The notes under the pieces were generated by a model. The model had not been told where the DNA came from and ran no database searches. It saw only the letters and a program-made list of their open reading frames with translations. Below are positions 1 to 64,000 of a DNA stretch of 64,000 bases, in pieces. This DNA is from Pseudopyrenochaeta lycopersici (taxonomy: Eukaryota > Ascomycota > Dothideomycetes > Pleosporales > Pseudopyrenochaetaceae), in the NCBI GenBank assembly GCA_003313425.1, contig NHZP01000006.1:186001-250000 (forward strand), written 5' to 3'. Both the position numbers and the translations under genes were made by a program. Within the stretch, counting starts at the first letter, position 1. The number at the start of each line of letters is the position of its first letter.

Positions 1-828
1 GGCATCAAATACCATCCCTGCGGCGCGTGTGCAGACTGCCTGGGCCCCGAAAATTATAGACAGTATTGTCGGTTCAGTGCAGGGTCCTGCGGTGTAACGA
101 CGGCGGGCTTCTTCGCAGAGTATGCAAGGATTGATGCAACACAGGCATCGAAACTACCAGACAAAGTTAGCTTTGAGACAGCTGCTCCTCTTGCTTGCGC
201 TGGATGCACAGTCTATCGCGGTGTCGTGCTGGCTGGTGTTAAGAAGGGCGAATGGCTCGCCATCGTAGGAAGCGGAGGGGGCCTTGGACATTTGGGCGTA
301 CAGTTCGCCAAAGCACTCGGGTTGAAAGTCATCGGTGTCGATGCACGAGATGAAGGCCTTGAACTTACTAAGAAGGGTGGAGCGGATATTGTTGTCGATG
401 CAAGAGCTGGAAACGAGAACGTCGTAAAAGAAGTCCACAAGGTCACTAACAACGAAGGCGCCACAGCAACCCTTAACGTCAGCGACTCCCCTAAAGCAAT
501 GGCAACAGCGTGCGCCATCACCAAAATGCACGGCACAGTCATTCAAATCGCACAGCCCGAAAACATCGTGATACCCTTCCGGGAGCTCATCTTCCGCGAC
601 ATTCGGGTCCGCGGTAGTCTCATCAGCTCGCCCAATGAAGCACGCGATATGCTGAATGTCGTTACCGAACATGGCATCTCCGTGAACACGAACCCGTTCC
701 AAGGCCTTGCTGAGATTGAGCAATTGGTGGAGTTGGCGCACAGTGGGAAGATGAAGGGGAAGGGCGTTATTATCATGGATCAGGAGCAGGTGGACAAGCA
801 GAGGGAGGTGAGGGCGAAGTTAGTTTAG
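1..828 (+). CDS. Zinc-dependent alcohol dehydrogenase (Adh1-like), 5' end outside the window
   Basis: The frame is open from the first base to TAG at 826-828, giving 275 residues of the C-terminal part of a medium-chain alcohol dehydrogenase; the start lies before the window. Residues 7, 10, 13 and 23 are the four structural-zinc cysteines. The segment around residues 69-72 (ACAGC) matches the region holding the catalytic-zinc Cys of yeast ADH. A Rossmann-fold glycine motif, GSGGGLG, begins near residue 91, followed by GVDARD, whose Asp favours NAD over NADP. The family interconverts primary alcohols and aldehydes in the cytosol with NAD(H). No intron or frame break is seen in this part. Base composition is normal, with no sign of RIP. 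The family call is firm; the substrate is not known. An internal GTG at 226 is not a start, because homology extends upstream of it. Confidence 0.9.
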   Translation, partial: GIKYHPCGACADCLGPENYRQYCRFSAGSCGVTTAGFFAEYARIDATQASKLPDKVSFETAAPLACAGCTVYRGVVLAGVKKGEWLAIVGSGGGLGHLGVQFAKALGLKVIGVDARDEGLELTKKGGADIVVDARAGNENVVKEVHKVTNNEGATATLNVSDSPKAMATACAITKMHGTVIQIAQPENIVIPFRELIFRDIRVRGSLISSPNEARDMLNVVTEHGISVNTNPFQGLAEIEQLVELAHSGKMKGKGVIIMDQEQVDKQREVRAKLV

Positions 829-1945
829 GAGAGTATTGACGTGCTGGCGTATGTGCAATATCATAACACTTCCATCTTGGGAGTGGCCTTGTTGTTTACG
901 GGTGCCCGTTCTGCAACTGTCGGGAGATAAGCTAGGACGGTACCAACACTTCGAAGATGACGAGTCATCCTTGTCAGTAGGAACACAAGCGAAAACCTGT
1001 GTCATTATAGCCGATACGTTGCTATGCATGTACAGTTGAGAACCTGTTCTACAAAGCATGAGATACTCTCTACAACTGAAATCTTCCGACTTGGTTGACC
1101 ATCTTCGAGGCTCTGAAGCTCCACAGCTACGCCAAAATCGCTCATAAGAGCATGTTCCATTCACGCGAAAGTATCTATTCCATAATAATGGCTCCCAGAG
1201 CTTAGACACGATACTTCGACCTCAGTGACTTAAAAAAAATTTAACAAGCAGAGTAAACGCCATACGTTGGCTTCTGAAACTGTTTGGCTAGCCAGAAACG
1301 ATACCTTCACCTAGGAAAATCTGAGATAACCGCTATTGATGGAGATACACAGCTTCACACAGGAAGCCCAACAAGTCGACCGCAGGCATGTCCAAATTGC
1401 GGAGGAAAATGCAGGACCTGCGATCGCCCTTGGCTTTTAGAGAATATTGAAGAATCTAATCTATTTAATAATGCGTTTGAAGACACATTCAACCTCCTGT
1501 CGGCAAGATGGTTAGTATTCTCTTGGAAATACTGAGAATCTTAGGAATATGGGGCTCATGCTAATTTCAAGTACATGTTTGAACAGAGGAGCGGTAAGAA
1601 ATGGACAATATTGACGAACGTTATGAAAGTGGCAGTAGTCTCATGACTCACATCTTACCGTTAGAACTTTTATGGGGCTTCTTATCATTTATTGGTTCAT
1701 TAGTATGTTGCTAACACAGATCAAATTGCATTCATTGTAACATTACACTTCGTCCTAACTGAATGGTATCATGTAAACGCATAGCGAGTGACTTGATAAC
1801 GACTACCCTTATCCATCACCCGCCTCCAGTATTATACTCGTTCAAAAATGTACCCGCTCACGCCCAACCTTACATAACATCCGTATCAGCAGCGACCGGT
1901 TCTCTGATTTACTTTCCGCCGAAGCCGGTGAAGAGACCAGCCTGA
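829..1945. other. Intergenic region between convergent genes
   Basis: This stretch separates the 3' ends of the dehydrogenase and the dioxygenase gene. It is A+T-richer than the genes. I see no convincing coding region, tRNA or repeat. A short plus-strand frame near 1284-1535 has closely spaced cysteines but no start, family match or conserved length. Confidence 0.5.
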
Positions 1946-4900
1946 CTAAGGCGCAACCGTATAGGCATTGGTATTTCCGTTGACAAGACCATTAGCTCCA
2001 TGTACAGCAAGCGGGGCATCGTCGCTGTCATAGTGAAGTCTCAGGCTCGTGGGAATCGGGCTTTCTTTCGAGCTTGAATCAAGATAGTGTCTCATCGTGA
2101 TGCCTGCAAGTTTATGCTCGGTGATTATAAAGCGGCCCTGTTTACCAGGCGCACGACGTACGTTTCTGAGCTTAAACACCTCACGCAGCGTAGCAGCGAT
2201 TGATGGACCGACCAGACGTGCGCCAAAGCAGAAGTGCAGACCGTGGCCCAGAAGCGTGTAGTCTTTGAACGGACGATGCGGGTTAAGGATCTCCGGGTTC
2301 GGGAATGCAATGGGGTCCATGGCTGCCTTGGATGTTGCGACAAGGATTGTATGGCCTTTCTTGATGTTGATGGGCCCGCGGACGCCGTCGACAATAGTGA
2401 TATCACGCGTAGCGATACGGGGAAGGCCGGGTACAACACCGCAGTGTCGCATACCTTCGTACACGAAGCCTTGAAGCTCGCGATCTGAAGTTGAAGGATC
2501 CATGTGAGCGAGCTCAATGATACGCTCCTTGTACTTTTCATACCCAGGAGATAGGAACAAATCGATGAGCAGGGAAGCCTGCTGAGTGAGGTTGCCTGCG
2601 ACTGGTGCACCCATGCCGATACAATCACCGACTTGATCACCAAGGGGTAGTTTCGTATCGGCAAGCGCGTGGTAGATGCGATCAGCATGCGGTCCGACTT
2701 CGAATGCGCTGCCTTTGGCCATCCAGTCTACAAATCCTTCGAGCCGACCAGTCTGGGTCTTGAGGTGGGTTTCAAAGATTGAGCGTAGTGGAGCAGCAGC
2801 TTTAAGAGCACCTTCCCGCAGCTTCCATTCGTTGCCAGGCATAATGTTGAAGCTTTGATACATGAACAGGACGAGGTAGGCCACGAAAGCTTCATGAATG
2901 GAGAGAAGACCGCGAGGTTGTTCCTGTGTCTTAAGTGGGAGCGCGAAACGGTCCGCGAGCCAAAGAATAGGCGTGATATTCGTCACGTCGCGAACGATGT
3001 CGATGGACATCCTGCCCTTCGCACCCTTGAGGGAATTCTTCTTGATGAGGTTTCTTACATTGGTGGTGAAAAACTCTGTGATATTCTTCTCGAATCCGTC
3101 TTCGAAGAAAATCTTGTGCAAGATGGTGGAGCGCTCGTCGTGCTTCTTCTGCTCGTCCCAGCCGATCAGGAAGTCATGACCGGCTGTGCACTGTCGAATT
3201 GCGGCTTGATACATGACTACAAAGCTCTCCCGGTCTTCGAAAACCTTTTTGCAGCCTTCTTGCGTCTGAATACTAATGATATCGTAGTCGTTTGGTGGGC
3301 GCTCAAGTTTGTACTTTTCGAGGACTTTGTTGCCCGCGAGAATGCCTTTGGCGGCCTCAGGCGTGTAGAATGGTAGAAGAGCATAAGGAGAAGTGCCAGT
3401 GAAGCCGCCAGGAAGACCTTGGAAGAGAAGCTTGGGGAAGACTCCGCCGTAGGCACCGGGTGTTGTTTCTGATAGCAATGCTGCTCCCCACTGCGTCAGG
3501 GTATTGCTATTGAAGTCGTAGCTTAGAAATCGATCACCACGCACTAAGGCCACAGCATCATCTAAGATACCACGTCCAGTCGTTTGTCCTGGGCAAACAC
3601 CACTACCCGCCATAGCAGGCTTCGTGCATTCTGCCATCAAACCTGGGTACAGTTCCATGTTTTCGATATGGCCATAGAGCAATTCCGCTGCTCTGGCTGT
3701 ATCTTTGTCCGAGCACCAGTCTTCGAAGTTCTCGTATGGTTTGAGGTTGAGGTACCGGCGGAACTCGTTGAGCGTGCAGACGTTGAACATCTCACGTGCC
3801 TGCAGCTGGCCCATCAAGTCAACAACCTTCAAGCTGGCGGGTGTGCCATGAGCGCCAAATGCGTGCGCTGGCTCTTCGATGCAAGTCTTGATTAATTCAG
3901 CGAGTTGGTCGTCCCTGAACTTTCCATCGGCGCCTCGCTCGAGACCGCCGAATGTCCAATCCTTTGCCTGCTTTTTCATCAGATCGTGGCCATACACCAT
4001 CATAACTTTGTGGAACATCTCGATCGTGACATCGTCAATGTGAGGCAGGTCTGGGAAGACTGATCGTATAATGTCTGCCATCCATTTGTCATCTGCCGCG
4101 CTCAAGGCGGCATGCCAATGGTAAAGAACGGCGAACTCCACAGAGACGTGGCTACCTGTTCCGCGTTCCACGCGACTTCCTCCCTGCTTGATCTCTTTGC
4201 CCAAATCAAGCGACCACTCGGAATTGGCTCGTGGAGTGTTGAGAATAGCTGCAACGTAGTCTCTCAGCACAACTGACGCGAAGAAGCCGACGTTAATGTT
4301 GCGCGTGATCTGGAAGATATCCTCGTCTTGCCTAATATATTTTATTAATCTAGCACTTCGAAATTCAAGGAAAATTAGGGGACTCTACCATTTTCTGCCC
4401 GCCTCATCTAGGGTATCCCAGGGTTTGTACTTTCCCTCTTCGTTTACTGATAAAAGCGACTCAGCGACATGATTGTGGTTCCTCGAAAACATCAAAAGTA
4501 CTGCCACAACTCCCGGTGGCATCATCATGATGCGCTCAGAGGCAATCGAATCTGGATAAATTTCGCCATTATGATAGGTTCGCACACGCTTCTGTTCCTT
4601 TTCCGTGTTACCATAAAGGGTACTGAGGTCGACATAGCTGGACGTCTCGTTGATCCAAGGATTGGTTCTTGAGGTTTGAAAGCACTCGTGGATGACCACG
4701 GTTGCAAATGAGAAAAAAAGGCGATTCAATCCAGATGGATGCGGCCGGAATGGTCCATTGCGCTTAAGAAGTGCCTCGTAAACGTCCTCGACATCGGGTA
4801 AATTGGGTCCTGGGGATAATTGTCAGTCATCGCACATACAGGGTGTGGTGAATAGACTAAATTTACCTTTTGGTTTTGAAGGTGGCACATTGCGGGCATA

Positions 4901-5323
4901 GGGTGAGCCGGCCTTGCCCATCTCGGGGTTGTGTGGGTTGTTTCCAGAACCATCATGTTTGCGGTATCGCGCTGAAGGTCCTGCATGGGTGGGTGTAGGA
5001 TGAGGTAGATCATGCCAAAGCATTGCAATAAAGCCATCTGAAATCTTCGAGCTCAGTCCGCTGTTGGGTGGCAGACCTTGAAGCATCTCCACGCCTTGCT
5101 CAAGTAAGAGATCTTTGTCATCTAGAGGCTCGCCGGAGGCTAAGGTCGTGATGGCTTCGAGTGCGAATTTGGCATTCTTGACACCGAGATTTTTGACATC
5201 GTTGAGGATGGCAGTCTTCTCATTGTTCTTCATGCCACTTGAAGCTTCCGCCGACCGGCCATCGCTGGCTTTGGTCGGCTTCTTCCTGATGGTGCCGAGC
5301 AGTGATCGCAATTGACTAGGCAT
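1946..5323 (-). CDS. Fatty-acid dioxygenase / P450 fusion (Ppo / linoleate diol synthase family)
   Basis: Three exons (5323-4867, 4809-4389, 4331-1946) with two 57-nt GT-AG introns give 1087 residues, the usual size of psi-producing oxygenases. The N-terminal half is a haem peroxidase-like dioxygenase domain: distal His near residue 193 (VIHECFQTS) and the catalytic Tyr363 / proximal His366 in YHWH. The C-terminal half is a P450 domain with the K-helix ExxR (Glu918, Arg921) and a haem-thiolate Cys994 in GHGLHFCFG. The family oxygenates linoleic or oleic acid to a hydroperoxide, and the P450 half isomerises it to a diol or allene oxide; the products act as oxylipin signals in sporulation and host interaction. 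Because Cys994 is present, the P450 half should bind haem, unlike the 10R-dioxygenase (PpoC) type. ATG 5321-5323 was chosen because the splice phases then agree throughout. The exact product is uncertain. Confidence 0.92.
4332..4388 (-). other. Intron 2 of the Ppo-type gene
   Basis: The 57-nt intron starts GTAGAG and ends ATATTAG on the minus strand. Joining the exons completes a Trp codon and gives the family sequence WQDEDIFQITRN across the junction. Confidence 0.88.
4810..4866 (-). other. Intron 1 of the Ppo-type gene
   Basis: Read on the minus strand the 57-nt intron starts GTAAAT and ends CCCCAG. Splicing joins a phase-1 codon and restores the continuous N-terminal domain. Confidence 0.88.
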
Positions 5324-7385
5324 TGTGTTTGGCAGCTCGTGTAACCATATGAGAGGAGTGAAAAATTGCGAAGACTGAAGATGAAGTACCTTGGGGAGCT
5401 TCAAGAGCAAAGTCCGAGGTAGCTCAAGTAAGCTACGCACACGCCATGCGAGGCGTCATCGTCAGCCTGCAGGAGCTATGCTCTGACATGGAGCAGCCTC
5501 GAACCAGTCGCCCTGCCATGGTTACTGGCAGCTGCGAGGTTGTGATCAACATGGGTAGTCGGCGAATAAACACCAAACACTAACCACTCGGTGCATCTAT
5601 TCCACGATCGTATTCGTGCTTAACGGAGTGGTGTTGTGCATTTTATGAAGTCAAAGCTGAACACCTTCAATTACATGGGTCCCTATTGGTTGTGGCTGGC
5701 TGAGTGGAGCGCAGCACAAGACCGTTTTGCACTACTATTCGCTTAGGAGAGCTGAAAGAAGACATTGAGTGGTGCATGCCAAGGCTTATCCTGATGTGTG
5801 AACGGTATCGAGTTAAGGCGTGCAGGTAGTTCTCCACTTCTGCGAACAAACCCGAAGCCACCAATGGTACTCAACACACAAGTTGTACAACATGCTGAGA
5901 CGAAGGAGGAAGAGGGGTGTACATGTGATTAACTTAGCTGATGGCGCCTCTTCACATAGCAGCAAATTGAGAATGCTTGAAGTTTTTGTTGTGGTGCATG
6001 CCCAGGCAATCCACGAGCATTGCGCATCTGGGCGCATAACTTCCGGCAACTCGGCGAGATATTGCGGAACAGACGGATTGGGTTGGCCTTTCTTTGAATG
6101 TGGCTCTCTGAGTGGCAGTCGAAATGAGCCGAAGACGAATCGTAATGTCAAAGAGGCGATCTGCATCCCAATCGAGTCACACGCTGACATGGCGAGTGGG
6201 AGGCGGACATTCAAATGCTGGAGGAAGTAATTCCGCCTGGGACCCAGCGCTTGTGGCGTGCACTATCGCCAATGCATGGCGTCAGGGCGAAGTTGCGCAG
6301 AGCACTGCTGACAAGGAGGTAAACAGATGTACTGGTGGGCGGTGATGGGCTGTGTCCAAGGAATAATGCGGGCCGAGGCGAGGGATATAGCAGCTAACAT
6401 AGTTCCCAATAGGTGGCTTGCCCCGCTGGCAGAATTAATAACTTTCGCGAAATACGGGCTGGTGGGTGTGGAGGAGGAGGGGTTGGGCGATAGACGAGAG
6501 CAAAAAATGGAGCGGCCCGCAGATGTGCACAGACCAACGTGATCGATCGCAGGTGTCCCATCGAGCCTTTCCCGACCGAAATATGCTTTTCCCAACGTCG
6601 CCGACGTCCCTTTCACCAATCCCCAAGCATGAGTACTCTAGCAGACGGTGCACCATCGATCAGCGTCACGGCATATTCCAGATGAATCGCGGAACCAATG
6701 AGCAGTGGCACGCTGGGTGACAACCCGCGGTTGGTTGCTGCCGACTCCCTCACTCGGCTGCTCCTGCGCTTGTGTGCAACCATCGCCTTCAACCGAAAAT
6801 CCAACATGCGGGCCCGAGCATGATATTGGACCATCGTCACATGGGCGAATTGTGAAGCCTCGCCAGACGCTAAGTCGTCGTCCCGCAACGGCTTGCCGTG
6901 TGCTGCTGCCGTACCACTTACCTAGCATCCGCTGGTCACGGTTGCCGTGTTCGCATTGTGTGACCTGATATTTCTTTCGAGCTGATTAACTCGCAATGGC
7001 ACCGAGCCGTGGCTAATACCGCTGTATCCACTAAAGATCTACTAGCATATGCAAGATGAACAAGCTCATCGGAGCGATTGGCGGCAGCTTTGGAACCGTG
7101 CACATCTCCGAAATCTACCAGTCATACGTGGTAAAGATCGTACAGGCGACTCTCAATGAGAAAGAAATGCAGCCTTCGCTGCTAAAGCAACTTCACATGC
7201 ATTGGCCATAGCTCAGTGAGACGCGCCACTTACACAATCCCAGTTGTCGTTGTTTCCATACAAACGTCATTGCCTTGTTATTCCATTCATTACCGGTTCT
7301 TGTATCTTGGTTTTTCATTTACTTTTTCGACCCAGGAGGAACGTCCCTGGTCAGGCTCGCTGTTGCCGACACAATTTTGGAAGAC
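5324..7385. other. Long intergenic region, no supported gene
   Basis: About 2 kb between divergently transcribed genes (the dioxygenase leaves leftwards, the DUF2235 gene rightwards), so both promoters should lie here. Several medium-length frames overlap one another on both strands around 5813-6968, a pattern expected by chance in G+C-rich DNA. None has a recognisable domain or convincing splice structure. A 52-codon ATG frame starts at 7056, but I cannot assign it. Confidence 0.5.
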
Positions 7386-9758
7386 ATGGAGCAGTCACAC
7401 CTACCAACCCCTACTTCGCCAATGGTGTCATTCTCTCCTGATAACGACGAAATGGAGTATGGCGGGGTACCTACGCAAAGCCGAACGCATTTGCGCAAGA
7501 AGTTCGTTCTGTGCTTCGACGGCACTGGCAATAAGTTTTCCGGGACCGACGCAGACAGCAACATCCTCAAGATTTATCGCATGCTTGACCGCAATGGAGA
7601 CGATCAGTTTCATTATTATCAGCCCGGTATTGGCACATACGTTACAAAAGCTAGCGGGTCCATGACAAGGACGAGTCGGATCGACCGCTTTCAGAGTTGG
7701 TATGCGAAGGCGAAGGATAGTGCAGTTGGTGCGATACTCTAGAATTTTGGCCAACACGTGGACTCACTCTAGCAGGAACATCCTTTGATTTGCATGTTAT
7801 GGCAGGCTACAAGGTAAGTATTTCACTTCTATCGTGTATGAGTATCTGGGCGAAGGAAACCATCTAAGATGGGTTATGGGCAAAGGGCCTTCATATTCCT
7901 TTTCATGGAGCTCTTCTAAATAGGCTCCATTGCTGACGTCAACGTTTAGTTTCTAATGCGTTATTACACCCCCGGAGACGATATATATTTCTTTGGTTTC
8001 TCAAGAGGCGCATATACTGCTCGTTTCCTTGCCGAGATGCTCGATCATGTTGGCCTTTTATCGGTAGGCGCTTTCAACTTCACGCTTGGGACATAATTCC
8101 TAACCATATGGCAGGCTGGTAATGAAGAGATGTGCCAGTTTGCATGGAAGTAAGTGTATGCTGTACTCTGTCCCTGCCAGCCCAACTGACGTGTGGACCA
8201 AGGACATTTCAAAAATGGCAATGTCGACTACCTGAGGACAAAGACGCAGACTACAAGCCAGGTGAAAAATCAGAAAAGAAGAAGCTCCTCGAGTTCATGT
8301 GTGCCTTCCGCGAGACGTTCAGCCGTCCAGTTCGGCCAATCCGTTTCCTCGGCCTCTTCGACACCGTCAACAGTGTCCCAGCTTTCGAAAATGCTTGGAT
8401 GCAACGCAGCAAGTTTCCATACACAGCTCGAAGTAGTGCTCGGGTAATACGTCACGCTGTCGCCATTGATGAGCGCCGCGCAAAGTTCCGCCAAGACCTC
8501 ATCAGTCAGGAGAAGCCAGATAGGTCAATGTACTATAAGCGTCATCACAAGCACAAACATCACCTCAAGGACGTGTTTCATGGTGATGATGATACGAATG
8601 GAGCCACTGAGAAGAAGGGCGAAGGTGATAGAGGACGAAGAGATACTTTGGCTCCGCCTCAACGGTTTAGGAACCCACACGATACCTCAGGAGTGCGCAG
8701 TCTAAGCCCGGGATATTCGCAGGATGATTGTAACCATGGTTCGGCGACACCATCTGTGATGTCATTAGACGCTGTCCAGACATGGAACTCAGATGACGAT
8801 GAGGGCGAACAAGACATCCAAGAAGTTTGGTTTCCCGGCTGTCACGCTGTAAGTCACACACGTTCTCGTTCCCGGAGACTTTGACTCATGTTTACAGGAC
8901 ATTGGCGGAGGATGGCCTCTCGACGGCGACGATGCTGCTTTGAGTCACGTTCCTCTTGTCTGGATGGTTCGGGAGGCGCAGAAAGCCGGCCTTGAATTCG
9001 ACGAGGAAAAACTAGAGGCTTTGCACTGCTGTCACGAAGATGCAATGATATTAGCAGCTCGACGACAGACATTAGTACCAACTATTGAGATCGATCCTGG
9101 CTCGCCACCACCAATCTCGACGTCAAACGTTCCAGGACTCGAACCGCACATCAATGGCACAGGTAGTCACACAAATGGTGCATCCTCCAATGGCACAGTT
9201 ACAAATGGGTGGGTCGACGATGAGAATTTTGCAAAGCATCACCGCGAACACCCAGATACACCTTTCCATAAACATCTCCACTATGCTGCAACAAAAGGCC
9301 GTATCCACGATGTCCTACAATTCAACAACGGCGCTTCCAAGTTCGGCGTCGCAAGTTGGAACATCATGGAATATCTGCCTTTCCGGCGCATGGACTTGCA
9401 AGAAGATGGCACATGGAAAGCAATCATCTGGCCTTTACCCAAAGGTGAGACGCGCGATATTCCCGCTAATGCTACCATCCATTGTTCTGTCATCCAGAGA
9501 ATGCTGGCGGACCCGACATACAGGCCTGGAAATCTCATCGTTGGAGGTGGAGGAAGGGGTGTGAGGCGCGCACCGAAGGATATGGGTATTGGCAAGTGGG
9601 TGGTTTCTTCAGAGGAAGGCCATTACGTGGGTGAGTGCCTTGTGAGAAAGGAACCACCGCAGAGAACAAAGACAGAGGAAAGTGTAAGTACACCAGTGAT
9701 GCCAGGAGGACCGCAAGGAAATTTCTTCGCAGGGCGGAAAAGGAGTCATGCTGTTTGA
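7386..9758 (+). CDS. DUF2235 alpha/beta-hydrolase (Tle1-like phospholipase fold)
   Basis: Six exons (7386-7728, 7776-7813, 7950-8063, 8115-8149, 8203-8848, 8898-9758) join in phase to give 678 residues. Family hallmarks appear in order: FDGTGN (Asp45-Asn49), the nucleophile elbow GFSRGA with Ser145, GLFDTVNS with Asp230, and GCHADIGGGW with His391, a plausible Ser-Asp-His triad. Two of these motifs are rebuilt only by splicing, which supports the model. The domain is related to the catalytic domain of bacterial type VI secretion phospholipases (Tle1) and is widespread in fungi, mostly uncharacterised; lipid or ester hydrolysis is inferred. Between Asp230 and His391 lies a polar His/Lys/Asp-rich insert, probably a disordered surface loop. 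No signal peptide is evident. ATG 7386 is the first ATG in the coding frame. The first intron (47 nt, donor GTGCGA) is the least certain junction. Confidence 0.88.
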
Positions 9759-10143
9759 GTAGTTGTGTCTGTAAACGCTAAGAGCGGCGCGTACCTAGTA
9801 TAGAATGCATCAATATACCTAAGACTTCTGATTCATTATCAACGGTTTGCAGCAAGCTATTGTCTTCCATATGATGTTTTGTAACCTAAAAGTTCAGAGC
9901 GATAGCCCAGCAGTACTTGTATAATTTGTTAAACCACCTCAAGCTGCGATAGATATGGGGACATAACTATGACTTCGCATACAGGAAAACATACATCAAT
10001 AACCTTAACTACTTTCAGCCTCTAGGCTGAGTCTAACGCCTCAAATGAGTTCCAAAGATGAAAGATGCTTAAGCCGAAAAGCCTGGGCAGTGCCTTCAAT
10101 AAGCTGTCTACCTGTTACCCAGACAATCCTCTATTGCTGCCCC
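9759..10143. other. Gene-flank spacer ending at Gypsy A
   Basis: About 385 bp downstream of the DUF2235 gene, of ordinary composition, ending abruptly at the TGTCAGGG start of the Gypsy A LTR. It presumably carries the polyadenylation region. No feature is recognised. Confidence 0.5.
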
Positions 10144-10445
10144 TGTCAGGGTTCAATCCTTTCAGGTTACTAGACGCAGGTGAAAGGGTTCAATCCTTCC
10201 AAGTTACTAGACGCAGGTGAAAGGTAACGATCCTGCCAAGTTACTAGACGCAGGTGAAAGGTAACTGTTACCTCTTACCTTTCACCAAGCTAGGTAACTA
10301 GATCGGGACTAGCCTGCTCTAGCTTATGTATATAGGCAGCACCTCTCCCCTAAAGGTAAGAGGTATCTGCTATTTTATCCATTTCCTTTTAAATTAAGTT
10401 TCTTTAACTAAGACCGTCCTAACTGTGCGTGTTAACTGCCTTACA
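10144..10445 (+). repeat. 5' LTR of Gypsy element A
   Basis: A 302-bp repeat beginning TGTCAGGG and ending CTGCCTTACA. Close copies occur at 24883-25183 (same strand) and, inverted, at 53400-53701 and 61120-61421. It has TG...CA ends as expected of an LTR. The 5 bases before it (GCCCC) match neither flank of the 3' LTR, so no target duplication survives at this end. Confidence 0.93.
10151..10261 (+). repeat. Three tandem 37-bp repeats in the LTR
   Basis: Three head-to-tail 37-bp units (10151, 10188 and 10225), each ending in a shared core ACGCAGGTGAAAGG. They lie at the 5' edge of the LTR, the U3 position where retroelement enhancers usually sit. A following inverted copy (CTTACCTTTCACC) could pair with the last unit as a hairpin. 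The same array occurs in every copy of this LTR in the window. Confidence 0.85.
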
Positions 10446-11149
10446 TAATAGCAGATTATACAGCGCTTTAGCTCCTCTCTGTAGTTAACATACAGTTACT
10501 TAAGCTGTTACCTCTTAGGTAAGTTTAATAGTAAGGTAGTACTAACGTACTAGGACTAGATCCTATCCCCCCTTAGTTAAGCTTTAGGATAGCCCTCATA
10601 TAATAGTTAATTTACAGTGCTATCCTCTACTGCTAGTTTAGCTAAAATTTTATAAGCTATTCCCCCTTAGTTAAGCTTTAGAATAGCCTAGAATTTACTA
10701 GGTTTCTTTACTAGTAACCTATTTCGCACCTTAGTACCTGCGCTTTACGCTACCTAAACGCTAGGATTATTATTAATAAGACACGTCTTATTATTCTCTT
10801 CCTTAAATAGGAATACTCTAGAGATTATTCCTACTTTTACACACTATAGTCTGTGCGTATATTTTAATTACGCGCACGTACTGCCTTAAGCACGCATTTA
10901 CCCTCTAAAACTTCCTAATTAGGTAATTCTCTAAACTTAGCCTATGCATAATACTCCTAAGTATTTATTCTAGTCCTAGTAACCTTACCTAACTAATAAC
11001 ACTACTTAACTAATAGTTAAATCTTAAGTCTGCTTACTAAAGCTTAAGGATTCCCTCTAGTTTTACTTTAACTTTTACTTTTACTACTACAGCTACTCTT
11101 ACTTCTATCTAACCTTCTTTATTTAGCTTAATAGTAGATAGCTCTTATA

Positions 11150-13130
11150 ATAAAGGGTCCTCTAGCTAGCAGCCTAAATTTTAAGCCTATTAGAAAGATA
11201 ACGCGTTAGCTAAAACACAGGCGGCTTATAATTAACTTAGGAAAAAGGCTTATTAACGCTAAGAGAAGAATAAGAATAAGGCTATAGAGGATTTAGAACT
11301 AGTTATCTTAGAAAACCCTATTATTAAAGACGTAGAGTACCCTAAATTTACGCTAATAAGCTCCTGTACTAACTTATTAACTAAGGAAGTTAACCTATAT
11401 TCCTTCTCTTATAATATAATACAGCGTGCTAAGAGAGCTTATTAGATATAGCTACGTAAGGAAGCTGCTAATCTAGGTCTCCCTAAGGACTTTAATAACT
11501 ATCTTCCTCTAAGTAGCCTTCTAGGTTTACTACTATCTGTAAGCTTAAGTCTACCTACTTCTATTTAGTAATTAGTACCTTTAGGCATCTAGCTTATAAA
11601 GAACTACCCTAGTAAGTTCTTAAGCCTTAAGCCTACATAACTTACACGCCTAATAATACTATTTAGGTATGCCCTATATACTCTTAATAAGGATAAGAAG
11701 TTATTAGAGATATACTACCTTAACGCTTCTACTCTAAAGCAGGAACTAACTAAATAATAACGCAGCTTTACTTAATAAAAAGATAAGCTAGTTAAAGAAT
11801 ATAATAAGCTTAGTAAGTAGTAGAATAAGCTTATTACTAACTATAAGACCTTAGAAGGTTCGTTATAAGAAATTAAGAACAAGCGTAACTCTGCGTTGCG
11901 CGACTGTCTGTTATCTAGCTCTCCTAAGGTTTTAGGCCTTACTAGACTTACTCTATTATAGCTAGCCCTAGGAGCTATAAATAAGCCTCTACTAGGAGGA
12001 ATAAGTACGCTTATATAAATCCTCTTATAAGGTAACGTAGCAGGCAGTATTCTTAATAAGTTTAGTTCCCCTTAGCGTGTTCTGCTCTTAACTAACCTTC
12101 CTCTTACTTATAAATACTAAATATCCCTAGGCGATATAGTAATACTAAGCCCTTATCTAACTAAGCTCTACTATAAGATTAAGAGGTTATATTAGTTCTT
12201 ATCTATAAAAAATAAGTAAATTTAAGTGCCTCTAGTATACTCTAGGGGTCCTAATCTTTATAAGTAGATTATAAAGATACTTAACTATTTTAAAAATAAT
12301 AGGTTAGACTAGCAATATAATAATATATAAGTATAATTTATCTTTTAAGCTACTAGTAGTTCTGCTTAAACCTTACTATAAGAGCCTAATAGGTTTTTAT
12401 ATTAATATAAGGACAACTTTAAGTATTTTTATATCTTTAACTCTATCTTTAGTAACTGTAACTACTACGTTATAGTAGAACAGTAATATAATACTTTAGT
12501 CTTCCTAGAACGTAGCTTACTAGAATACCCTACTATAGTTAAAGTATAGGCTCTGTTCTAGACAGAGTTTATCGCTATTACTACTTAGCTTAAATAGATT
12601 ACTATAACTTAAGCGTATAAGCTTTAGGCTAAGCTTCTAGGCTATCTCTAACAGAGCCTTAGTAGCGCGCCTGCTGTCTATACTGCTGCTAACTTCCAAT
12701 CTCTTTGTAATACAATTAATAATACATGTTAGAGCTACAACCTCTAGCAATTGCCTTAGTATCTCGCTAATTAAATAAAGGGGCGTAACGCGCTAGCTAG
12801 ACTAAGCCTAGCACCGCCTTATAAATTTATTCTAAGGACGGCGGCGGATAAGCCTATTAAGAAAGCTAGTGAGCCTGCTCTAGGCCTACGTCCGTTATTT
12901 AAAGACAATAGAATAGGTAACTACAAGCTAGCTGACAGTCCTAAGCCTTACAACGTAAACTCTAGCCGTAACTAGTATTAAGGAAATCTGCGCAGTAACC
13001 TAGCTACTAATTATTACGTGCACGTAAGCCTAGAGACTAGTAACTCTAACTATAAAGAAGCCTCTAATAGTAATAGTAATAAAGCTAAGGTTATTATTTA
13101 TTTAGGGGAAGAGTAACCCTAGATAAAAGT
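11150..13130 (+). pseudogene. Decayed gag of Gypsy A
   Basis: Approximate limits. This lies between the LTR leader (10446-11149) and the protease region. Read forward it gives hydrophilic, Lys/Glu-rich Gag-like text interrupted by many TAA and TAG codons. In a sample line (12001-12060) I counted 12 TpA against 2 CpA and no TpG, the expected RIP imbalance. No long ORF survives. Gag identity rests mainly on its position ahead of the protease and on its near-identity to the matching part of element B. Confidence 0.65.
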
Positions 13131-13189
13131 CCTTTATCTAGGGTTAATAATTAGTTTTAGGAAACTGCGCTAGCTACTACTTACTAGGG

Positions 13190-16048
13190 CGGCATACATA
13201 AGCCCGTGGCGCAGGCACTCCTGCGACGCACGCAGGCTGTCTAGAAAGATAAGCTGTGTCTAGACAGCCTAGACTAGTTTACTTTTATAAGTATAATTAG
13301 ATAATAAGAAAACGCCCCCTACGTCGCCTAGATATTAGCAGATAATAAGGCAGATATAAACTTTATCTTATAGCAGTTCCTCTAGCTTACCTAGGGGTTC
13401 TAACTAATTCCTCTTATTACGCCTATTATATATAAAGGATATAAAGGTGTTACTTTAGAATCTATTACTTATAGGGTTAAATTCTATATAAAAATTAATT
13501 CCTACTTTAAGTATACTTCTGCCTATATTCTTAACTAGTATAGGGCCTTTAACCTAGTATTAGGATTCTGCTAGAGGAAACTATACGCACTACGCTTTAA
13601 TTACTGTTAGAGTATAATTAAATTCCCTAACGTATACTACTAAATAGAATGCTAGTAACACTCGCATATACTATAAGTTATCTGCGAGCGAGCTACGCCT
13701 AACGCCTCTACACAGCCTAGTTCCTCTACAGATAGTAGGAATAAAGGTAAGACTAGCTAATAATAGGCAAATTTAGATACTGCAGCCTTAGTAAAGCTAG
13801 ACAATAAACACTAAGTACTATACTAGTAAACTAAACCTGCGGTAGGTATTAAGGTTATCTTACTAAGAGCTATTTAGGCGTTTACTAAATAAAAAAACTA
13901 CCCTCTATTTATAATAGTTTATTACTTACTACTAGGAGCGTTATAGAAAATCTATCGCGTAGTAGCATAAAAGGACTATAATAAGTTCTTTAACCCTCCT
14001 AAGGAAGTCTTATTAAAAGATATCCTACCTCTGTACCTACTTAAGGAATATACCTTAATTATTCCTATATTTAATAAAGCAGCCGCAGCTAAGCTCCTAG
14101 ATTACTTAGAACATAACTATAAGATTAAGCTTAAGCTAGGAGCTAAGGTGCCTAATTATTAAGTAAGACTATTTTCTAGTAAATAGTTTAAAGCTATTAA
14201 GTAATATATTTAGGAGATAGAGGCCTAGGATTTTATCTTCTAGGGACCCTCTACTATATAAAATAACTTACTTATTATTACTAAACTTAGTAGTAGTATC
14301 TAAGTCTATATAGATTATTAAGACCTTAATAAAGCCTCTGTTAAGGATTAATACCTAATTCCTTTCTTCTATAAGACTTTAGCTAAGCTTAATAAAGCTG
14401 TTATCTTTTCTAAATTTAATATTATACACGCTTTTTATTAAATTCGCATAAAGCCTAGTTTAGAGTAGCTTACTGCCTTCTCTACGCGTTAAAGCACTTA
14501 TTAATACCGCGTAATACCTATAGGCCTCTGTAATACTCTAGCTACGTTTTAAAGGGTAATTAACAGCGCTCTTTTTAAGTACCTTAATAAGTTTTATACT
14601 ACCTATCTAGATAATATCTTAGTTTTCTTAGAATTAGTAGAAGCTTATATAGAGTATATTAAAAAGGTGCTTACGCGCCTTAAGAAAAAAGGGTTCTATA
14701 TAGACCTGCGTAAATTAGAATTTTATACAGACTATATTAAGTTCTTAGGTATAATAATTATAAATAAGGGTATTAAAATTAACTTAGAGAAGATTAAGGC
14801 TGTATAGTAATAGGAAATACTAAAGACTACCTAAGATATACTTACTTTCCTTAGGTATACTAGCTTCTCCTAGCGCTTTATTAAAGGCTACTTAAAGATA
14901 GTATTACTACTTACACGCCTTATTAAGGCTACTATTATAGAAAAGAAAAGTAGCTATCTTAATAAACCTGCCTATAAGAAGGTTTATTATAAGCTAATTA
15001 TATAAGAGGAGGAGGAAGTAAAAGCTTTTAAGGCTCTTAAAGCAGTATTTCGTGTAAGCGTAGTATTAAAGTATTTTAATCCTGCTAAGTAAATCTATAT
15101 CTTTACTAATACGTTAGGATAGGTATTAGGTAAGGTTATAAAGTAATATAATAATAAGGAAGTTCTATAACCTATTACTTTCTTTTTAAAGAAACACTCC
15201 TTAGTAGAGTATAACTATAATATCTATAATTTTAAACTTATAGTAATTATATAGGTATTTAAGGAATAAGAGCCTAAACTTATAGGCTCTTCTTAACTAA
15301 TATAGGTAATAATAGACTATAAGAACCTAGAATAGTTTATAATAACTAAAAAACTTAGCTAATAGTAAGTATAGTAGTCTTTATTTCTTAGCTAGTTTAA
15401 CTTTAAGATTATCTATACCTCTAGGGAAACTAATAGTAAAGTAAACGCTTTAAGCTATTAACCTTAAGATACCCTAATAGACGCAGAAGACCCTTGTTAT
15501 AGTACACGGGCTGCTATTCTTAGACCCTAAGTACTCTCCCTAGGCATGTAACTAGCAGTTATAACAGCCTTACGCGCCTTAGCCCTTAGTTAACCTAAGT
15601 CCCTAGACTAAATATCCTAAGAATAAGCTAAGGTAGTGTAATTTTACTTTACCCGCGCTTATAGAACAAACTTTCCTACAGAATTTAATAATAATAATAA
15701 TAATCCTACGCCTATTAATAGTATAATAGATCCTTCGCTGCCCTGTTATAAGGATAACTATTAGTTAACAGAAGAAATCCTAAACGCTGCGTACGCTAAT
15801 AACGCTATAGCTAAAAAGGCCTTTAAAGCTATTAATATAGAAACTACTAAATTACTATTATAGTTTTATAAGAATAGCTACTACTTCTCTGCTGCAGACC
15901 TGTTAAGCACAGGTAAAGGAGCTTCCTAACACCTATAGATAGACAAGACTAGGCTTTACGTGTCTCCTAACCTATAGTTGCGCTAACGTATTATAGAGTT
16001 ATATTATAACTATTAAATTACTAGTTATAAGGGCCCTCGCAACACGTT
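13190..16048 (+). pseudogene. Decayed pol of Gypsy A, first part (protease, RT, RNase H, start of integrase)
   Basis: The conceptual translation is full of TAA/TAG stops but keeps recognisable landmarks. Near 13330-13390 there is a protease-like ADINFI segment. Reverse transcriptase spans about 14130-14900, with the catalytic box at 14604-14615 reading YLDN instead of YLDD and a downstream FLGI segment. RNase H spans about 15040-15480, and the beginning of integrase follows to 16048, where element D is inserted. The order protease-RT-RNase H-integrase marks Ty3/Gypsy. The frame resumes at 23091. It is not functional: stops occur throughout and an Asp of the active site is lost. Confidence 0.82.
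16044..16048. repeat. Target-site duplication of nested element D, left copy
   Basis: ACGTT stands immediately before the left LTR of element D and recurs at 23086-23090 immediately after the right LTR. Confidence 0.93.
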
Positions 16049-16437
16049 TGTGAAGAATCTTGAAAGCTATCGGTGAGGATAACCAATAAGATTGCAAGGT
16101 TGGTTCTCCGGGATAGAGTGAGGGACTAGATGGAAGGGGGTTTAATACTAAGACAGTAAGAGGGCGCTTCTGTAAAGAGTACTAAGGGTTAAGAACAATT
16201 GGTATTGCTATCACTATACTGTAGAGTATAATATTGAGTTGAACACACTGGGCCATAAGGGTCCATTGTGGTGATCTATATACATAGAGGTTATGCATGT
16301 TGCTCAGTGTGCTCGGTGTGCTCAGTGTCACTGATCAGACTGATCAACTGAGCACATCACGTGACCTCGGTTGTTGTCCAATGCTTTGTGAGGTCCAGTT
16401 GGGGCCACTAGGACAGGGGCCTGGCAGGATCGTAACA
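16049..16437 (-). repeat. 3' LTR of element D
   Basis: A 389-bp LTR beginning TGTGAAGAATC and ending GATCGTAACA as read on the plus strand. It is the 3' LTR, because gag and pol are on the minus strand. It contains a local repeat of GCTCAGTGTGCTCGGTG type and a CACGTGAC motif. Confidence 0.93.
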
Positions 16438-16455
16438 CCATCCCCCTCCTGCCCT
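16438..16455 (-). other. Polypurine tract of element D
   Basis: On the minus strand the bases next to the 3' LTR read GGCAGGAGGGGGATGG, a typical primer for second-strand synthesis. It fixes the orientation of the element. Confidence 0.85.
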
Positions 16456-16522
16456 AGCGCTGTCCTCAGTGCTTATCATATGACGCGAGCGTTTCCCACT
16501 TCTTGCCGCAACATGTCTCGCC

Positions 16523-17104
16523 ATGCCTAAACACCTACAGGTGTCTAGCACCATTCGTCGCCAACGTCTCTGTGATTTTATTGACTCCTTTAGGGAAGCT
16601 ATGGTTTAAAAGTGCGCGACGTGCGCGAAGTATAACCAGGTGTGTAAGGTTCATGTTTATTCCGGGAAATGTAGCGAGTGTCTGCGTCAAGGGCAACGTT
16701 ACAACGTGCGAGTTACTAAGTCTGAATTTAAACAATTAGTGGATTAGAAGACGAAGCTTCAGGAGCAGATTAAAGAATCTAGGAATACATAAGAGGTTAC
16801 AATAAAGGCGCATAAAAAAGCTCTAGAGGAGCTGCGCGTTGCTCAGGCTCGCAAAGAGCAGTTACGATAATAAATAGATTTAATTAATCAGCGCGCAGAG
16901 GAAGTAATAGCCGTAGAGGAACAAGACATCAAGGAATAAGAAGCGGCGGAGGCCTTGTTGCCTGAAAACGCTTCCGATGCCCTTAGGTTTAGTTTATCGC
17001 CTAGTACTTAGGGTGCGTTTAAAGGTTTCCCTCTTAAGTATTAGGAGGTCCTAGTTAGCAATAGGCCACCAGTAGCGGGTCCGTCGGTTTCCTCTAGCTC
17101 TTAA
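16523..17104 (+). pseudogene. Extra ORF of element D, convergent with pol (Cys-rich / coiled-coil-like)
   Basis: From ATG 16523 a single plus-strand frame of about 194 codons can be followed to TAA 17102-17104, between the pol 3' end and the 3' LTR but on the opposite strand from gag-pol. It has an N-terminal part with clustered cysteines (KCATCAKYNQVCK, then SGKCSEC), then a Glu/Lys/Gln-rich segment likely to form a helix or coiled coil. In-frame stops are all TAA or TAG, so each can come from CAA, CAG or TGG by a single transition; no TGA occurs. The run of sense text between stops points to a real ancestral gene. I recall similar hypothetical proteins in Pleosporales genomes but cannot check. 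The cysteine spacing recalls a small zinc-binding domain; function is unknown. Confidence 0.72.
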
Positions 17105-17109
17105 CGTTT

Positions 17110-20100
17110 CTTAAGGTTTGTTTACTTCTTCTTTTTCCTTTCCTCCCTCTCCTAGTATTCTCTAATTTTTTCTTAACAGTTTCTTAGATTCTCTAGTAGT
17201 TCCTACGTACTCTCTACGCTTAGGTACCCTTTCTATTTAACTAGGTAGCTGAAGCTTAGTTCTAGGTTGTTAACTCTTCTATTTTGTTAGTATCCCCAGA
17301 TTTTCTCGACTTCAAACTTATTTTCCTCTTCTAGTTTGTACTAGAATGTCTTCTGTAGTAGTATAGCAGGGTTAGCTGGTTCCAACTTAGAGATATAGAA
17401 GCGTAGGTAGATCTTCGCATCTAATAGTAGCTTAAGTGTATAGTTCACTAGTCTATTCTGTTCTTTAACTAAAAATAGTCCAACTTTAACGTGATCGAGT
17501 CCCTTGCTTAGTCGCTTGTTGCGTAGATTTTTTATAAGTAAGTATGCTTTATCCCCCTTCTTTAGCTGAGGTGCTATTTTTCTTTTCTTATTTTAGTAAG
17601 AAATACTATTACGTTGTGCTTTCTTAAGGTTCTCTCAGAGTTATTTGTATACTTTTTTTATTTCTTTAGCTATTTTTATAGCTGCTTTAGTTTTTCTACT
17701 AGGATATAACTTTATAAAGAGATTAGGGTGTCTCCTATAGTTAGCAAAGAACAGTGTCTTTCTAGTTAATTCCGACAATTTGTTATTATAGGCCAGTTAT
17801 ACTATTAGTAACAGTGAAACCTAATTATTCTGTTGTTAATTACTGTAAATTCTTAGGTAGGTTTTTATTATTCTGTTTATTCTTTCTGTTTGTCTGTCCG
17901 TTTATAGGTGATAGGCTGTTAACAACTTTCTCTTTATTCCTATCGCGGCCATTAATGTGGACTAGAAGTTGGATGTAAAGAGCTTATCTCTGTTACTTAT
18001 AATAGACTTAGGTATACCGTGATATTATATCAGTCTGTCTAAGACAATAAACGCTAGTTATTCTGTGTTGTAATCGTTTCTAAATAGTATTATTTCTGCT
18101 GCTTTTATAAACCTGCAGACTATGTTAAAGATAGTATTATACTTAATTCCTGTCGCGGGATCTTTAGACAGTAGTAACCCTGTTACAAAATCTATAGAAA
18201 TGTCTGCCTAAGGCTCGTCGGGTAGCTCCATAGCTTGCATTTCTCTGTAAGGTGCGTGGGTACTATGTTTGTTTTTTTAATAGTCTGCGCATTTTTTAAT
18301 GAACTGTTCGACCTTAACCTTCATGTTTTTGAAGCTGTAGTGTCGCTGTATCAGTTCTATCGTTCTCTTGGTTCCTAGGTGACTATGTACTGGGTCATCG
18401 TGGTGTTGTCAGATAATTACCTCTTATAATTCTTTAGGTACTTCAGACGTAATTATTATAGTGTTGTTTAATAACTTATTAGGTCCTAGGCTTCTATCCT
18501 GGTTTACTTAAAGGATAGCATCGCTGACTATTACTTTTATTCCTGCGATGTCTGATCTGCGGCTGAGAGCATCAGCTCTGCCGTTGTCCTTTCCTGGCGT
18601 ATATGTAATCTTAAACTTATATTATCCTAACATTTTAGCCTATCTAACCTGTCTTTAGTTCAAGGTCTTAGTAGTAGTAAAGTTAACTAAGTTCTTATAA
18701 TCCATAAATATCGTAAGATCTGAGCAGCTCTCTGCATAGATCCGCTAGTAGTTGAGGGCGTCGACGACGGCCATGAGCTCCTTGTCGTGCACGTCGTAGC
18801 GTTCCTCAGGGTCTGTGAATTTCCTGGAGTAGTAGGCAATTAGGTGCTATTTCCTATTGCGTTCTTATTTCGCTGTTGCACCTAGTGTAAGGTCTAAGGC
18901 ATCTGTTTTAAGCTGTAAGGGTTCTCTTATTTAGAATACAATTAACACTAGTAGTATAATGCAGGCTTCCTTAAGCATCTAGAATGCTTTTCTTTATTCG
19001 TTTCCCTATTCCTATTTTATATCTTTTCTTGTAAGTTTAGTAAGTAGGATAGATTTCTTAGAGAAGTCCTTAATAAACTGTTAGTTAAAGTTAACAAATC
19101 CTATAAATAACTGTATGTCTTTAACTATTTTAGGTTCGGGCCATTCTTTCACTACTCTTATTTTTTCTTCGCTCATCTTTACTCCGTGTGCACCTACTGT
19201 ACATCCTAGGAATTTAGCCTCTTCCTTATAGAACTCGCATTTCTTAGGTTTAAGCAGCAAACTAAATCTTCCTAAGTAGGCAAGAACTATTTTAACGTGC
19301 TTAATGTGTTCCTGTAGGTTATTAGAGTACACGAGGATATCATTAAGGTATGCGATAACGAATACATCTAGGTATTCCCTCAACACGTTGTTAATAAGTG
19401 CCTAGCATGTCGCTGGTGCATTAGTAAGACCAAAAGGTATTACTGTATACTCGTAGTAGCTGTAGCGTGTTCTAAACGCGGTCTTCTATTCTTTACCTTC
19501 CTTTATGCGAATAAGGTTATACGCTCCTCTTAAGTCTAATACTGTAAAGACTTTCGCAAAGGCTAGTTAATCCCGTAATTCTACTATATTTAGTAAAGAG
19601 TATTAATTCTTTATTATAATGTCGTTAAGCTTTTAATAGTCAACGCACAATCTTAGCTTCCTATTTTTCTTTAGTACGAATAGTATAGGGTATCCTACTA
19701 GTAACTGTGATTCCCTAATAAATCCTTTTTTTAAGTTTGTCTTAATGTATTCGCGCAGGGTCTCAAGTTCCTTTTCTGATAAACCGTAAATTGGGCTGAA
19801 AGTCAGTTGCTTTCCTTCCTGTAGGATAATCTCATGATCCCAGGGTTGATGCTTAGGCAATGCTTTTGTGGTTGTCTCTTCCCGAAAGAGTAACTCGTAT
19901 TCTTTATACTCGTTGGGGATTACTGGAGTTGCGCTTTGCTCCTTAACTCTAGCTTGTTAGTCCAAGGGCCTCCTATTAGTACCTGCTGAGTCGGACCCTC
20001 GTGTCTTAAGGCCGTCCTTGTTCAAAGTAAGGATCCCGATCGTTATCTTCTCATCTACCCAGGCACTCGGCCGCAGCGTAGGCTTGCTCGTAGTTGCGTC

Positions 20101-20520
20101 CGTTCCACAGCATTTAAACAAGAACTTTTTCCTTTTCTAATCTATATCTGGACTATGTTCTCTTAACCATAGGAGTCCTAGTATCACATTATGCTGTGAT
20201 AGTCCGAAGACGTCTAGGTCGATCGTTTCCCTATGGTTCTAGATAATGAGTTGCACGCTCCGTACCTCGTGTGTGATTACGGACTCTGATAGCATTGGTT
20301 GTCTATCAGCGACTGTTAATGGATATGGTACTAATTTCAACAATGGAACAAGGCCAGCTTATTCTATCGCTCGCGCAGAAATATAGCTCCGTTATGCTCC
20401 GGAATCCACTAGTGCCTTCATCCAGCTTCCGTTAAGCTTAATATTTAGCTTAAGGAGTCCTTGTGTGCCTGTTGCGTATAGGGTTCGCGGTTCTTACCTA
20501 TCAGTGGGCGTGACCCTAAA
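17110..20520 (-). pseudogene. Decayed pol of element D, with C-terminal chromodomain
   Basis: Approximate limits. Read on the minus strand: an aspartic protease DSGA near 20400; an RT start with FVLKKNRKLRLCVDY near 19640; the RT active site at 19339-19350, reading YLND for YLDD; the FLGC segment; RNase H; an integrase zinc-binding region with paired His near 18390 and one of its Cys replaced by Tyr; and the integrase core. A chromodomain lies around 17170-17320 (FEVEKI ... YLVK-KGY). The chromodomain places it among chromoviruses, which target heterochromatin. Stops interrupt all domains, and nearly all are explained by TpG-to-TpA or CpA-to-TpA changes. Confidence 0.85.
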
Positions 20521-22679
20521 AAAGGCTCCTCCTGATACCCGTTTAGTGTCTTAATGTCTTTATGCCTGAGGTAATCTAAGTTGAGGCACGTTTGCTATTG
20601 TCGCTGATTGCATTCTCTATTAAAGACTAGCTGCATCGCTATAGTAGCTGCAGGGTCGTTATTTCCTAGGAAGTAGAGGACAGTCCTCTTATCCTATAGG
20701 TGGTTGTCGCATTTGACTTTAAGACAATCATACCATTGGTATTTGCATTAGTAAAACAAGTGAGGGAAGTATCCCTGTTCCGTTTTACTTAAATAATGGA
20801 TCGCGCACAGGTCCGTGGTACAAAAGGACTAGTAGACAACACCGTGTCGCTTATTGCGTGGATCCATCAAGTAGTCTGGTACTAGTTTCTGTAGTCCTTT
20901 GCGCATGGTATGTAGGGTCTGAGCTGCCTCAGCGTACTCACACATTTCTCAGGCTTCTTCTTCTGTAAGATGCCAGAGAGGGTCGACATTCTCTTTATTA
21001 TTCTCCTAATGCATTTGTTATTCAAGCTGCGTATAAATGTCTTACTTTTTACCGTCTGTAAGCACGATTTCGCCGTAGGAGTTAACTCAAAGATACCCTT
21101 ATTATACAGGGTTCTCGGTGTTTAGTATATAGAAAGCGTCTTCCCGTGTTAGTAGTGGCTTTATTTGGCGTCGTGGTACGTATTTAGGGGTCTTAACTAC
21201 CAGGGGTTCTGGTGCCTATGTTTGTCTAGCTCGTCGAAGTTTCTGTAGTGCGTCCCTAACGCTTGCGGGTTGCCATACTTCTTTAGCTTTTTCCGCCTAT
21301 TCCTGTGTTGCCTTTGTATAGTATTCAGGGTAACAGTAGTGTTCCCGCAACATGTCTTACATCGCTTGTTCAGCCGGAATAATCGTACTTATTCCTTGTT
21401 TTATGGCTGCTTCCCATTCTTCTAGGGTTAACGCGTTGATGTATTATGCTTCGTACATGTGTTGCGCGTGTAGTTAGCGGTTGAGTTCTGCAATATCTTT
21501 TTCTGCCTCTATAGGCGTCGATAGCCTTAGGGTTCCTGGTTAATATCGTTTCTAGAAGTTTTCCTTTTTCTGTTCCTTAGTTAAGAGTACTATAGTATCG
21601 TTAAGGTCTTCCTTAGTATCTTCGTAGACTAGAGACAGGGAGCCGTTACTCTCTTCTTCCTCATTACTATACCAGGTTCCTGGAATCCCTTTCTTAGTAG
21701 GTTCTGGGAGAGGTAGCTGCAGCGTCTCTGCGTCTTAAGCCTCTTCCTCTCAGGTTACGACAACTTCCTATGTTTCGTCGTCGCTGTTTTCTTCTTTTAC
21801 TACCATCATATTAATCTAGGGGGTCACCTTATTCTTACTCCTGCAGTCTTTAGCTATATAGCCTTTCTTGTTACAGTTAAAGCAGGTTATTTCTTTTTTC
21901 TTCCCGCCCTTACCCAATTTCTCCTTATTAAGATTATCTAGATGCATTACCTCAGGACCCCCTGACAGGTACTGTCCGGGCACTCCCCGTGGTTAATACT
22001 AATGTCGTAGGCGACTGTTATTTGGCTTATTGCGATAATCTTTCCGGGGTTTCTTGTCTTCCTTTATTTATCCCAGTAGTTATCTTCTAAGTCGCACACG
22101 GAGCTTATAGAGCTCTACATCTAGTTAGATAGTTTTGTTGATCAAGTCGTCTAGTGTTACTATGCCCATGCCGGAGCGCATTAGTTCGGTTTGGACGTCT
22201 GCTTTTAGGCCTTGTTTGTACATGGTTTTCAAGGTGTCATCGTTCTAGTTAGTTTGTCTGGCGTAACCTAAAAACTTGTTGGCGTAATCAGCTGCAGACC
22301 GGGTTTATCGCATGTTCTGGATTTTACGTTCCACAATAGTAGTCTCGTTCGGCAGTCCAAACGCTTGTCGCATGCGTATCTTAAATTCTCCCGTATCCTC
22401 GAACATTTTGATTAGTTCCTCCAGTTTAGTCCCTTCGGCCAGGTACTTAACTAGGTGGGGCTTCACCCATTTGGCAGCTTCGCCCCTCATGTAGCTCGTC
22501 ATAAGTACCGCTTGGTCGTCGTCGTCTATGGTGGTCGCATTAAACTTGAAGAACAGGTCAAACTGGAGTAACCAGTCTTCGAGCTTGAATCGATCTCCAT
22601 AGAAGAGGTCTGGTTTGGCGACAGCGTTGCCTGGCCTGGTAGCATAATAGTGGGTGGTTTCCATCTCAGTGTCACTCAT
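20521..22679 (-). pseudogene. Decayed gag of element D
   Basis: ATG at 22679 starts a 125-codon open stretch (MSDTEMETTHYYATRPG...) ending at a stop near 22305. It includes a Gag capsid-like segment (WLLQFDLFFKF, YMRGEAAKWV). Gag then continues in the same strand, interrupted by stops. A zinc knuckle lies at 21843-21884 with CFNC and KDC in place, but its His codon now reads Tyr (TAT), a change expected from CAT by CpA-to-TpA. The ATG is only 18 bp inside the 5' LTR edge, leaving a very short leader. Confidence 0.8.
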
Positions 22680-22696
22680 CTTGAGGGTGTTCAAAG

Positions 22697-23085
22697 TGTG
22701 AAGAATCTTAAAAGCTATCAGTGAGGATAACTAATAAGATTACAAGGTTAGTTCTCCGGGATAGAGTAAGGGACTAGATAGAAGGGGGTTTAATACTAAG
22801 ACAGTAAGAGGGCGCTTCTGTAAAGAGTACTAAGGGTTAAGAACAATCAGTATTACTATCACTATACTGTAGAGTATAATATTGAGTTAAACACACTAGG
22901 CCATAAGGGTCCATTGTGGTGATCTATATACATAGAGGTTATGCATGTTGCTCAGTGTGCTCGGTGTGCTCAGTGTCACTGATCAGACTGATCAACTGAG
23001 CACATCACGTGACCTCGGTTGTTGTCCAATGCTTTGTGAGGTCCAGTTGGGGCCACTGGGACAGGGGCCTGGCAGGATCGTAACA
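22697..23085 (-). repeat. 5' LTR of element D
   Basis: A 389-bp partner of 16049-16437, equal in length, ending TCGTAACA and followed by the duplication ACGTT. It carries more TpA than its partner, so the two LTRs have been mutated unequally. Confidence 0.93.
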
Positions 23086-23090
23086 ACGTT

Positions 23091-24420
23091 CTTCCTTATA
23101 TACTTATAGTATTACTAGCTAAAAATGCACCTGTTAATTAAACAGTATTACAACGCGTGCGCTACTTATTACTAAATAAAAAGCCCTTAGGATAGTAAGT
23201 ATAGTTACTTACAGCTACTACTAGTGCCTTATAGACGCTAGACAGAAATTTTAGTTAATTTTATTTAAGATTTACTTACCTTTTAGCTAGATAGCTGTAC
23301 TTTTAAGAATATCCTTATTATTATAGACTGCATTATAAAAAGATAGTATTTTTTCCCTATATATAGCTATACTGCAGCTAAAGCTGCTAGGTGCTTTATA
23401 GAAGTCTTTAAATTATATAGTATTCTCCTTAGTATTATCTCTAACTATAGTTTAAATTTTATTAGTTAGTTTTAGAGGCAGGTCTGTAAGTAACTGCGTA
23501 TCTAATAGCGCTTATTAACAGCCTATTACCCTAAATTAGATAAGCAGACTAAGTAGGTAAATTAAGCCTTAGAAATTTATCTTTATTAGTATATTAACTA
23601 CGCGCAAACTAACTAGGCTGCCTAGCTTTACGTCGCTAAGTTTTAGGCTAATAATACAGTTAACGCCTCTACAGGCATAACGCTATTCTTTACAGATCTT
23701 AGATATTACCCTTACAGTAGTATACACCTAGAAGAAAACTGCAATAAAAAGCTTAGTAGCGCTGCAGCTAGTAATAAAATCTAGGCAGATAAGCTTATAA
23801 ACACCTACGCAGACCTAGTTACTTATTTATAAGAATAAATGCTATAAGCTTAATAAGAATAAGCTTACTATACTAACACCTCTCACTAATTAGTACTAAA
23901 GTACGCTGTTAGAGACTAAGTTATAGTTAATATAATTAATTAGTCTACTAAATAGGAATTAAAGAAGCTAGACCTTAAGTAGGTAGGGCCTTACAGCGTT
24001 ACAAGAGTTATGCATAACAGCTAGGCGTATTAATTAGACCTTCTACTAGATATATTAGGCAGCAGAGTTTTTCCTATATTTTACCCTAAGCTTCTTTAGC
24101 CTGCGCCCTTAAAAGGGCTTCTAGATTAAGCGCTAGCTTAGCTAGTAGCTGTTAAGGTAATTAATCCTAATAGTAAGGTTTAAGATAAGTAGCTTATTAA
24201 TAATTTTCTTAATTACTAGCAAACTAGCGTTAAAGGCCGCTAAAAGCGTAAGTAGTAGTACCTAATTAAATAGACTAGATACCTAAAACCTACCTAGCAC
24301 CTAGTAACTAAGTACCCTAACAACTACAACGCTTATCTATTTTATTAGCGACAGCCTAATAAGCCTAAGCTACCTACTTATCGCATGCCTCTAAATTAGT
24401 TACTACTTAACAAGGATAGG
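23091..24420 (+). pseudogene. Decayed pol of Gypsy A, second part (integrase and chromodomain-like tail)
   Basis: This is the continuation of the Gypsy A integrase after the nested element. The uninterrupted counterpart in element B shows the same sequence joined at the ACGTT site. Around 24190-24350 the translation resembles a chromodomain-like tail (QYLIK, TRYLKPT, RQPNKPK). Stops are frequent. A short tandem repeat rich in GCGCGCC lies just downstream at about 24478-24545. Confidence 0.7.
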
Positions 24421-24882
24421 CTAGCTGTAGAAGAGTATCTTAGCGGCAACAAAGGTATCTAAACAGTTTTACTTAAGTTAGCGCGCCTTAATTTACCTTA
24501 ATTTGCGCGCCTCTAGCCTTAATTCGCGCATCTATAGCCTTAAGATTGCTCGCCTTTACCCTTACTCTATATAGTGCGCCTTACTTTGCGCGCTACGTCT
24601 AGGGACCTTGCAACTAAATAAAAATTATAAAGGTTACTTCTATATATATCGTACAAAGGTCTTTAGGTTCTGTTTTTGCGTTACAGGGTAGAAGTGTTAG
24701 AAAACACCTTAGAGCTCAGCGATTTTATATAGGAAACTGTTAAGACATGCGCAGCGCTATATAAAGCCTATTACTAGATTTACTAAGTTAGAAGGACTTA
24801 GTAGTAAATAGTTTTCTTATATTTTATTTTAAATTTTTGTCTCTTAGTTTAGAGGCTCTCACTATTTTGAAGGGGGAGGTTG

Positions 24883-25183
24883 TGTTAGGGTTTAATCCTT
24901 TCAGGTTACTAGACGCAGGTGAAAGGGTTCAATCCTTCTAAGTTACTAGACGCAGGTGAAAGGTAACGATCCTGCCAAGTTACTAGACGCAGGTGAAAGG
25001 TAACTGTTACCTCTTACCTTTTACTAAGCTAGGTAACTGGATCAGGACTAGCCTGCTCTAGCTTATGTATATAGGCAGCACCTCTCCCCGAAGGTGAGAG
25101 GTATCTGCTATTTTGTCTATTTCCTTTTAAATTGAGTTTCTTTAACTAAGACCGTCCCAACTGTGCGTGTTAACTGCCTTACA
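24883..25183 (+). repeat. 3' LTR of Gypsy A
   Basis: A 301-bp partner of 10144-10445, preceded by the purine tract GAAGGGGGAGGTTG. It begins TGTTAGGG, where the 5' LTR has TGTCAGGG, and reads TTTAATCC for TTCAATCC; both are C-to-T changes in CpA context. The next bases are CTTAC, the reverse complement of the GTAAG that follows element B at 61422. Confidence 0.93.
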
Positions 25184-28100
25184 CTTACTTGCTTTCTAAG
25201 CAATTAAACTGCTAAATAACTTAATTATGTATCCCTGCGAGCTTTTTCTATTAATTGTGTTATCTATAAATAAGGCATCGCTTACTACTTTAAGACAGTC
25301 ATCTCTACTAAGCTTAAGGGATCTTAATTTAGTGCTTTAGAGGTAAAGGAGAACTTAGTTAGCTGCTGTATAGTGCTTAGTGCTAGGGTTTATAAGGAAT
25401 CGGGCTAGTCTTAATATTGCAAAGGCGATGTCCAGTTAGGTTGTAACAGCTGCATATAGCAGAGATCTAATCTTACGTTAGTACTTATTAATTTCTAATA
25501 AAGTTACTAGGCCGTCTTAGGGCTTTAGTTTAATAGCTGCTATTAGAGTTTTATATCAGATATCTTTTCTGTTAACTAAGTAGCTAATCTTATCCGCGTA
25601 TGCCGCTTATAATAGCTAGATCTTGCGCTGCTCTTAGTTCCTAATAACTTTAACTCTAAGAAACTATTAAAGATTATCTCTACCTATAATAGAATACTTG
25701 TCTCTAAGATGTTAAATCGCTTATTAGGCTTTAGTCTCCTTCTGCTTACTATATGTAAGAATAATATCGTTAATATAGAAGAATATAATAATTCTATCCT
25801 TAATTAGGTAGTATAGCTTATAAGGGACGTTCTAAAAGCTAAGTTTCTTAAGGGTTAATATAAATTCCTTTTGCTAGAGGAGAGGGGAGATCTAGAGACT
25901 GTATAAAGCCTTATTTACCTAGAGTATTGTTCTAGGCTTTTAGTAGCTATAGGGTATTCTTATATATACTTCTTAATCTATAGTTATGTAGATAAAGGCG
26001 TTCGTAATATTATATTACTTAAGCTCTAGATTATAGTAAGCTGCTACTGCTATTAGTATTTAGAATGAACGGCTAGCGAGAGTAGCTGCGTAAGTGTCTT
26101 GTAAGGTAATATTCCTTTATTAGTTACCTTAGATAACAAGTCGCGCCTTACACTTTAGTAAGTAATAGTTCTTGTCTAGTTTGTAGGTATACACCTATAT
26201 ATAATTAAGGATCTATTATCTTATTAGTTTAATCTTCTTTATTAGCACTTTAGACTATAATTTTATCTTATAATAGCTTTTAAGGTGCTCTTTCTTAGCT
26301 TCCTTAAACTATTTATAGAGAGGATATTTCTTAATTCCTATATAAGAAGTTAGTAGCAGTAGTAACTCGCTTTAATATAGCTTTAATCCTTAGGCTAATA
26401 TTTACTTTATCTAGGCCTTATTAATTATCTTCCTATTATAGGTTCTAACGTGCCCTGCTTAGGTGCCCGCTATAAAGGCTGCTTCCTAAGGAATCGTTTT
26501 TAATAAGCTAGATGTTGTTTAGCTATCTCCTTAATGCTCGCCAGATAATAGTTACGTAAGCAGAGCTACTAGCAGCGGAGTAGTTAGTGGAGAGAAGTAG
26601 GTGTAGTTGATCTTCCTCCCTTAATAGTAACCTAGTTAGTTATCTTGCTAGGTCGTTTCAGAGTCTTAAATAGTGTCGTCTTTATAGAACGTTTAGGTCT
26701 CTGGTTCCTCATAGGTTAGTTCTGGCAGTTCAACTGTCCTTATCTATGCAGCTATCTCGTTTAACATGCTGTGCATAAGGTTATCTATAAGGTCTTCTAT
26801 CTTCCTATTAAATAGTAATTCTTTATTAAACACTATATCTTAAGTGCTAATTACTTTAGCTATAGATAGAATCTAGATTCTGTAGATATTAGAGGATTAG
26901 TATCTAATAAGGTATCCTATCCATACTCTAGGGTTAAGACGTTAGAGTCGTAATTTACCTTGAAGTGTATTATTAGTAAGGGCGAATACCTTATAACTAT
27001 ATACCTTAAGATAGGCTTAATTTAGTTTCTATAGGGAGGTAATTATGCTATCATACAGGGCTGCTATAGTAAAGAAAACTTTGTAGGGTAACTTCTAGGC
27101 GTTTAAGTAGTTTAGCGTTTAATTATATAGGTACACTGCTGCTTATACGATCTCTAGCTATAGTTCCTATAGTAGGTTTGCGTCTAATTATATTATGCGT
27201 AATTTATCTTTTACTACACCCCCTAAGCGTTTAGCTCTACTGTTCTAGGATTAAGTGTATAGGGTAGAGGGCTCTAATTAAATTAAGCGCGCAGTACACT
27301 ATCTTAAAACTTTAGGTTTAGTAGTCGCGATCTCTCTATTACATTTAATAACCTTAACTATAATATTATACTGCTTCTTTAGGAAGCAGACAATAATATC
27401 TAGAAACCTAATAATAGACTTTCTAAGTTAATTATCCTTAAAGTAGAAATCCTACATAAAACTAGAGTACTGATTAGTAACTAGCATCTAACTCTTCTCT
27501 TTTATTAAACTTCCTTCCTTGTACGTGTGGAAGTTAATAGCGAGTCTTTCCTTAGGGCCTTAGTCGTTTACTTAGGGTGTGCGTCTTATCTAGCGTCTAG
27601 TCTTAGCTCTTCTACATACGTTGCATTATACAGTAGTAATTTCTTTAATGCGCCACCCCTCAGATTGTTAGACTAAGTGCTCAATTACTGCTAGTCCTAG
27701 GTGTCCTATTCGCCTATACTACTGCATAGCGTCAGCCTTTTATGCTAATTGCTTAGTGCGGGAGTTAATTGCTTACGTGAAGAAGGCGGCTTCGCCCTTG
27801 TCCTAATGCTTAAGTATCTATTAGCTATGTGCCTCCTTTAGGTGTGTGATTATAGTGTTATCCCGTCTCTTTAGAGTAGTGGGGTCACTCTAGTTGTCCT
27901 ACTACATCCCTTACTGTCTAAGTAGTCTAAAAGAGACTAAATTACACAGGATGTCTGGATACTAGGCTACGTTGCGCAGTTCGAGTTTAGTCAGCCTGTT
28001 TAGTCTAATAAGGTTAAGCAGGACTAATCTATATCCTTGTATCTAGATCTGTGTATTTCTAGCCTAAATACAGTCTACAGCTGTAGGCGGACAGAGGTCT

Positions 28101-29531
28101 TAGACTTAGTTACGATTGTTCGTGATATATATTGTAGATCCTAAGTCTAAAATAAATAAGTGCCTTAGTAGATAGCCTAAAGCTTCTGCTTAAAATAATA
28201 TAGTAGTTAAGGTAGTATTAATTATTAAAATCTTCTATCCTTCTAGTTACTCTGTAGACATTTCGGGTATCTAAGACGTTAACGTTTTAATAGTTAGTGT
28301 TTTTATGCGAGCTCTTTTCCCGCTCCTAAGCTGTTCTTACAGGTCAGCGTTATATTCTAGTTAGTGCCTTACTATTACTGTAATTCCTAAGCGAGGTGTA
28401 AACTACTCTAGTGCTTTATTTGTGTAGACATAGTAATAATTCTCTAGTCTATAGCGTTATTTATAAGCAGAGTATTTTACTCCTTTAGCTGCTGCTGTAT
28501 CTATTATTAGGGACTGCTTAGATATAGTATTTTAACTAAAAGTTTATTTTTAATAAGGTCTTCCCTAACTCCCCTATATAGTTAGAGTAGATAGTGCGCT
28601 ATTAGTAATATAAGAGGCGTCCCTATTAGTACCTAGGGTAGATTTACTACTAGTAGTAAGAAATAAAGTGTTTCCTACAGTAGAGGCGCCCCTCTGCTGC
28701 TTCCCCTTTAAAAGGTGGTACTTACTTATGTATTCTTAGAAGCGTTTTATTATTTCTTTATAAGTTATATTTTATTCTTGCTAACTATAGTCCTAGAATG
28801 TTATTACCTAGGTTAGCGCTATCTTTATAACTAAGTTAAGAAAGTCTTATATAATATCTTATATATTCTGTATTTTAGCGACCCCTTTAGTCTCTGCGTT
28901 TTTTGCGGCGTGGTTATATTCTAAGAGCTAGGTGTCCTAACTCCTAGGCTATCTTATTAGTTTAAGTGCGGCTAGGTATTAGTAACGTGCTCGCAACTAT
29001 TCTTCTTTAGTATCTATTCTAACTGTTTATTTTAGGCTAATAAGCTACGTTTAAATTAGTTTACCTAGCTTACAGCAGTTCTTTATAAGGTAGGGTAATA
29101 CAGATTATTAGATATATACTACTACTTTATCTATATTCGCCCGTTCTTTGCGATAGTCTCTGTCTACTATCTTATATAACTTAAGGCGGAGTTTATAGAA
29201 GTTAGTGTCCTCCTTCCACGCCTTAAGGCTGTTTATTAAGAGCTTAGACAGGGCCTCTAGTTGTAGAGGTACCCTGTTATTATTATTACTAAGCGTTATC
29301 TTTCTCTTATACTTTATAATGTCTAGCTTAGTTAGGATTCTTAGTTTTGTTTTTAGAGGAATATTCTGAGTAGGATCTATCTATTCCTATACGTTAAGGG
29401 AGACGCATCGCGTTTCTAGCTGTTACAGCTATAGCGTATACGTTATGTAGTCTATTAGGATTACGGTTAGTTCTTATATTATTAACAGTGACATTGTTTT
29501 AGAGTGTAATTAAGACAGTAAGACTCTTAAT
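25184..29531 (-). pseudogene. Decayed Ty1/Copia gag-pol, 5' part (gag to RT)
   Basis: The minus-strand reading starts at ATG 29494 (MSLLII, then stops) and can be followed in pieces to 25184. The Copia RT box lies at 25764-25775 and reads YIND in place of YVDD, in the context LTYSKQ typical of Copia. The coding ends exactly at the edge of the Gypsy A LTR, within the start of RNase H. The missing remainder of RNase H lies at 61422-61973 on the plus strand. Translation is littered with TAA and TAG; no domain is intact. Limits of gag and integrase cannot be set precisely by eye. Confidence 0.82.
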
Positions 29532-29752
29532 TATTAGATAGAATGCTTAAATGCGATGAGGTATATTAATAGGTTTTATTTTATTGTATTAATCCTCTCC
29601 GAGTTCTTTTCTATTTTTTGTCCTTTTTATGTAGTGTGTGTGCCAAGTGGTTACACCCGAGCTATGTGCTACAATGCAGTATTGCGTACGCTCGCTGCTG
29701 TGCTATAGATCTAACAGCATACTCTTTCCGGGCACCTATCTTGTATCTGACA
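29532..29752 (-). repeat. 5' LTR of the split Copia element
   Basis: A 221-bp LTR; on the minus strand it begins TGTCAGATACAAG and ends CTATCTAATA. Its partner is 61974-62194, equal in length and about 90% alike by eye. The adjoining plus-strand bases 29753-29757 are AGAGA, the reverse complement of the TCTCT that follows the partner. Confidence 0.9.
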
Positions 29753-30011
29753 AGAGACGTGCCCCTCTAGCTACTAACTTGTACAAGCTTATAAGAAAAG
29801 GGGACAGAGGAGATTAAGGAGTTCGCTCCCCGTGCGATAGTAGCGAAGCCTCTCTTGCTTAAAGGGCGCAGCCTATTATAATTAGTAATATTTTAATAAA
29901 AATATATTATAATACTAAGTTATAAGTATATAGATAATAGATATATTCTTATTAAACTAGTATATTAAGTTTTATATTTATTACTATAATAGTTAGCTTT
30001 TAATCTTAAAA

Positions 30012-30242
30012 TGTAACGAAGTATCGTGAATCTGAATCTTGGTGTTGCAGCATGGTTGCGCTAGACCTTTTCGAGGGCTAGCGCGCACTGTGACGGACCT
30101 GCTCAAAACCTGCGCTGGCTGCGCAGAGCGGGGACGACAAGTATTATTCTCTCCCATACCTGAGTTACAGCAATACAGAACCATCCCTTCACTATTATCT
30201 GTGGTGTGAAGCAAGTACTATTGCCTGAAACCATACGTTACA
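30012..30242. repeat. Solo-LTR-like insertion, 231 bp, TSD TAAAA
   Basis: The segment has perfect 7-bp inverted ends, TGTAACG ... CGTTACA, and is flanked on both sides by TAAAA (30007-30011 and 30243-30247). TG...CA ends with a 5-bp duplication are what a solo LTR leaves. Its base composition is ordinary, while the surrounding DNA is extremely A+T-rich, so it looks younger than its surroundings or has escaped RIP. It matches no other LTR in the window. A non-autonomous element is an alternative. Confidence 0.8.
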
Positions 30243-31393
30243 TAAAAAGTCTTTAATTTTATATACTATTTTTTATTACTTTATTATAAAGTAATAATAA
30301 TATAGTATATATACTTAAAAAAGTTATTATATAAATCCTTTATATAAATTTATATTATATAAAAGTAAATTTTAGTATTCTTTATATAATATAAGCTTTT
30401 ACTCTAAAAGTATTATAAAAGTAGATATAATAATAGCTATAATTTATAATAATATTGTCTTATACTATATATTTATAGTATTAATATATATAATTAACTT
30501 TTAATACTTTAAACTTAAATTATTAAGTTTAATAATATTTTTTTTATTATTATTAAAATCTTTATTAAATAAGTTATTTTAAACTATTATAACTTTATAA
30601 GCTTATACTCTTAAGATCTTTAACTTTAATAATCTCTTATATAGTATATAATAAGTCTAATTCTTTTATTTTATATATATATCTATAATACTTATAAAAG
30701 TATTTAAATAAATAGCTTTTTTAAGCTAAAAGTTAAAAATTAAATAACTTTATAATTATAAGCTTAAACTTTTAATTCTTTTTTTTTTTAATTTTTAGCT
30801 TATAAATAGTAAAATAATATATTAAAGTTTTAAATTAATAGCTATAGTAATTAAAAAGTTAGAGGGGGTGTAGTTTTTCTTAAGCGCGTGCCTCAGGTGG
30901 TGGCGTTCCTCAGGTGGGGCGGTACGTTACAGCCACGCTATACTGAACAGGAAGCTCGACCTCCACGGGAGCCGCATGGTACGATGAAGCAGCATCCCCG
31001 CCTGTCCCTACATGCATGGCTTGAGGATTTAACCAAAATTATCATCGCGTCCGGCTGTGTTATGATATATGATGAATACTTGGCGGGGCGTAAGGCGTTC
31101 CGTTGTAACAAGGAGATCGGTCCGGAGAATAGTGGCAAGAAACTAACCGTTCTTGGAAGGCAGCCCCGCGTTCTGGAGGCACATTGAGCCTCACGTCGTT
31201 TGTACCAAGCAATCGGTATGCTGACAGCAAAAAGACCTCGGCGCAGAATCTTTCACTTGTGCACTGATTGACAGACAACTCCTCTTGAATATCATGGTCT
31301 AGCATGTTCCCCTGGATGTTCATCCTGACAACCATCTAGATCGTCCCACAAGTTGTCTCTAGCGACCTATATGGTCCCTTGAGACGCTTCCAG
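30243..31393. other. A+T-rich tract then gene-flank DNA
   Basis: Positions 30243-30860 are extremely A+T-rich (long TATA and TTTAA runs) with no coding potential; the similar stretch 29880-30011 lies on the other side of the solo LTR. This is probably fully decayed repeat DNA. Composition turns normal at about 30865. From there to 31393 I see only short overlapping frames with no recognisable domain; this should contain the promoter of the ankyrin gene. Confidence 0.5.
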
Positions 31394-33259
31394 ATGTCAG
31401 AACAATTAACCAACGCTTCTGATGACCTATCTCCGCTCGAGAGCAGCGACCTACCCATCCACAAAGCTGCATACAAAGGCGACATCCCATTGCTAGCATC
31501 TCTTGTGCCCCTCTGCGAGGACATCGATATCCGAAGTGCCTGCAACTGTACACCATTGCATCTTGCGATTCGAGGCAACCATGGAGACGCCGTTCAACTG
31601 CTCCTGTCTGCTGGAGCAGATCCCACGCTCCAGGATACCTTAGACACTGCGATGCAACCACCTTTCGATGCCGTAGATCTTGCTGCTTGGCTAGGTGCTC
31701 AGCATGCAATGTCCGCCTTGATTGATGCTGGTCTGGAAATACCAGCCAGTGCATTCGAGCGAAGCGCATCACTGAATCATGTAGAATGCATGCGCATCAT
31801 GTTGAGCAAGCTACCTGACCAGAGGTTTTCCGATCAACCAAAACTTGATGGTGTAAGGTTAGCATTGGGCCGGGCGGCAATCTGCTGGCATTTGGAAGCA
31901 GTAGAATTTATTCTCACCCAAGTGCGCGGATTTCCAGACGAAACTAAGCCTGAAGATCGAACTGCCCTAGGTATTGGCGTTGCCCTTGCCGTTGACCTAG
32001 AATATATCTGCGTCGATGATTGTCGTTGGAGCACCATAGCAAACCCCAAACGGTTGCCGATTATACTAGAAAAGCTAGTAGCATCTGGTGCTGATGTGAA
32101 TGCCGAACATCCTGCAACTGGGAATAGTGGTTTTTGGACAGTTGTTGAAGATCAAGACCTCACGCGATTCTTTCTGGGACATGGCTTGCGCCAAGAAAGC
32201 CAGACCAAGGGAGGTCATACTCCCATATTTGGTATCGTTTATAGCGTCAACACTGAGCCTACCCTCTTAGAGGCCTTTATAGCCGCTGGAGCAGATGTCA
32301 ACCATAAAGATCGAGCGCTTCGAACACCTTTACACTATACCGCGAACCGAGCTCTTGCCGAAATACTTTACCAGCATGGCGCGGATCTTTCTGCGAAGGA
32401 CAAGGATGGCTTGACGCCGCTTCACTCGGCTTGCAAGAACGGACGTCTGGATGTCATTCGATACCTGATATCGATGGGCGCGGCAATCGATGAGCCTGCC
32501 TCATGTGGATACACACCGCTACTTTACAGTCTTAGCAATGAAGAGGACGATTTCGAAGATTGCTCTTTCCCACTCCACCCTTCGGCAGAACAATGCCCAA
32601 GCATTGAAGTCACACGAATACTACTGGCACATGGAGCGAATGTTCATGCAGCTACAGCCAGTGGCCAGACAGCACTGCACGGTGCTGCCCGTATCGGTGA
32701 CATTGAGCTTGTTCGTTCTCTTGTCGATGTTGGTGCAAATTTTCGAGCTGGAAACGCAAAGGGCGAAACAACCCTTCACGTCGCAGCACGTACAGCCAGC
32801 GTCCAGACCGTGCAGTATCTCATGGAGGAAGGCGCGGACGTTCATGCCGTAACTTCATCTGGCCAATCTGTAATGCATGCAGCGTGCTCTTCGGGTACTA
32901 TAACAACATTGCCTGCCATCACCATCATCTTGGAAATGCTACTCGAAGCAGGAGTCGATGTCAATGCCAAGGACATCACAGGCGCAACACCATTACATGT
33001 TCTGTACAACCAGTGCTACAGATCCCGCTTGTGTGATACAAAGGCCCTCAACATGCTTCTACGAAGAGGCGCCGATAAAATGGCCGAAGACAAGGAAGGT
33101 GAGAGCGTCAATGATCTCGTTGAGAAGGACGACATTTGGACTTGGGATGAAGAAGGGCTGCTGGAGAGGACTAAAATTTCTACTGGGTATGGGACCTGGC
33201 GCGGTGTTAGGGGCCGAGGAAGTTGGATAAGAGGCCGTGGTGGTACGAGGGGTCACTGA
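31394..33259 (+). CDS. Ankyrin-repeat protein with Arg/Gly-rich C-terminus
   Basis: Single-exon frame of 621 residues from ATG 31394 to TGA 33257-33259. Ankyrin repeats run over most of the length, clearest at DLPIHKAAYKGD (near residue 20), TPLHLAIRGNHGD, TPLHYTANRALAE, TPLHSACKNGRLD, TALHGAARIGDIE, TTLHVAARTASVQ and ATPLHVLYNQ. No enzymatic domain, signal peptide or membrane segment is visible. The last 25 residues are rich in Arg and Gly (RGVRGRGSWIRGRGG), unusual for an ankyrin protein and reminiscent of RGG RNA-binding tails. Ankyrin stacks serve as protein-binding scaffolds; the partner is unknown. The next gene, 260 bp downstream on the same strand, encodes a HET-NACHT-ankyrin protein, so a shared role in recognition is possible. 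An upstream TTG in frame is not a likely start. Confidence 0.85.
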   Translation: MSEQLTNASDDLSPLESSDLPIHKAAYKGDIPLLASLVPLCEDIDIRSACNCTPLHLAIRGNHGDAVQLLLSAGADPTLQDTLDTAMQPPFDAVDLAAWLGAQHAMSALIDAGLEIPASAFERSASLNHVECMRIMLSKLPDQRFSDQPKLDGVRLALGRAAICWHLEAVEFILTQVRGFPDETKPEDRTALGIGVALAVDLEYICVDDCRWSTIANPKRLPIILEKLVASGADVNAEHPATGNSGFWTVVEDQDLTRFFLGHGLRQESQTKGGHTPIFGIVYSVNTEPTLLEAFIAAGADVNHKDRALRTPLHYTANRALAEILYQHGADLSAKDKDGLTPLHSACKNGRLDVIRYLISMGAAIDEPASCGYTPLLYSLSNEEDDFEDCSFPLHPSAEQCPSIEVTRILLAHGANVHAATASGQTALHGAARIGDIELVRSLVDVGANFRAGNAKGETTLHVAARTASVQTVQYLMEEGADVHAVTSSGQSVMHAACSSGTITTLPAITIILEMLLEAGVDVNAKDITGATPLHVLYNQCYRSRLCDTKALNMLLRRGADKMAEDKEGESVNDLVEKDDIWTWDEEGLLERTKISTGYGTWRGVRGRGSWIRGRGGTRGH

Positions 33260-33519
33260 TCTGGGAAGATCAGATTCGACGAAGGGACAGTTGGAACAAT
33301 GAGCGTCGATCGAGGTCTGATTTAACACGTGAGAATGATACAGCACCCATGTATGGGAAGATGACACGGCATCAGGGATGGTCTACTGTGCTGGGTGAGG
33401 GGAGCAGGAATCAAATCTCACATTAATGACCATTTTCGGTAAGTGCGGAATTGCCCGTATACATAGCATTTCGACACCAGTTGCCCATACAAGAGACAGA
33501 CTTGTTATCTGCCACGTGA

Positions 33520-36165
33520 ATGCTAATGTCCATGTCATGTCTTACAGAATGTATAGATAAGACAAGCAGCCAAGAGCTTTCAGAAGCCATCAACTCCATG
33601 TTCCGCTGGTATCAGAATGCAGAAAAATGTTACGCGTACCTGGTCGACGTTTCAAACGACTCTTATGAGGATGGCGAGTGTGCCAGGAGGTGGAAGCCAG
33701 CATTCAAGAAAAGCAAATGGTTCACCCGTGGCTGGACCCTTCAGGAGCTTATTGCTCCCGCATCAGTCAATTTTTTCTCTAGGGAAGGAGATTACCTCGG
33801 AAACAAACAATCATTAGAACGGACGGTCCACGATATTACAGGAATCGCTGTTGAAGCTCTTAGGGGAAAACCCTTGTCCGGGTTCGGTATAGAAGAGCGA
33901 TTTTTGTGGGTGAAAGAACGTACGACGACACGTGAAGAGGACGCAGCATACTGTCTGCTTGGCATTTTTGACATCCAAATGCCACTTCTCTATGCTGAGG
34001 GACGCGAAAGGGCTTTAAAACGGCTCAGGAAAGAAATCAAGAATTATACCGATAATCATATCCTGCCGCTTGATGAAGAACAACAGCGGATGCTGCTAGA
34101 CTCGCTCCGGTTTGACCAAATCGAAGCACGCCAGATGACTATTAAGAATGCTCATGCCAAGACATGCAAATGGCTGTTGCAAAAGCCTGAGTACCTCGAA
34201 TGGCTCGATTCATCTAAATTTAATGAGCACAATGGCTTCTTATGGATTAAAGGGAAGCCCGGAGCAGGAAAATCTACATTAATGAAGTTCGCTCTTATGC
34301 ATGCCCGCAAGACTATGAAAAAATGGATTGTTATTTCTTTCTTCTTTAACGCGCGAGGTGCGGATATAGAGAAGTCCACAATTGGGACATATCGTTCACT
34401 GCTCTTGCAGCTCCTCGAACGACTTCCAGCGCTCAAATGCGTCTTCGACTCACTCGGATTTTCAGCATTGAGCATCAGCAGAGGCTATCAGTGGAGCGTT
34501 GAGTCACTTGAAACGCTGTTAGAGCAAGCTATACAGAGTCTTAATGAGCCTGTAGTCTGCTTCATTGATGCCCTAGACGAATGCGAAGAATTGCAGATTC
34601 GTAATATGGTACGATTCTTCGAACGTGTCGGCGAGCTTGCTATGTCGAACGGTATCCAATTGCAAGTCTGTTTTTCGAGCAGACACTACCCTCACATCAC
34701 GATCCAGAAAGGACTAGAGCTAGTGCTAGAAGGACAAGAGGGGCATAGTCAAGACATTGCTAACTATCTAGAGAGCGAGTTGAATATTGGACACAGCAGA
34801 ATTGCGCAGCAGATTCGAAGTGAACTCCAAGAGAAGGCTTTAGGTGTCTTTATGTGGGTCGTGCTCGTTGTAGACATATTGAACAAAGAGCATGACCGCG
34901 GCCGCATTCACGTGCTTCAGCGGAGGCTACAGGAGATCCCTAGCGACCTGCACGATCTATTCCGCGACATCTTAACGCGTGATTCACACAATAAAGAGGA
35001 GCTATTGTTGTGTTTTCAATGGGTTCTCTTCGCTAAGGAGCCATTAAGTCCACAGCAGCTCTACTTTGCTATCCTTTCTGGAGTTGAACCTGAGGCAGTG
35101 TCAAGGTGGGATTCTGTTGACATCACCAAAGATGTAATCAAGCGATTTATACTCGACTCCTCAAAAGGCCTTACTGAGGTTACGTTATCTAAGCTTCAGA
35201 AGGTCCAGTTTATTCATGAGTCTGTTAGGGATTTTCTTTTAAAAGACGACAGCCTTGGCAATATCTGGTCGGGTCTCCGAAGCAATTTTCAGGGCCAAAG
35301 TCATGAGCGGCTGAAACAATGCTGCCTGGCCTACATGAGTATAGATGTCATTACTCCTCTTCATATCCCTAAGATTCTCCCCAAAGCTTCCTCCCAGCAG
35401 GCTGTAGGCTTGCGCAAGTTGGCCACTGATATGTTTCCTTTCCTAGACTACGCTGTGCAGAACGTGCTACACCATGCCGATGTGGCAGAAGGAAGCGGTA
35501 TCACCCAAGCAGACTTTGTTCACAGCTTCCAGATCCCTTACTGGATTAAGCTAGACAACCTATTTGAAAAACACGAAGTACGGAGACATACAGATGGCGT
35601 GAGTCTTCCTTATCTACTAGCAGAGCGCAATATGCCCAACCTTATTACTATGCATTCATCTGCCACCAAATGTCTTGAGGTAGAGAATGAAAGATACGGT
35701 CCTCCTCTTTTCGCGGCGCTCGCAACTGGGAGCAAAGCAGCTGTCAAAGTATTGGTACAAGCTCTTGCTACGGATCAGGTGACAAGAGGTCGGCCTCAAG
35801 GACTAGACATCCATAACTACCAAGAAAAAGATATGCAGCAAATATTTGGACGCGAATTCAAATTTTTAAAACGAAGAGGTATGCTTTCCTACGCAGCGGA
35901 GCTTGATAATGAGGTAGTATTTGCTTTCCTTTTGAGGACGGAGGAATTCGATATCAACTCGGAGGACAAGGACGGACAGACGCCGCTATCGTGGGCGGCA
36001 CGGAACGGGAACGAGGCAGTAGTCGAGCTGCTGCTTGAAACAGGCTTGGTCGACGTTGACTCCGAGGACAAGGACGGACAGACGCCGCTTTCGTGGGCAG
36101 AAAGGCTGGGATACATGGCGATAGTCAAGCTGCTTCTTAACACACGCAAAGCTGATGCTAACTGA
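33520..36165 (+). CDS. HET-NACHT-ankyrin NLR-like protein, damaged at both ends
   Basis: The open frame of 881 residues starts at ATG 33520. Residues about 10-175 match the C-terminal part of a HET domain (CIDKTSSQELSEAINSM, GWTLQELIAP, REEDAAYCLLGIFD, MPLLYAEG). A NACHT NTPase follows, with Walker A GKPGAGKST at 245-253 and Walker B CFIDALDE near 347-354. Two or more ankyrin repeats end the frame (DGQTPLSWAARNGNEAVVELLLE). The N-terminal half of HET is missing: homology begins right after CTTACAG (ending 33547), which looks like an intron acceptor without its upstream exon. At the other end TGA 36163-36165 interrupts an ankyrin repeat, and the same frame stays open to TGA 36358-36360. Fungal NLRs of this type act in non-self recognition and regulated cell death. 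This copy is probably a pseudogene or produces a truncated protein. Confidence 0.82.
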   Translation: MLMSMSCLTECIDKTSSQELSEAINSMFRWYQNAEKCYAYLVDVSNDSYEDGECARRWKPAFKKSKWFTRGWTLQELIAPASVNFFSREGDYLGNKQSLERTVHDITGIAVEALRGKPLSGFGIEERFLWVKERTTTREEDAAYCLLGIFDIQMPLLYAEGRERALKRLRKEIKNYTDNHILPLDEEQQRMLLDSLRFDQIEARQMTIKNAHAKTCKWLLQKPEYLEWLDSSKFNEHNGFLWIKGKPGAGKSTLMKFALMHARKTMKKWIVISFFFNARGADIEKSTIGTYRSLLLQLLERLPALKCVFDSLGFSALSISRGYQWSVESLETLLEQAIQSLNEPVVCFIDALDECEELQIRNMVRFFERVGELAMSNGIQLQVCFSSRHYPHITIQKGLELVLEGQEGHSQDIANYLESELNIGHSRIAQQIRSELQEKALGVFMWVVLVVDILNKEHDRGRIHVLQRRLQEIPSDLHDLFRDILTRDSHNKEELLLCFQWVLFAKEPLSPQQLYFAILSGVEPEAVSRWDSVDITKDVIKRFILDSSKGLTEVTLSKLQKVQFIHESVRDFLLKDDSLGNIWSGLRSNFQGQSHERLKQCCLAYMSIDVITPLHIPKILPKASSQQAVGLRKLATDMFPFLDYAVQNVLHHADVAEGSGITQADFVHSFQIPYWIKLDNLFEKHEVRRHTDGVSLPYLLAERNMPNLITMHSSATKCLEVENERYGPPLFAALATGSKAAVKVLVQALATDQVTRGRPQGLDIHNYQEKDMQQIFGREFKFLKRRGMLSYAAELDNEVVFAFLLRTEEFDINSEDKDGQTPLSWAARNGNEAVVELLLETGLVDVDSEDKDGQTPLSWAERLGYMAIVKLLLNTRKADAN

Positions 36166-36360
36166 AAGGGTTGGGGAAGGAAGATACCGTTCTCTTTAGC
36201 AAAAATGAATGAACATACCACCGCAGTGAAGCTCCTGCTTGAGGTGGATGATTCATATGTTGACTTTGAGGGTCAGAGGCTGCGGACACAGGTATTGAGA
36301 GCCGTTGTTGGTGAAAATGAGATGGCGGTGAACCATCTACGACTAGAGAACTACTCTTGA
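36166..36360 (+). pseudogene. Ankyrin remnant beyond the premature stop
   Basis: The frame of the upstream NLR gene continues for 64 codons after TGA 36163-36165, with recognisable ankyrin text (PFSLAKMNEHTTAVKLLLE), and ends at TGA 36358-36360. TGG-to-TGA would explain the interrupting codon. This shows that the 881-residue frame is C-terminally truncated relative to its ancestor. Confidence 0.65.
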
Positions 36361-37241
36361 ATCTCAACATTCACAATAATTCGGTCCTCGAGGAAATGCA
36401 TAAATACCTCAATTACAGGGGCAGAGCGGACGCCCGGCCGGTACTAGCCATGGAAGTGGTCGCGACCGGTTTGCATGCGCTCGCTAAGAAGCAGTGACTG
36501 CGCTTTGAGGTTCCACTTTACGGCAAGGCTTTAGTTATTACTGTAGCTAATACCTGTAGCCAGCCAAAGCAAGAGGTTAGATAATCTTTAGCGGTATAGG
36601 CACACTCCGTTATGTTGAAGCTATTGCGGCAAAGTCTCTGCTGGGCGGGACAGGAGCACCTACGAGGCAGAATTTCTGCAGCGTTGCGCACTGCACTGTA
36701 ATGACTACAGTAGTAGCGATTTTTTCAAGAGCGAGCCAAATTTCATGACAACTATACTTGCTCTTTTACCCTTGTAGATCCAATTGTGAAAGCATCGCAA
36801 ACATTGAATGACATAAATATTCATCCGCGCTTGACCCAACAGCCCATATCTTGACCAGGCTATTGTTCTGGGCTCCTGGTCTCCTGGATAATGCTATGAT
36901 ACATGTGGATAGAGAGGGACAGATAACGCCATGATGCCATTATCGTGATCGAACGATGTCTACGGCTGAGCACAATATTTCTCGACCATGGAAACGCTGG
37001 TGAGGAGGCAGTCGAGGCTTCGTCAGAGCTGTGTCGGAGGCCACCCGGCTTGGCATAGTGGACCCCTGCCGAGGGACCATTCCAGACAATCAATGATGTT
37101 TCCTATACCCTGTAGCTTTCTTCGCACATGTAGCCACTGTCGCATAGAAATTGATGCCCTTTCCCACCATGATAACAATACATAGATAAAATTGCACTGT
37201 CGCTTTCCATCCCGGCCCTTTCCCCGGACGTACCTGCGCAA
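36361..37241. other. Intergenic region
   Basis: About 880 bp of near-normal composition between the NLR remnant and the LCCL gene. Only short overlapping frames on both strands; no RNA gene or repeat recognised. The LCCL gene promoter should lie in its right part. Confidence 0.5.
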
Positions 37242-39270
37242 ATGGCCGACGTTCCTCCCCAAAGCGCGAGCGCCGCCACCACGGTCCCGGTAGACTTCGA
37301 TCTCGAGCACGGTAGTCGCGATAACAACGCCGATCGGATAACGTCAAGTGGATCGTCGCAGTCTACGCCAAATGGGACGCCATTGAAGGCAGTAACGCCG
37401 ACGGTGCGCAGGAGCTTGGAGATTGAAGATGGGCTGCCTCGTCATCAGTCGGCATTTGCGTCGCAATGGAGAAAGGTAGAAGAGCAGGTTCCTGCGCCGA
37501 TCACTCGCTGGGCGCGGAAAGGAGTGCGTTGGGTAAAGGGACCTGAACCACCTAGAACGTATAGAATCACACCATTCTTCGAGCGCTGGCAAACGCTCCC
37601 TGTTCGGTTGCTTGCGCGCCTCCCGAAGTCGGTCCGCATCTGCATCTATGGCATAGCATGTATACTCTGGATTGTAATATTTGGTGTCGTCGTCAGCGAT
37701 TATGGTCTTCCTACGAATATCGGGGGCTGGGGAGCGCCCGTACGATTGGGATGCGTCAACAATCTCTGGTGAGACATTTTATCTCGCTTCGTTCTCGTAA
37801 CACATATGATTCTAACACTAGATTACTAGGCCCTCTCCACAAGCTTGTGGCCTCGATGGTCGCAACTGTCTGCCCTTTGCCAACTCTTCCTTTGCTTTCA
37901 ACTGCCCTTCTGGCTGCCAGAGCGCACAAGTTCTGAACCCACGGTCGATTGGCGCAACAATCATAAACTACCGCTCCCAAGTCGTTGGAGGTACACCAAG
38001 CACCTCTTCAAATGGTGCGTCTGTATATCGAGGCGACTCATTCATATGCGGTGCTGCAATCCACGCAGGCGTGATCCGCAATGGAAATGGAGGGTGCGGC
38101 GTCCTCTCCCTGACGGGCGAGTCTAGCAACTATGGCGCTCTGAGCAGGAACGGCATTAACAGTATTGCTTTCGACACAAGTTTCCCAATGTCCTTCACTT
38201 TCAACACCACCTCCTCCATCGTCAATGCATCATCTAAATGTCACGATCCCCGCTGGAACCTCCTCACCCTCTCCACAATCTTCACCGCGCTCTTCGGTCT
38301 TTTCACTACTAGTCCTGCTACTTTCTTCGCCCCAATCTTCACCATCCTCTTTTTCCAGATCAGCATGGCGTCTGATCCGCCTCCGTACGCGACATACGCC
38401 TCCCTCGCCTCCATAACACTCGGCCGTTTCCTCCCCGCAGCATTCGTCGCCGCACTGTTCTACCAATGGAGCGTCCGCAAGACACTTGCTCGCTGCCGTG
38501 CACATGTGGAGAAGACGGTGTTGTGGGTTGGTGGTGCATGGGTCGGCGCGCTGGGGAATTACACGTTTGAAAGGATCCCCATTCAGCGACTTACAAGACA
38601 TGATATTCGGCAGCAGCCTGGTGCGATCACCGCTCTGGTAATCATTGTGCTTATATTGTTCGCTGTGGTGTTGTATCAAGCTTGGTGTTTCCGCAACGAA
38701 GGACGATTACTGCGGTATCTAGCCATCTACGCCACCCTCGGTATAGGTCTGGGTGTGCTTGCCGCGCTGCCGAAACTCAACTTGAGAATTCATCATTATA
38801 TCATTGCTCTCCTGCTCTTGCCGGGAACGGCCTTGCAGACAAGGATCAGTCTGCTAGGCCAAGGCTTATTGGTGGGATTGTTCGTCAACGGCATCGCACG
38901 ATGGGGTTTTGATCCAATCGTGCAAACTGCTGCCGCGTTGAGAGGCGATGCACAGCTAGGATCCGGTATACCGGCTATTCTCGAACCAGTCATCAATGGA
39001 AGTAGTATCACTTTCGCATGGCAAGGCTTGTTGCGCGGCTATGAAGGCGTTAGCATATTAGTCAACGATGTAGAGAGATACAGAGGGGGCGCTGGAGGAA
39101 GTGAGAGTAGCTTCACGTGGGAAAGGCGTGCTTTGGATAACCCAGAGTACTTTAGATTTGGCTTCATCAACTACCAACCATTCGGTGCAGTGTCGTACAG
39201 CGACTTCACCAGGGCGGGTATTTGGTGGCCAAATGGGCCATGGGGTGGAATCCCTCCAGGACGTACATAG
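37242..39270 (+). CDS. LCCL-domain multi-pass membrane protein
   Basis: Two exons (37242-37768, 37830-39270) with one 61-nt intron give 655 residues; the phase-2 junction completes a Trp codon and gives WPSPQACGLDGRNC. The N-terminal 130 residues are polar and probably cytosolic. A first membrane segment (VRICIYGIACILWIVIFGVV) is followed by a Cys-rich stretch and an LCCL domain, roughly residues 190-290, with the pattern GTPS ... VYRGDSFICGAAIHAGV. At least seven hydrophobic segments follow, from LLTLSTIFTALFGLF to the region LHHYIIALLLLPG. LCCL domains are extracellular modules in several eukaryotic proteins; the fungal multi-pass version is conserved but uncharacterised. A cell-surface or vacuolar membrane location is inferred. 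It converges on the next gene with 187 bp between stops. Confidence 0.9.
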
Positions 39271-39457
39271 TCCACCCATAAATGCACATATCAAATGAAG
39301 CATAGACAAAGTACATAGTTTCTTACAGAGACAATGCGTCTCACTGTCTCATTGTCTGTTGCTCAATCTAACGGATATAGGTAAAGTAGGTCCTCTGGGT
39401 ATCATACGCTCTGTCCACCGCTCCCAAACGCCTCAATGCACGCTCCTCAATGCACGC

Positions 39458-41725
39458 TCATGGCAAGATCTTGCTCTCCGACTCGTGTCGCCGCCGATAC
39501 TTAGCCAACGGTATTGGCACTTCACCCGAGTACCCGACTTCTCCCTGGGCCTTCTCCAACTTCCTCGTCACCTTGCCCACCAACCTCGCAATCCACCGAT
39601 CATTCGCCATTGCACTCACAGTGTTGTGGCCCGCCTTGCGCATGCCTACAATTGTCTTGTTCCCCGCTTCCTTGAACCCCGAGTCAACTTTTTTCAAGAA
39701 ACCCTTGAAACTCTTCTCGTCGTTGGCGTTGAGGGTGGATTGTGAGTTCTGTGTAGTGTCCGTGTTATTCGTATTGGCCGATGCGATGCTGCTTCCATCA
39801 CTGTCCGATGCATTGGTGCTGACGCGCCTAAGTTCGCGCAGAACCTTGGCTTCTTCAAAATCCTTGTCCGATTCGATGACCTTTGTTGCCTTGACGATGG
39901 CTGCAATGAAATTGAGGAGGTCTTGGTGGAATTGAGCGGGAAGGTGGGCATGAGCAGAAACATGCATGCTTGCCTCATCTCTCTTGAGCTTCTCTAGGTC
40001 CTTTCGAGCTTGAACTGCTTTGGGTGTGCCTTCAGCTTCAGCAATAGCTTGCTCCATCTCCATAATCTCAAAGTCGGTAGGCAATTTCGGGAAGATATGC
40101 TCGTGTCGTGGAAATAGAAACGTGGGGATTGTCAGGGTAGCGTCGCCGCCTCCTAGTCGGACAACCTGCTTGAGCTCAACAGCCCCGGGGAGGGCTCTGT
40201 ACGCCATGACATCGGAAACCTTGAAGTGACATTGGATGTTGTCGTTTAGATTGAGTGGGAAACTGGCGCCGCTCTTGATTGGCCCTAACTCGACTGCAAA
40301 GTTCGCATCTGAGCACCATGACGAAATACGCGATTCTAATCTACGGATCTCGGCGTCCGACGTCGAGTAGTGCTTGAAAAGATACTGTCGCATCAGGCTG
40401 ACAAACCACTTGCCCGAGCCCGCAGCAGTGATCGACTTGAACACGACAGGATGGAAATAGCAAATCGGCATCAGCAACAACCTGTACAGGAATGGGAACC
40501 GATGGAGGAATCTCTTGAAGTTAGGGTAGGACGTTTTCCGGAGTGTAGATACCCTGATCGACTTTGATGGAGGATGGGGTATTGACGGTCCATCATGGAT
40601 ATGTGTGCAGATCGCAGCTCGCATTTGCTCCAAGTTACTCACATTTAGACGGCCGTCCTTCTCGTTTCCTTCGTCATCCGAAGAGGCATCCCCTAGCGCC
40701 TTTGTAGCTTCTTCCAGCGCTTTCCTCGCAATTGTTATCGCGCTTGTGTCATCGATATGCTGCACAAGTTCTAGGTATTTCGTGTTCGCATGTTCATCAT
40801 CTGATGATGAGAATCTCTTGACAGAAGCGAATGCGGATTTTGCATCTCCAGCTTCCGTTGGCATTTCTCCGTTTGTCATATTCCTGACCATCTCCGTAGG
40901 CCGCCCATTGGCACGGTCATGGTGGGCCACGGACGCTGCTCTTAAAATAGCCGTGTCGGTAACGATTACCGAGTCATCATCGTCTGGTTCGGGTTTGCCA
41001 TAGGCGACACTACCGAATGTGACTTCCCAGTCTCCGCCTTTTACATTGGCAAAGACATCGTCAACAGTAATTTGTCGAAAAAGAGGCACAACAACTTTAT
41101 CAGTCTGGATCGAAAGCTCAATTTCATCTGATAGCTTTATCCCGGCTTCGATACCATGAGCGACGAGAGTCAATGTCGAGAGTGATAGAGTAACGCCTCG
41201 GATAACGAATAAGCCCTTCACTTCGGTGTCAATCTCCAATGCGGGCAGATCAAAAAAAGCGATCTGGTCCTTGATGAAGTGTAGTTCTCGCAGAAATGTC
41301 TTTCTCAGCAGACGCCTAGCAAGTCCAGCAGGGGCGTCGAACTGGTACAGACAAGCGACCAGTATTGTGGGCCAGCAACAAGCCCAGAATACCCAATAAA
41401 GGAGCCAAGATGTGGAGCAGACAGCGTAGACAAGGTTTATTATCGCGAATATTGACCAGATAGGAACAAAAGGTAGTATGCGATGGCCATATGCCTCGCC
41501 TAGCATGGCAGTGTATACAAGTATAGGCGCTCCGGAGATGGTCCATCTTAACGGCCAGGACAAGGACAGGGCTGCCATAAGGGTACCAATGAGGAAAGCA
41601 TTTGGCGTTATTCTACTTTTAAGCTCGCGCTCAGGTTTCGGTGTTATGGATGGCCGATGTCGAGGTACAGGCTTGCGCTGCGAAACTGCTGGTGTCGTCG
41701 CATCGCGCTTAGTGGGCGATTCCAT
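39458..41725 (-). CDS. Conserved-looking fungal membrane protein of unknown function
   Basis: Single-exon frame of 755 residues if ATG 41725 (MESPTKRD) is used; an in-frame ATG 46 codons upstream at 41863 is possible but gives a low-complexity leader. The polar N-terminus (about 40 residues) precedes hydrophobic segments near residues 43-60 and 72-140 (including LLYWVFWACCWPTILVACLY). The middle part alternates short hydrophobic and polar strands (GLFVIRGVTLSLSTLTLVAHGIE) and contains acidic serine-rich loops (FSSSDDEH, ASSDDEGNE). The C-terminal third is Lys/Glu-rich with likely helices and a Ser/Asn-rich linker (SDSDGSSIASANTNNTD). I do not recognise the family; it does not look like a transporter or enzyme with known motifs. 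An organelle-membrane protein with a beta-rich domain is a cautious inference. Confidence 0.8.
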   Translation of the reverse strand: MESPTKRDATTPAVSQRKPVPRHRPSITPKPERELKSRITPNAFLIGTLMAALSLSWPLRWTISGAPILVYTAMLGEAYGHRILPFVPIWSIFAIINLVYAVCSTSWLLYWVFWACCWPTILVACLYQFDAPAGLARRLLRKTFLRELHFIKDQIAFFDLPALEIDTEVKGLFVIRGVTLSLSTLTLVAHGIEAGIKLSDEIELSIQTDKVVVPLFRQITVDDVFANVKGGDWEVTFGSVAYGKPEPDDDDSVIVTDTAILRAASVAHHDRANGRPTEMVRNMTNGEMPTEAGDAKSAFASVKRFSSSDDEHANTKYLELVQHIDDTSAITIARKALEEATKALGDASSDDEGNEKDGRLNVSNLEQMRAAICTHIHDGPSIPHPPSKSIRVSTLRKTSYPNFKRFLHRFPFLYRLLLMPICYFHPVVFKSITAAGSGKWFVSLMRQYLFKHYSTSDAEIRRLESRISSWCSDANFAVELGPIKSGASFPLNLNDNIQCHFKVSDVMAYRALPGAVELKQVVRLGGGDATLTIPTFLFPRHEHIFPKLPTDFEIMEMEQAIAEAEGTPKAVQARKDLEKLKRDEASMHVSAHAHLPAQFHQDLLNFIAAIVKATKVIESDKDFEEAKVLRELRRVSTNASDSDGSSIASANTNNTDTTQNSQSTLNANDEKSFKGFLKKVDSGFKEAGNKTIVGMRKAGHNTVSAMANDRWIARLVGKVTRKLEKAQGEVGYSGEVPIPLAKYRRRHESESKILP

Positions 41726-42455
41726 TTCGTCCAGGGTTGCGGACAACAAAGTATAAAAAGAGCAAGAGTTAGGAAATGTACTCGAGACTAGAGACCGACA
41801 TGACGAAGTACGGGGTCGGGAGTTGGGTTGTGCGCGATGGCACTCAGGTAACCATGTGGTCATTCAGAGGATTCATCGTTCTGACGTCACCGCCCATTTA
41901 GGCGTCTTCCGCACCCCAAAAGAGACAGACTCGAGATTTTAGCCCCAGGACAGAAGCAATATGGCACACACACATCCGCGCTGTTGGTTGAAGACATGTT
42001 TAAGAGGGGTAAGATGCTTGCATGTGCCTGTTGATCTCCCACGCCCGTTGTTCAAGGGCTCCCATGGGGACGGTGATGACGTAAGACTCCGCTCGGTTTG
42101 ATTGGCTGGTGGGCTGTTATTCGTCCAGCCTTACCTTGTACATCACAGTTGCTATTTGGTTCCTCGTTCTCGAAAGCAGTTTATTATTATGTTTACGGTT
42201 CTCGGTGCTTTGTATCTGAAGCACTTGGGTATCCAGAGCGATAGTCACCTACATATTCCTAATTGCCTTTGTTCCATCCCATCGCATGCTTTCTTAACTA
42301 GAGATAGGTCAACTCTGCTCACTCCAACATCCGGTTGGCAGTCATCTCAAACGACCCAGGCTGCAGATTGGCCATCTTTTGCACCGCCCTAGTGGGCAAA
42401 CCCCATCTCCCTCAGTCCTCTTAATCGCCATCAATCGACCTGTGGAGAAACAAAT
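41726..42455. other. Intergenic region between two minus-strand genes
   Basis: About 730 bp holding the likely promoter of the membrane-protein gene (right of 41725) and the 3' flank of the copper ATPase gene. A plus-strand frame at 42102-42392 has no recognisable domain and is rejected. Confidence 0.5.
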
Positions 42456-45400
42456 TTAGATACGCGACCACCTCAACAACACCGCCGCAAGAATTACAGG
42501 CAGTACACTAACTAATTCTCCTAGTCCAGCAAACTCTGGTGGGATCCGTGCACGCACGAATGCACCTGCGCCTAGTAAGACGGCGAACAGGTTGTAGACG
42601 AAACTCCATCCAAAGTTGAACGCGACCCTGTGCATCGCTTTTTTGCTGATAGCGATGATTGTTAAGACGCTCGACAGGTTTGGACGTACGAGAACAATGT
42701 CGGCAGCGGATTGAGCAATATCCGTACCACTGGACATGTGGACCCCAATAGTGGCTTGAGCAAGAGCGACAGCGTCGTTGGTGCCATCGCCTACAAACAT
42801 GACGATCGGCTTACGTTGCTTTGACTTCGAGGTGAGTGAAGGCGAAGCGGCAAGTAGGTCCTTGATATAAGCCTGTTTGCCTCCCGGCGAGCAGCGTGAC
42901 CGCACGTTGCTATTCGGAATGTCGAGCTGAGATGCAATACTTCGAACAGCCCCGTCGTCATCTCCAGATAAGATATGAACATTCAATCCATGCTGCTGAA
43001 GTTGTGAGACTGTGGATAGCGCCTCAGGCCGAAGTGTGTCTTGGAGCCCGAATACGGCGACTAGAGCATCGTCGACAGTGAAACAGAATGCCGTCAGGCC
43101 TTGCGATAGCATTGACTGGACTTTCGCATTGGATTCCAACTCGAGCCATCTCGAGTTGCCAGCGCGAAGTATTTTCCCTTCATAATTTCCTTCCACACCC
43201 TTTCCAGGAAGTGCTTTCGCTTCTTGCACCATCGATGCAACAACATCTCGTGCATTAAGATGGGCAGCAACTGCTACGGATACTGGGTGCTTGATGTTGG
43301 CCAACAGGCCCAGCAGGAGTGACCCTGGGCTTTTGTTCTCGTCTTGAAAGTATTCTTCGTCCACGACCATCAATCGCCCAGCAGTCAATGTTCCAGTTTT
43401 GTCGAACACTACATCCGTCGTTTTATATGCCACCTCAATACTGTTTGCTGACTTGAATATTACACCTCTTCTTGCCGCGACGCCTGATGCTACGACAATC
43501 ACCATTGGAACTGCGAGCCCTATAGCACAAGGGCAGGAGACTATCAAAACGGTGATCGCATACGTGATGGCCTCAATCGCTGCCTCGGATCCAGACTGTT
43601 TCCGCACAGCAATTCCAACCGCGATCCAAATAACGAAAGTGATAATGGTGAGAGCGACGACAACTGGAACAAAATAGCTAGCTACTTTGTCGGCAATATC
43701 CTGGATTTTAGGCTTGGAAAGCTTCGCTTCATCAACCATACATGCTATAGTGGTGATGGTGTTGTCGCCAGGTAGGCGTGTCAATCGAACAGTAAGCATC
43801 CCGCTTCCATTGATGGAGCCTGCAATAACGGTGGAGCCAACTTGTTTCTCCAGGGGTTTAGACTCGCCAGTAAGCATTGACTCATCTATCTCAGAAGAGC
43901 CATGGATGACTGTACCATCGGTTGGGATGCGCGAGTCTGGTGCGACCTTGAAAACATCGCCATATTGCAAAAGCCTCGCATCAATATCTTTTTCAACTTG
44001 GTCTTCTCGGACCAAAATCGCTGTTGGTGTCTGCAATGAGCGGATGGAAATAGACTCTGCAGCTTTCTGGCGAGCGAGCGAAGCAACCCAGCGCCCAACC
44101 ATGATGAGTGTCACAAGCAACGTGCTTGTCTCGAAAAACTCACCAGTTGAGAGCGGGTGGCCAGCGACCATATAACCGAACGACACGACCGAGAAAATGT
44201 AAGCAGCGCTGGTGCTAAGCACGATGAGAAGGTCCATCTCGATCACCCTGGAAAAGACCAATGCCTTGATTGCTTTCGGGTAGAATGGGCCAGCAATGAC
44301 TACTTGTACAATGGTAGCCAGTGCAAGTGAGGCGGAGCCATATGCAATCTCTCGTTCCGGAAGCGGTGCCCATGCCATAACCAGAACCGGAATGGTGAGC
44401 GCTGCCGACAGTAAAGTCATCCATCCCATATGTCGAACATGTCTATTGCCAGCATCAAGGCTAGGGTCGGGGCGCGGTGGTGCAAGCTTTAGCGATCTAC
44501 TCCAGTCCTGCTCGAGCAGATCTCTTGCTCCGACCACCTTCGCATCGAAATCGACTCGTATTGTCTCCTTGTCCACCCGACGGACATCCAGCACACCATC
44601 CGGCCATTCGCCCTTGATGAAGCTCGTCGGCTCGCTGGAGCAGATGAGGTCAAGGCTAGAGCCTTGTGCCGAGATCTGCTCACACTTGAATTCGGTCGTT
44701 CGCTGGAGGTGCTTGATGACGTCTTCCGCAGTTGCAGCGCCTTGGGTGATGTCAAACTCTGCGCGTGCCAAAACCAGGCTGGTTTTCAGGCTGCTGACAT
44801 ATTGGAGTGTTCCCAGTGTCCGCTTCAACTTTGTCTCACACCCGGTACAAGTCATTCCGGAAATGCTAAGAATAATATGCTCCCTTCCTGTACCACCCTT
44901 CTCGAGGTCAACGAGGTCTGAGCCACTCGAGATAGACTCAATTGTATCGACAGTGGTACCCTTCTTGTTATCACTGCAACAGCCTGTCGTACCTGTGTTG
45001 TCGGAGCAACAGCCCGTCGCTTTCGCTCCAGGGTTGCATGTCGTTGATGTAGTAGCACTGCAAGGCGATTTGACATCACCGCCGATTACATCGCCATCAG
45101 TTTCATCCTGGGCACAACAGTCGTCGGCACAAGAGTTGCTCGAAATGCTTTGCGCACTGCTGGCACAGCAACTTGATTTGAGCTCCGCCCCATTACCGCA
45201 TTGCTTGTTCTTTGGTGTGGAGGTAGCAGGAGCCCGATCGGATGAGCAACAGCCGCGCCCCGACGATGTGTATTGCAAGGGTGTTGCGGTGGTCTTCGCT
45301 ACAAGTGGGTCTGGTGAAGCACAGCAAGAGCCTGATGTGCTCGCTTTCGTTGGTTTAGCTTCCACTGTAGAACAGCATGTCTTTTGGCACTCCGTATTGC

Positions 45401-45695
45401 TAGGCGTTAGATCTTGTTGTATCGGCGTTGTTTCATTCGGTCCGCAACAACTCTCTGCGCAGTCGTCTGAGTCGCTGTCTGTGTCTGTCAACGGCGGGTC
45501 GCAGTTGTTTGTATCCTTAGAAGGCGGCTCGCAGCAGTCACTCATTCCTGTTGCTTTGTTTTGTTCGATACTTGTCGAAGCCGACGACGATGTTGACGCG
45601 GGAATAGTCTCCGCAGTAACATCTTTGGTGTCTTTCTGGTTTCTAGCGTCGCCTGTCGCATTGCTCGATCCACAGCAGCCCCCTCCGCAGGCCAT
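42456..45695 (-). CDS. Copper-exporting P1B-type ATPase with Cys-rich N-terminus (CrpA-like)
   Basis: Intronless frame of 1079 residues from ATG 45695 (MACGGGCCGSS); an upstream in-frame ATG at 45746 would add a hydrophobic leader and is less likely. The first 260 residues hold ten Cys-Cys pairs (GGGCCG, SDCCEP, ESCCGP, KTCCST, GSCCAS, RGCCSS, SSCCAS, DDCCAQ and TGCCSDN twice), a metallothionein-like copper buffer. One heavy-metal-associated domain follows (GMTCTGC, about 280-286). Core P-type ATPase motifs are intact: TGES (609-612), the CPC copper motif (721-723), the phosphorylation site DKTGT (765-769), the His-Pro dipeptide (His803) and GDGTND (969-974). The protein should pump Cu(I) out of the cytosol using ATP. 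The architecture matches copper-tolerance pumps such as Aspergillus CrpA rather than the Golgi Ccc2 type. The gene name is inferred from architecture only. Confidence 0.93.
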   Translation of the reverse strand: MACGGGCCGSSNATGDARNQKDTKDVTAETIPASTSSSASTSIEQNKATGMSDCCEPPSKDTNNCDPPLTDTDSDSDDCAESCCGPNETTPIQQDLTPSNTECQKTCCSTVEAKPTKASTSGSCCASPDPLVAKTTATPLQYTSSGRGCCSSDRAPATSTPKNKQCGNGAELKSSCCASSAQSISSNSCADDCCAQDETDGDVIGGDVKSPCSATTSTTCNPGAKATGCCSDNTGTTGCCSDNKKGTTVDTIESISSGSDLVDLEKGGTGREHIILSISGMTCTGCETKLKRTLGTLQYVSSLKTSLVLARAEFDITQGAATAEDVIKHLQRTTEFKCEQISAQGSSLDLICSSEPTSFIKGEWPDGVLDVRRVDKETIRVDFDAKVVGARDLLEQDWSRSLKLAPPRPDPSLDAGNRHVRHMGWMTLLSAALTIPVLVMAWAPLPEREIAYGSASLALATIVQVVIAGPFYPKAIKALVFSRVIEMDLLIVLSTSAAYIFSVVSFGYMVAGHPLSTGEFFETSTLLVTLIMVGRWVASLARQKAAESISIRSLQTPTAILVREDQVEKDIDARLLQYGDVFKVAPDSRIPTDGTVIHGSSEIDESMLTGESKPLEKQVGSTVIAGSINGSGMLTVRLTRLPGDNTITTIACMVDEAKLSKPKIQDIADKVASYFVPVVVALTIITFVIWIAVGIAVRKQSGSEAAIEAITYAITVLIVSCPCAIGLAVPMVIVVASGVAARRGVIFKSANSIEVAYKTTDVVFDKTGTLTAGRLMVVDEEYFQDENKSPGSLLLGLLANIKHPVSVAVAAHLNARDVVASMVQEAKALPGKGVEGNYEGKILRAGNSRWLELESNAKVQSMLSQGLTAFCFTVDDALVAVFGLQDTLRPEALSTVSQLQQHGLNVHILSGDDDGAVRSIASQLDIPNSNVRSRCSPGGKQAYIKDLLAASPSLTSKSKQRKPIVMFVGDGTNDAVALAQATIGVHMSSGTDIAQSAADIVLVRPNLSSVLTIIAISKKAMHRVAFNFGWSFVYNLFAVLLGAGAFVRARIPPEFAGLGELVSVLPVILAAVLLRWSRI

Positions 45696-46283
45696 AATGG
45701 AAAATGTGAATAAAAAAAGGACGTGGCAACAGAAAAACCTTGTCAAAGGCCAATACGCACTTCAGTATGCTATTTGAGAGAATAGATATGGGCTGGTTTA
45801 AATTGTAGCGGTCAAGGTGGTCGATCTCAAATCGATATGTCACCGCTTTCACGCTTGGCATTTTTCAATTGAAGGCCCAGCCAACTCGCATGCAGGAGAC
45901 TATAAGAAAGATGTTACAATAGCATTACTCTTTGCGTAACACATCTGAACAATCGCGCATCGTAGAGCAGCTAGGTTTCGTTTTTTGCGTTGCTTGATGT
46001 TGAACCTTCCAAATGCGGAAGCTTTCAACACAGTGTGGATTGCAGTGCTGCGCTGGCAATGTTAGAGTCTTTGCGACGTTGCGCGCAATCATATGTATAC
46101 TTGAATTGTTATCGCACTGTAAGCAATAAGACCATATTCCGCTGAGAGGCTCTCGGCAGCCGATATGGGTTTAATTGGTCACTATCAATATCAGGGCAAA
46201 AGAAATATCCAAATCGAACTGAAGTACAAGTTAAACGTGCCATCGGGGTGACAGATCACTTTGCGGCTGATTACCGTGTCTTA
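45696..46283. other. Promoter-side spacer of the copper ATPase
   Basis: About 590 bp upstream of the ATPase start, ending at the TA of the DNA-transposon remnant. I looked for recognisable copper-factor sites and found none I could defend. Confidence 0.5.
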
Positions 46284-46879
46284 CCAGTGGGTGACCAACG
46301 CCAGTGAGTGGTGAGACCCAAAAGCCACCTAAAGTCGTAGAAACAGATCCTCAGTCTCACAATAACTTACTATTACATCTTGAAAGTTCATTTATGGTCG
46401 TCTACTTTTATTTAGTAGCTTCCATTATATCCTTACTCTCATAACTTCTAGTGTTCTCTAGCGATCGAGTTTGAGCTTTTAAGTCTAACATCATGTACAA
46501 GCGAGGCGTCCGCCACACCAACTTTGCTATTGTCTCAGCCTGAATTTGAGTGTGATTAACGGATGAGATAGTTAGCTGTATATAGGCCTCATTTGAGAGC
46601 GATTGGGGTTGTTTTGGTCGAGGCATGGTCGATTCAAGTTCACAAGGTGATCAAATTCTGTGGAGTGGACGCCTCGCTTGAACATGACATTATGCGATTT
46701 CACTGGTTTAGAAGGTTTAAAATTTTGATCGTTCTATAAGTATGAAATATAGCGAGTTTTAGAAAGCCATAAAATACCTTCAAAGATGTAATAATAGGTG
46801 GTTGTTGTTAAGTTTATGAGGGCCTGTTTTCTTGGGTTTTGGTGGTTTTTGTCCACTGACTGGTGTGCTCACTGACTGG
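46284..46879 (-). mobile_element. Internally deleted Tc1/pogo-like DNA transposon (596 bp)
   Basis: Imperfect terminal inverted repeats of about 50 bp: the left end starts CCAGTGGGTGACC and the right end finishes GCTCACTGACTGG. Both are flanked by TA (46282-46283 and 46880-46881), the target duplicated by Tc1/mariner/pogo elements. Within each end the motif CCAGTGRGTG or its relative occurs twice. The interior encodes only the N-terminal fragment of a transposase (46408-46626, minus). The size and structure fit a non-autonomous deletion derivative of a Fot1/pogo family member. Confidence 0.75.
46408..46626 (-). pseudogene. N-terminal fragment of pogo/Fot1-type transposase
   Basis: A 72-codon frame starting at a true ATG (46626), MPRPKQPQSLSNEAYIQL..., with the layout of a psq-type helix-turn-helix seen at the start of fungal pogo-family transposases (a Pro/Lys-rich start, then a helix pattern including QIQAETIAKLV). 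The catalytic DDE domain is absent, and the text after about residue 40 loses resemblance, so it is a remnant. The family assignment is by pattern memory only. Confidence 0.5.
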
Positions 46880-47423
46880 TAAAACGCACTATGATCGATG
46901 GTTTGCGAAACTTGCCCGATACGGCAGGTATGGCTGACACTGCTGATTAGCATCCTGGCCCAGTATTTTGACCACCTTCCAGTTTACTATGATGCGTGAC
47001 AGAATTGTTATGACGCGATTCGCTCTACTGGCCTTCGATGATGTACAACCTGTGATTTCGACTCACATCAGCAAATATTCGCTGCCGAAATTGCCGGCCA
47101 GACTCAGAGGGAATATCGGTTGGTGCAGCTTCGAAAGCAGCTTCCTGGGGTACGCGTTTGCGCTAGGGCGAAAGCTGATGTTCGCTTCGTATAAGTCCAT
47201 GGGATTCGCGCCATGAGCGCTTCTAAAACCTAAGATTACAATTTGTTTCAAGTTGTTTCGTGACTGCAAGACATGATTCATGCGGCACTGATCCTACAGA
47301 TACCCTGCACAGCCATATCTCACACCACGGCTGAATACACATCTGGGGCTTGACGGCTGTTCTTTCAAAGATCTTTCCCGCAATATTTTGAACAGCCATC
47401 GGAGTCGTAACACGAGAGTTGTC
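46880..47423. other. Intergenic region upstream of the HET gene
   Basis: About 540 bp. A plus-strand frame at 46968-47216 (82 codons) starts with an ATG-less or weak start and has no recognisable domain. This stretch should hold the HET gene promoter. Confidence 0.5.
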
Positions 47424-49654
47424 ATGTTCCGAGACCCTTGGCGCGATTGGAGGAAAACAAGATTACGCGTGGCGGCTAAAGTTGGTGTCAGCATCTTAGC
47501 CAAACTCTGGATACGGTCGAAGCGGCTTCGAACGCTCAGAAGTGAGTTGTTTGTCTTATGTTATGATGCTGGCTTGCTGATCTAACAGCGGCGTACCTCC
47601 AACGACGTCTTACGCTCAAGACGCGGAAGTACCAACCACTTCGCAGAGGAGAAATTCGCCTACTTCAAATCAGACCGGGCCATGCGTTGAGCACGATTGA
47701 GTGCGAGTTCTCTTATGCAGACTTGAGCTCTCCTACACACTATGCTGCTTTGTCCTACACCTGGGGTCAAATTGCTCCCTCGATTCCTATTAAAGTCAAT
47801 GGCCATGTCTCGCTCATCTCGGAAAATTTATACCTGGCATTGGTACATCTCCGGAAGAGAGACGTCCTCACACTCTGGGTGGACGCACTTTGCATCAATC
47901 AGGACGACAATGCAGAACGCGCGACTCAGGTCAGTCAAATGAATTACGTGTACCAGCAGGCGGCCTTCGTGTACATATGGCTTGGGGATAGCAACTACCT
48001 CAGCCAGCAAGCCTTTCATGAACTCCATCAACTAAGGAAGCTCTTGGAATGGGATGGCACAATACCTGAGCACCATTTCAGTCCAGCTGCAATGAATCAG
48101 CATCAAAAGTGGAGAGCGATAAGTGAAATCCTCTACCGGCCTTGGTTCCGTCGTGTGTGGGTTATCCAAGAAGCACTATTTGCTCAACGAGCCATGCTGG
48201 TTTGTGGTGAAAGCATTCTTGATCTAAAGCACTTTCTGCAAATAGTCGACTCTATGTTAGGATATAAAGTTTTCAAGGAGGTATTGTCGCATCATCCCAA
48301 TAGGCAGGAGCTGATAGCAGGACCTATGCAAGCGACCCTCAAACAAGTAGAGTTCCTGGTGCAAGCTAAAGTAGCAGAGACCAGGTTTTCCCTTTTCATT
48401 CAGTTTAAAGGGACTCTCTTGGACTATTTAGCCGAGACGCGCTGGGCTGAAGCCACAGATCCGCGGGACAAGGTTTACGGTATACTCAATTTGGTGAAAG
48501 ACGCCTCAAAGCTAGGCCATTACCATACGAAGACGGGTGAGCCTCTCAAATGGTGCCCATTCAAGGTTGACTACACACTACCCAAAGAAGTGGTCTTCAC
48601 CAATGCCTCCAAGGCAATTATATGGACCACACGCTCTCTAGACACCCTCCAATTTGTTAGGCATGACCCGGGTCGTGCGACTGGACTTCCATCGTGGGTG
48701 CCAGACTGGACGAACGAGACACCACACTTAGTTCCGGATTATATTTCGCTATGCTCTAAGTTTGCCAAAGAACAACATCACTGGCGCCCGAGCAGACGTA
48801 AATCCGATGAGCTGTGCGAGACGGATTCTATCCATGATCGAATCACTGCATATTGTCGGCCAGTTTTCGCGTTCCAGGAAGACATACTGTCAGTTCATGG
48901 CATTTACTTTGATACCATCACTGCTCTTTCCCAATATACACATCCACGCGAGCATAATATGTACACAATTGATCCAGCAATCGAAGATGATCATCGAAGA
49001 TTTGAGCTTATGCAGGAGCATCTGGACCTGATGGTCCCCTGGACCAAGGAATGCGTTCAAATTGCCACGGGGTGTTCGCCATATCCGACTGGCCATAGCA
49101 CCTGGTCTCTCCTACGAAGACTACTACACAAAGATGCTACCCTGGAGGACGACTCAATGGTAGAAGATAGCGAGACTCTGCTCGAAGACTGGAGCAGACT
49201 TGAGTCAGCTCTTGCAGCAATGCGGAAGCATGTAGCACTGGAGAACTCAGGCGCTTTGGCCGAAATAGCAGTTGCACAAGCACTTGCACAATTTGGGTAC
49301 CGTTCATATCAGTTGAAGATTGACGGAACAAACTTCTCTCAACGATTCGCCTCGACAGGGAATCGGTATATGGGACTCGTGCCAAAGGGTACAATGATTG
49401 GCGATCTCGTCTGCTTCATCTACGGACAGGAGTTACCACTTGTCTTACGAAGCTGCGCCGATGAATGCTTCATTTTCATCGGTCACGGCAAATTCGCTGG
49501 TGTGGACTTCGACAGTGTCGTTGTAGAGCGAACCTATTCTCCTAAACGAAGACAAAAGGAACCAGAAACTGAACGTCACTTCATTTCTCGTACTGCTAGT
49601 GGGCACAAAACATGCACAGTGCTTAAAGATCCGACTCCATTTTGTCTAGTATGA
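47424..49654 (+). CDS. HET-domain protein
   Basis: Two exons (47424-47541, 47589-49654) separated by a 47-nt intron (GTGAGT ... AACAG) give 727 residues. After splicing, the typical HET entry KYQPLRRGEIRLLQIRPG lies just before YAALSYTWG (residues 91-99). WVDALCINQ (136-144), the YVYQQAAFVYIWLGD segment and FRRVWVIQE follow in order, so the HET domain is complete. The C-terminal 400 residues have no recognisable domain but include the motif GLPSWVPDWT common in this protein class, and a late segment YMGLVPKGTMIGDLVCFIYG that also recurs in HET proteins. HET proteins mediate heterokaryon incompatibility and induced cell death when matched with an unlike partner. No damage is seen. Start ATG 47424 fits the splice phase; no better upstream ATG exists. 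Confidence 0.9.
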
Positions 49655-49712
49655 ATCTTGTTCGTTCAAGGCATCCGCTCTGCGAGTCTCGCATGCGTCT
49701 CGGCCCATCAAA

Positions 49713-49952
49713 TGTACTATTTTAACGTGCCCCACTGCGTAGCGAGACACACAGTGTGGCGAGACAAATAAGGGGTACTTTAACTTTTAATAACTAGAAA
49801 ACCTATACGCGTAAAGAATACTACTATAATTTAATAAAAATAATCTACTATAGCTAATCCTAAATATCTATATTCTACTCTTTCCTAAAAAGTACCTTTA
49901 TATTATTATCTCGAAGCCTAATTTAAATAGCGCCTTCTTTTATAGTGTAACA
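49713..49952 (-). repeat. Putative LTR, minus orientation, left of the F-box/ankyrin gene
   Basis: About 240 bp; on the minus strand it begins TGTTACACTATAAAAG and may end at ATAGTACA (49713). The bases before it on the minus strand (GGGAGGGTAGTC) resemble a polypurine tract. Its first 125 bp recur, inverted, at 53275-53399. The outer end is my best estimate. Confidence 0.6.
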
Positions 49953-50919
49953 GACTACCCTCCCTATAGCGCTAATATTAAGTCTTTATTACTCTAAATT
50001 TTTATAGAATAGCCTTATCTAAGCCTTAGAACCTCCTTCTAATACTTAGAAGCTATTATTAGCTTAGTACGCGCTGTCGGAGGCAAATTTATACAGGGCT
50101 ACTATATTAATTAGTACTTCTATAGAAGTAAATCCCTAATTCTAGCTAATACAAGATAGCCTTGCACTTCTTAGCTTATATATCTGTAGGTAAGATATAT
50201 AGCTATGTAAATCGCACGTGCGCTTAGAATATAATTAAGCTTAGCTTAGGATTAGGAGTAGTACTAAGACTTATATAGCTATAGTACTTATTAGTTAGCT
50301 AATATACTTCTAGTATTAAAGTAGCTTTAATATAGTTTAATATATAATAACTTTAATAGCTTTCTTACTCTTAAGCTCTAAAACTAACTATTACTCTTTT
50401 ACTAACTAAATAAAAAGCTTTTAATTTTAGCTTATAAAAAAAAATATAATTATAAAATAAGATAAAGTAAAATAGCTTTAGTAGTAATATAGCTGTTATA
50501 TAAGTACTATAATTTTTTAAAGTTATAAAAATATACTTTACTTTAATATATAAAAGATATAAAAGGTTTAAATTATTTATATTTATAATATATAGTAAAG
50601 CTATAATAGTAGCTATACTTAGTAAAGTACTGTACTATCTAAGGCTTTATACTATTCTATTACTAGAAATAATAGTTATATCTCTTCTTAATACTATTTA
50701 TTCTAGACGTTTACTATAAGGGTGCAGCTAGAGTAGGTTAGCTACTCTTCCTGCTACTAGTAGTAATATCAAGAGTTAAATTATCTTTAGTGCTGGTCGA
50801 TCCTACTTTTTAAACGTGCTTACTTAGCTACCCTGCAGCTACCTGCCCCACTATCGTCCTCAACTCGTTCCTTTTGGGTATACTTCGTAAACACCTGCCA
50901 ACTAAATGCTACTTTGGCA
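49953..50919. other. RIP-like A+T-rich interior and promoter of the F-box/ankyrin gene
   Basis: Positions 49953-50720 are TpA-rich decayed repeat interior with no coding text that I can follow. Segment 50721-50763 recurs inverted at 53202-53243. From about 50764 composition becomes normal and leads to the gene start at 50920. Confidence 0.55.
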
Positions 50920-52848
50920 ATGTCGCTGCTTGATCTAGCGAACGAGTTGCTCCAATGCATATCAGAAAACCTAGAATTAGAGAGAGATATCAACGCCTTT
51001 GCACAAGCCAACCGCCGCCTCTACCGTCTGCTAAATAACTACCTCTACTGCCACAACATACAACAGTCTGGAAGCTTAGCGTTATTATGGGCTGCCCGAC
51101 ATGGCCAAGAGGCGGCGGTTCGAAGGCTTCTAGGAGAAGGAGCCAATGCCCAAGCTATATATATCTGCAATCAGACGCCGCTGTTGTTGGCGGCAGAGAA
51201 GGGGCATACGGAGGTGGTAAAGCTGCTGCTCGACAAGGGTGCCGACGATAACGCGAATGGTGGAAGGGACGGCAGCGCACTCCAGGCGGCTTCAGAAGGA
51301 GGCCACGAGCAGGCAGTGAAGATGCTGCTTGACAAAGGCGCCGACGTCAACGCGCAGGGTGGATTCTACAGCAACGCTCTCCAGGCAGCTTCAAAGGGAG
51401 GCCACGAGCAGGTAGTAAATATGCTGCTTGACAAGGGCGCCGACGTCAACGCGCAGGGTGGATTCTACGGCAACGCACTCCAGGCGGCTTCACATGGAGG
51501 CCACGAGCAGATTGTGAAGCTGCTGCTCAACCAGGGCGCCGACGTCAACACCCAGGGTGAACTCTACAGCAACGCACTCCAGGCGGCTTCACATGGAGGC
51601 CACGAGCAGATTGTGAAGCTGCTGCTCAACCAGGGCGCCGACGTCAACGTGCATGGTGGGAAGGACGGCAACGCACTCCAGGCGGCTTCAAAGGGAGGCC
51701 ACGAGCAGGTAGTGAAGTTGCTGCTTGACAAGGGCGCCGACGTCAACGCTCAGGGTGGAACCTGCGGCAACGCACTCCAGGCGGCTTCACATGGAGGCCA
51801 TGAGCAGGCAGTGAAGATGCTGCTTGACAAGGGCGCCGACGTCAACGCGCAGGGTGGATACTACGGCAACGCTCTCCAGGCAGCTTCAGAAGGAGGCCAC
51901 GAGCAGGTAGTGAAGATGCTGCTCAACCAAGGCGCCGATGTTAACGCGCAGGGTGGATCCTACTTCAACGCACTCCAGGCGGCTTCATCAAGAGGGTACG
52001 AGCAGATTGTGAAGCTGCTGTTAGACGAGAGTGCCGACGTCAACGCTCAGGGTGGATTCTACAGCAACGCTCTCCAGGCAGCTTCGGCAAGAGGCCACGA
52101 GCAGGTAGTGAAGTTGCTGCTTAATAAGGGCGTCGACGTCAACGCGCAGGGTGGATTCTACAGCAACGCTCTCCAGGCAGCTTCATCTGAGGGCCTTAAG
52201 CAGGTGGTGAAGCTGCTGCTTGACAAGGGTGCCGACGTGAACGCCCAGGGTGGATACTACGGCAACGCTCTCCAGGCGGCTTCAGCAAGAGGCCACGAGC
52301 AGGTAGTGAAGTTGCTGCTTAACAAGGGCGCCGACGTCAACGCTCAGGGTGGATACTACGACAGCGCACTCCAGGCGGCTTCACATGGAGGCCATGAGCA
52401 GGCAGTGAAGATGCTGCTTGACAAGGGCGCCGACGTCAACGCGCAGGGTGGATCCTGCGGCAGCGCACTCCAGGCGGCTTCAAAGGGAGGCCACGAGCAG
52501 GTGGTGAAATTGCTGCTTGACAAGGGCGCCGACGTCAACGCGCAGGGTGGATCCTGCGGCAACGCACTCCAGGCGGCTTCATCAAGAGGGTACGAGCAGA
52601 TTGTGAAGCTGCTGTTAGACGAGAGCGCCGACGTCAACGCTCAGGGTGGATACTACAGCAACGCTCTCCAGGCAGCTTCGGCAAGAGGCCACGAGCAGGT
52701 AGTGAAGTTGCTGCTTAATAAGGGCGCCGACGTTAACGTGCAGGGTGGATACTACGGCAGCGCACTCCAGGCGGCTTCATTAAGAGGCCACGAGCAGATT
52801 GTGAAGCTGCTGTTAGACGAGAGCGCCGACGTCAACGCGCAGGGTTAA
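50920..52848 (+). CDS. F-box-like / ankyrin protein with 16 near-identical repeats
   Basis: Intronless frame of 642 residues from ATG 50920 to TAA 52846-52848. The first 45 residues (LLDLANELLQCISENLE, then RDINAFAQANRRLYRLL) resemble an F-box, suggesting a link to SCF ubiquitin ligases. Two divergent ankyrin repeats follow, then a tandem array of 33-residue units with the core ALQAASxGGHEQVVKLLL. Fifteen full units and one of 29 residues end the protein. The array stops mid-unit at AQG, where every other unit continues with GG, so the C-terminus may be a truncation. The gene keeps normal composition although decayed, RIP-affected repeats lie on both sides. The ankyrin face would bind a target protein, but which one cannot be told. 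F-box recognition is tentative; ankyrin is certain. Confidence 0.88.
   Translation: MSLLDLANELLQCISENLELERDINAFAQANRRLYRLLNNYLYCHNIQQSGSLALLWAARHGQEAAVRRLLGEGANAQAIYICNQTPLLLAAEKGHTEVVKLLLDKGADDNANGGRDGSALQAASEGGHEQAVKMLLDKGADVNAQGGFYSNALQAASKGGHEQVVNMLLDKGADVNAQGGFYGNALQAASHGGHEQIVKLLLNQGADVNTQGELYSNALQAASHGGHEQIVKLLLNQGADVNVHGGKDGNALQAASKGGHEQVVKLLLDKGADVNAQGGTCGNALQAASHGGHEQAVKMLLDKGADVNAQGGYYGNALQAASEGGHEQVVKMLLNQGADVNAQGGSYFNALQAASSRGYEQIVKLLLDESADVNAQGGFYSNALQAASARGHEQVVKLLLNKGVDVNAQGGFYSNALQAASSEGLKQVVKLLLDKGADVNAQGGYYGNALQAASARGHEQVVKLLLNKGADVNAQGGYYDSALQAASHGGHEQAVKMLLDKGADVNAQGGSCGSALQAASKGGHEQVVKLLLDKGADVNAQGGSCGNALQAASSRGYEQIVKLLLDESADVNAQGGYYSNALQAASARGHEQVVKLLLNKGADVNVQGGYYGSALQAASLRGHEQIVKLLLDESADVNAQG
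51274..52845 (+). repeat. 99-bp tandem coding repeat array (16 units)
   Basis: Units start every 99 bp from 51274, each beginning with the codons for (S/N)ALQAAS; the last is shortened to 87 bp. Units 8-9 closely resemble units 14-15, and units 12-13 resemble units 6 and 5, pointing to block duplication of several units rather than one-by-one growth. Confidence 0.93.
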
Positions 52849-53201
52849 AGTGGAGGCGAATGACAACAGTATAGGTCTGTTTGAGTCGCAGCATCCATGG
52901 ACGCTCTCTAGTATATACGCTCACCTTTACTTTTAAGTCATAACAGCGCAACGCGAAAGCTATATTACTAATACAATCTTACTCCTAGTTTAGAATAAAT
53001 CCTTAGCCTATATTTTGCTAGCACAACTGCCTTTGCATATAAATTAGACTTTGTAGTATAAGGAAAATACCTAGGACGTTAATACTAATTCTTCTAGAAA
53101 GATGTTAAAAAACTAGTACTAGCATAGAACAAGTTGTAATACATAAGCATATAACAAGGTGTATATATCACGATAACAAAGGTAGAGTAGTACAGTATAT
53201 C
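52849..53201. other. Gene 3' flank grading into TpA-rich DNA
   Basis: About 350 bp after the ankyrin gene. The first 100 bp look normal; the rest becomes A+T-rich. No gene or RNA recognised. Confidence 0.5.
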
Positions 53202-53243
53202 GCTACTAGTAGCAGAGAGAGTAGCTAACCTGCTCTAGCTGCA
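53202..53243. repeat. Inverted copy of 50721-50763
   Basis: The sequence around GTAGCTAACCTGCTCTAGCTGC is the reverse complement, with a few mismatches, of 50721-50763. Together with the LTR-like pair it forms the arms around the F-box/ankyrin gene. Confidence 0.7.
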
Positions 53244-53274
53244 TATAATACTAATATTTAGATTTATAATACTT

Positions 53275-53399
53275 TGTTACACTATAAAAGAAGGCGCTAT
53301 ATAAATCTAGCCTAGAGGCGATAATATAATTATAACTTTTAGGAAAGAGTATATTATAGATATTTAGGATTAGCTATAGTAAATTATTTTTATTAAATT
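53275..53399 (+). repeat. Truncated LTR copy, inverted relative to 49713-49952
   Basis: 125 bp starting TGTTACACTATAAAAG, aligning to the first half of the 49713-49952 repeat read on the minus strand. It is cut off exactly at the start of Gypsy B, so the right half has been lost. Confidence 0.72.
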
Positions 53400-53701
53400 T
53401 GTAAGGCAGTCAACACGCACAGTTAGGACGGTCTTAGTTGAAGAAACTTAATTTAAAAGGAAATAGATAAAATAGCAGATACCTCTCACCTTTAGGGGAG
53501 AGGTGCTGCCTATATACATAAGCTAGAGCAGGCTAGTCCCGATCTAGTTACCTAGCTTAGTAAAAGGTAAGAGGTAACAGTTACCTTTTACCTGCGTCTA
53601 GTAACTTGGCAGGATTATTACCTTTCACCTGCGTCTAGTAACTTAGAAGGATTAAACCCTTTTACCTGCGTCTAGTAACCTAAAAGGATTAAACCCTAAT
53701 A
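53400..53701 (-). repeat. 3' LTR of Gypsy B
   Basis: 302 bp; on the minus strand it begins TATTAGGG, where other copies have TGTTAGGG or TGTCAGGG. The TpG-to-TpA change has therefore altered the terminal dinucleotide that integrase requires. Confidence 0.92.
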
Positions 53702-54169
53702 CGACCCCCCCCCCTTTAAAATAGTAAGGGCCTCTAAACTAAGAGATAAAAATTTAAGATAAAATATAAGAAAACTGTTTACTACTAAGTCTCTCTAACT
53801 TAGTAAATCTAGTAATAGGCTTTGTATAGCGCTGCGTATGTCTAAACAGTTTCCTATATAAAATTACTAAGCTCTAAGGTGTTTTCTAATACTTTTACCC
53901 CGCGACGTAAAAACAGAACCTAAAGACCTTTATATAATATATATAGAAGTAACCTTTATAATTTTTATTTAGTTATAAGGTCCCTAGACGTAGCGCGTAA
54001 AGTAAGGCGTACTACGCAGAGTAAGGGCGAAGGTAGGTAATCTTAAGGCTATAGATGCGCGAATTAAGGCTGAAGGCGCGTAAATTAAGGCTAGAGGCGC
54101 GCAAATTAAGGTAAATTAAGGCGCGCTAACTTAAGTAAAACTTTTTAGATACCTTTATCGCTGCTAAGA

Positions 54170-57100
54170 TACTCTTCTGCAGCTAGCCTATCCTTATTAA
54201 GTAGTAACTAATTTAGAGGTATGCGATAAGTAGGTAGCTTAGGCTTATTAGGCTGTTACTAATAAAACAGATAAGCGTTGTAGTTATTAGGGTACTTAGT
54301 CGCTAGGTGCTAGGTAGGTTTCAGGTATCTAGTCTATTTAATTAGGTACTACCACTTGCGCTTTTAGCGGCCTTTAACGCTAGTTTACTAGTAATTAAGA
54401 AAATTATTAATAAGCTACTTATCTTAAACCTTACTATTAGGATTAATTACCTTAATAGCTACTAGCTAAGCTGGCGCTTAATCTAGAAGCCCTTTTAAGG
54501 GCGCAGGCTAAAGAAGCTTAGGGTAAAATATAAGAAAAACTCTGCTGCCTAATATATCTAGTAGAAGGTCTAATTAATACGCCTAGCTATTATACACGAC
54601 TCTTATAACGCTGTAAGGCCCTACCTACTTAAGGTCTAGCTTCTTTAATTCCTGTTTAGTAGACTAATTAATTATATTAACTATAACTTAGTCTCTAACA
54701 GTATACTTTAGCACTAATTAGCGAGAGGTGTTAGCGTAGTAAGCTTATTCTTATTAAGCCTATAGTATTTATTCTTATAAATAAGTAACTAGGTCTGCGT
54801 AGGTATTTATAAGCTTATCTACCTAGATTTTATTACTAGCTGCGGCGCTACTAAGCTTTTTATTGCAGTTTTCCTCTAAGTATATGCTACTGTAAGGGTA
54901 ATATCTAAGATCTATAAAGAATAGCGTTATGCCTGTAGAGGCGTTAACTGTATTATTAGCCTAAAACTTAGCGACGTAAAGCTAGGCAGCCTAGTTAGTT
55001 TACGCGTAGTTAATATACTAACAAAGATAAATTTCTAAAGCTTAATTTACCTGCTTAGTCTGCCTGTCTAATTTAGGGTAATAGGCTGTTAATAAGCGCT
55101 GTTAGATACGTAGTTGCTTATAAACTTGCCTCTAAAACTAACTAATAAAATTTAAACTATAGTTAGAGATAATACTAAGGGGAATACTATATAATTTAAA
55201 GACTTTTATAAAGTACCTAGCGGCTTTAGCTGCAGTATAGCTATATATAGGGAAAAAATACTGTCTTTTTATAAGGCAGTCTATAATAACGAGGATATTC
55301 TTAAAAGTATAGCTATCTAGCTAAGAGGTAGGTAAATCTTAAATAAAATTAACTAAAATTTCTGTCTAGCGTCTATAAGGCACTAGCAGTAGCTGTAAGT
55401 AACTATACTTACCGTCCTAAGGGCTTTTTATTTAGCGATAAGTAGCGTACGCGTCGTAATACTATTTAATTAACAGGTGCATCTTTAGCTAGTAATACTG
55501 TAAGTACATAAGGAAGAACGTGTTGCGAGGGCCCTTATAACTAGTAATTTAATAGTTATAACATAACTCTATAATGCGTTAGCGTAACTATAGGTTAGGA
55601 GATACGTAAAGCCTAGTCTTATCTATCTACAGGCGTTAGGAAGCTCCTTTACCTATGCTTAATAGGTCTGTAGTAGAGAAATAGTAGCTATTCTTATAAA
55701 ACTATAATAGTAATTTAGTAGTTTCTATATTAATAGCTTTAAAGGCCTTTTTAGCTATAGTGTTATTAGCGTACGCGGCGTCTAGGATTTCTTCTATTAA
55801 CTAATAGTTGTCCTTATAATAGGGCAGCGAAGGATCTATTATACTATTAATAGGCGTAGGATTATTATTATTATTATTAAATTCTATAAGAAAGTCTGTT
55901 TTATAAGCATAGGTAAAGCAAAATTACACTACCTTAGCTTATTCCTAGAATATTTAGTCTAGGGACTTAGGTTAACTAAGAGCTAAAGCGCGCAAGGCTG
56001 TTACAACTGCTAGTTGCATGCCTAGGGAGAGTACTTAGGGTCTAAGAATAGCAGCCCGTATACTGTAACGAGGGTCTTCTGCGTCTGTTAGAGTATCCTA
56101 AGGTTAACATCTTAAAGCGTCTGCTTTACTGTTAGTTTCCTTAGGAGTATAGATAATCTTAAAGTTAAACTAGCTAAGAAATAAAGACTACTATACTTAC
56201 TATTAGCTACGTTTTTTAGTTATTATAAACTATTCTAGGTTCTTATAGTCTATTATTACCTATATTAGTTAAGAAGAGCCTATAAGTTTAGGCTCTTATT
56301 CCTTAAATACCTATATAATTACTATAAGTTTAAAATTATAGATATTATAGTTATACTCTACTAAGGAGTGTTTCTTTAAAAAGAAAGTAATAGGTTATAG
56401 AACTTCCTTATTATTATATTACTTTATAACCTTACCTAATACCTATCCTAACGTATTAGTAAAGATATAGATTTACTTAGCAGGATTAAAATACTTTAAT
56501 ACTACGCTTACACGAAATACTGCTTTAAGAGCCTTAAAAGCTTTTACTTCCTCCTCCTCTTATATAATTAGCTTATAATAAACCTTCTTATAGGCAGGTT
56601 TATTAAGATAGCTACTTTTCTTTTCTATAATAGTAGCCTTAATAAGGCGTGTAAGTAGTAATACTATCTTTAAGTAGCCTTTAATAAAGCGCTAGGAGAA
56701 GCTAGTATACCTAAGGAAAGTAAGTATATCTTAGGTAGTCTTTAGTATTTCCTATTACTATACAGCCTTAATCTTCTCTAAGTTAATTTTAATACCCTTA
56801 TTTATAATTATTATACCTAAGAACTTAATATAGTCTGTATAAAATTCTAATTTACGCAGGTCTATATAGAACCCTTTTTTCTTAAGGCGCGTAAGCACCT
56901 TTTTAATATACTCTATATAAGCTTCTACTAATTCTAAGAAAACTAAGATATTATCTAGATAGGTAGTATAAAACTTATTAAGGTACTTAAAAAGAGCGCT
57001 GTTAATTACCCTTTAAAACGTAGCTAGAGTATTACAGAGGCCTATAGGTATTACGCGGTATTAATAAGTGCTTTAACGCGTAGAGAAGGCAGTAAGCTAC

Positions 57101-60100
57101 TCTAAACTAGGCTTTATGCGAATTTAATAAAAAGCGTGTATAATATTAAATTTAGAAAAGATAACAGCTTTATTAAGCTTAGCTAAAGTCTTATAGAAGA
57201 AAGGAATTAGGTATTAATCCTTAACAGAGGCTTTATTAAGGTCTTAATAATCTATATAGACTTAGATACTACTACTAAGTTTAGTAATAATAAGTAAGTT
57301 ATTTTATATAGTAGAGGGTCCCTAGAAGATAAAATCCTAGGCCTCTATCTCCTAAATATATTACTTAATAGCTTTAAACTATTTACTAGAAAATAGTCTT
57401 ACTTAATAATTAGGCACCTTAGCTCCTAGCTTAAGCTTAATCTTATAGTTATGTTCTAAGTAATCTAGGAGCTTAGCTGCGGCTGCTTTATTAAATATAG
57501 GAATAATTAAGGTATATTCCTTAAGTAGGTACAGAGGTAGGATATCTTTTAATAAGACTTCCTTAGGAGGGTTAAAGAACTTATTATAGTCCTTTTATGC
57601 TACTACGCGATAGATTTTCTATAACGCTCCTAGTAGTAAGTAATAAACTATTATAAATAGAGGGTAGTTTTTTTATTTAGTAAACGCCTAAATAGCTCTT
57701 AGTAAGATAACCTTAATACCTACCGCAGGTTTAGTTTACTAGTATAGTACTTAGTGTTTATTGTCTAGCTTTACTAAGGCTGCAGTATCTAAATTTGCCT
57801 ATTATTAGCTAGTCTTACCTTTATTCCTACTATCTGTAGAGGAACTAGGCTGTGTAGAGGCGTTAGGCGTAGCTCGCTCGCAGATAACTTATAGTATATG
57901 CGAGTGTTACTAGCATTCTATTTAGTAGTATACGTTAGGGAATTTAATTATACTCTAACAGTAATTAAAGCGTAGTGCGTATAGTTTCCTCTAGCAGAAT
58001 CCTAATACTAGGTTAAAGGCCCTATACTAGTTAAGAATATAGGCAGAAGTATACTTAAAGTAGGAATTAATTTTTATATAGAATTTAACCCTATAAGTAA
58101 TAGATTCTAAAGTAACACCTTTATATCCTTTATATATAATAGGCGTAATAAGAGGAATTAGTTAGAACCCCTAGGTAAGCTAGAGGAACTGCTATAAGAT
58201 AAAGTTTATATCTGCCTTATTATCTGCTAATATCTAGGCGACGTAGGGGGCGTTTTCTTATTATCTAATTATACTTATAAAAGTAAACTAGTCTAGGCTG
58301 TCTAGACACAGCTTATCTTTCTAGACAGCCTGCGTGCGTCGCAGGAGTGCCTGCGCCACGGGCTTATGTATGCCGCCCTAGTAAGTAGTAGCTAGCGCAG
58401 TTTCCTAAAACTAATTATTAACCCTAGATAAAGGACTTTTATCTAGGGTTACTCTTCCCCTAAATAAATAATAACCTTAGCTTTATTACTATTACTATTA
58501 GAGGCTTCTTTATAGTTAGAGTTACTAGTCTCTAGGCTTACGTGCACGTAATAATTAGTAGCTAGGTTACTGCGCAGATTTCCTTAATACTAGTTACGGC
58601 TAGAGTTTACGTTGTAAGGCTTAGGACTGTCAGCTAGCTTGTAGTTACCTATTCTATTGTCTTTAAATAACGGACGTAGGCCTAGAGCAGGCTCACTAGC
58701 TTTCTTAATAGGCTTATCCGCCGCCGTCCTTAGAATAAATTTATAAGGCGGTGCTAGGCTTAGTCTAGCTAGCGCGTTACGCCCCTTTATTTAATTAGCG
58801 AGATACTAAGGTAATTACTAGAGGTTGTAGCTCTAACATACATTATTAATTATATTATAAAGAGATTAGAAGTTAGTAGTAGTATAGACAGCGGGCGCGC
58901 TACTAAGGCTCTGTTAGAGATAGCCTAGAAGCTTAGCCTAAAGCTTATACGCTTAAGTTACAGTAATCTATCTAAGCTAAGTAGTAATAGCGTTAAACTC
59001 TGTCTAGAACAGAGCCTATACTTTAACTATAGTAGGGTATTCTAGCAAGCTATATTCTAGGAAGACTAAAGCATTATATTACTATTCTACTATAACGTAG
59101 TAGTTGCAGTCGCTAAAGATAGAGTTAAGGATATAAAAACACTTAAAGTTGTCTTTATATTAATATAAAAACCTATTAGGCTCTTATAGTAAGGTTTAAG
59201 CAGAACTGCTAGTAGCTTAAAAGATAAATTATACTTATATATTATTATATTACTAGTCTAACCTGTTATTTTTAAAATAGTTAAGCATCTTTATAATCTA
59301 CCTATAAAGATTAGGACTCCTAGAGTATACTAGAGGCACCTAAATTTACTTATTCTTTATAGATAAGAACTAATATAACCCCTTAATCTTATAGTAGAGC
59401 TTAGTTAGATAAAGGCTTAGCGTTACTATATTACTTAGGGATGTTTAGTATTTGCGAGTAAGAGGAAGGTTAGTTAAGAGTAAAACACGCTAAAGGGAAC
59501 TAAACTTATTAAGAATACTGCCTACTATATTACCTTATAGGAGGATTTATATAAGCGTACTTATTCCTCCTAGTAGAGGCTTATTTATAGCTCTTAAGGC
59601 TAGCTATAATAGAGTAAGTCTAGTAAGGCCTAAAACTTTAGGAGAGCTAGACAACAGACAGTTACGTAACACAAAGTTACGCTTATTCTTAATTTCTTGT
59701 AATAAACCTTCTAAGGTCTTATAGTTAGTAATAAGCTTATTCTACTACTTACTAAGCTTATTATATTCTTTAACTAGCTTATTCTTTTATTAAGTAAAGC
59801 TGCGTTGTTATTTAGTTAGTTCCTGCTTTAGAGTAGAAGCGTTAAGGTAGTGTATCTCTAATAACTTCTTATTCTTATTAAGAGTATATAGAGCACACCT
59901 AAATAGTATTATTAGGCGTGTAAGTTACGTAAGCTTAAGGCTTAAGAACTTACTAGAGTAGTTCTTTATAAGCTAGATACCTAAAGGTGCTAATTACTAA
60001 ATAGAAGTAGGTAGACTTAAGCTCGCAGATAGTAGTAAACCTAGAAGGCTACTTAGAGGAAGATAGTTATTAAAGTCCTTAGGGAGACCTAGATTAGCAG

Positions 60101-60450
60101 CTTCCTTACATAGCTATATCTAATAAGCTCTCTTAGCACGCTGTATTATATCGCGAGAGAAGGAATATAGGTTAACTTCCTTAGTTAATAAGTTAGCACA
60201 GGAGCTTATTAGCGTAAATTTAGGGTACTCTATATCTTTAATAATAGGGTTTTCTAAGATAACTAGTTCTAAATCCTTTATAGCCTTATTCTTATTCTTC
60301 TTCTAGTATTAATAAGCCTTTTCCCTAAGTTAATTATAAGCCGCCTGTATTTTAGCTAATGCGTTGTCTTTCTAATAGGCTTAAAATTTAGGCTGCTAGC
60401 TAGAGAACCCTTTATTATAAGAGCTATCTGCTATTAGGCTAAATAAAGAA
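54170..60450 (-). pseudogene. Decayed gag-pol of Gypsy B
   Basis: Approximate limits, mapped from element A. On the minus strand gag occupies about 60450-58440, the protease lies near 58240, RT about 57430-56660 with the active site at 56950-56961 reading YLDN for YLDD, RNase H about 56520-56080, integrase about 55920-54850 uninterrupted, and a chromodomain-like tail near 54380-54220. Compared with A, B carries extra changes in one stretch (58790-58930) that are nearly all CpA-to-TpA or TpG-to-TpA. It is therefore the more heavily mutated copy there. Confidence 0.8.
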
Positions 60451-61119
60451 AGTTAGATAGAAGTAAGAGTAGCTGTAGCAGTAAAAGTAAAAGTTAAAGT
60501 AAAACTAAAGGGAATCCTTAAGCTTTAGTAAGTAAACTTAAGATTTAACTATTAGTTAAGTAGTATTATTAGTTAGGTAAGGTTACTAGAACTAGGATAA
60601 ATACTTAGGAGTGTTATACACAGGCTAAGTTTAGAGAATTACCTAATTAGGAAGTTTTAGAGGGTAAATGCGTGCTTAAGGCAGCACGTGCGCGTAATTA
60701 AAACACACGTACAGACTATAGTATATAAAAGTAGGAATAATCCCTAGAGTATTCCTATTTAAGGAAGGGAATAATAGGATATATCTTATTAATAATAATC
60801 CTAGCGTTTAGGTAGCGTAAAGCGCAGGTACTAAGGTGTAAAATAGGTTACTAGTAAAGAAACCTAGCAAATTCTAGGCTATTCTAAAGCTTAACTAAAA
60901 GGGAATAGCTTATAAAATTTTAGCTAAACTAGCAGCAGAGGATAGCACTGTAAATTAACTATTATACGAGGGCTATCCTAAAGCTTAACTAAAGGGGGAT
61001 AGGATCTAGTCCTAGTACGTTAGTACTACCTTACTATTAAACTTACCTAAGAGGTAACAGCTTAAGCAACTATATATTAACTACAGAGAGGAGCTAAAGC
61101 GCTGTATAATCTGCTATTA

Positions 61120-61421
61120 TGTAAGGCAGTTAACACGCACAGTTAGGACGGTCTTAGTTAAAGAAACTTAATTTAAAAGGAAATAGACAAAATAGCAGAT
61201 ACCTCTCACCTTTAGGGGAGAGGTGCTGCCTATATACATAAGCTAGAGCAGGCTAGTCCCGATCCAGTTACCTAGCTTGGTAAAAGGTAAGAGGTAACAG
61301 TTACCTTTCACCTGCGTCTAGTAACTTGGCAGGATCGTTACCTTTCACCTGCGTCTAGTAACTTAGAAGGATTGAACCCTTTCACCTGCGTCTAGTAACC
61401 TGAAAGGATTGAACCCTGACA
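61120..61421 (-). repeat. 5' LTR of Gypsy B
   Basis: 302 bp ending AACCCTGACA on the plus strand; the least mutated of the four LTR copies at its outer end. It contains the three 37-bp repeats in inverted orientation. Confidence 0.93.
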
Positions 61422-61973
61422 GTAAGTAAGATACAGTTATAATATTAACTACAGAAGCTGAGCTTCTTGCGCTATTACAAGTAGTAAAAGAAGCTATATT
61501 TATATTACGACTACTTAAGGAACTGCAAATTAATCTGCCTAAGGACATAATTACGATATAATACGATAACACTTAAACTATCTAGCTAATTAATAATAAA
61601 GTCTTATAGCTGTAAACTAAGCTCTAGTATATAGATATTTATAATTATTAGCTAAGATAGGAGGTGTTAAGAAGAAGTATTTAGGTTATCTATATCCAAT
61701 TAGCTAACATGCTAGCTAATAGCTTTACAAAGGCGTTGCTAGCTAATAAATAGACACAGTTTCTAAGCTAAATAGGCCTTATAGAGCTCGCAGGAAGTAG
61801 AGAAATAACAGCAGCACGCCTTAAAGAGATCTAAAGCTAAATTAAGAAGCTAGAGATTAAATAGGCGTAGCTAGACAGCGATTAATACTCCCTGTACACG
61901 ACCTCTAGATTCACTAGAAGACAACAGAAGTGGTTCTTGTCTAGCTTAAAATGGTTTCTAAGCTGAGGGGGTG
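61422..61973 (+). pseudogene. Decayed Copia RNase H, 3' part of the split element
   Basis: The plus-strand reading begins at the Gypsy B edge with D-T-V and runs through the Copia RNase H signature TTEAELLALLQVVKEA, then NMLANSFTKALLANK near the end, interrupted by TAA/TAG codons. A purine tract (AGCTGAGGGGG) precedes the LTR. The upstream part of the same domain is at 25184 on the opposite strand. If one GTAAG copy and Gypsy B are removed and 25184-53399 is flipped, the two halves meet in frame. Confidence 0.85.
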
Positions 61974-62194
61974 TGTTAGATACAAGATAGGTGCCCGGAA
62001 AGAGTATGCTGTTAGATCTATAGCATAGCAGCGAGCGTACGCGATACTGCATTATAGTACATAGCTCGGGTGTAACCACTTGGTACACACACTACATAAA
62101 AAGGACAAAAAATAGAAAAGAACTCAGAGAGGATTAATACAATGAAATAAAACCCATCAACATACCTCATCGCATTTGAGCATTCTATCTGACA
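61974..62194 (+). repeat. 3' LTR of the split Copia element
   Basis: 221 bp, TGTTAGATACAAG ... ATCTGACA, followed by TCTCT (62195-62199). Partner of 29532-29752. It is equal in length, and the outer duplication matches once orientation is corrected. Confidence 0.9.
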
Positions 62195-62285
62195 TCTCTC
62201 TTTACTTATACGAATATATATATATCCTCTAATAGTACCTATAACCTCTTCTCTATCTTTCTTCTTCTATAGTATAGGATAAATG

Positions 62286-62475
62286 TGTTACGAATAGGAA
62301 GTAGGAAGGCGGCGGTTATAAGGATAAGGGAGGAGGCAGTGGCACGGACGACTAACAAAGAGACTGAGCCTCTAAACTAACTAATAACGCTAAGGTTACG
62401 TAATCCTAGGAAACCTACACTAAGACAGACTATATCCTATAGGACAGAGATAAACCTAGAAATCCTAAAGGAGGC
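62286..62475 (+). repeat. LTR fragment, plus orientation
   Basis: 190 bp starting TGTTACGAATAGGAAG and aligning to the first 190 bp of the 400-bp LTR at 62476-62875 read on the other strand. It directly abuts that LTR, giving a large inverted repeat. Confidence 0.75.
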
Positions 62476-62875
62476 TGTTAAAGATCTAGTTAAGTGGTTA
62501 CGATATAAAGCAACTGGTGTTAACTAGTTAGTATCTTTGGAGTATTCTATAGATGTGCAGTGCTAGGTAGATCGAAGGTAGAAGTATCTAATAGTAGTAT
62601 ACTTGTAGATTGTCTTAAGTTGATTACAATGTGCCGTAGGGCTATATTGTGCAAGTCTATATATATAATTGTCTTATAGGATTCCTATAAGGCCCCCTCT
62701 AGGATTTCTAGGTTTGTCTCCGTCCTATAGGACATAGTCCGTCTTGGCGTAGGTTTCCTAGGATTACATAACTCTAGCGTTATTAGTTAGTTCAGAGGCT
62801 CGGCCTCTTCGTTAGTCGTCCGTGCCTCCTCCCACATCCTTATAACCGCCGCCTTCCTACTTCCTGTTCGTAACA
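62476..62875 (-). repeat. 3' LTR of Gypsy element C
   Basis: 400 bp with TG...CA ends on the minus strand (TGTTACGAACAGG ... GATCTTTAACA). Next to it, at 62876-62890, the minus strand reads GGAGGGGAGGATAG, a polypurine tract, so this is the 3' LTR of an element running off the right edge of the window. Confidence 0.82.
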
Positions 62876-63078
62876 CTATCCTCCCCTCCAGTCCTTATAT
62901 CCTTATAACTAACCTATAGCTTCTTATAGTACTACTTATTATTATTCTATTAGAGATTATATAAATACTATTAGTTAGGTTACTATAGTTTCTTATAAAT
63001 ATTATTTAAAAAAGAAGTTAGAGTATAGGATATTATTATTAAAAGAGAAGTGTAGAAATTATTATTATAATAGGGTGT

Positions 63079-63480
63079 TATTATGCGAGCTAGTAGATAT
63101 ACTAGTTCTAAACTTTTCTTATCTAGATAAGGAATTAGCTTAGTTAGACGCGTAGGAAGCTGAAGCTAATAACGCAGAAGAGAAGGCGCTAAATACCTTT
63201 CTTACTGCTCGCGTAAAAAAAAATTAACTTTATAAATAATAAAAGTTATTACAGCGTTATAAGTAATAATAGGTAGATAATTCTAGTTATATCGTAGAAG
63301 AGATTAAAGCGTTAGAGGCGATTAAGGATATTAACTATAAGGTTAACGTTCTTAAATAAGGGCTAATACCTAGTACTTCTACCTTAGACTAGAGCGTCTT
63401 TACTCTATCCTAGCTTAAAGGCAATCCTCTTCCTCTAGGAATTATATTATTAGATTAAGTTAGTTATAGTTCTAATACCT
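63079..63480 (+). pseudogene. Extra ORF of element C, convergent with pol
   Basis: A single plus-strand frame of about 130 codons can be followed across TAA/TAG stops only. It is rich in Glu, Lys, Leu and Gln-derived stops (EAEANNAEEKALNTFLTARV, IVEEIKALEAIKDINYKVN), suggesting a helical or coiled-coil protein. It occupies the same place and orientation as the extra ORF of element D: between pol and the 3' LTR, on the opposite strand. The beginning is uncertain. Both look like decayed versions of one gene type. Confidence 0.6.
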
Positions 63481-63489
63481 AAGGTCTTT

Positions 63490-64000
63490 TTATTCTTTAT
63501 TATAGTTATATTTACTAATTTATTCCTTATAGTTTCCTAAGTTTAATTTAGGTTCCTATATATTTTCTAAGTTAGGGTAGTCCTTCTATTTTATAAGGTA
63601 CTCCCTTTCTCTATATTAGTTTTCTATAATTTTTAAGTGTCTCTTATTAAGAATTTTCTTAACTTTATACTATATTTCTTCTTTAGTCTCGTACCTAAAG
63701 GTCTTCTATAGTAGTATTATTAGGTGCGCAGGTTCTAATAGCTTAATATAGAACCTTAGGTAGATCTTTACGTCTTTAGGTAGTTCTAATATATACGTAA
63801 CTAGTCTATTATATTACTTAATTAAAAATAGTCTAACTTTAACGTAGTCTAATCCCTTATTAGGTTATTTCGTGCGTAGGTTTTTTATAAGTAAATATAC
63901 TTTATCCCCCTTTTTTAGCTAAGGCACTGTTTTTCTTTTCTTATTAATATATAAAATTTATTATCTTTATCTTTTCTTAAGTCTTTCTTATAATTATTTT
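63490..64000 (-). pseudogene. Decayed pol C-terminus of element C with chromodomain
   Basis: On the minus strand about 63605-63535 translates to a chromodomain core (EYLIK, KDYPNLEN, EPKLNLGN) interrupted by stops at Trp codons. Upstream text to the window edge matches the end of integrase in element D. Confidence 0.68.

Follow-up and report, generated by a model that had tools for sequence, protein, structure and literature searches.

Inversions that arise by ectopic recombination between transposon copies have been described for Galileo in Drosophila buzzatii (PMC2775673). In Verticillium dahliae, eight of the 12 rearrangements reconstructed in detail lie over highly similar transposons (PMC4971763). 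For the Podospora element crapaud, disparate ends were found in 7 of 150 full copies (PMC10787394), as far as the passages covered from these three sources go. A mechanism in which ectopic recombination exchanges target-site duplications is known. Here we analyze a window of 64,000 nt from Pseudopyrenochaeta lycopersici (GCA_003313425.1, contig NHZP01000006.1, 186,001–250,000), and all coordinates are positions in this window. Two Gypsy copies in opposite orientation enclose a gene island, and we think it likely that they recombined.

Results

Two opposed Gypsy copies divide one insertion scar

The Gypsy copies and their flanks are arranged as follows.

10139–10143, plus strand: GCCCC, flank of the 5′ end of Gypsy copy A, mate not found
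10144–25183, plus strand: Gypsy copy A, made up of 8.0 kb of Gypsy sequence and the nested element X, a chimera if the inversion took place
16049–23085: nested LTR element X inside A, target-site duplication ACGTT at 16044–16048 and 23086–23090
25184–25188, plus strand: CTTAC, flank of the 3′ end of A
53395–53399, plus strand: AAATT (AATTT on the minus strand), flank of the 3′ end of Gypsy copy B, within a TIR
53400–61421, minus strand: Gypsy copy B, likewise a chimera if the inversion took place
61422–61426, plus strand: GTAAG, flank of the 5′ end of B

A sequence-only reading of this DNA had taken A and B for one family in inverted orientation, and our comparison agrees. A reaches 15 kb because element X sits inside it. 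Homologous, opposed copies at both ends are an orientation feature of transposon-mediated inversions. The flanks also read as claimed, i.e., GTAAG to the right of B with a different 5-mer to its left, and to the right of A the reverse complement CTTAC, with GCCCC to its left. A single 5-bp scar is thus divided between the two copies and has been exchanged, the other flank pair (GCCCC/AATTT) being mismatched. By our own arithmetic, this is one match among six flank pairs, each with a chance of about 1/1024. Scars of the Gypsy family measure 5 bp; from 37 copies fetched, 23 besides A and B had both ends readable, and both flanks agreed in 21 of these and disagreed in two.

An RVT_1 fragment was matched at 56758–57012 in B (E 6.5e-8), the only one of six pieces to fall below 0.001. 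The reading frame, with 279 stops reported in one frame, left the domain order unreadable.

The two Copia halves are one insertion

Each half of the scar borders a piece of a Copia-type element.

25184–29752, minus strand: Copia-type 5′ part, 4569 bp, with the 5′ LTR at about 29536–29752
29753–29757, plus strand: outer target-site duplication AGAGA (TCTCT on the minus strand)
61422–62194, plus strand: Copia-type 3′ part, 773 bp, with the 3′ LTR at about 61974–62194
62195–62199, plus strand: outer target-site duplication TCTCT

Both pieces lie where the earlier reading had placed them, and flipping the intervening DNA rejoins them in the right order and length and with a restored outer scar, as judged piece by piece without joining the sequences. 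It had named separate insertions of the halves as the finding that would speak against it; we tested this and obtained the opposite result from scar, contiguity and spacing. The outer ends of both halves share the scar TCTCT. Moreover, a Copia copy on contig C60 (L002) spans both halves, with its positions 1497–2272 corresponding to 62194–61421 and 2267–3212 to 25184–26129, so that the two halves overlap solely by the scar plus one base. The virtual LTR spacing is 5116, compared with 5116–5121 in ten of the 11 paired copies lying outside a C38 cluster (5068 in the eleventh). We estimate a chance of about 1/1024 for the outer scar, and over about 5.3 kb the halves adjoin with a tolerance no larger than the 5-bp scar. 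Both halves are one insertion.

LTRs and the 5-bp scar fit a Ty1/Copia-type LTR retrotransposon. Five short open pieces gave no fitting Pfam match to Copia polymerase or RNase H domains. By eye alone, an RNase H-like reading was noted near 61430 in the 3′ part. On this side, repeats extend as far as the end of the window at 64000.

A 2601-bp identical tract probably marks the exchange

Recombination between A and B implies a zone of exchange, and we located a candidate.

12754–15354, plus strand: identical tract in A, 2601 bp, 100% identical to 56211–58811, probable crossover or conversion zone and left breakpoint
56211–58811, minus strand: identical tract in B, putative right breakpoint, contains the RVT_1 fragment

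Outside this tract A and B differ by 5.6–6.2%, nearly all differences being transitions of the RIP type, and identical runs do not exceed 108 bp in the left and 87 bp in the right segment. Among the 40 Gypsy copies scored from 109 candidates, the 2601-bp identity is confined to A and B, and the other 38 are 92–95% identical across the tract, none above 95%. At the difference rate found outside, an identical run of this length has p of about 10^-65 by our own arithmetic, which assumes evenly spread differences. The tract is hence likely the site of crossover or conversion, with breakpoints inside the Gypsy copies. The flipped unit would then comprise 41–46 kb, i.e., at minimum 15355–56210 (40.9 kb) and at maximum 12754–58811 (46.1 kb). 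The 28-kb unit proposed earlier (25184–53399) appears too small, since the breakpoints most likely lie within the tract.

A coincidence of separate insertions and truncations as the source of both the common 5-mer and the Copia break seems barely credible: flanks do mismatch in the two other Gypsy copies mentioned above, but the identical tract, the outer scar of the Copia element and the contiguity and spacing of its halves are all concordant with an inversion.

An assembly misjoin has to be taken more seriously, although we regard it as unlikely. The organism would be un-flipped, the assembler having taken the inverted-repeat loop the wrong way via the 2.6-kb identical stretch. This would give the same picture, and a collapsed repeat node also yields a tract of zero differences between linked, RIP-mutated repeats. 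However, contigs reach up to 2.5 Mb, and the Gypsy family is resolved elsewhere; the matching scars in the other copies suggest that misjoins at this family are rare. Over the first 1.8 kb, 24 copies (A, B and 22 others) with 92–96% pairwise identity were kept separate. The longest identical run in their 276 pairs is 257 bp, with 108 bp for A and B, which shows that this repeat is not, as a rule, collapsed in the assembly. Moreover, copies that differ by 5.6–6.2% outside 2.6 kb should be told apart by reads exceeding about 4 kb. We infer that the event took place in the organism.

In a further alternative, an older inversion between A and B was followed by a separate non-crossover conversion that produced the tract. 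No sequence feature links the tract to a crossover, and conversion between fungal LTR copies has been inferred in the passages covered on Podospora crapaud (PMC10787394). Against this stands that two exchanges between one pair of copies are required, that a second A–B run above 108 bp was looked for and not found, and that the tract has the position required of a crossover, between the ends of the split scar. We consider this scenario very unlikely; tract and inversion would rather be one event.

The putative flipped block carries recognition-type genes

Between the Copia 5′ part and Gypsy copy B lie the following features (listed without strand).

30881–49717: gene island without RIP-like composition
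31340–33259: ankyrin ORF (Pfam)
33520–36165: NPHP3_N (NACHT-like)/ankyrin gene (Pfam)
37822–39270: LCCL gene (Pfam)
39458–41863: ORF without Pfam match
42456–45761: PCA1-type P-type ATPase (Pfam)
47567–49654: HET gene (Pfam)
49718–53399: interval between TIRs of a DNA-transposon-like family, right TIR truncated at 53399 by the Gypsy end
50791–52848: ankyrin ORF inside the TIR interval (Pfam)

Pfam (E 0.001) bore out the HET, NACHT/ankyrin, LCCL and copper-ATPase genes named in the sequence-only reading, with the ATPase of the PCA1 type. No F-box model matched its proposed F-box gene; two ankyrin ORFs are present besides the NPHP3_N/ankyrin gene. We rejected ankyrin genes as cargo of the TIR family: 16 matches to 50920–51180 (including the window's own, and two on C28 that are possibly one gene) contained, besides the window's own, none within a TIR pair that could be defined from the TIR matches listed. 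At gathering scores, Rfam models matched nowhere in the window. The closest HET relative listed is 52% identical, and therefore no conspecific was found via HET.

Gypsy copy A has an earlier history

Flipping leaves the ancestral copy A′ with the flanks GCCCC and AATTT and no scar, a mismatch on which the earlier reading was silent. A clean two-copy inversion predicts matching A′ flanks, and the mismatch counts against our reading. The locus is therefore not the clean two-copy case, and the unmatched flanks point to an earlier history of A, perhaps a deletion; our favoured guess for the origin of A′ is a deletion between a pair of Gypsy copies in direct orientation. We rejected a conversion of GCCCC to AATTT by RIP, since the second base would require a transversion.

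Genome-wide patterns with up to three mismatches, which miss more heavily mutated LTR ends, yielded 33 matches when GCCCC was placed directly after the 3′ LTR end (best one mismatch, exact mate absent) and 60 when AATTT was placed before the 5′ LTR start (best one mismatch, GATTT on C53, none exact). The C53 copy was discarded as a mate because it carries its own matching scar. An outer TIR expected beside the 5′ end of A was sought at 15 junctions, i.e., those among 40 places listed (from 56 candidates) that reach the junction and have no inner-TIR neighbour listed. All 15 continue into the inner TIR and none into an LTR; the other 25 places include partial matches that end before the junction. 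The unique DNA that borders A on its left was found at one place in the genome.

A and B each have LTRs (TG..CA) at both ends. No LTR site favours the present pairing, two favour the pre-inversion pairing, and at three sites like ends group together (5′ LTR with 5′ LTR, 3′ LTR with 3′ LTR). The original B′ pair (B5–A3) differs at 7/301 positions and the present pairs at 13/301 and 14/302. A5–B5 (6/302) is as close as B5–A3, however, and of all six pairings it is the other original one, A5–B3 (16/302), that differs most. LTR comparisons thus provide weak evidence on the inversion.

Discussion

We propose, with good though not full confidence, that a crossover between RIP-mutated inverted Gypsy copies flipped 41–46 kb and left a 2601-bp conversion tract. 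Recombination after both copies had inserted, as suggested earlier, is supported by the split scar, the single Copia insertion and the identical tract. The ancestral order would have been unique DNA, Gypsy A′ (plus), the gene island reversed, the Copia 5′ part, Gypsy B′ and the Copia 3′ part, with B′ inserted within the Copia element. RIP would already have mutated A′ and B′ when a break arose in the middle of one Gypsy copy and homologous recombination mended it, with the other, inverted copy as template. A crossover would have flipped the DNA between the exchange points, rendered both copies chimeric and divided the GTAAG scar and the Copia element between the two ends, and repair would have left the conversion tract in both copies.

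HET and NACHT/ankyrin gene types are associated with self/non-self recognition in fungi. The flipped block holds such genes, and its orientation could therefore affect linkage there.

An exchange after RIP mutation would be more interesting than the known mechanism. Very tentatively, and with more doubt than belief, we suggest that RIP-mutated, AT-rich retrotransposons are still crossover substrates, exchange having occurred after about 6% divergence. The genome holds many intact, equal-scoring Copia-type copies and no new RIP would have followed the exchange, so RIP seems to have lapsed. If this holds, the island with its HET and NACHT-type genes may flip to and fro repeatedly, and nuclei or isolates may differ in its orientation. 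The locus offers a concrete test of RIP divergence as protection from dispersed-repeat rearrangement, and would show none here. Moreover, one genome without relatives suffices for much of the event order, i.e., Copia insertion, Gypsy insertion, RIP and recombination, and places the probable exchange within 2.6 kb.

Compared with the described systems in the passages covered, the P. lycopersici locus shares with Galileo in D. buzzatii opposed copies at the ends of the inversion, here a proposed one, and would also share ectopic recombination, exchanged target-site duplications and chimeric copies. Galileo is a transposon with long TIRs, for which a non-inverted chromosome was available for comparison (PMC2775673). 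In contrast, we find a RIP-mutated LTR retrotransposon with one of two scars matched, in a single genome, and a long identical tract. V. dahliae is likewise a filamentous fungus, in which rearrangements were found by strain comparison; exchanged scars or conversion tracts are absent from the passages covered (PMC4971763). Crapaud resembles our Gypsy family as a fungal LTR element under RIP with signs of conversion or ectopic recombination, but in the passages covered its exchange is at the level of the LTRs, with no chromosomal inversion (PMC10787394).

Results

Flanks of two inverted Gypsy copies

The assembly comprises 188 contigs (62.7 Mb). In the window, two retrotransposon copies, Gypsy A and Gypsy B, pair as an inverted repeat, and A is longer because an LTR element, X, inserted inside it.

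Gypsy copies and nested element
10144–25183, plus strand: Gypsy A, flanks GCCCC and CTTAC
16049–23085: element X, nested in A, ACGTT scar on each side
53400–61421, minus strand: Gypsy B, flanks AAATT and GTAAG

Arm pairing and flanks bear out the sequence-only reading that both belong to one family in inverted orientation, with CTTAC to the right of A and GTAAG to the right of B. We surveyed scars, i.e., 5-bp target-site duplications, at 38 other Gypsy copies found via their central part, omitting one on contig C76 too close to the contig end. Both predicted ends were retrieved for 37 copies, 14 of which had at least one end unreadable by end motif. The family really generates 5-bp scars, with exact matches in 21 of the 23 readable copies; flanks were mismatched in two (C39:10300 and C27:161440). 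Mismatched copies are thus uncommon; a pair lying 28 kb from each other with one scar swapped is what recombination predicts. A copy with mismatched flanks in the C39:7651 region shares its 5'-side 20 bases with a scar-matched copy in the C2:2267211 region; this may reflect a duplication or another product of ectopic recombination.

The flip joins two Copia halves

The claim that a flip joins two Copia halves (25184–29752 and 61422–62194) was borne out by outer scars, contiguity in another copy and LTR spacing. Proof of separate insertions had been set beforehand as a refutation of the inversion; our test gave the opposite result. In the flipped frame TCTCT lies on both outer flanks, and the LTRs (29536–29752 and 61974–62190) are 94% identical. 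In the Copia copy on contig C60, the one locus where the joint was compared, the window pieces are adjacent: bases 1497–2272 align to 62194–61421 and bases 2267–3212 to 25184–26129, the overlap being the 5-bp scar plus one base. Among 14 intervals between same-strand neighbouring Copia LTR matches less than 8 kb apart, ten measured 5116–5121 bp and one 5068; the other three, from a C38 cluster, measured 4266 (twice) and 5426. In the flipped window the spacing is 5116. A Pfam search with five short pieces of the element did not confirm the superfamily name Copia. At C38:244668–253796, three consecutive Copia LTR matches are spaced 4266 bp; a Gypsy LTR end lies 377 bp from each, its flank the same every time. 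The arrangement looks like a tandem duplication.

An identical tract shared by A and B

We aligned A and B as separate left and right segments. The left had 185 differences in 5905 columns, none of them within one long identical run.

Identical tract
A 12754–15354 = B 56211–58811: 2601 bp, 100% identical

The second-longest run was 108. Outside the tract the left segment differs by 5.6%, and differences evenly spread at that rate would leave such a run with a chance of about 10^-65. The right segment had 129 differences in 2093 columns (93.8% identity) plus gaps, with a longest run of 87. RIP favours the CpA/TpG context. Nearly all differences were transitions (left 182/185, right 126/129); of those on the left, 116 of 182 lay in this context and 66 outside. 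The tract, which contains an RVT_1 fragment, is strongly RIP-like (TpA/ApT 2.05, (CpA+TpG)/(ApC+GpT) 0.28, GC 32%; the gene island between the copies has 0.68, 1.32 and 50%), and hence A and B were homogenised after RIP. Across the genome, the tract is 100% identical in A and B and 92–95% in 38 other copies (40 of 109 candidates scored).

As a control covering the first 1.8 kb of the element, not the tract region, we compared A, B and 22 further copies (24 in all) in 276 pairs; six of the 28 loci considered besides A and B were excluded for shortness or dissimilarity. Pairs were 92–96% identical with a longest run of 257; A–B reached 108 there. The present order could possibly be an assembly error; against this, no collapse occurred among the 276 pairs, scars match in 21/23 readable Gypsy copies, and contigs are as long as 2.5 Mb.

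Genes and other features

Gene content between the Gypsy copies agreed with the sequence-only reading for HET, NACHT-like/ankyrin, LCCL and P-ATPase genes, but not for the F-box, for which no Pfam model matched at E 0.001.

Features with Pfam matches
31340–33259: ankyrin ORF
33520–36165: NPHP3_N and ankyrin repeats
37822–39270: LCCL
42456–45761: PCA1-type P-ATPase
47567–49654: HET
50791–52848: ankyrin ORF, about eighteen 99-bp repeats, GC 56–59%

The ORF at 39458–41863 had no Pfam match. HET relatives were fungal (best 120 of 3385 matches), e.g., from Lindgomyces and Lophiotrema, which belong to Pleosporales; the closest was 52% identical. The DNA thus probably comes from a filamentous ascomycete in or near that order. 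Within 49718–53399, terminal inverted repeats (TIRs) of a family multicopy genome-wide, with at least several pairs 4–11 kb apart, flank the ankyrin ORF 50791–52848. Among the matches listed, no relative of this ORF elsewhere lay inside a definable TIR pair. Left of A, an ORF at 8126–8884 carries a Tle1-like (DUF2235) catalytic domain, PF09994. A 152-bp inverted repeat (62324–62475 and 62692–62843; 86%, spaced 216 bp) is a putative small foldback or MITE-like element. At the right window edge, 63746–63999 has 74% direct similarity to 17393–17646 inside X; an element related to X may run past the edge.

Discussion

The simplest account is a crossover between the inverted Gypsy copies within the tract, with conversion. 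The proposed inversion between the copies stands, but not its 28-kb extent: with the crossover in the tract, the flipped unit would be 40.9–46.1 kb and include the 3' parts of both copies. X, in A today, would originally have been in B', the pre-inversion form of B, if its insertion predates the flip.

Meiotic crossover-linked conversion tracts are reported at 432 bp for Zymoseptoria, 284 bp for Neurospora and 1841 bp for yeast (PMC10294615), and yeast mitotic tracts at a median of 10.6 kb (PMC3616911). The 2.6-kb length lies between the meiotic and mitotic values and favours neither.

Since no difference has arisen across 2601 bp, the exchange must be recent unless RIP has ceased to act. The latter fits an RVT_2 search (at least 152 matches; 150 of 284 candidates scored) with many intact, stop-free frames of equal score, e.g., at least 16 at 129 bits and at least 12 at 130.8, which suggest identical young copies; further matches among those listed contain stops. 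Many intact RVT_2 frames, spread over many contigs, coexist with families that RIP has heavily mutated; the lineage may have lost RIP activity.

The flip leaves A', the pre-inversion form of A, with unmatched flanks, GCCCC and AATTT. AATTT sits within the TIR of a DNA-transposon-like family, whose outer part, expected at the other end of A, is absent there. Neither a genome-wide search with LTR-end patterns (up to 3 mismatches) nor reading across the junction at 15 of 40 listed TIR places found a mate junction. There must have been an earlier rearrangement in the history of A'; because its LTRs terminate exactly at both ends, the likely cause is recombination with a further copy of Gypsy, possibly with deletion. 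Individual LTR sites say little about pairing: two favour the original pairing, none the present one, and three group 5' with 5' and 3' with 3'. Among 54 other LTRs (after merging identical sequences), the shared allele at the two original-pairing sites occurs in 3 and 21, respectively. The closest LTR pairs were A5–B5 (5' LTRs of A and B; 6/302) and A3–B5 (3' LTR of A; 7/301), the most distant A5–B3 (16/302).

Among the papers listed in literature searches, mostly outside subscription journals, none evidently dealt with a RIPped LTR pair combining exchanged scars with a conversion tract. Transposon-mediated inversion has as its recognised signature exchanged target-site duplications together with inverted chimeric copies, as shown for Galileo (PMC2775673), and fungi are known to undergo transposon-linked rearrangements (PMC4971763; PMC5576322).
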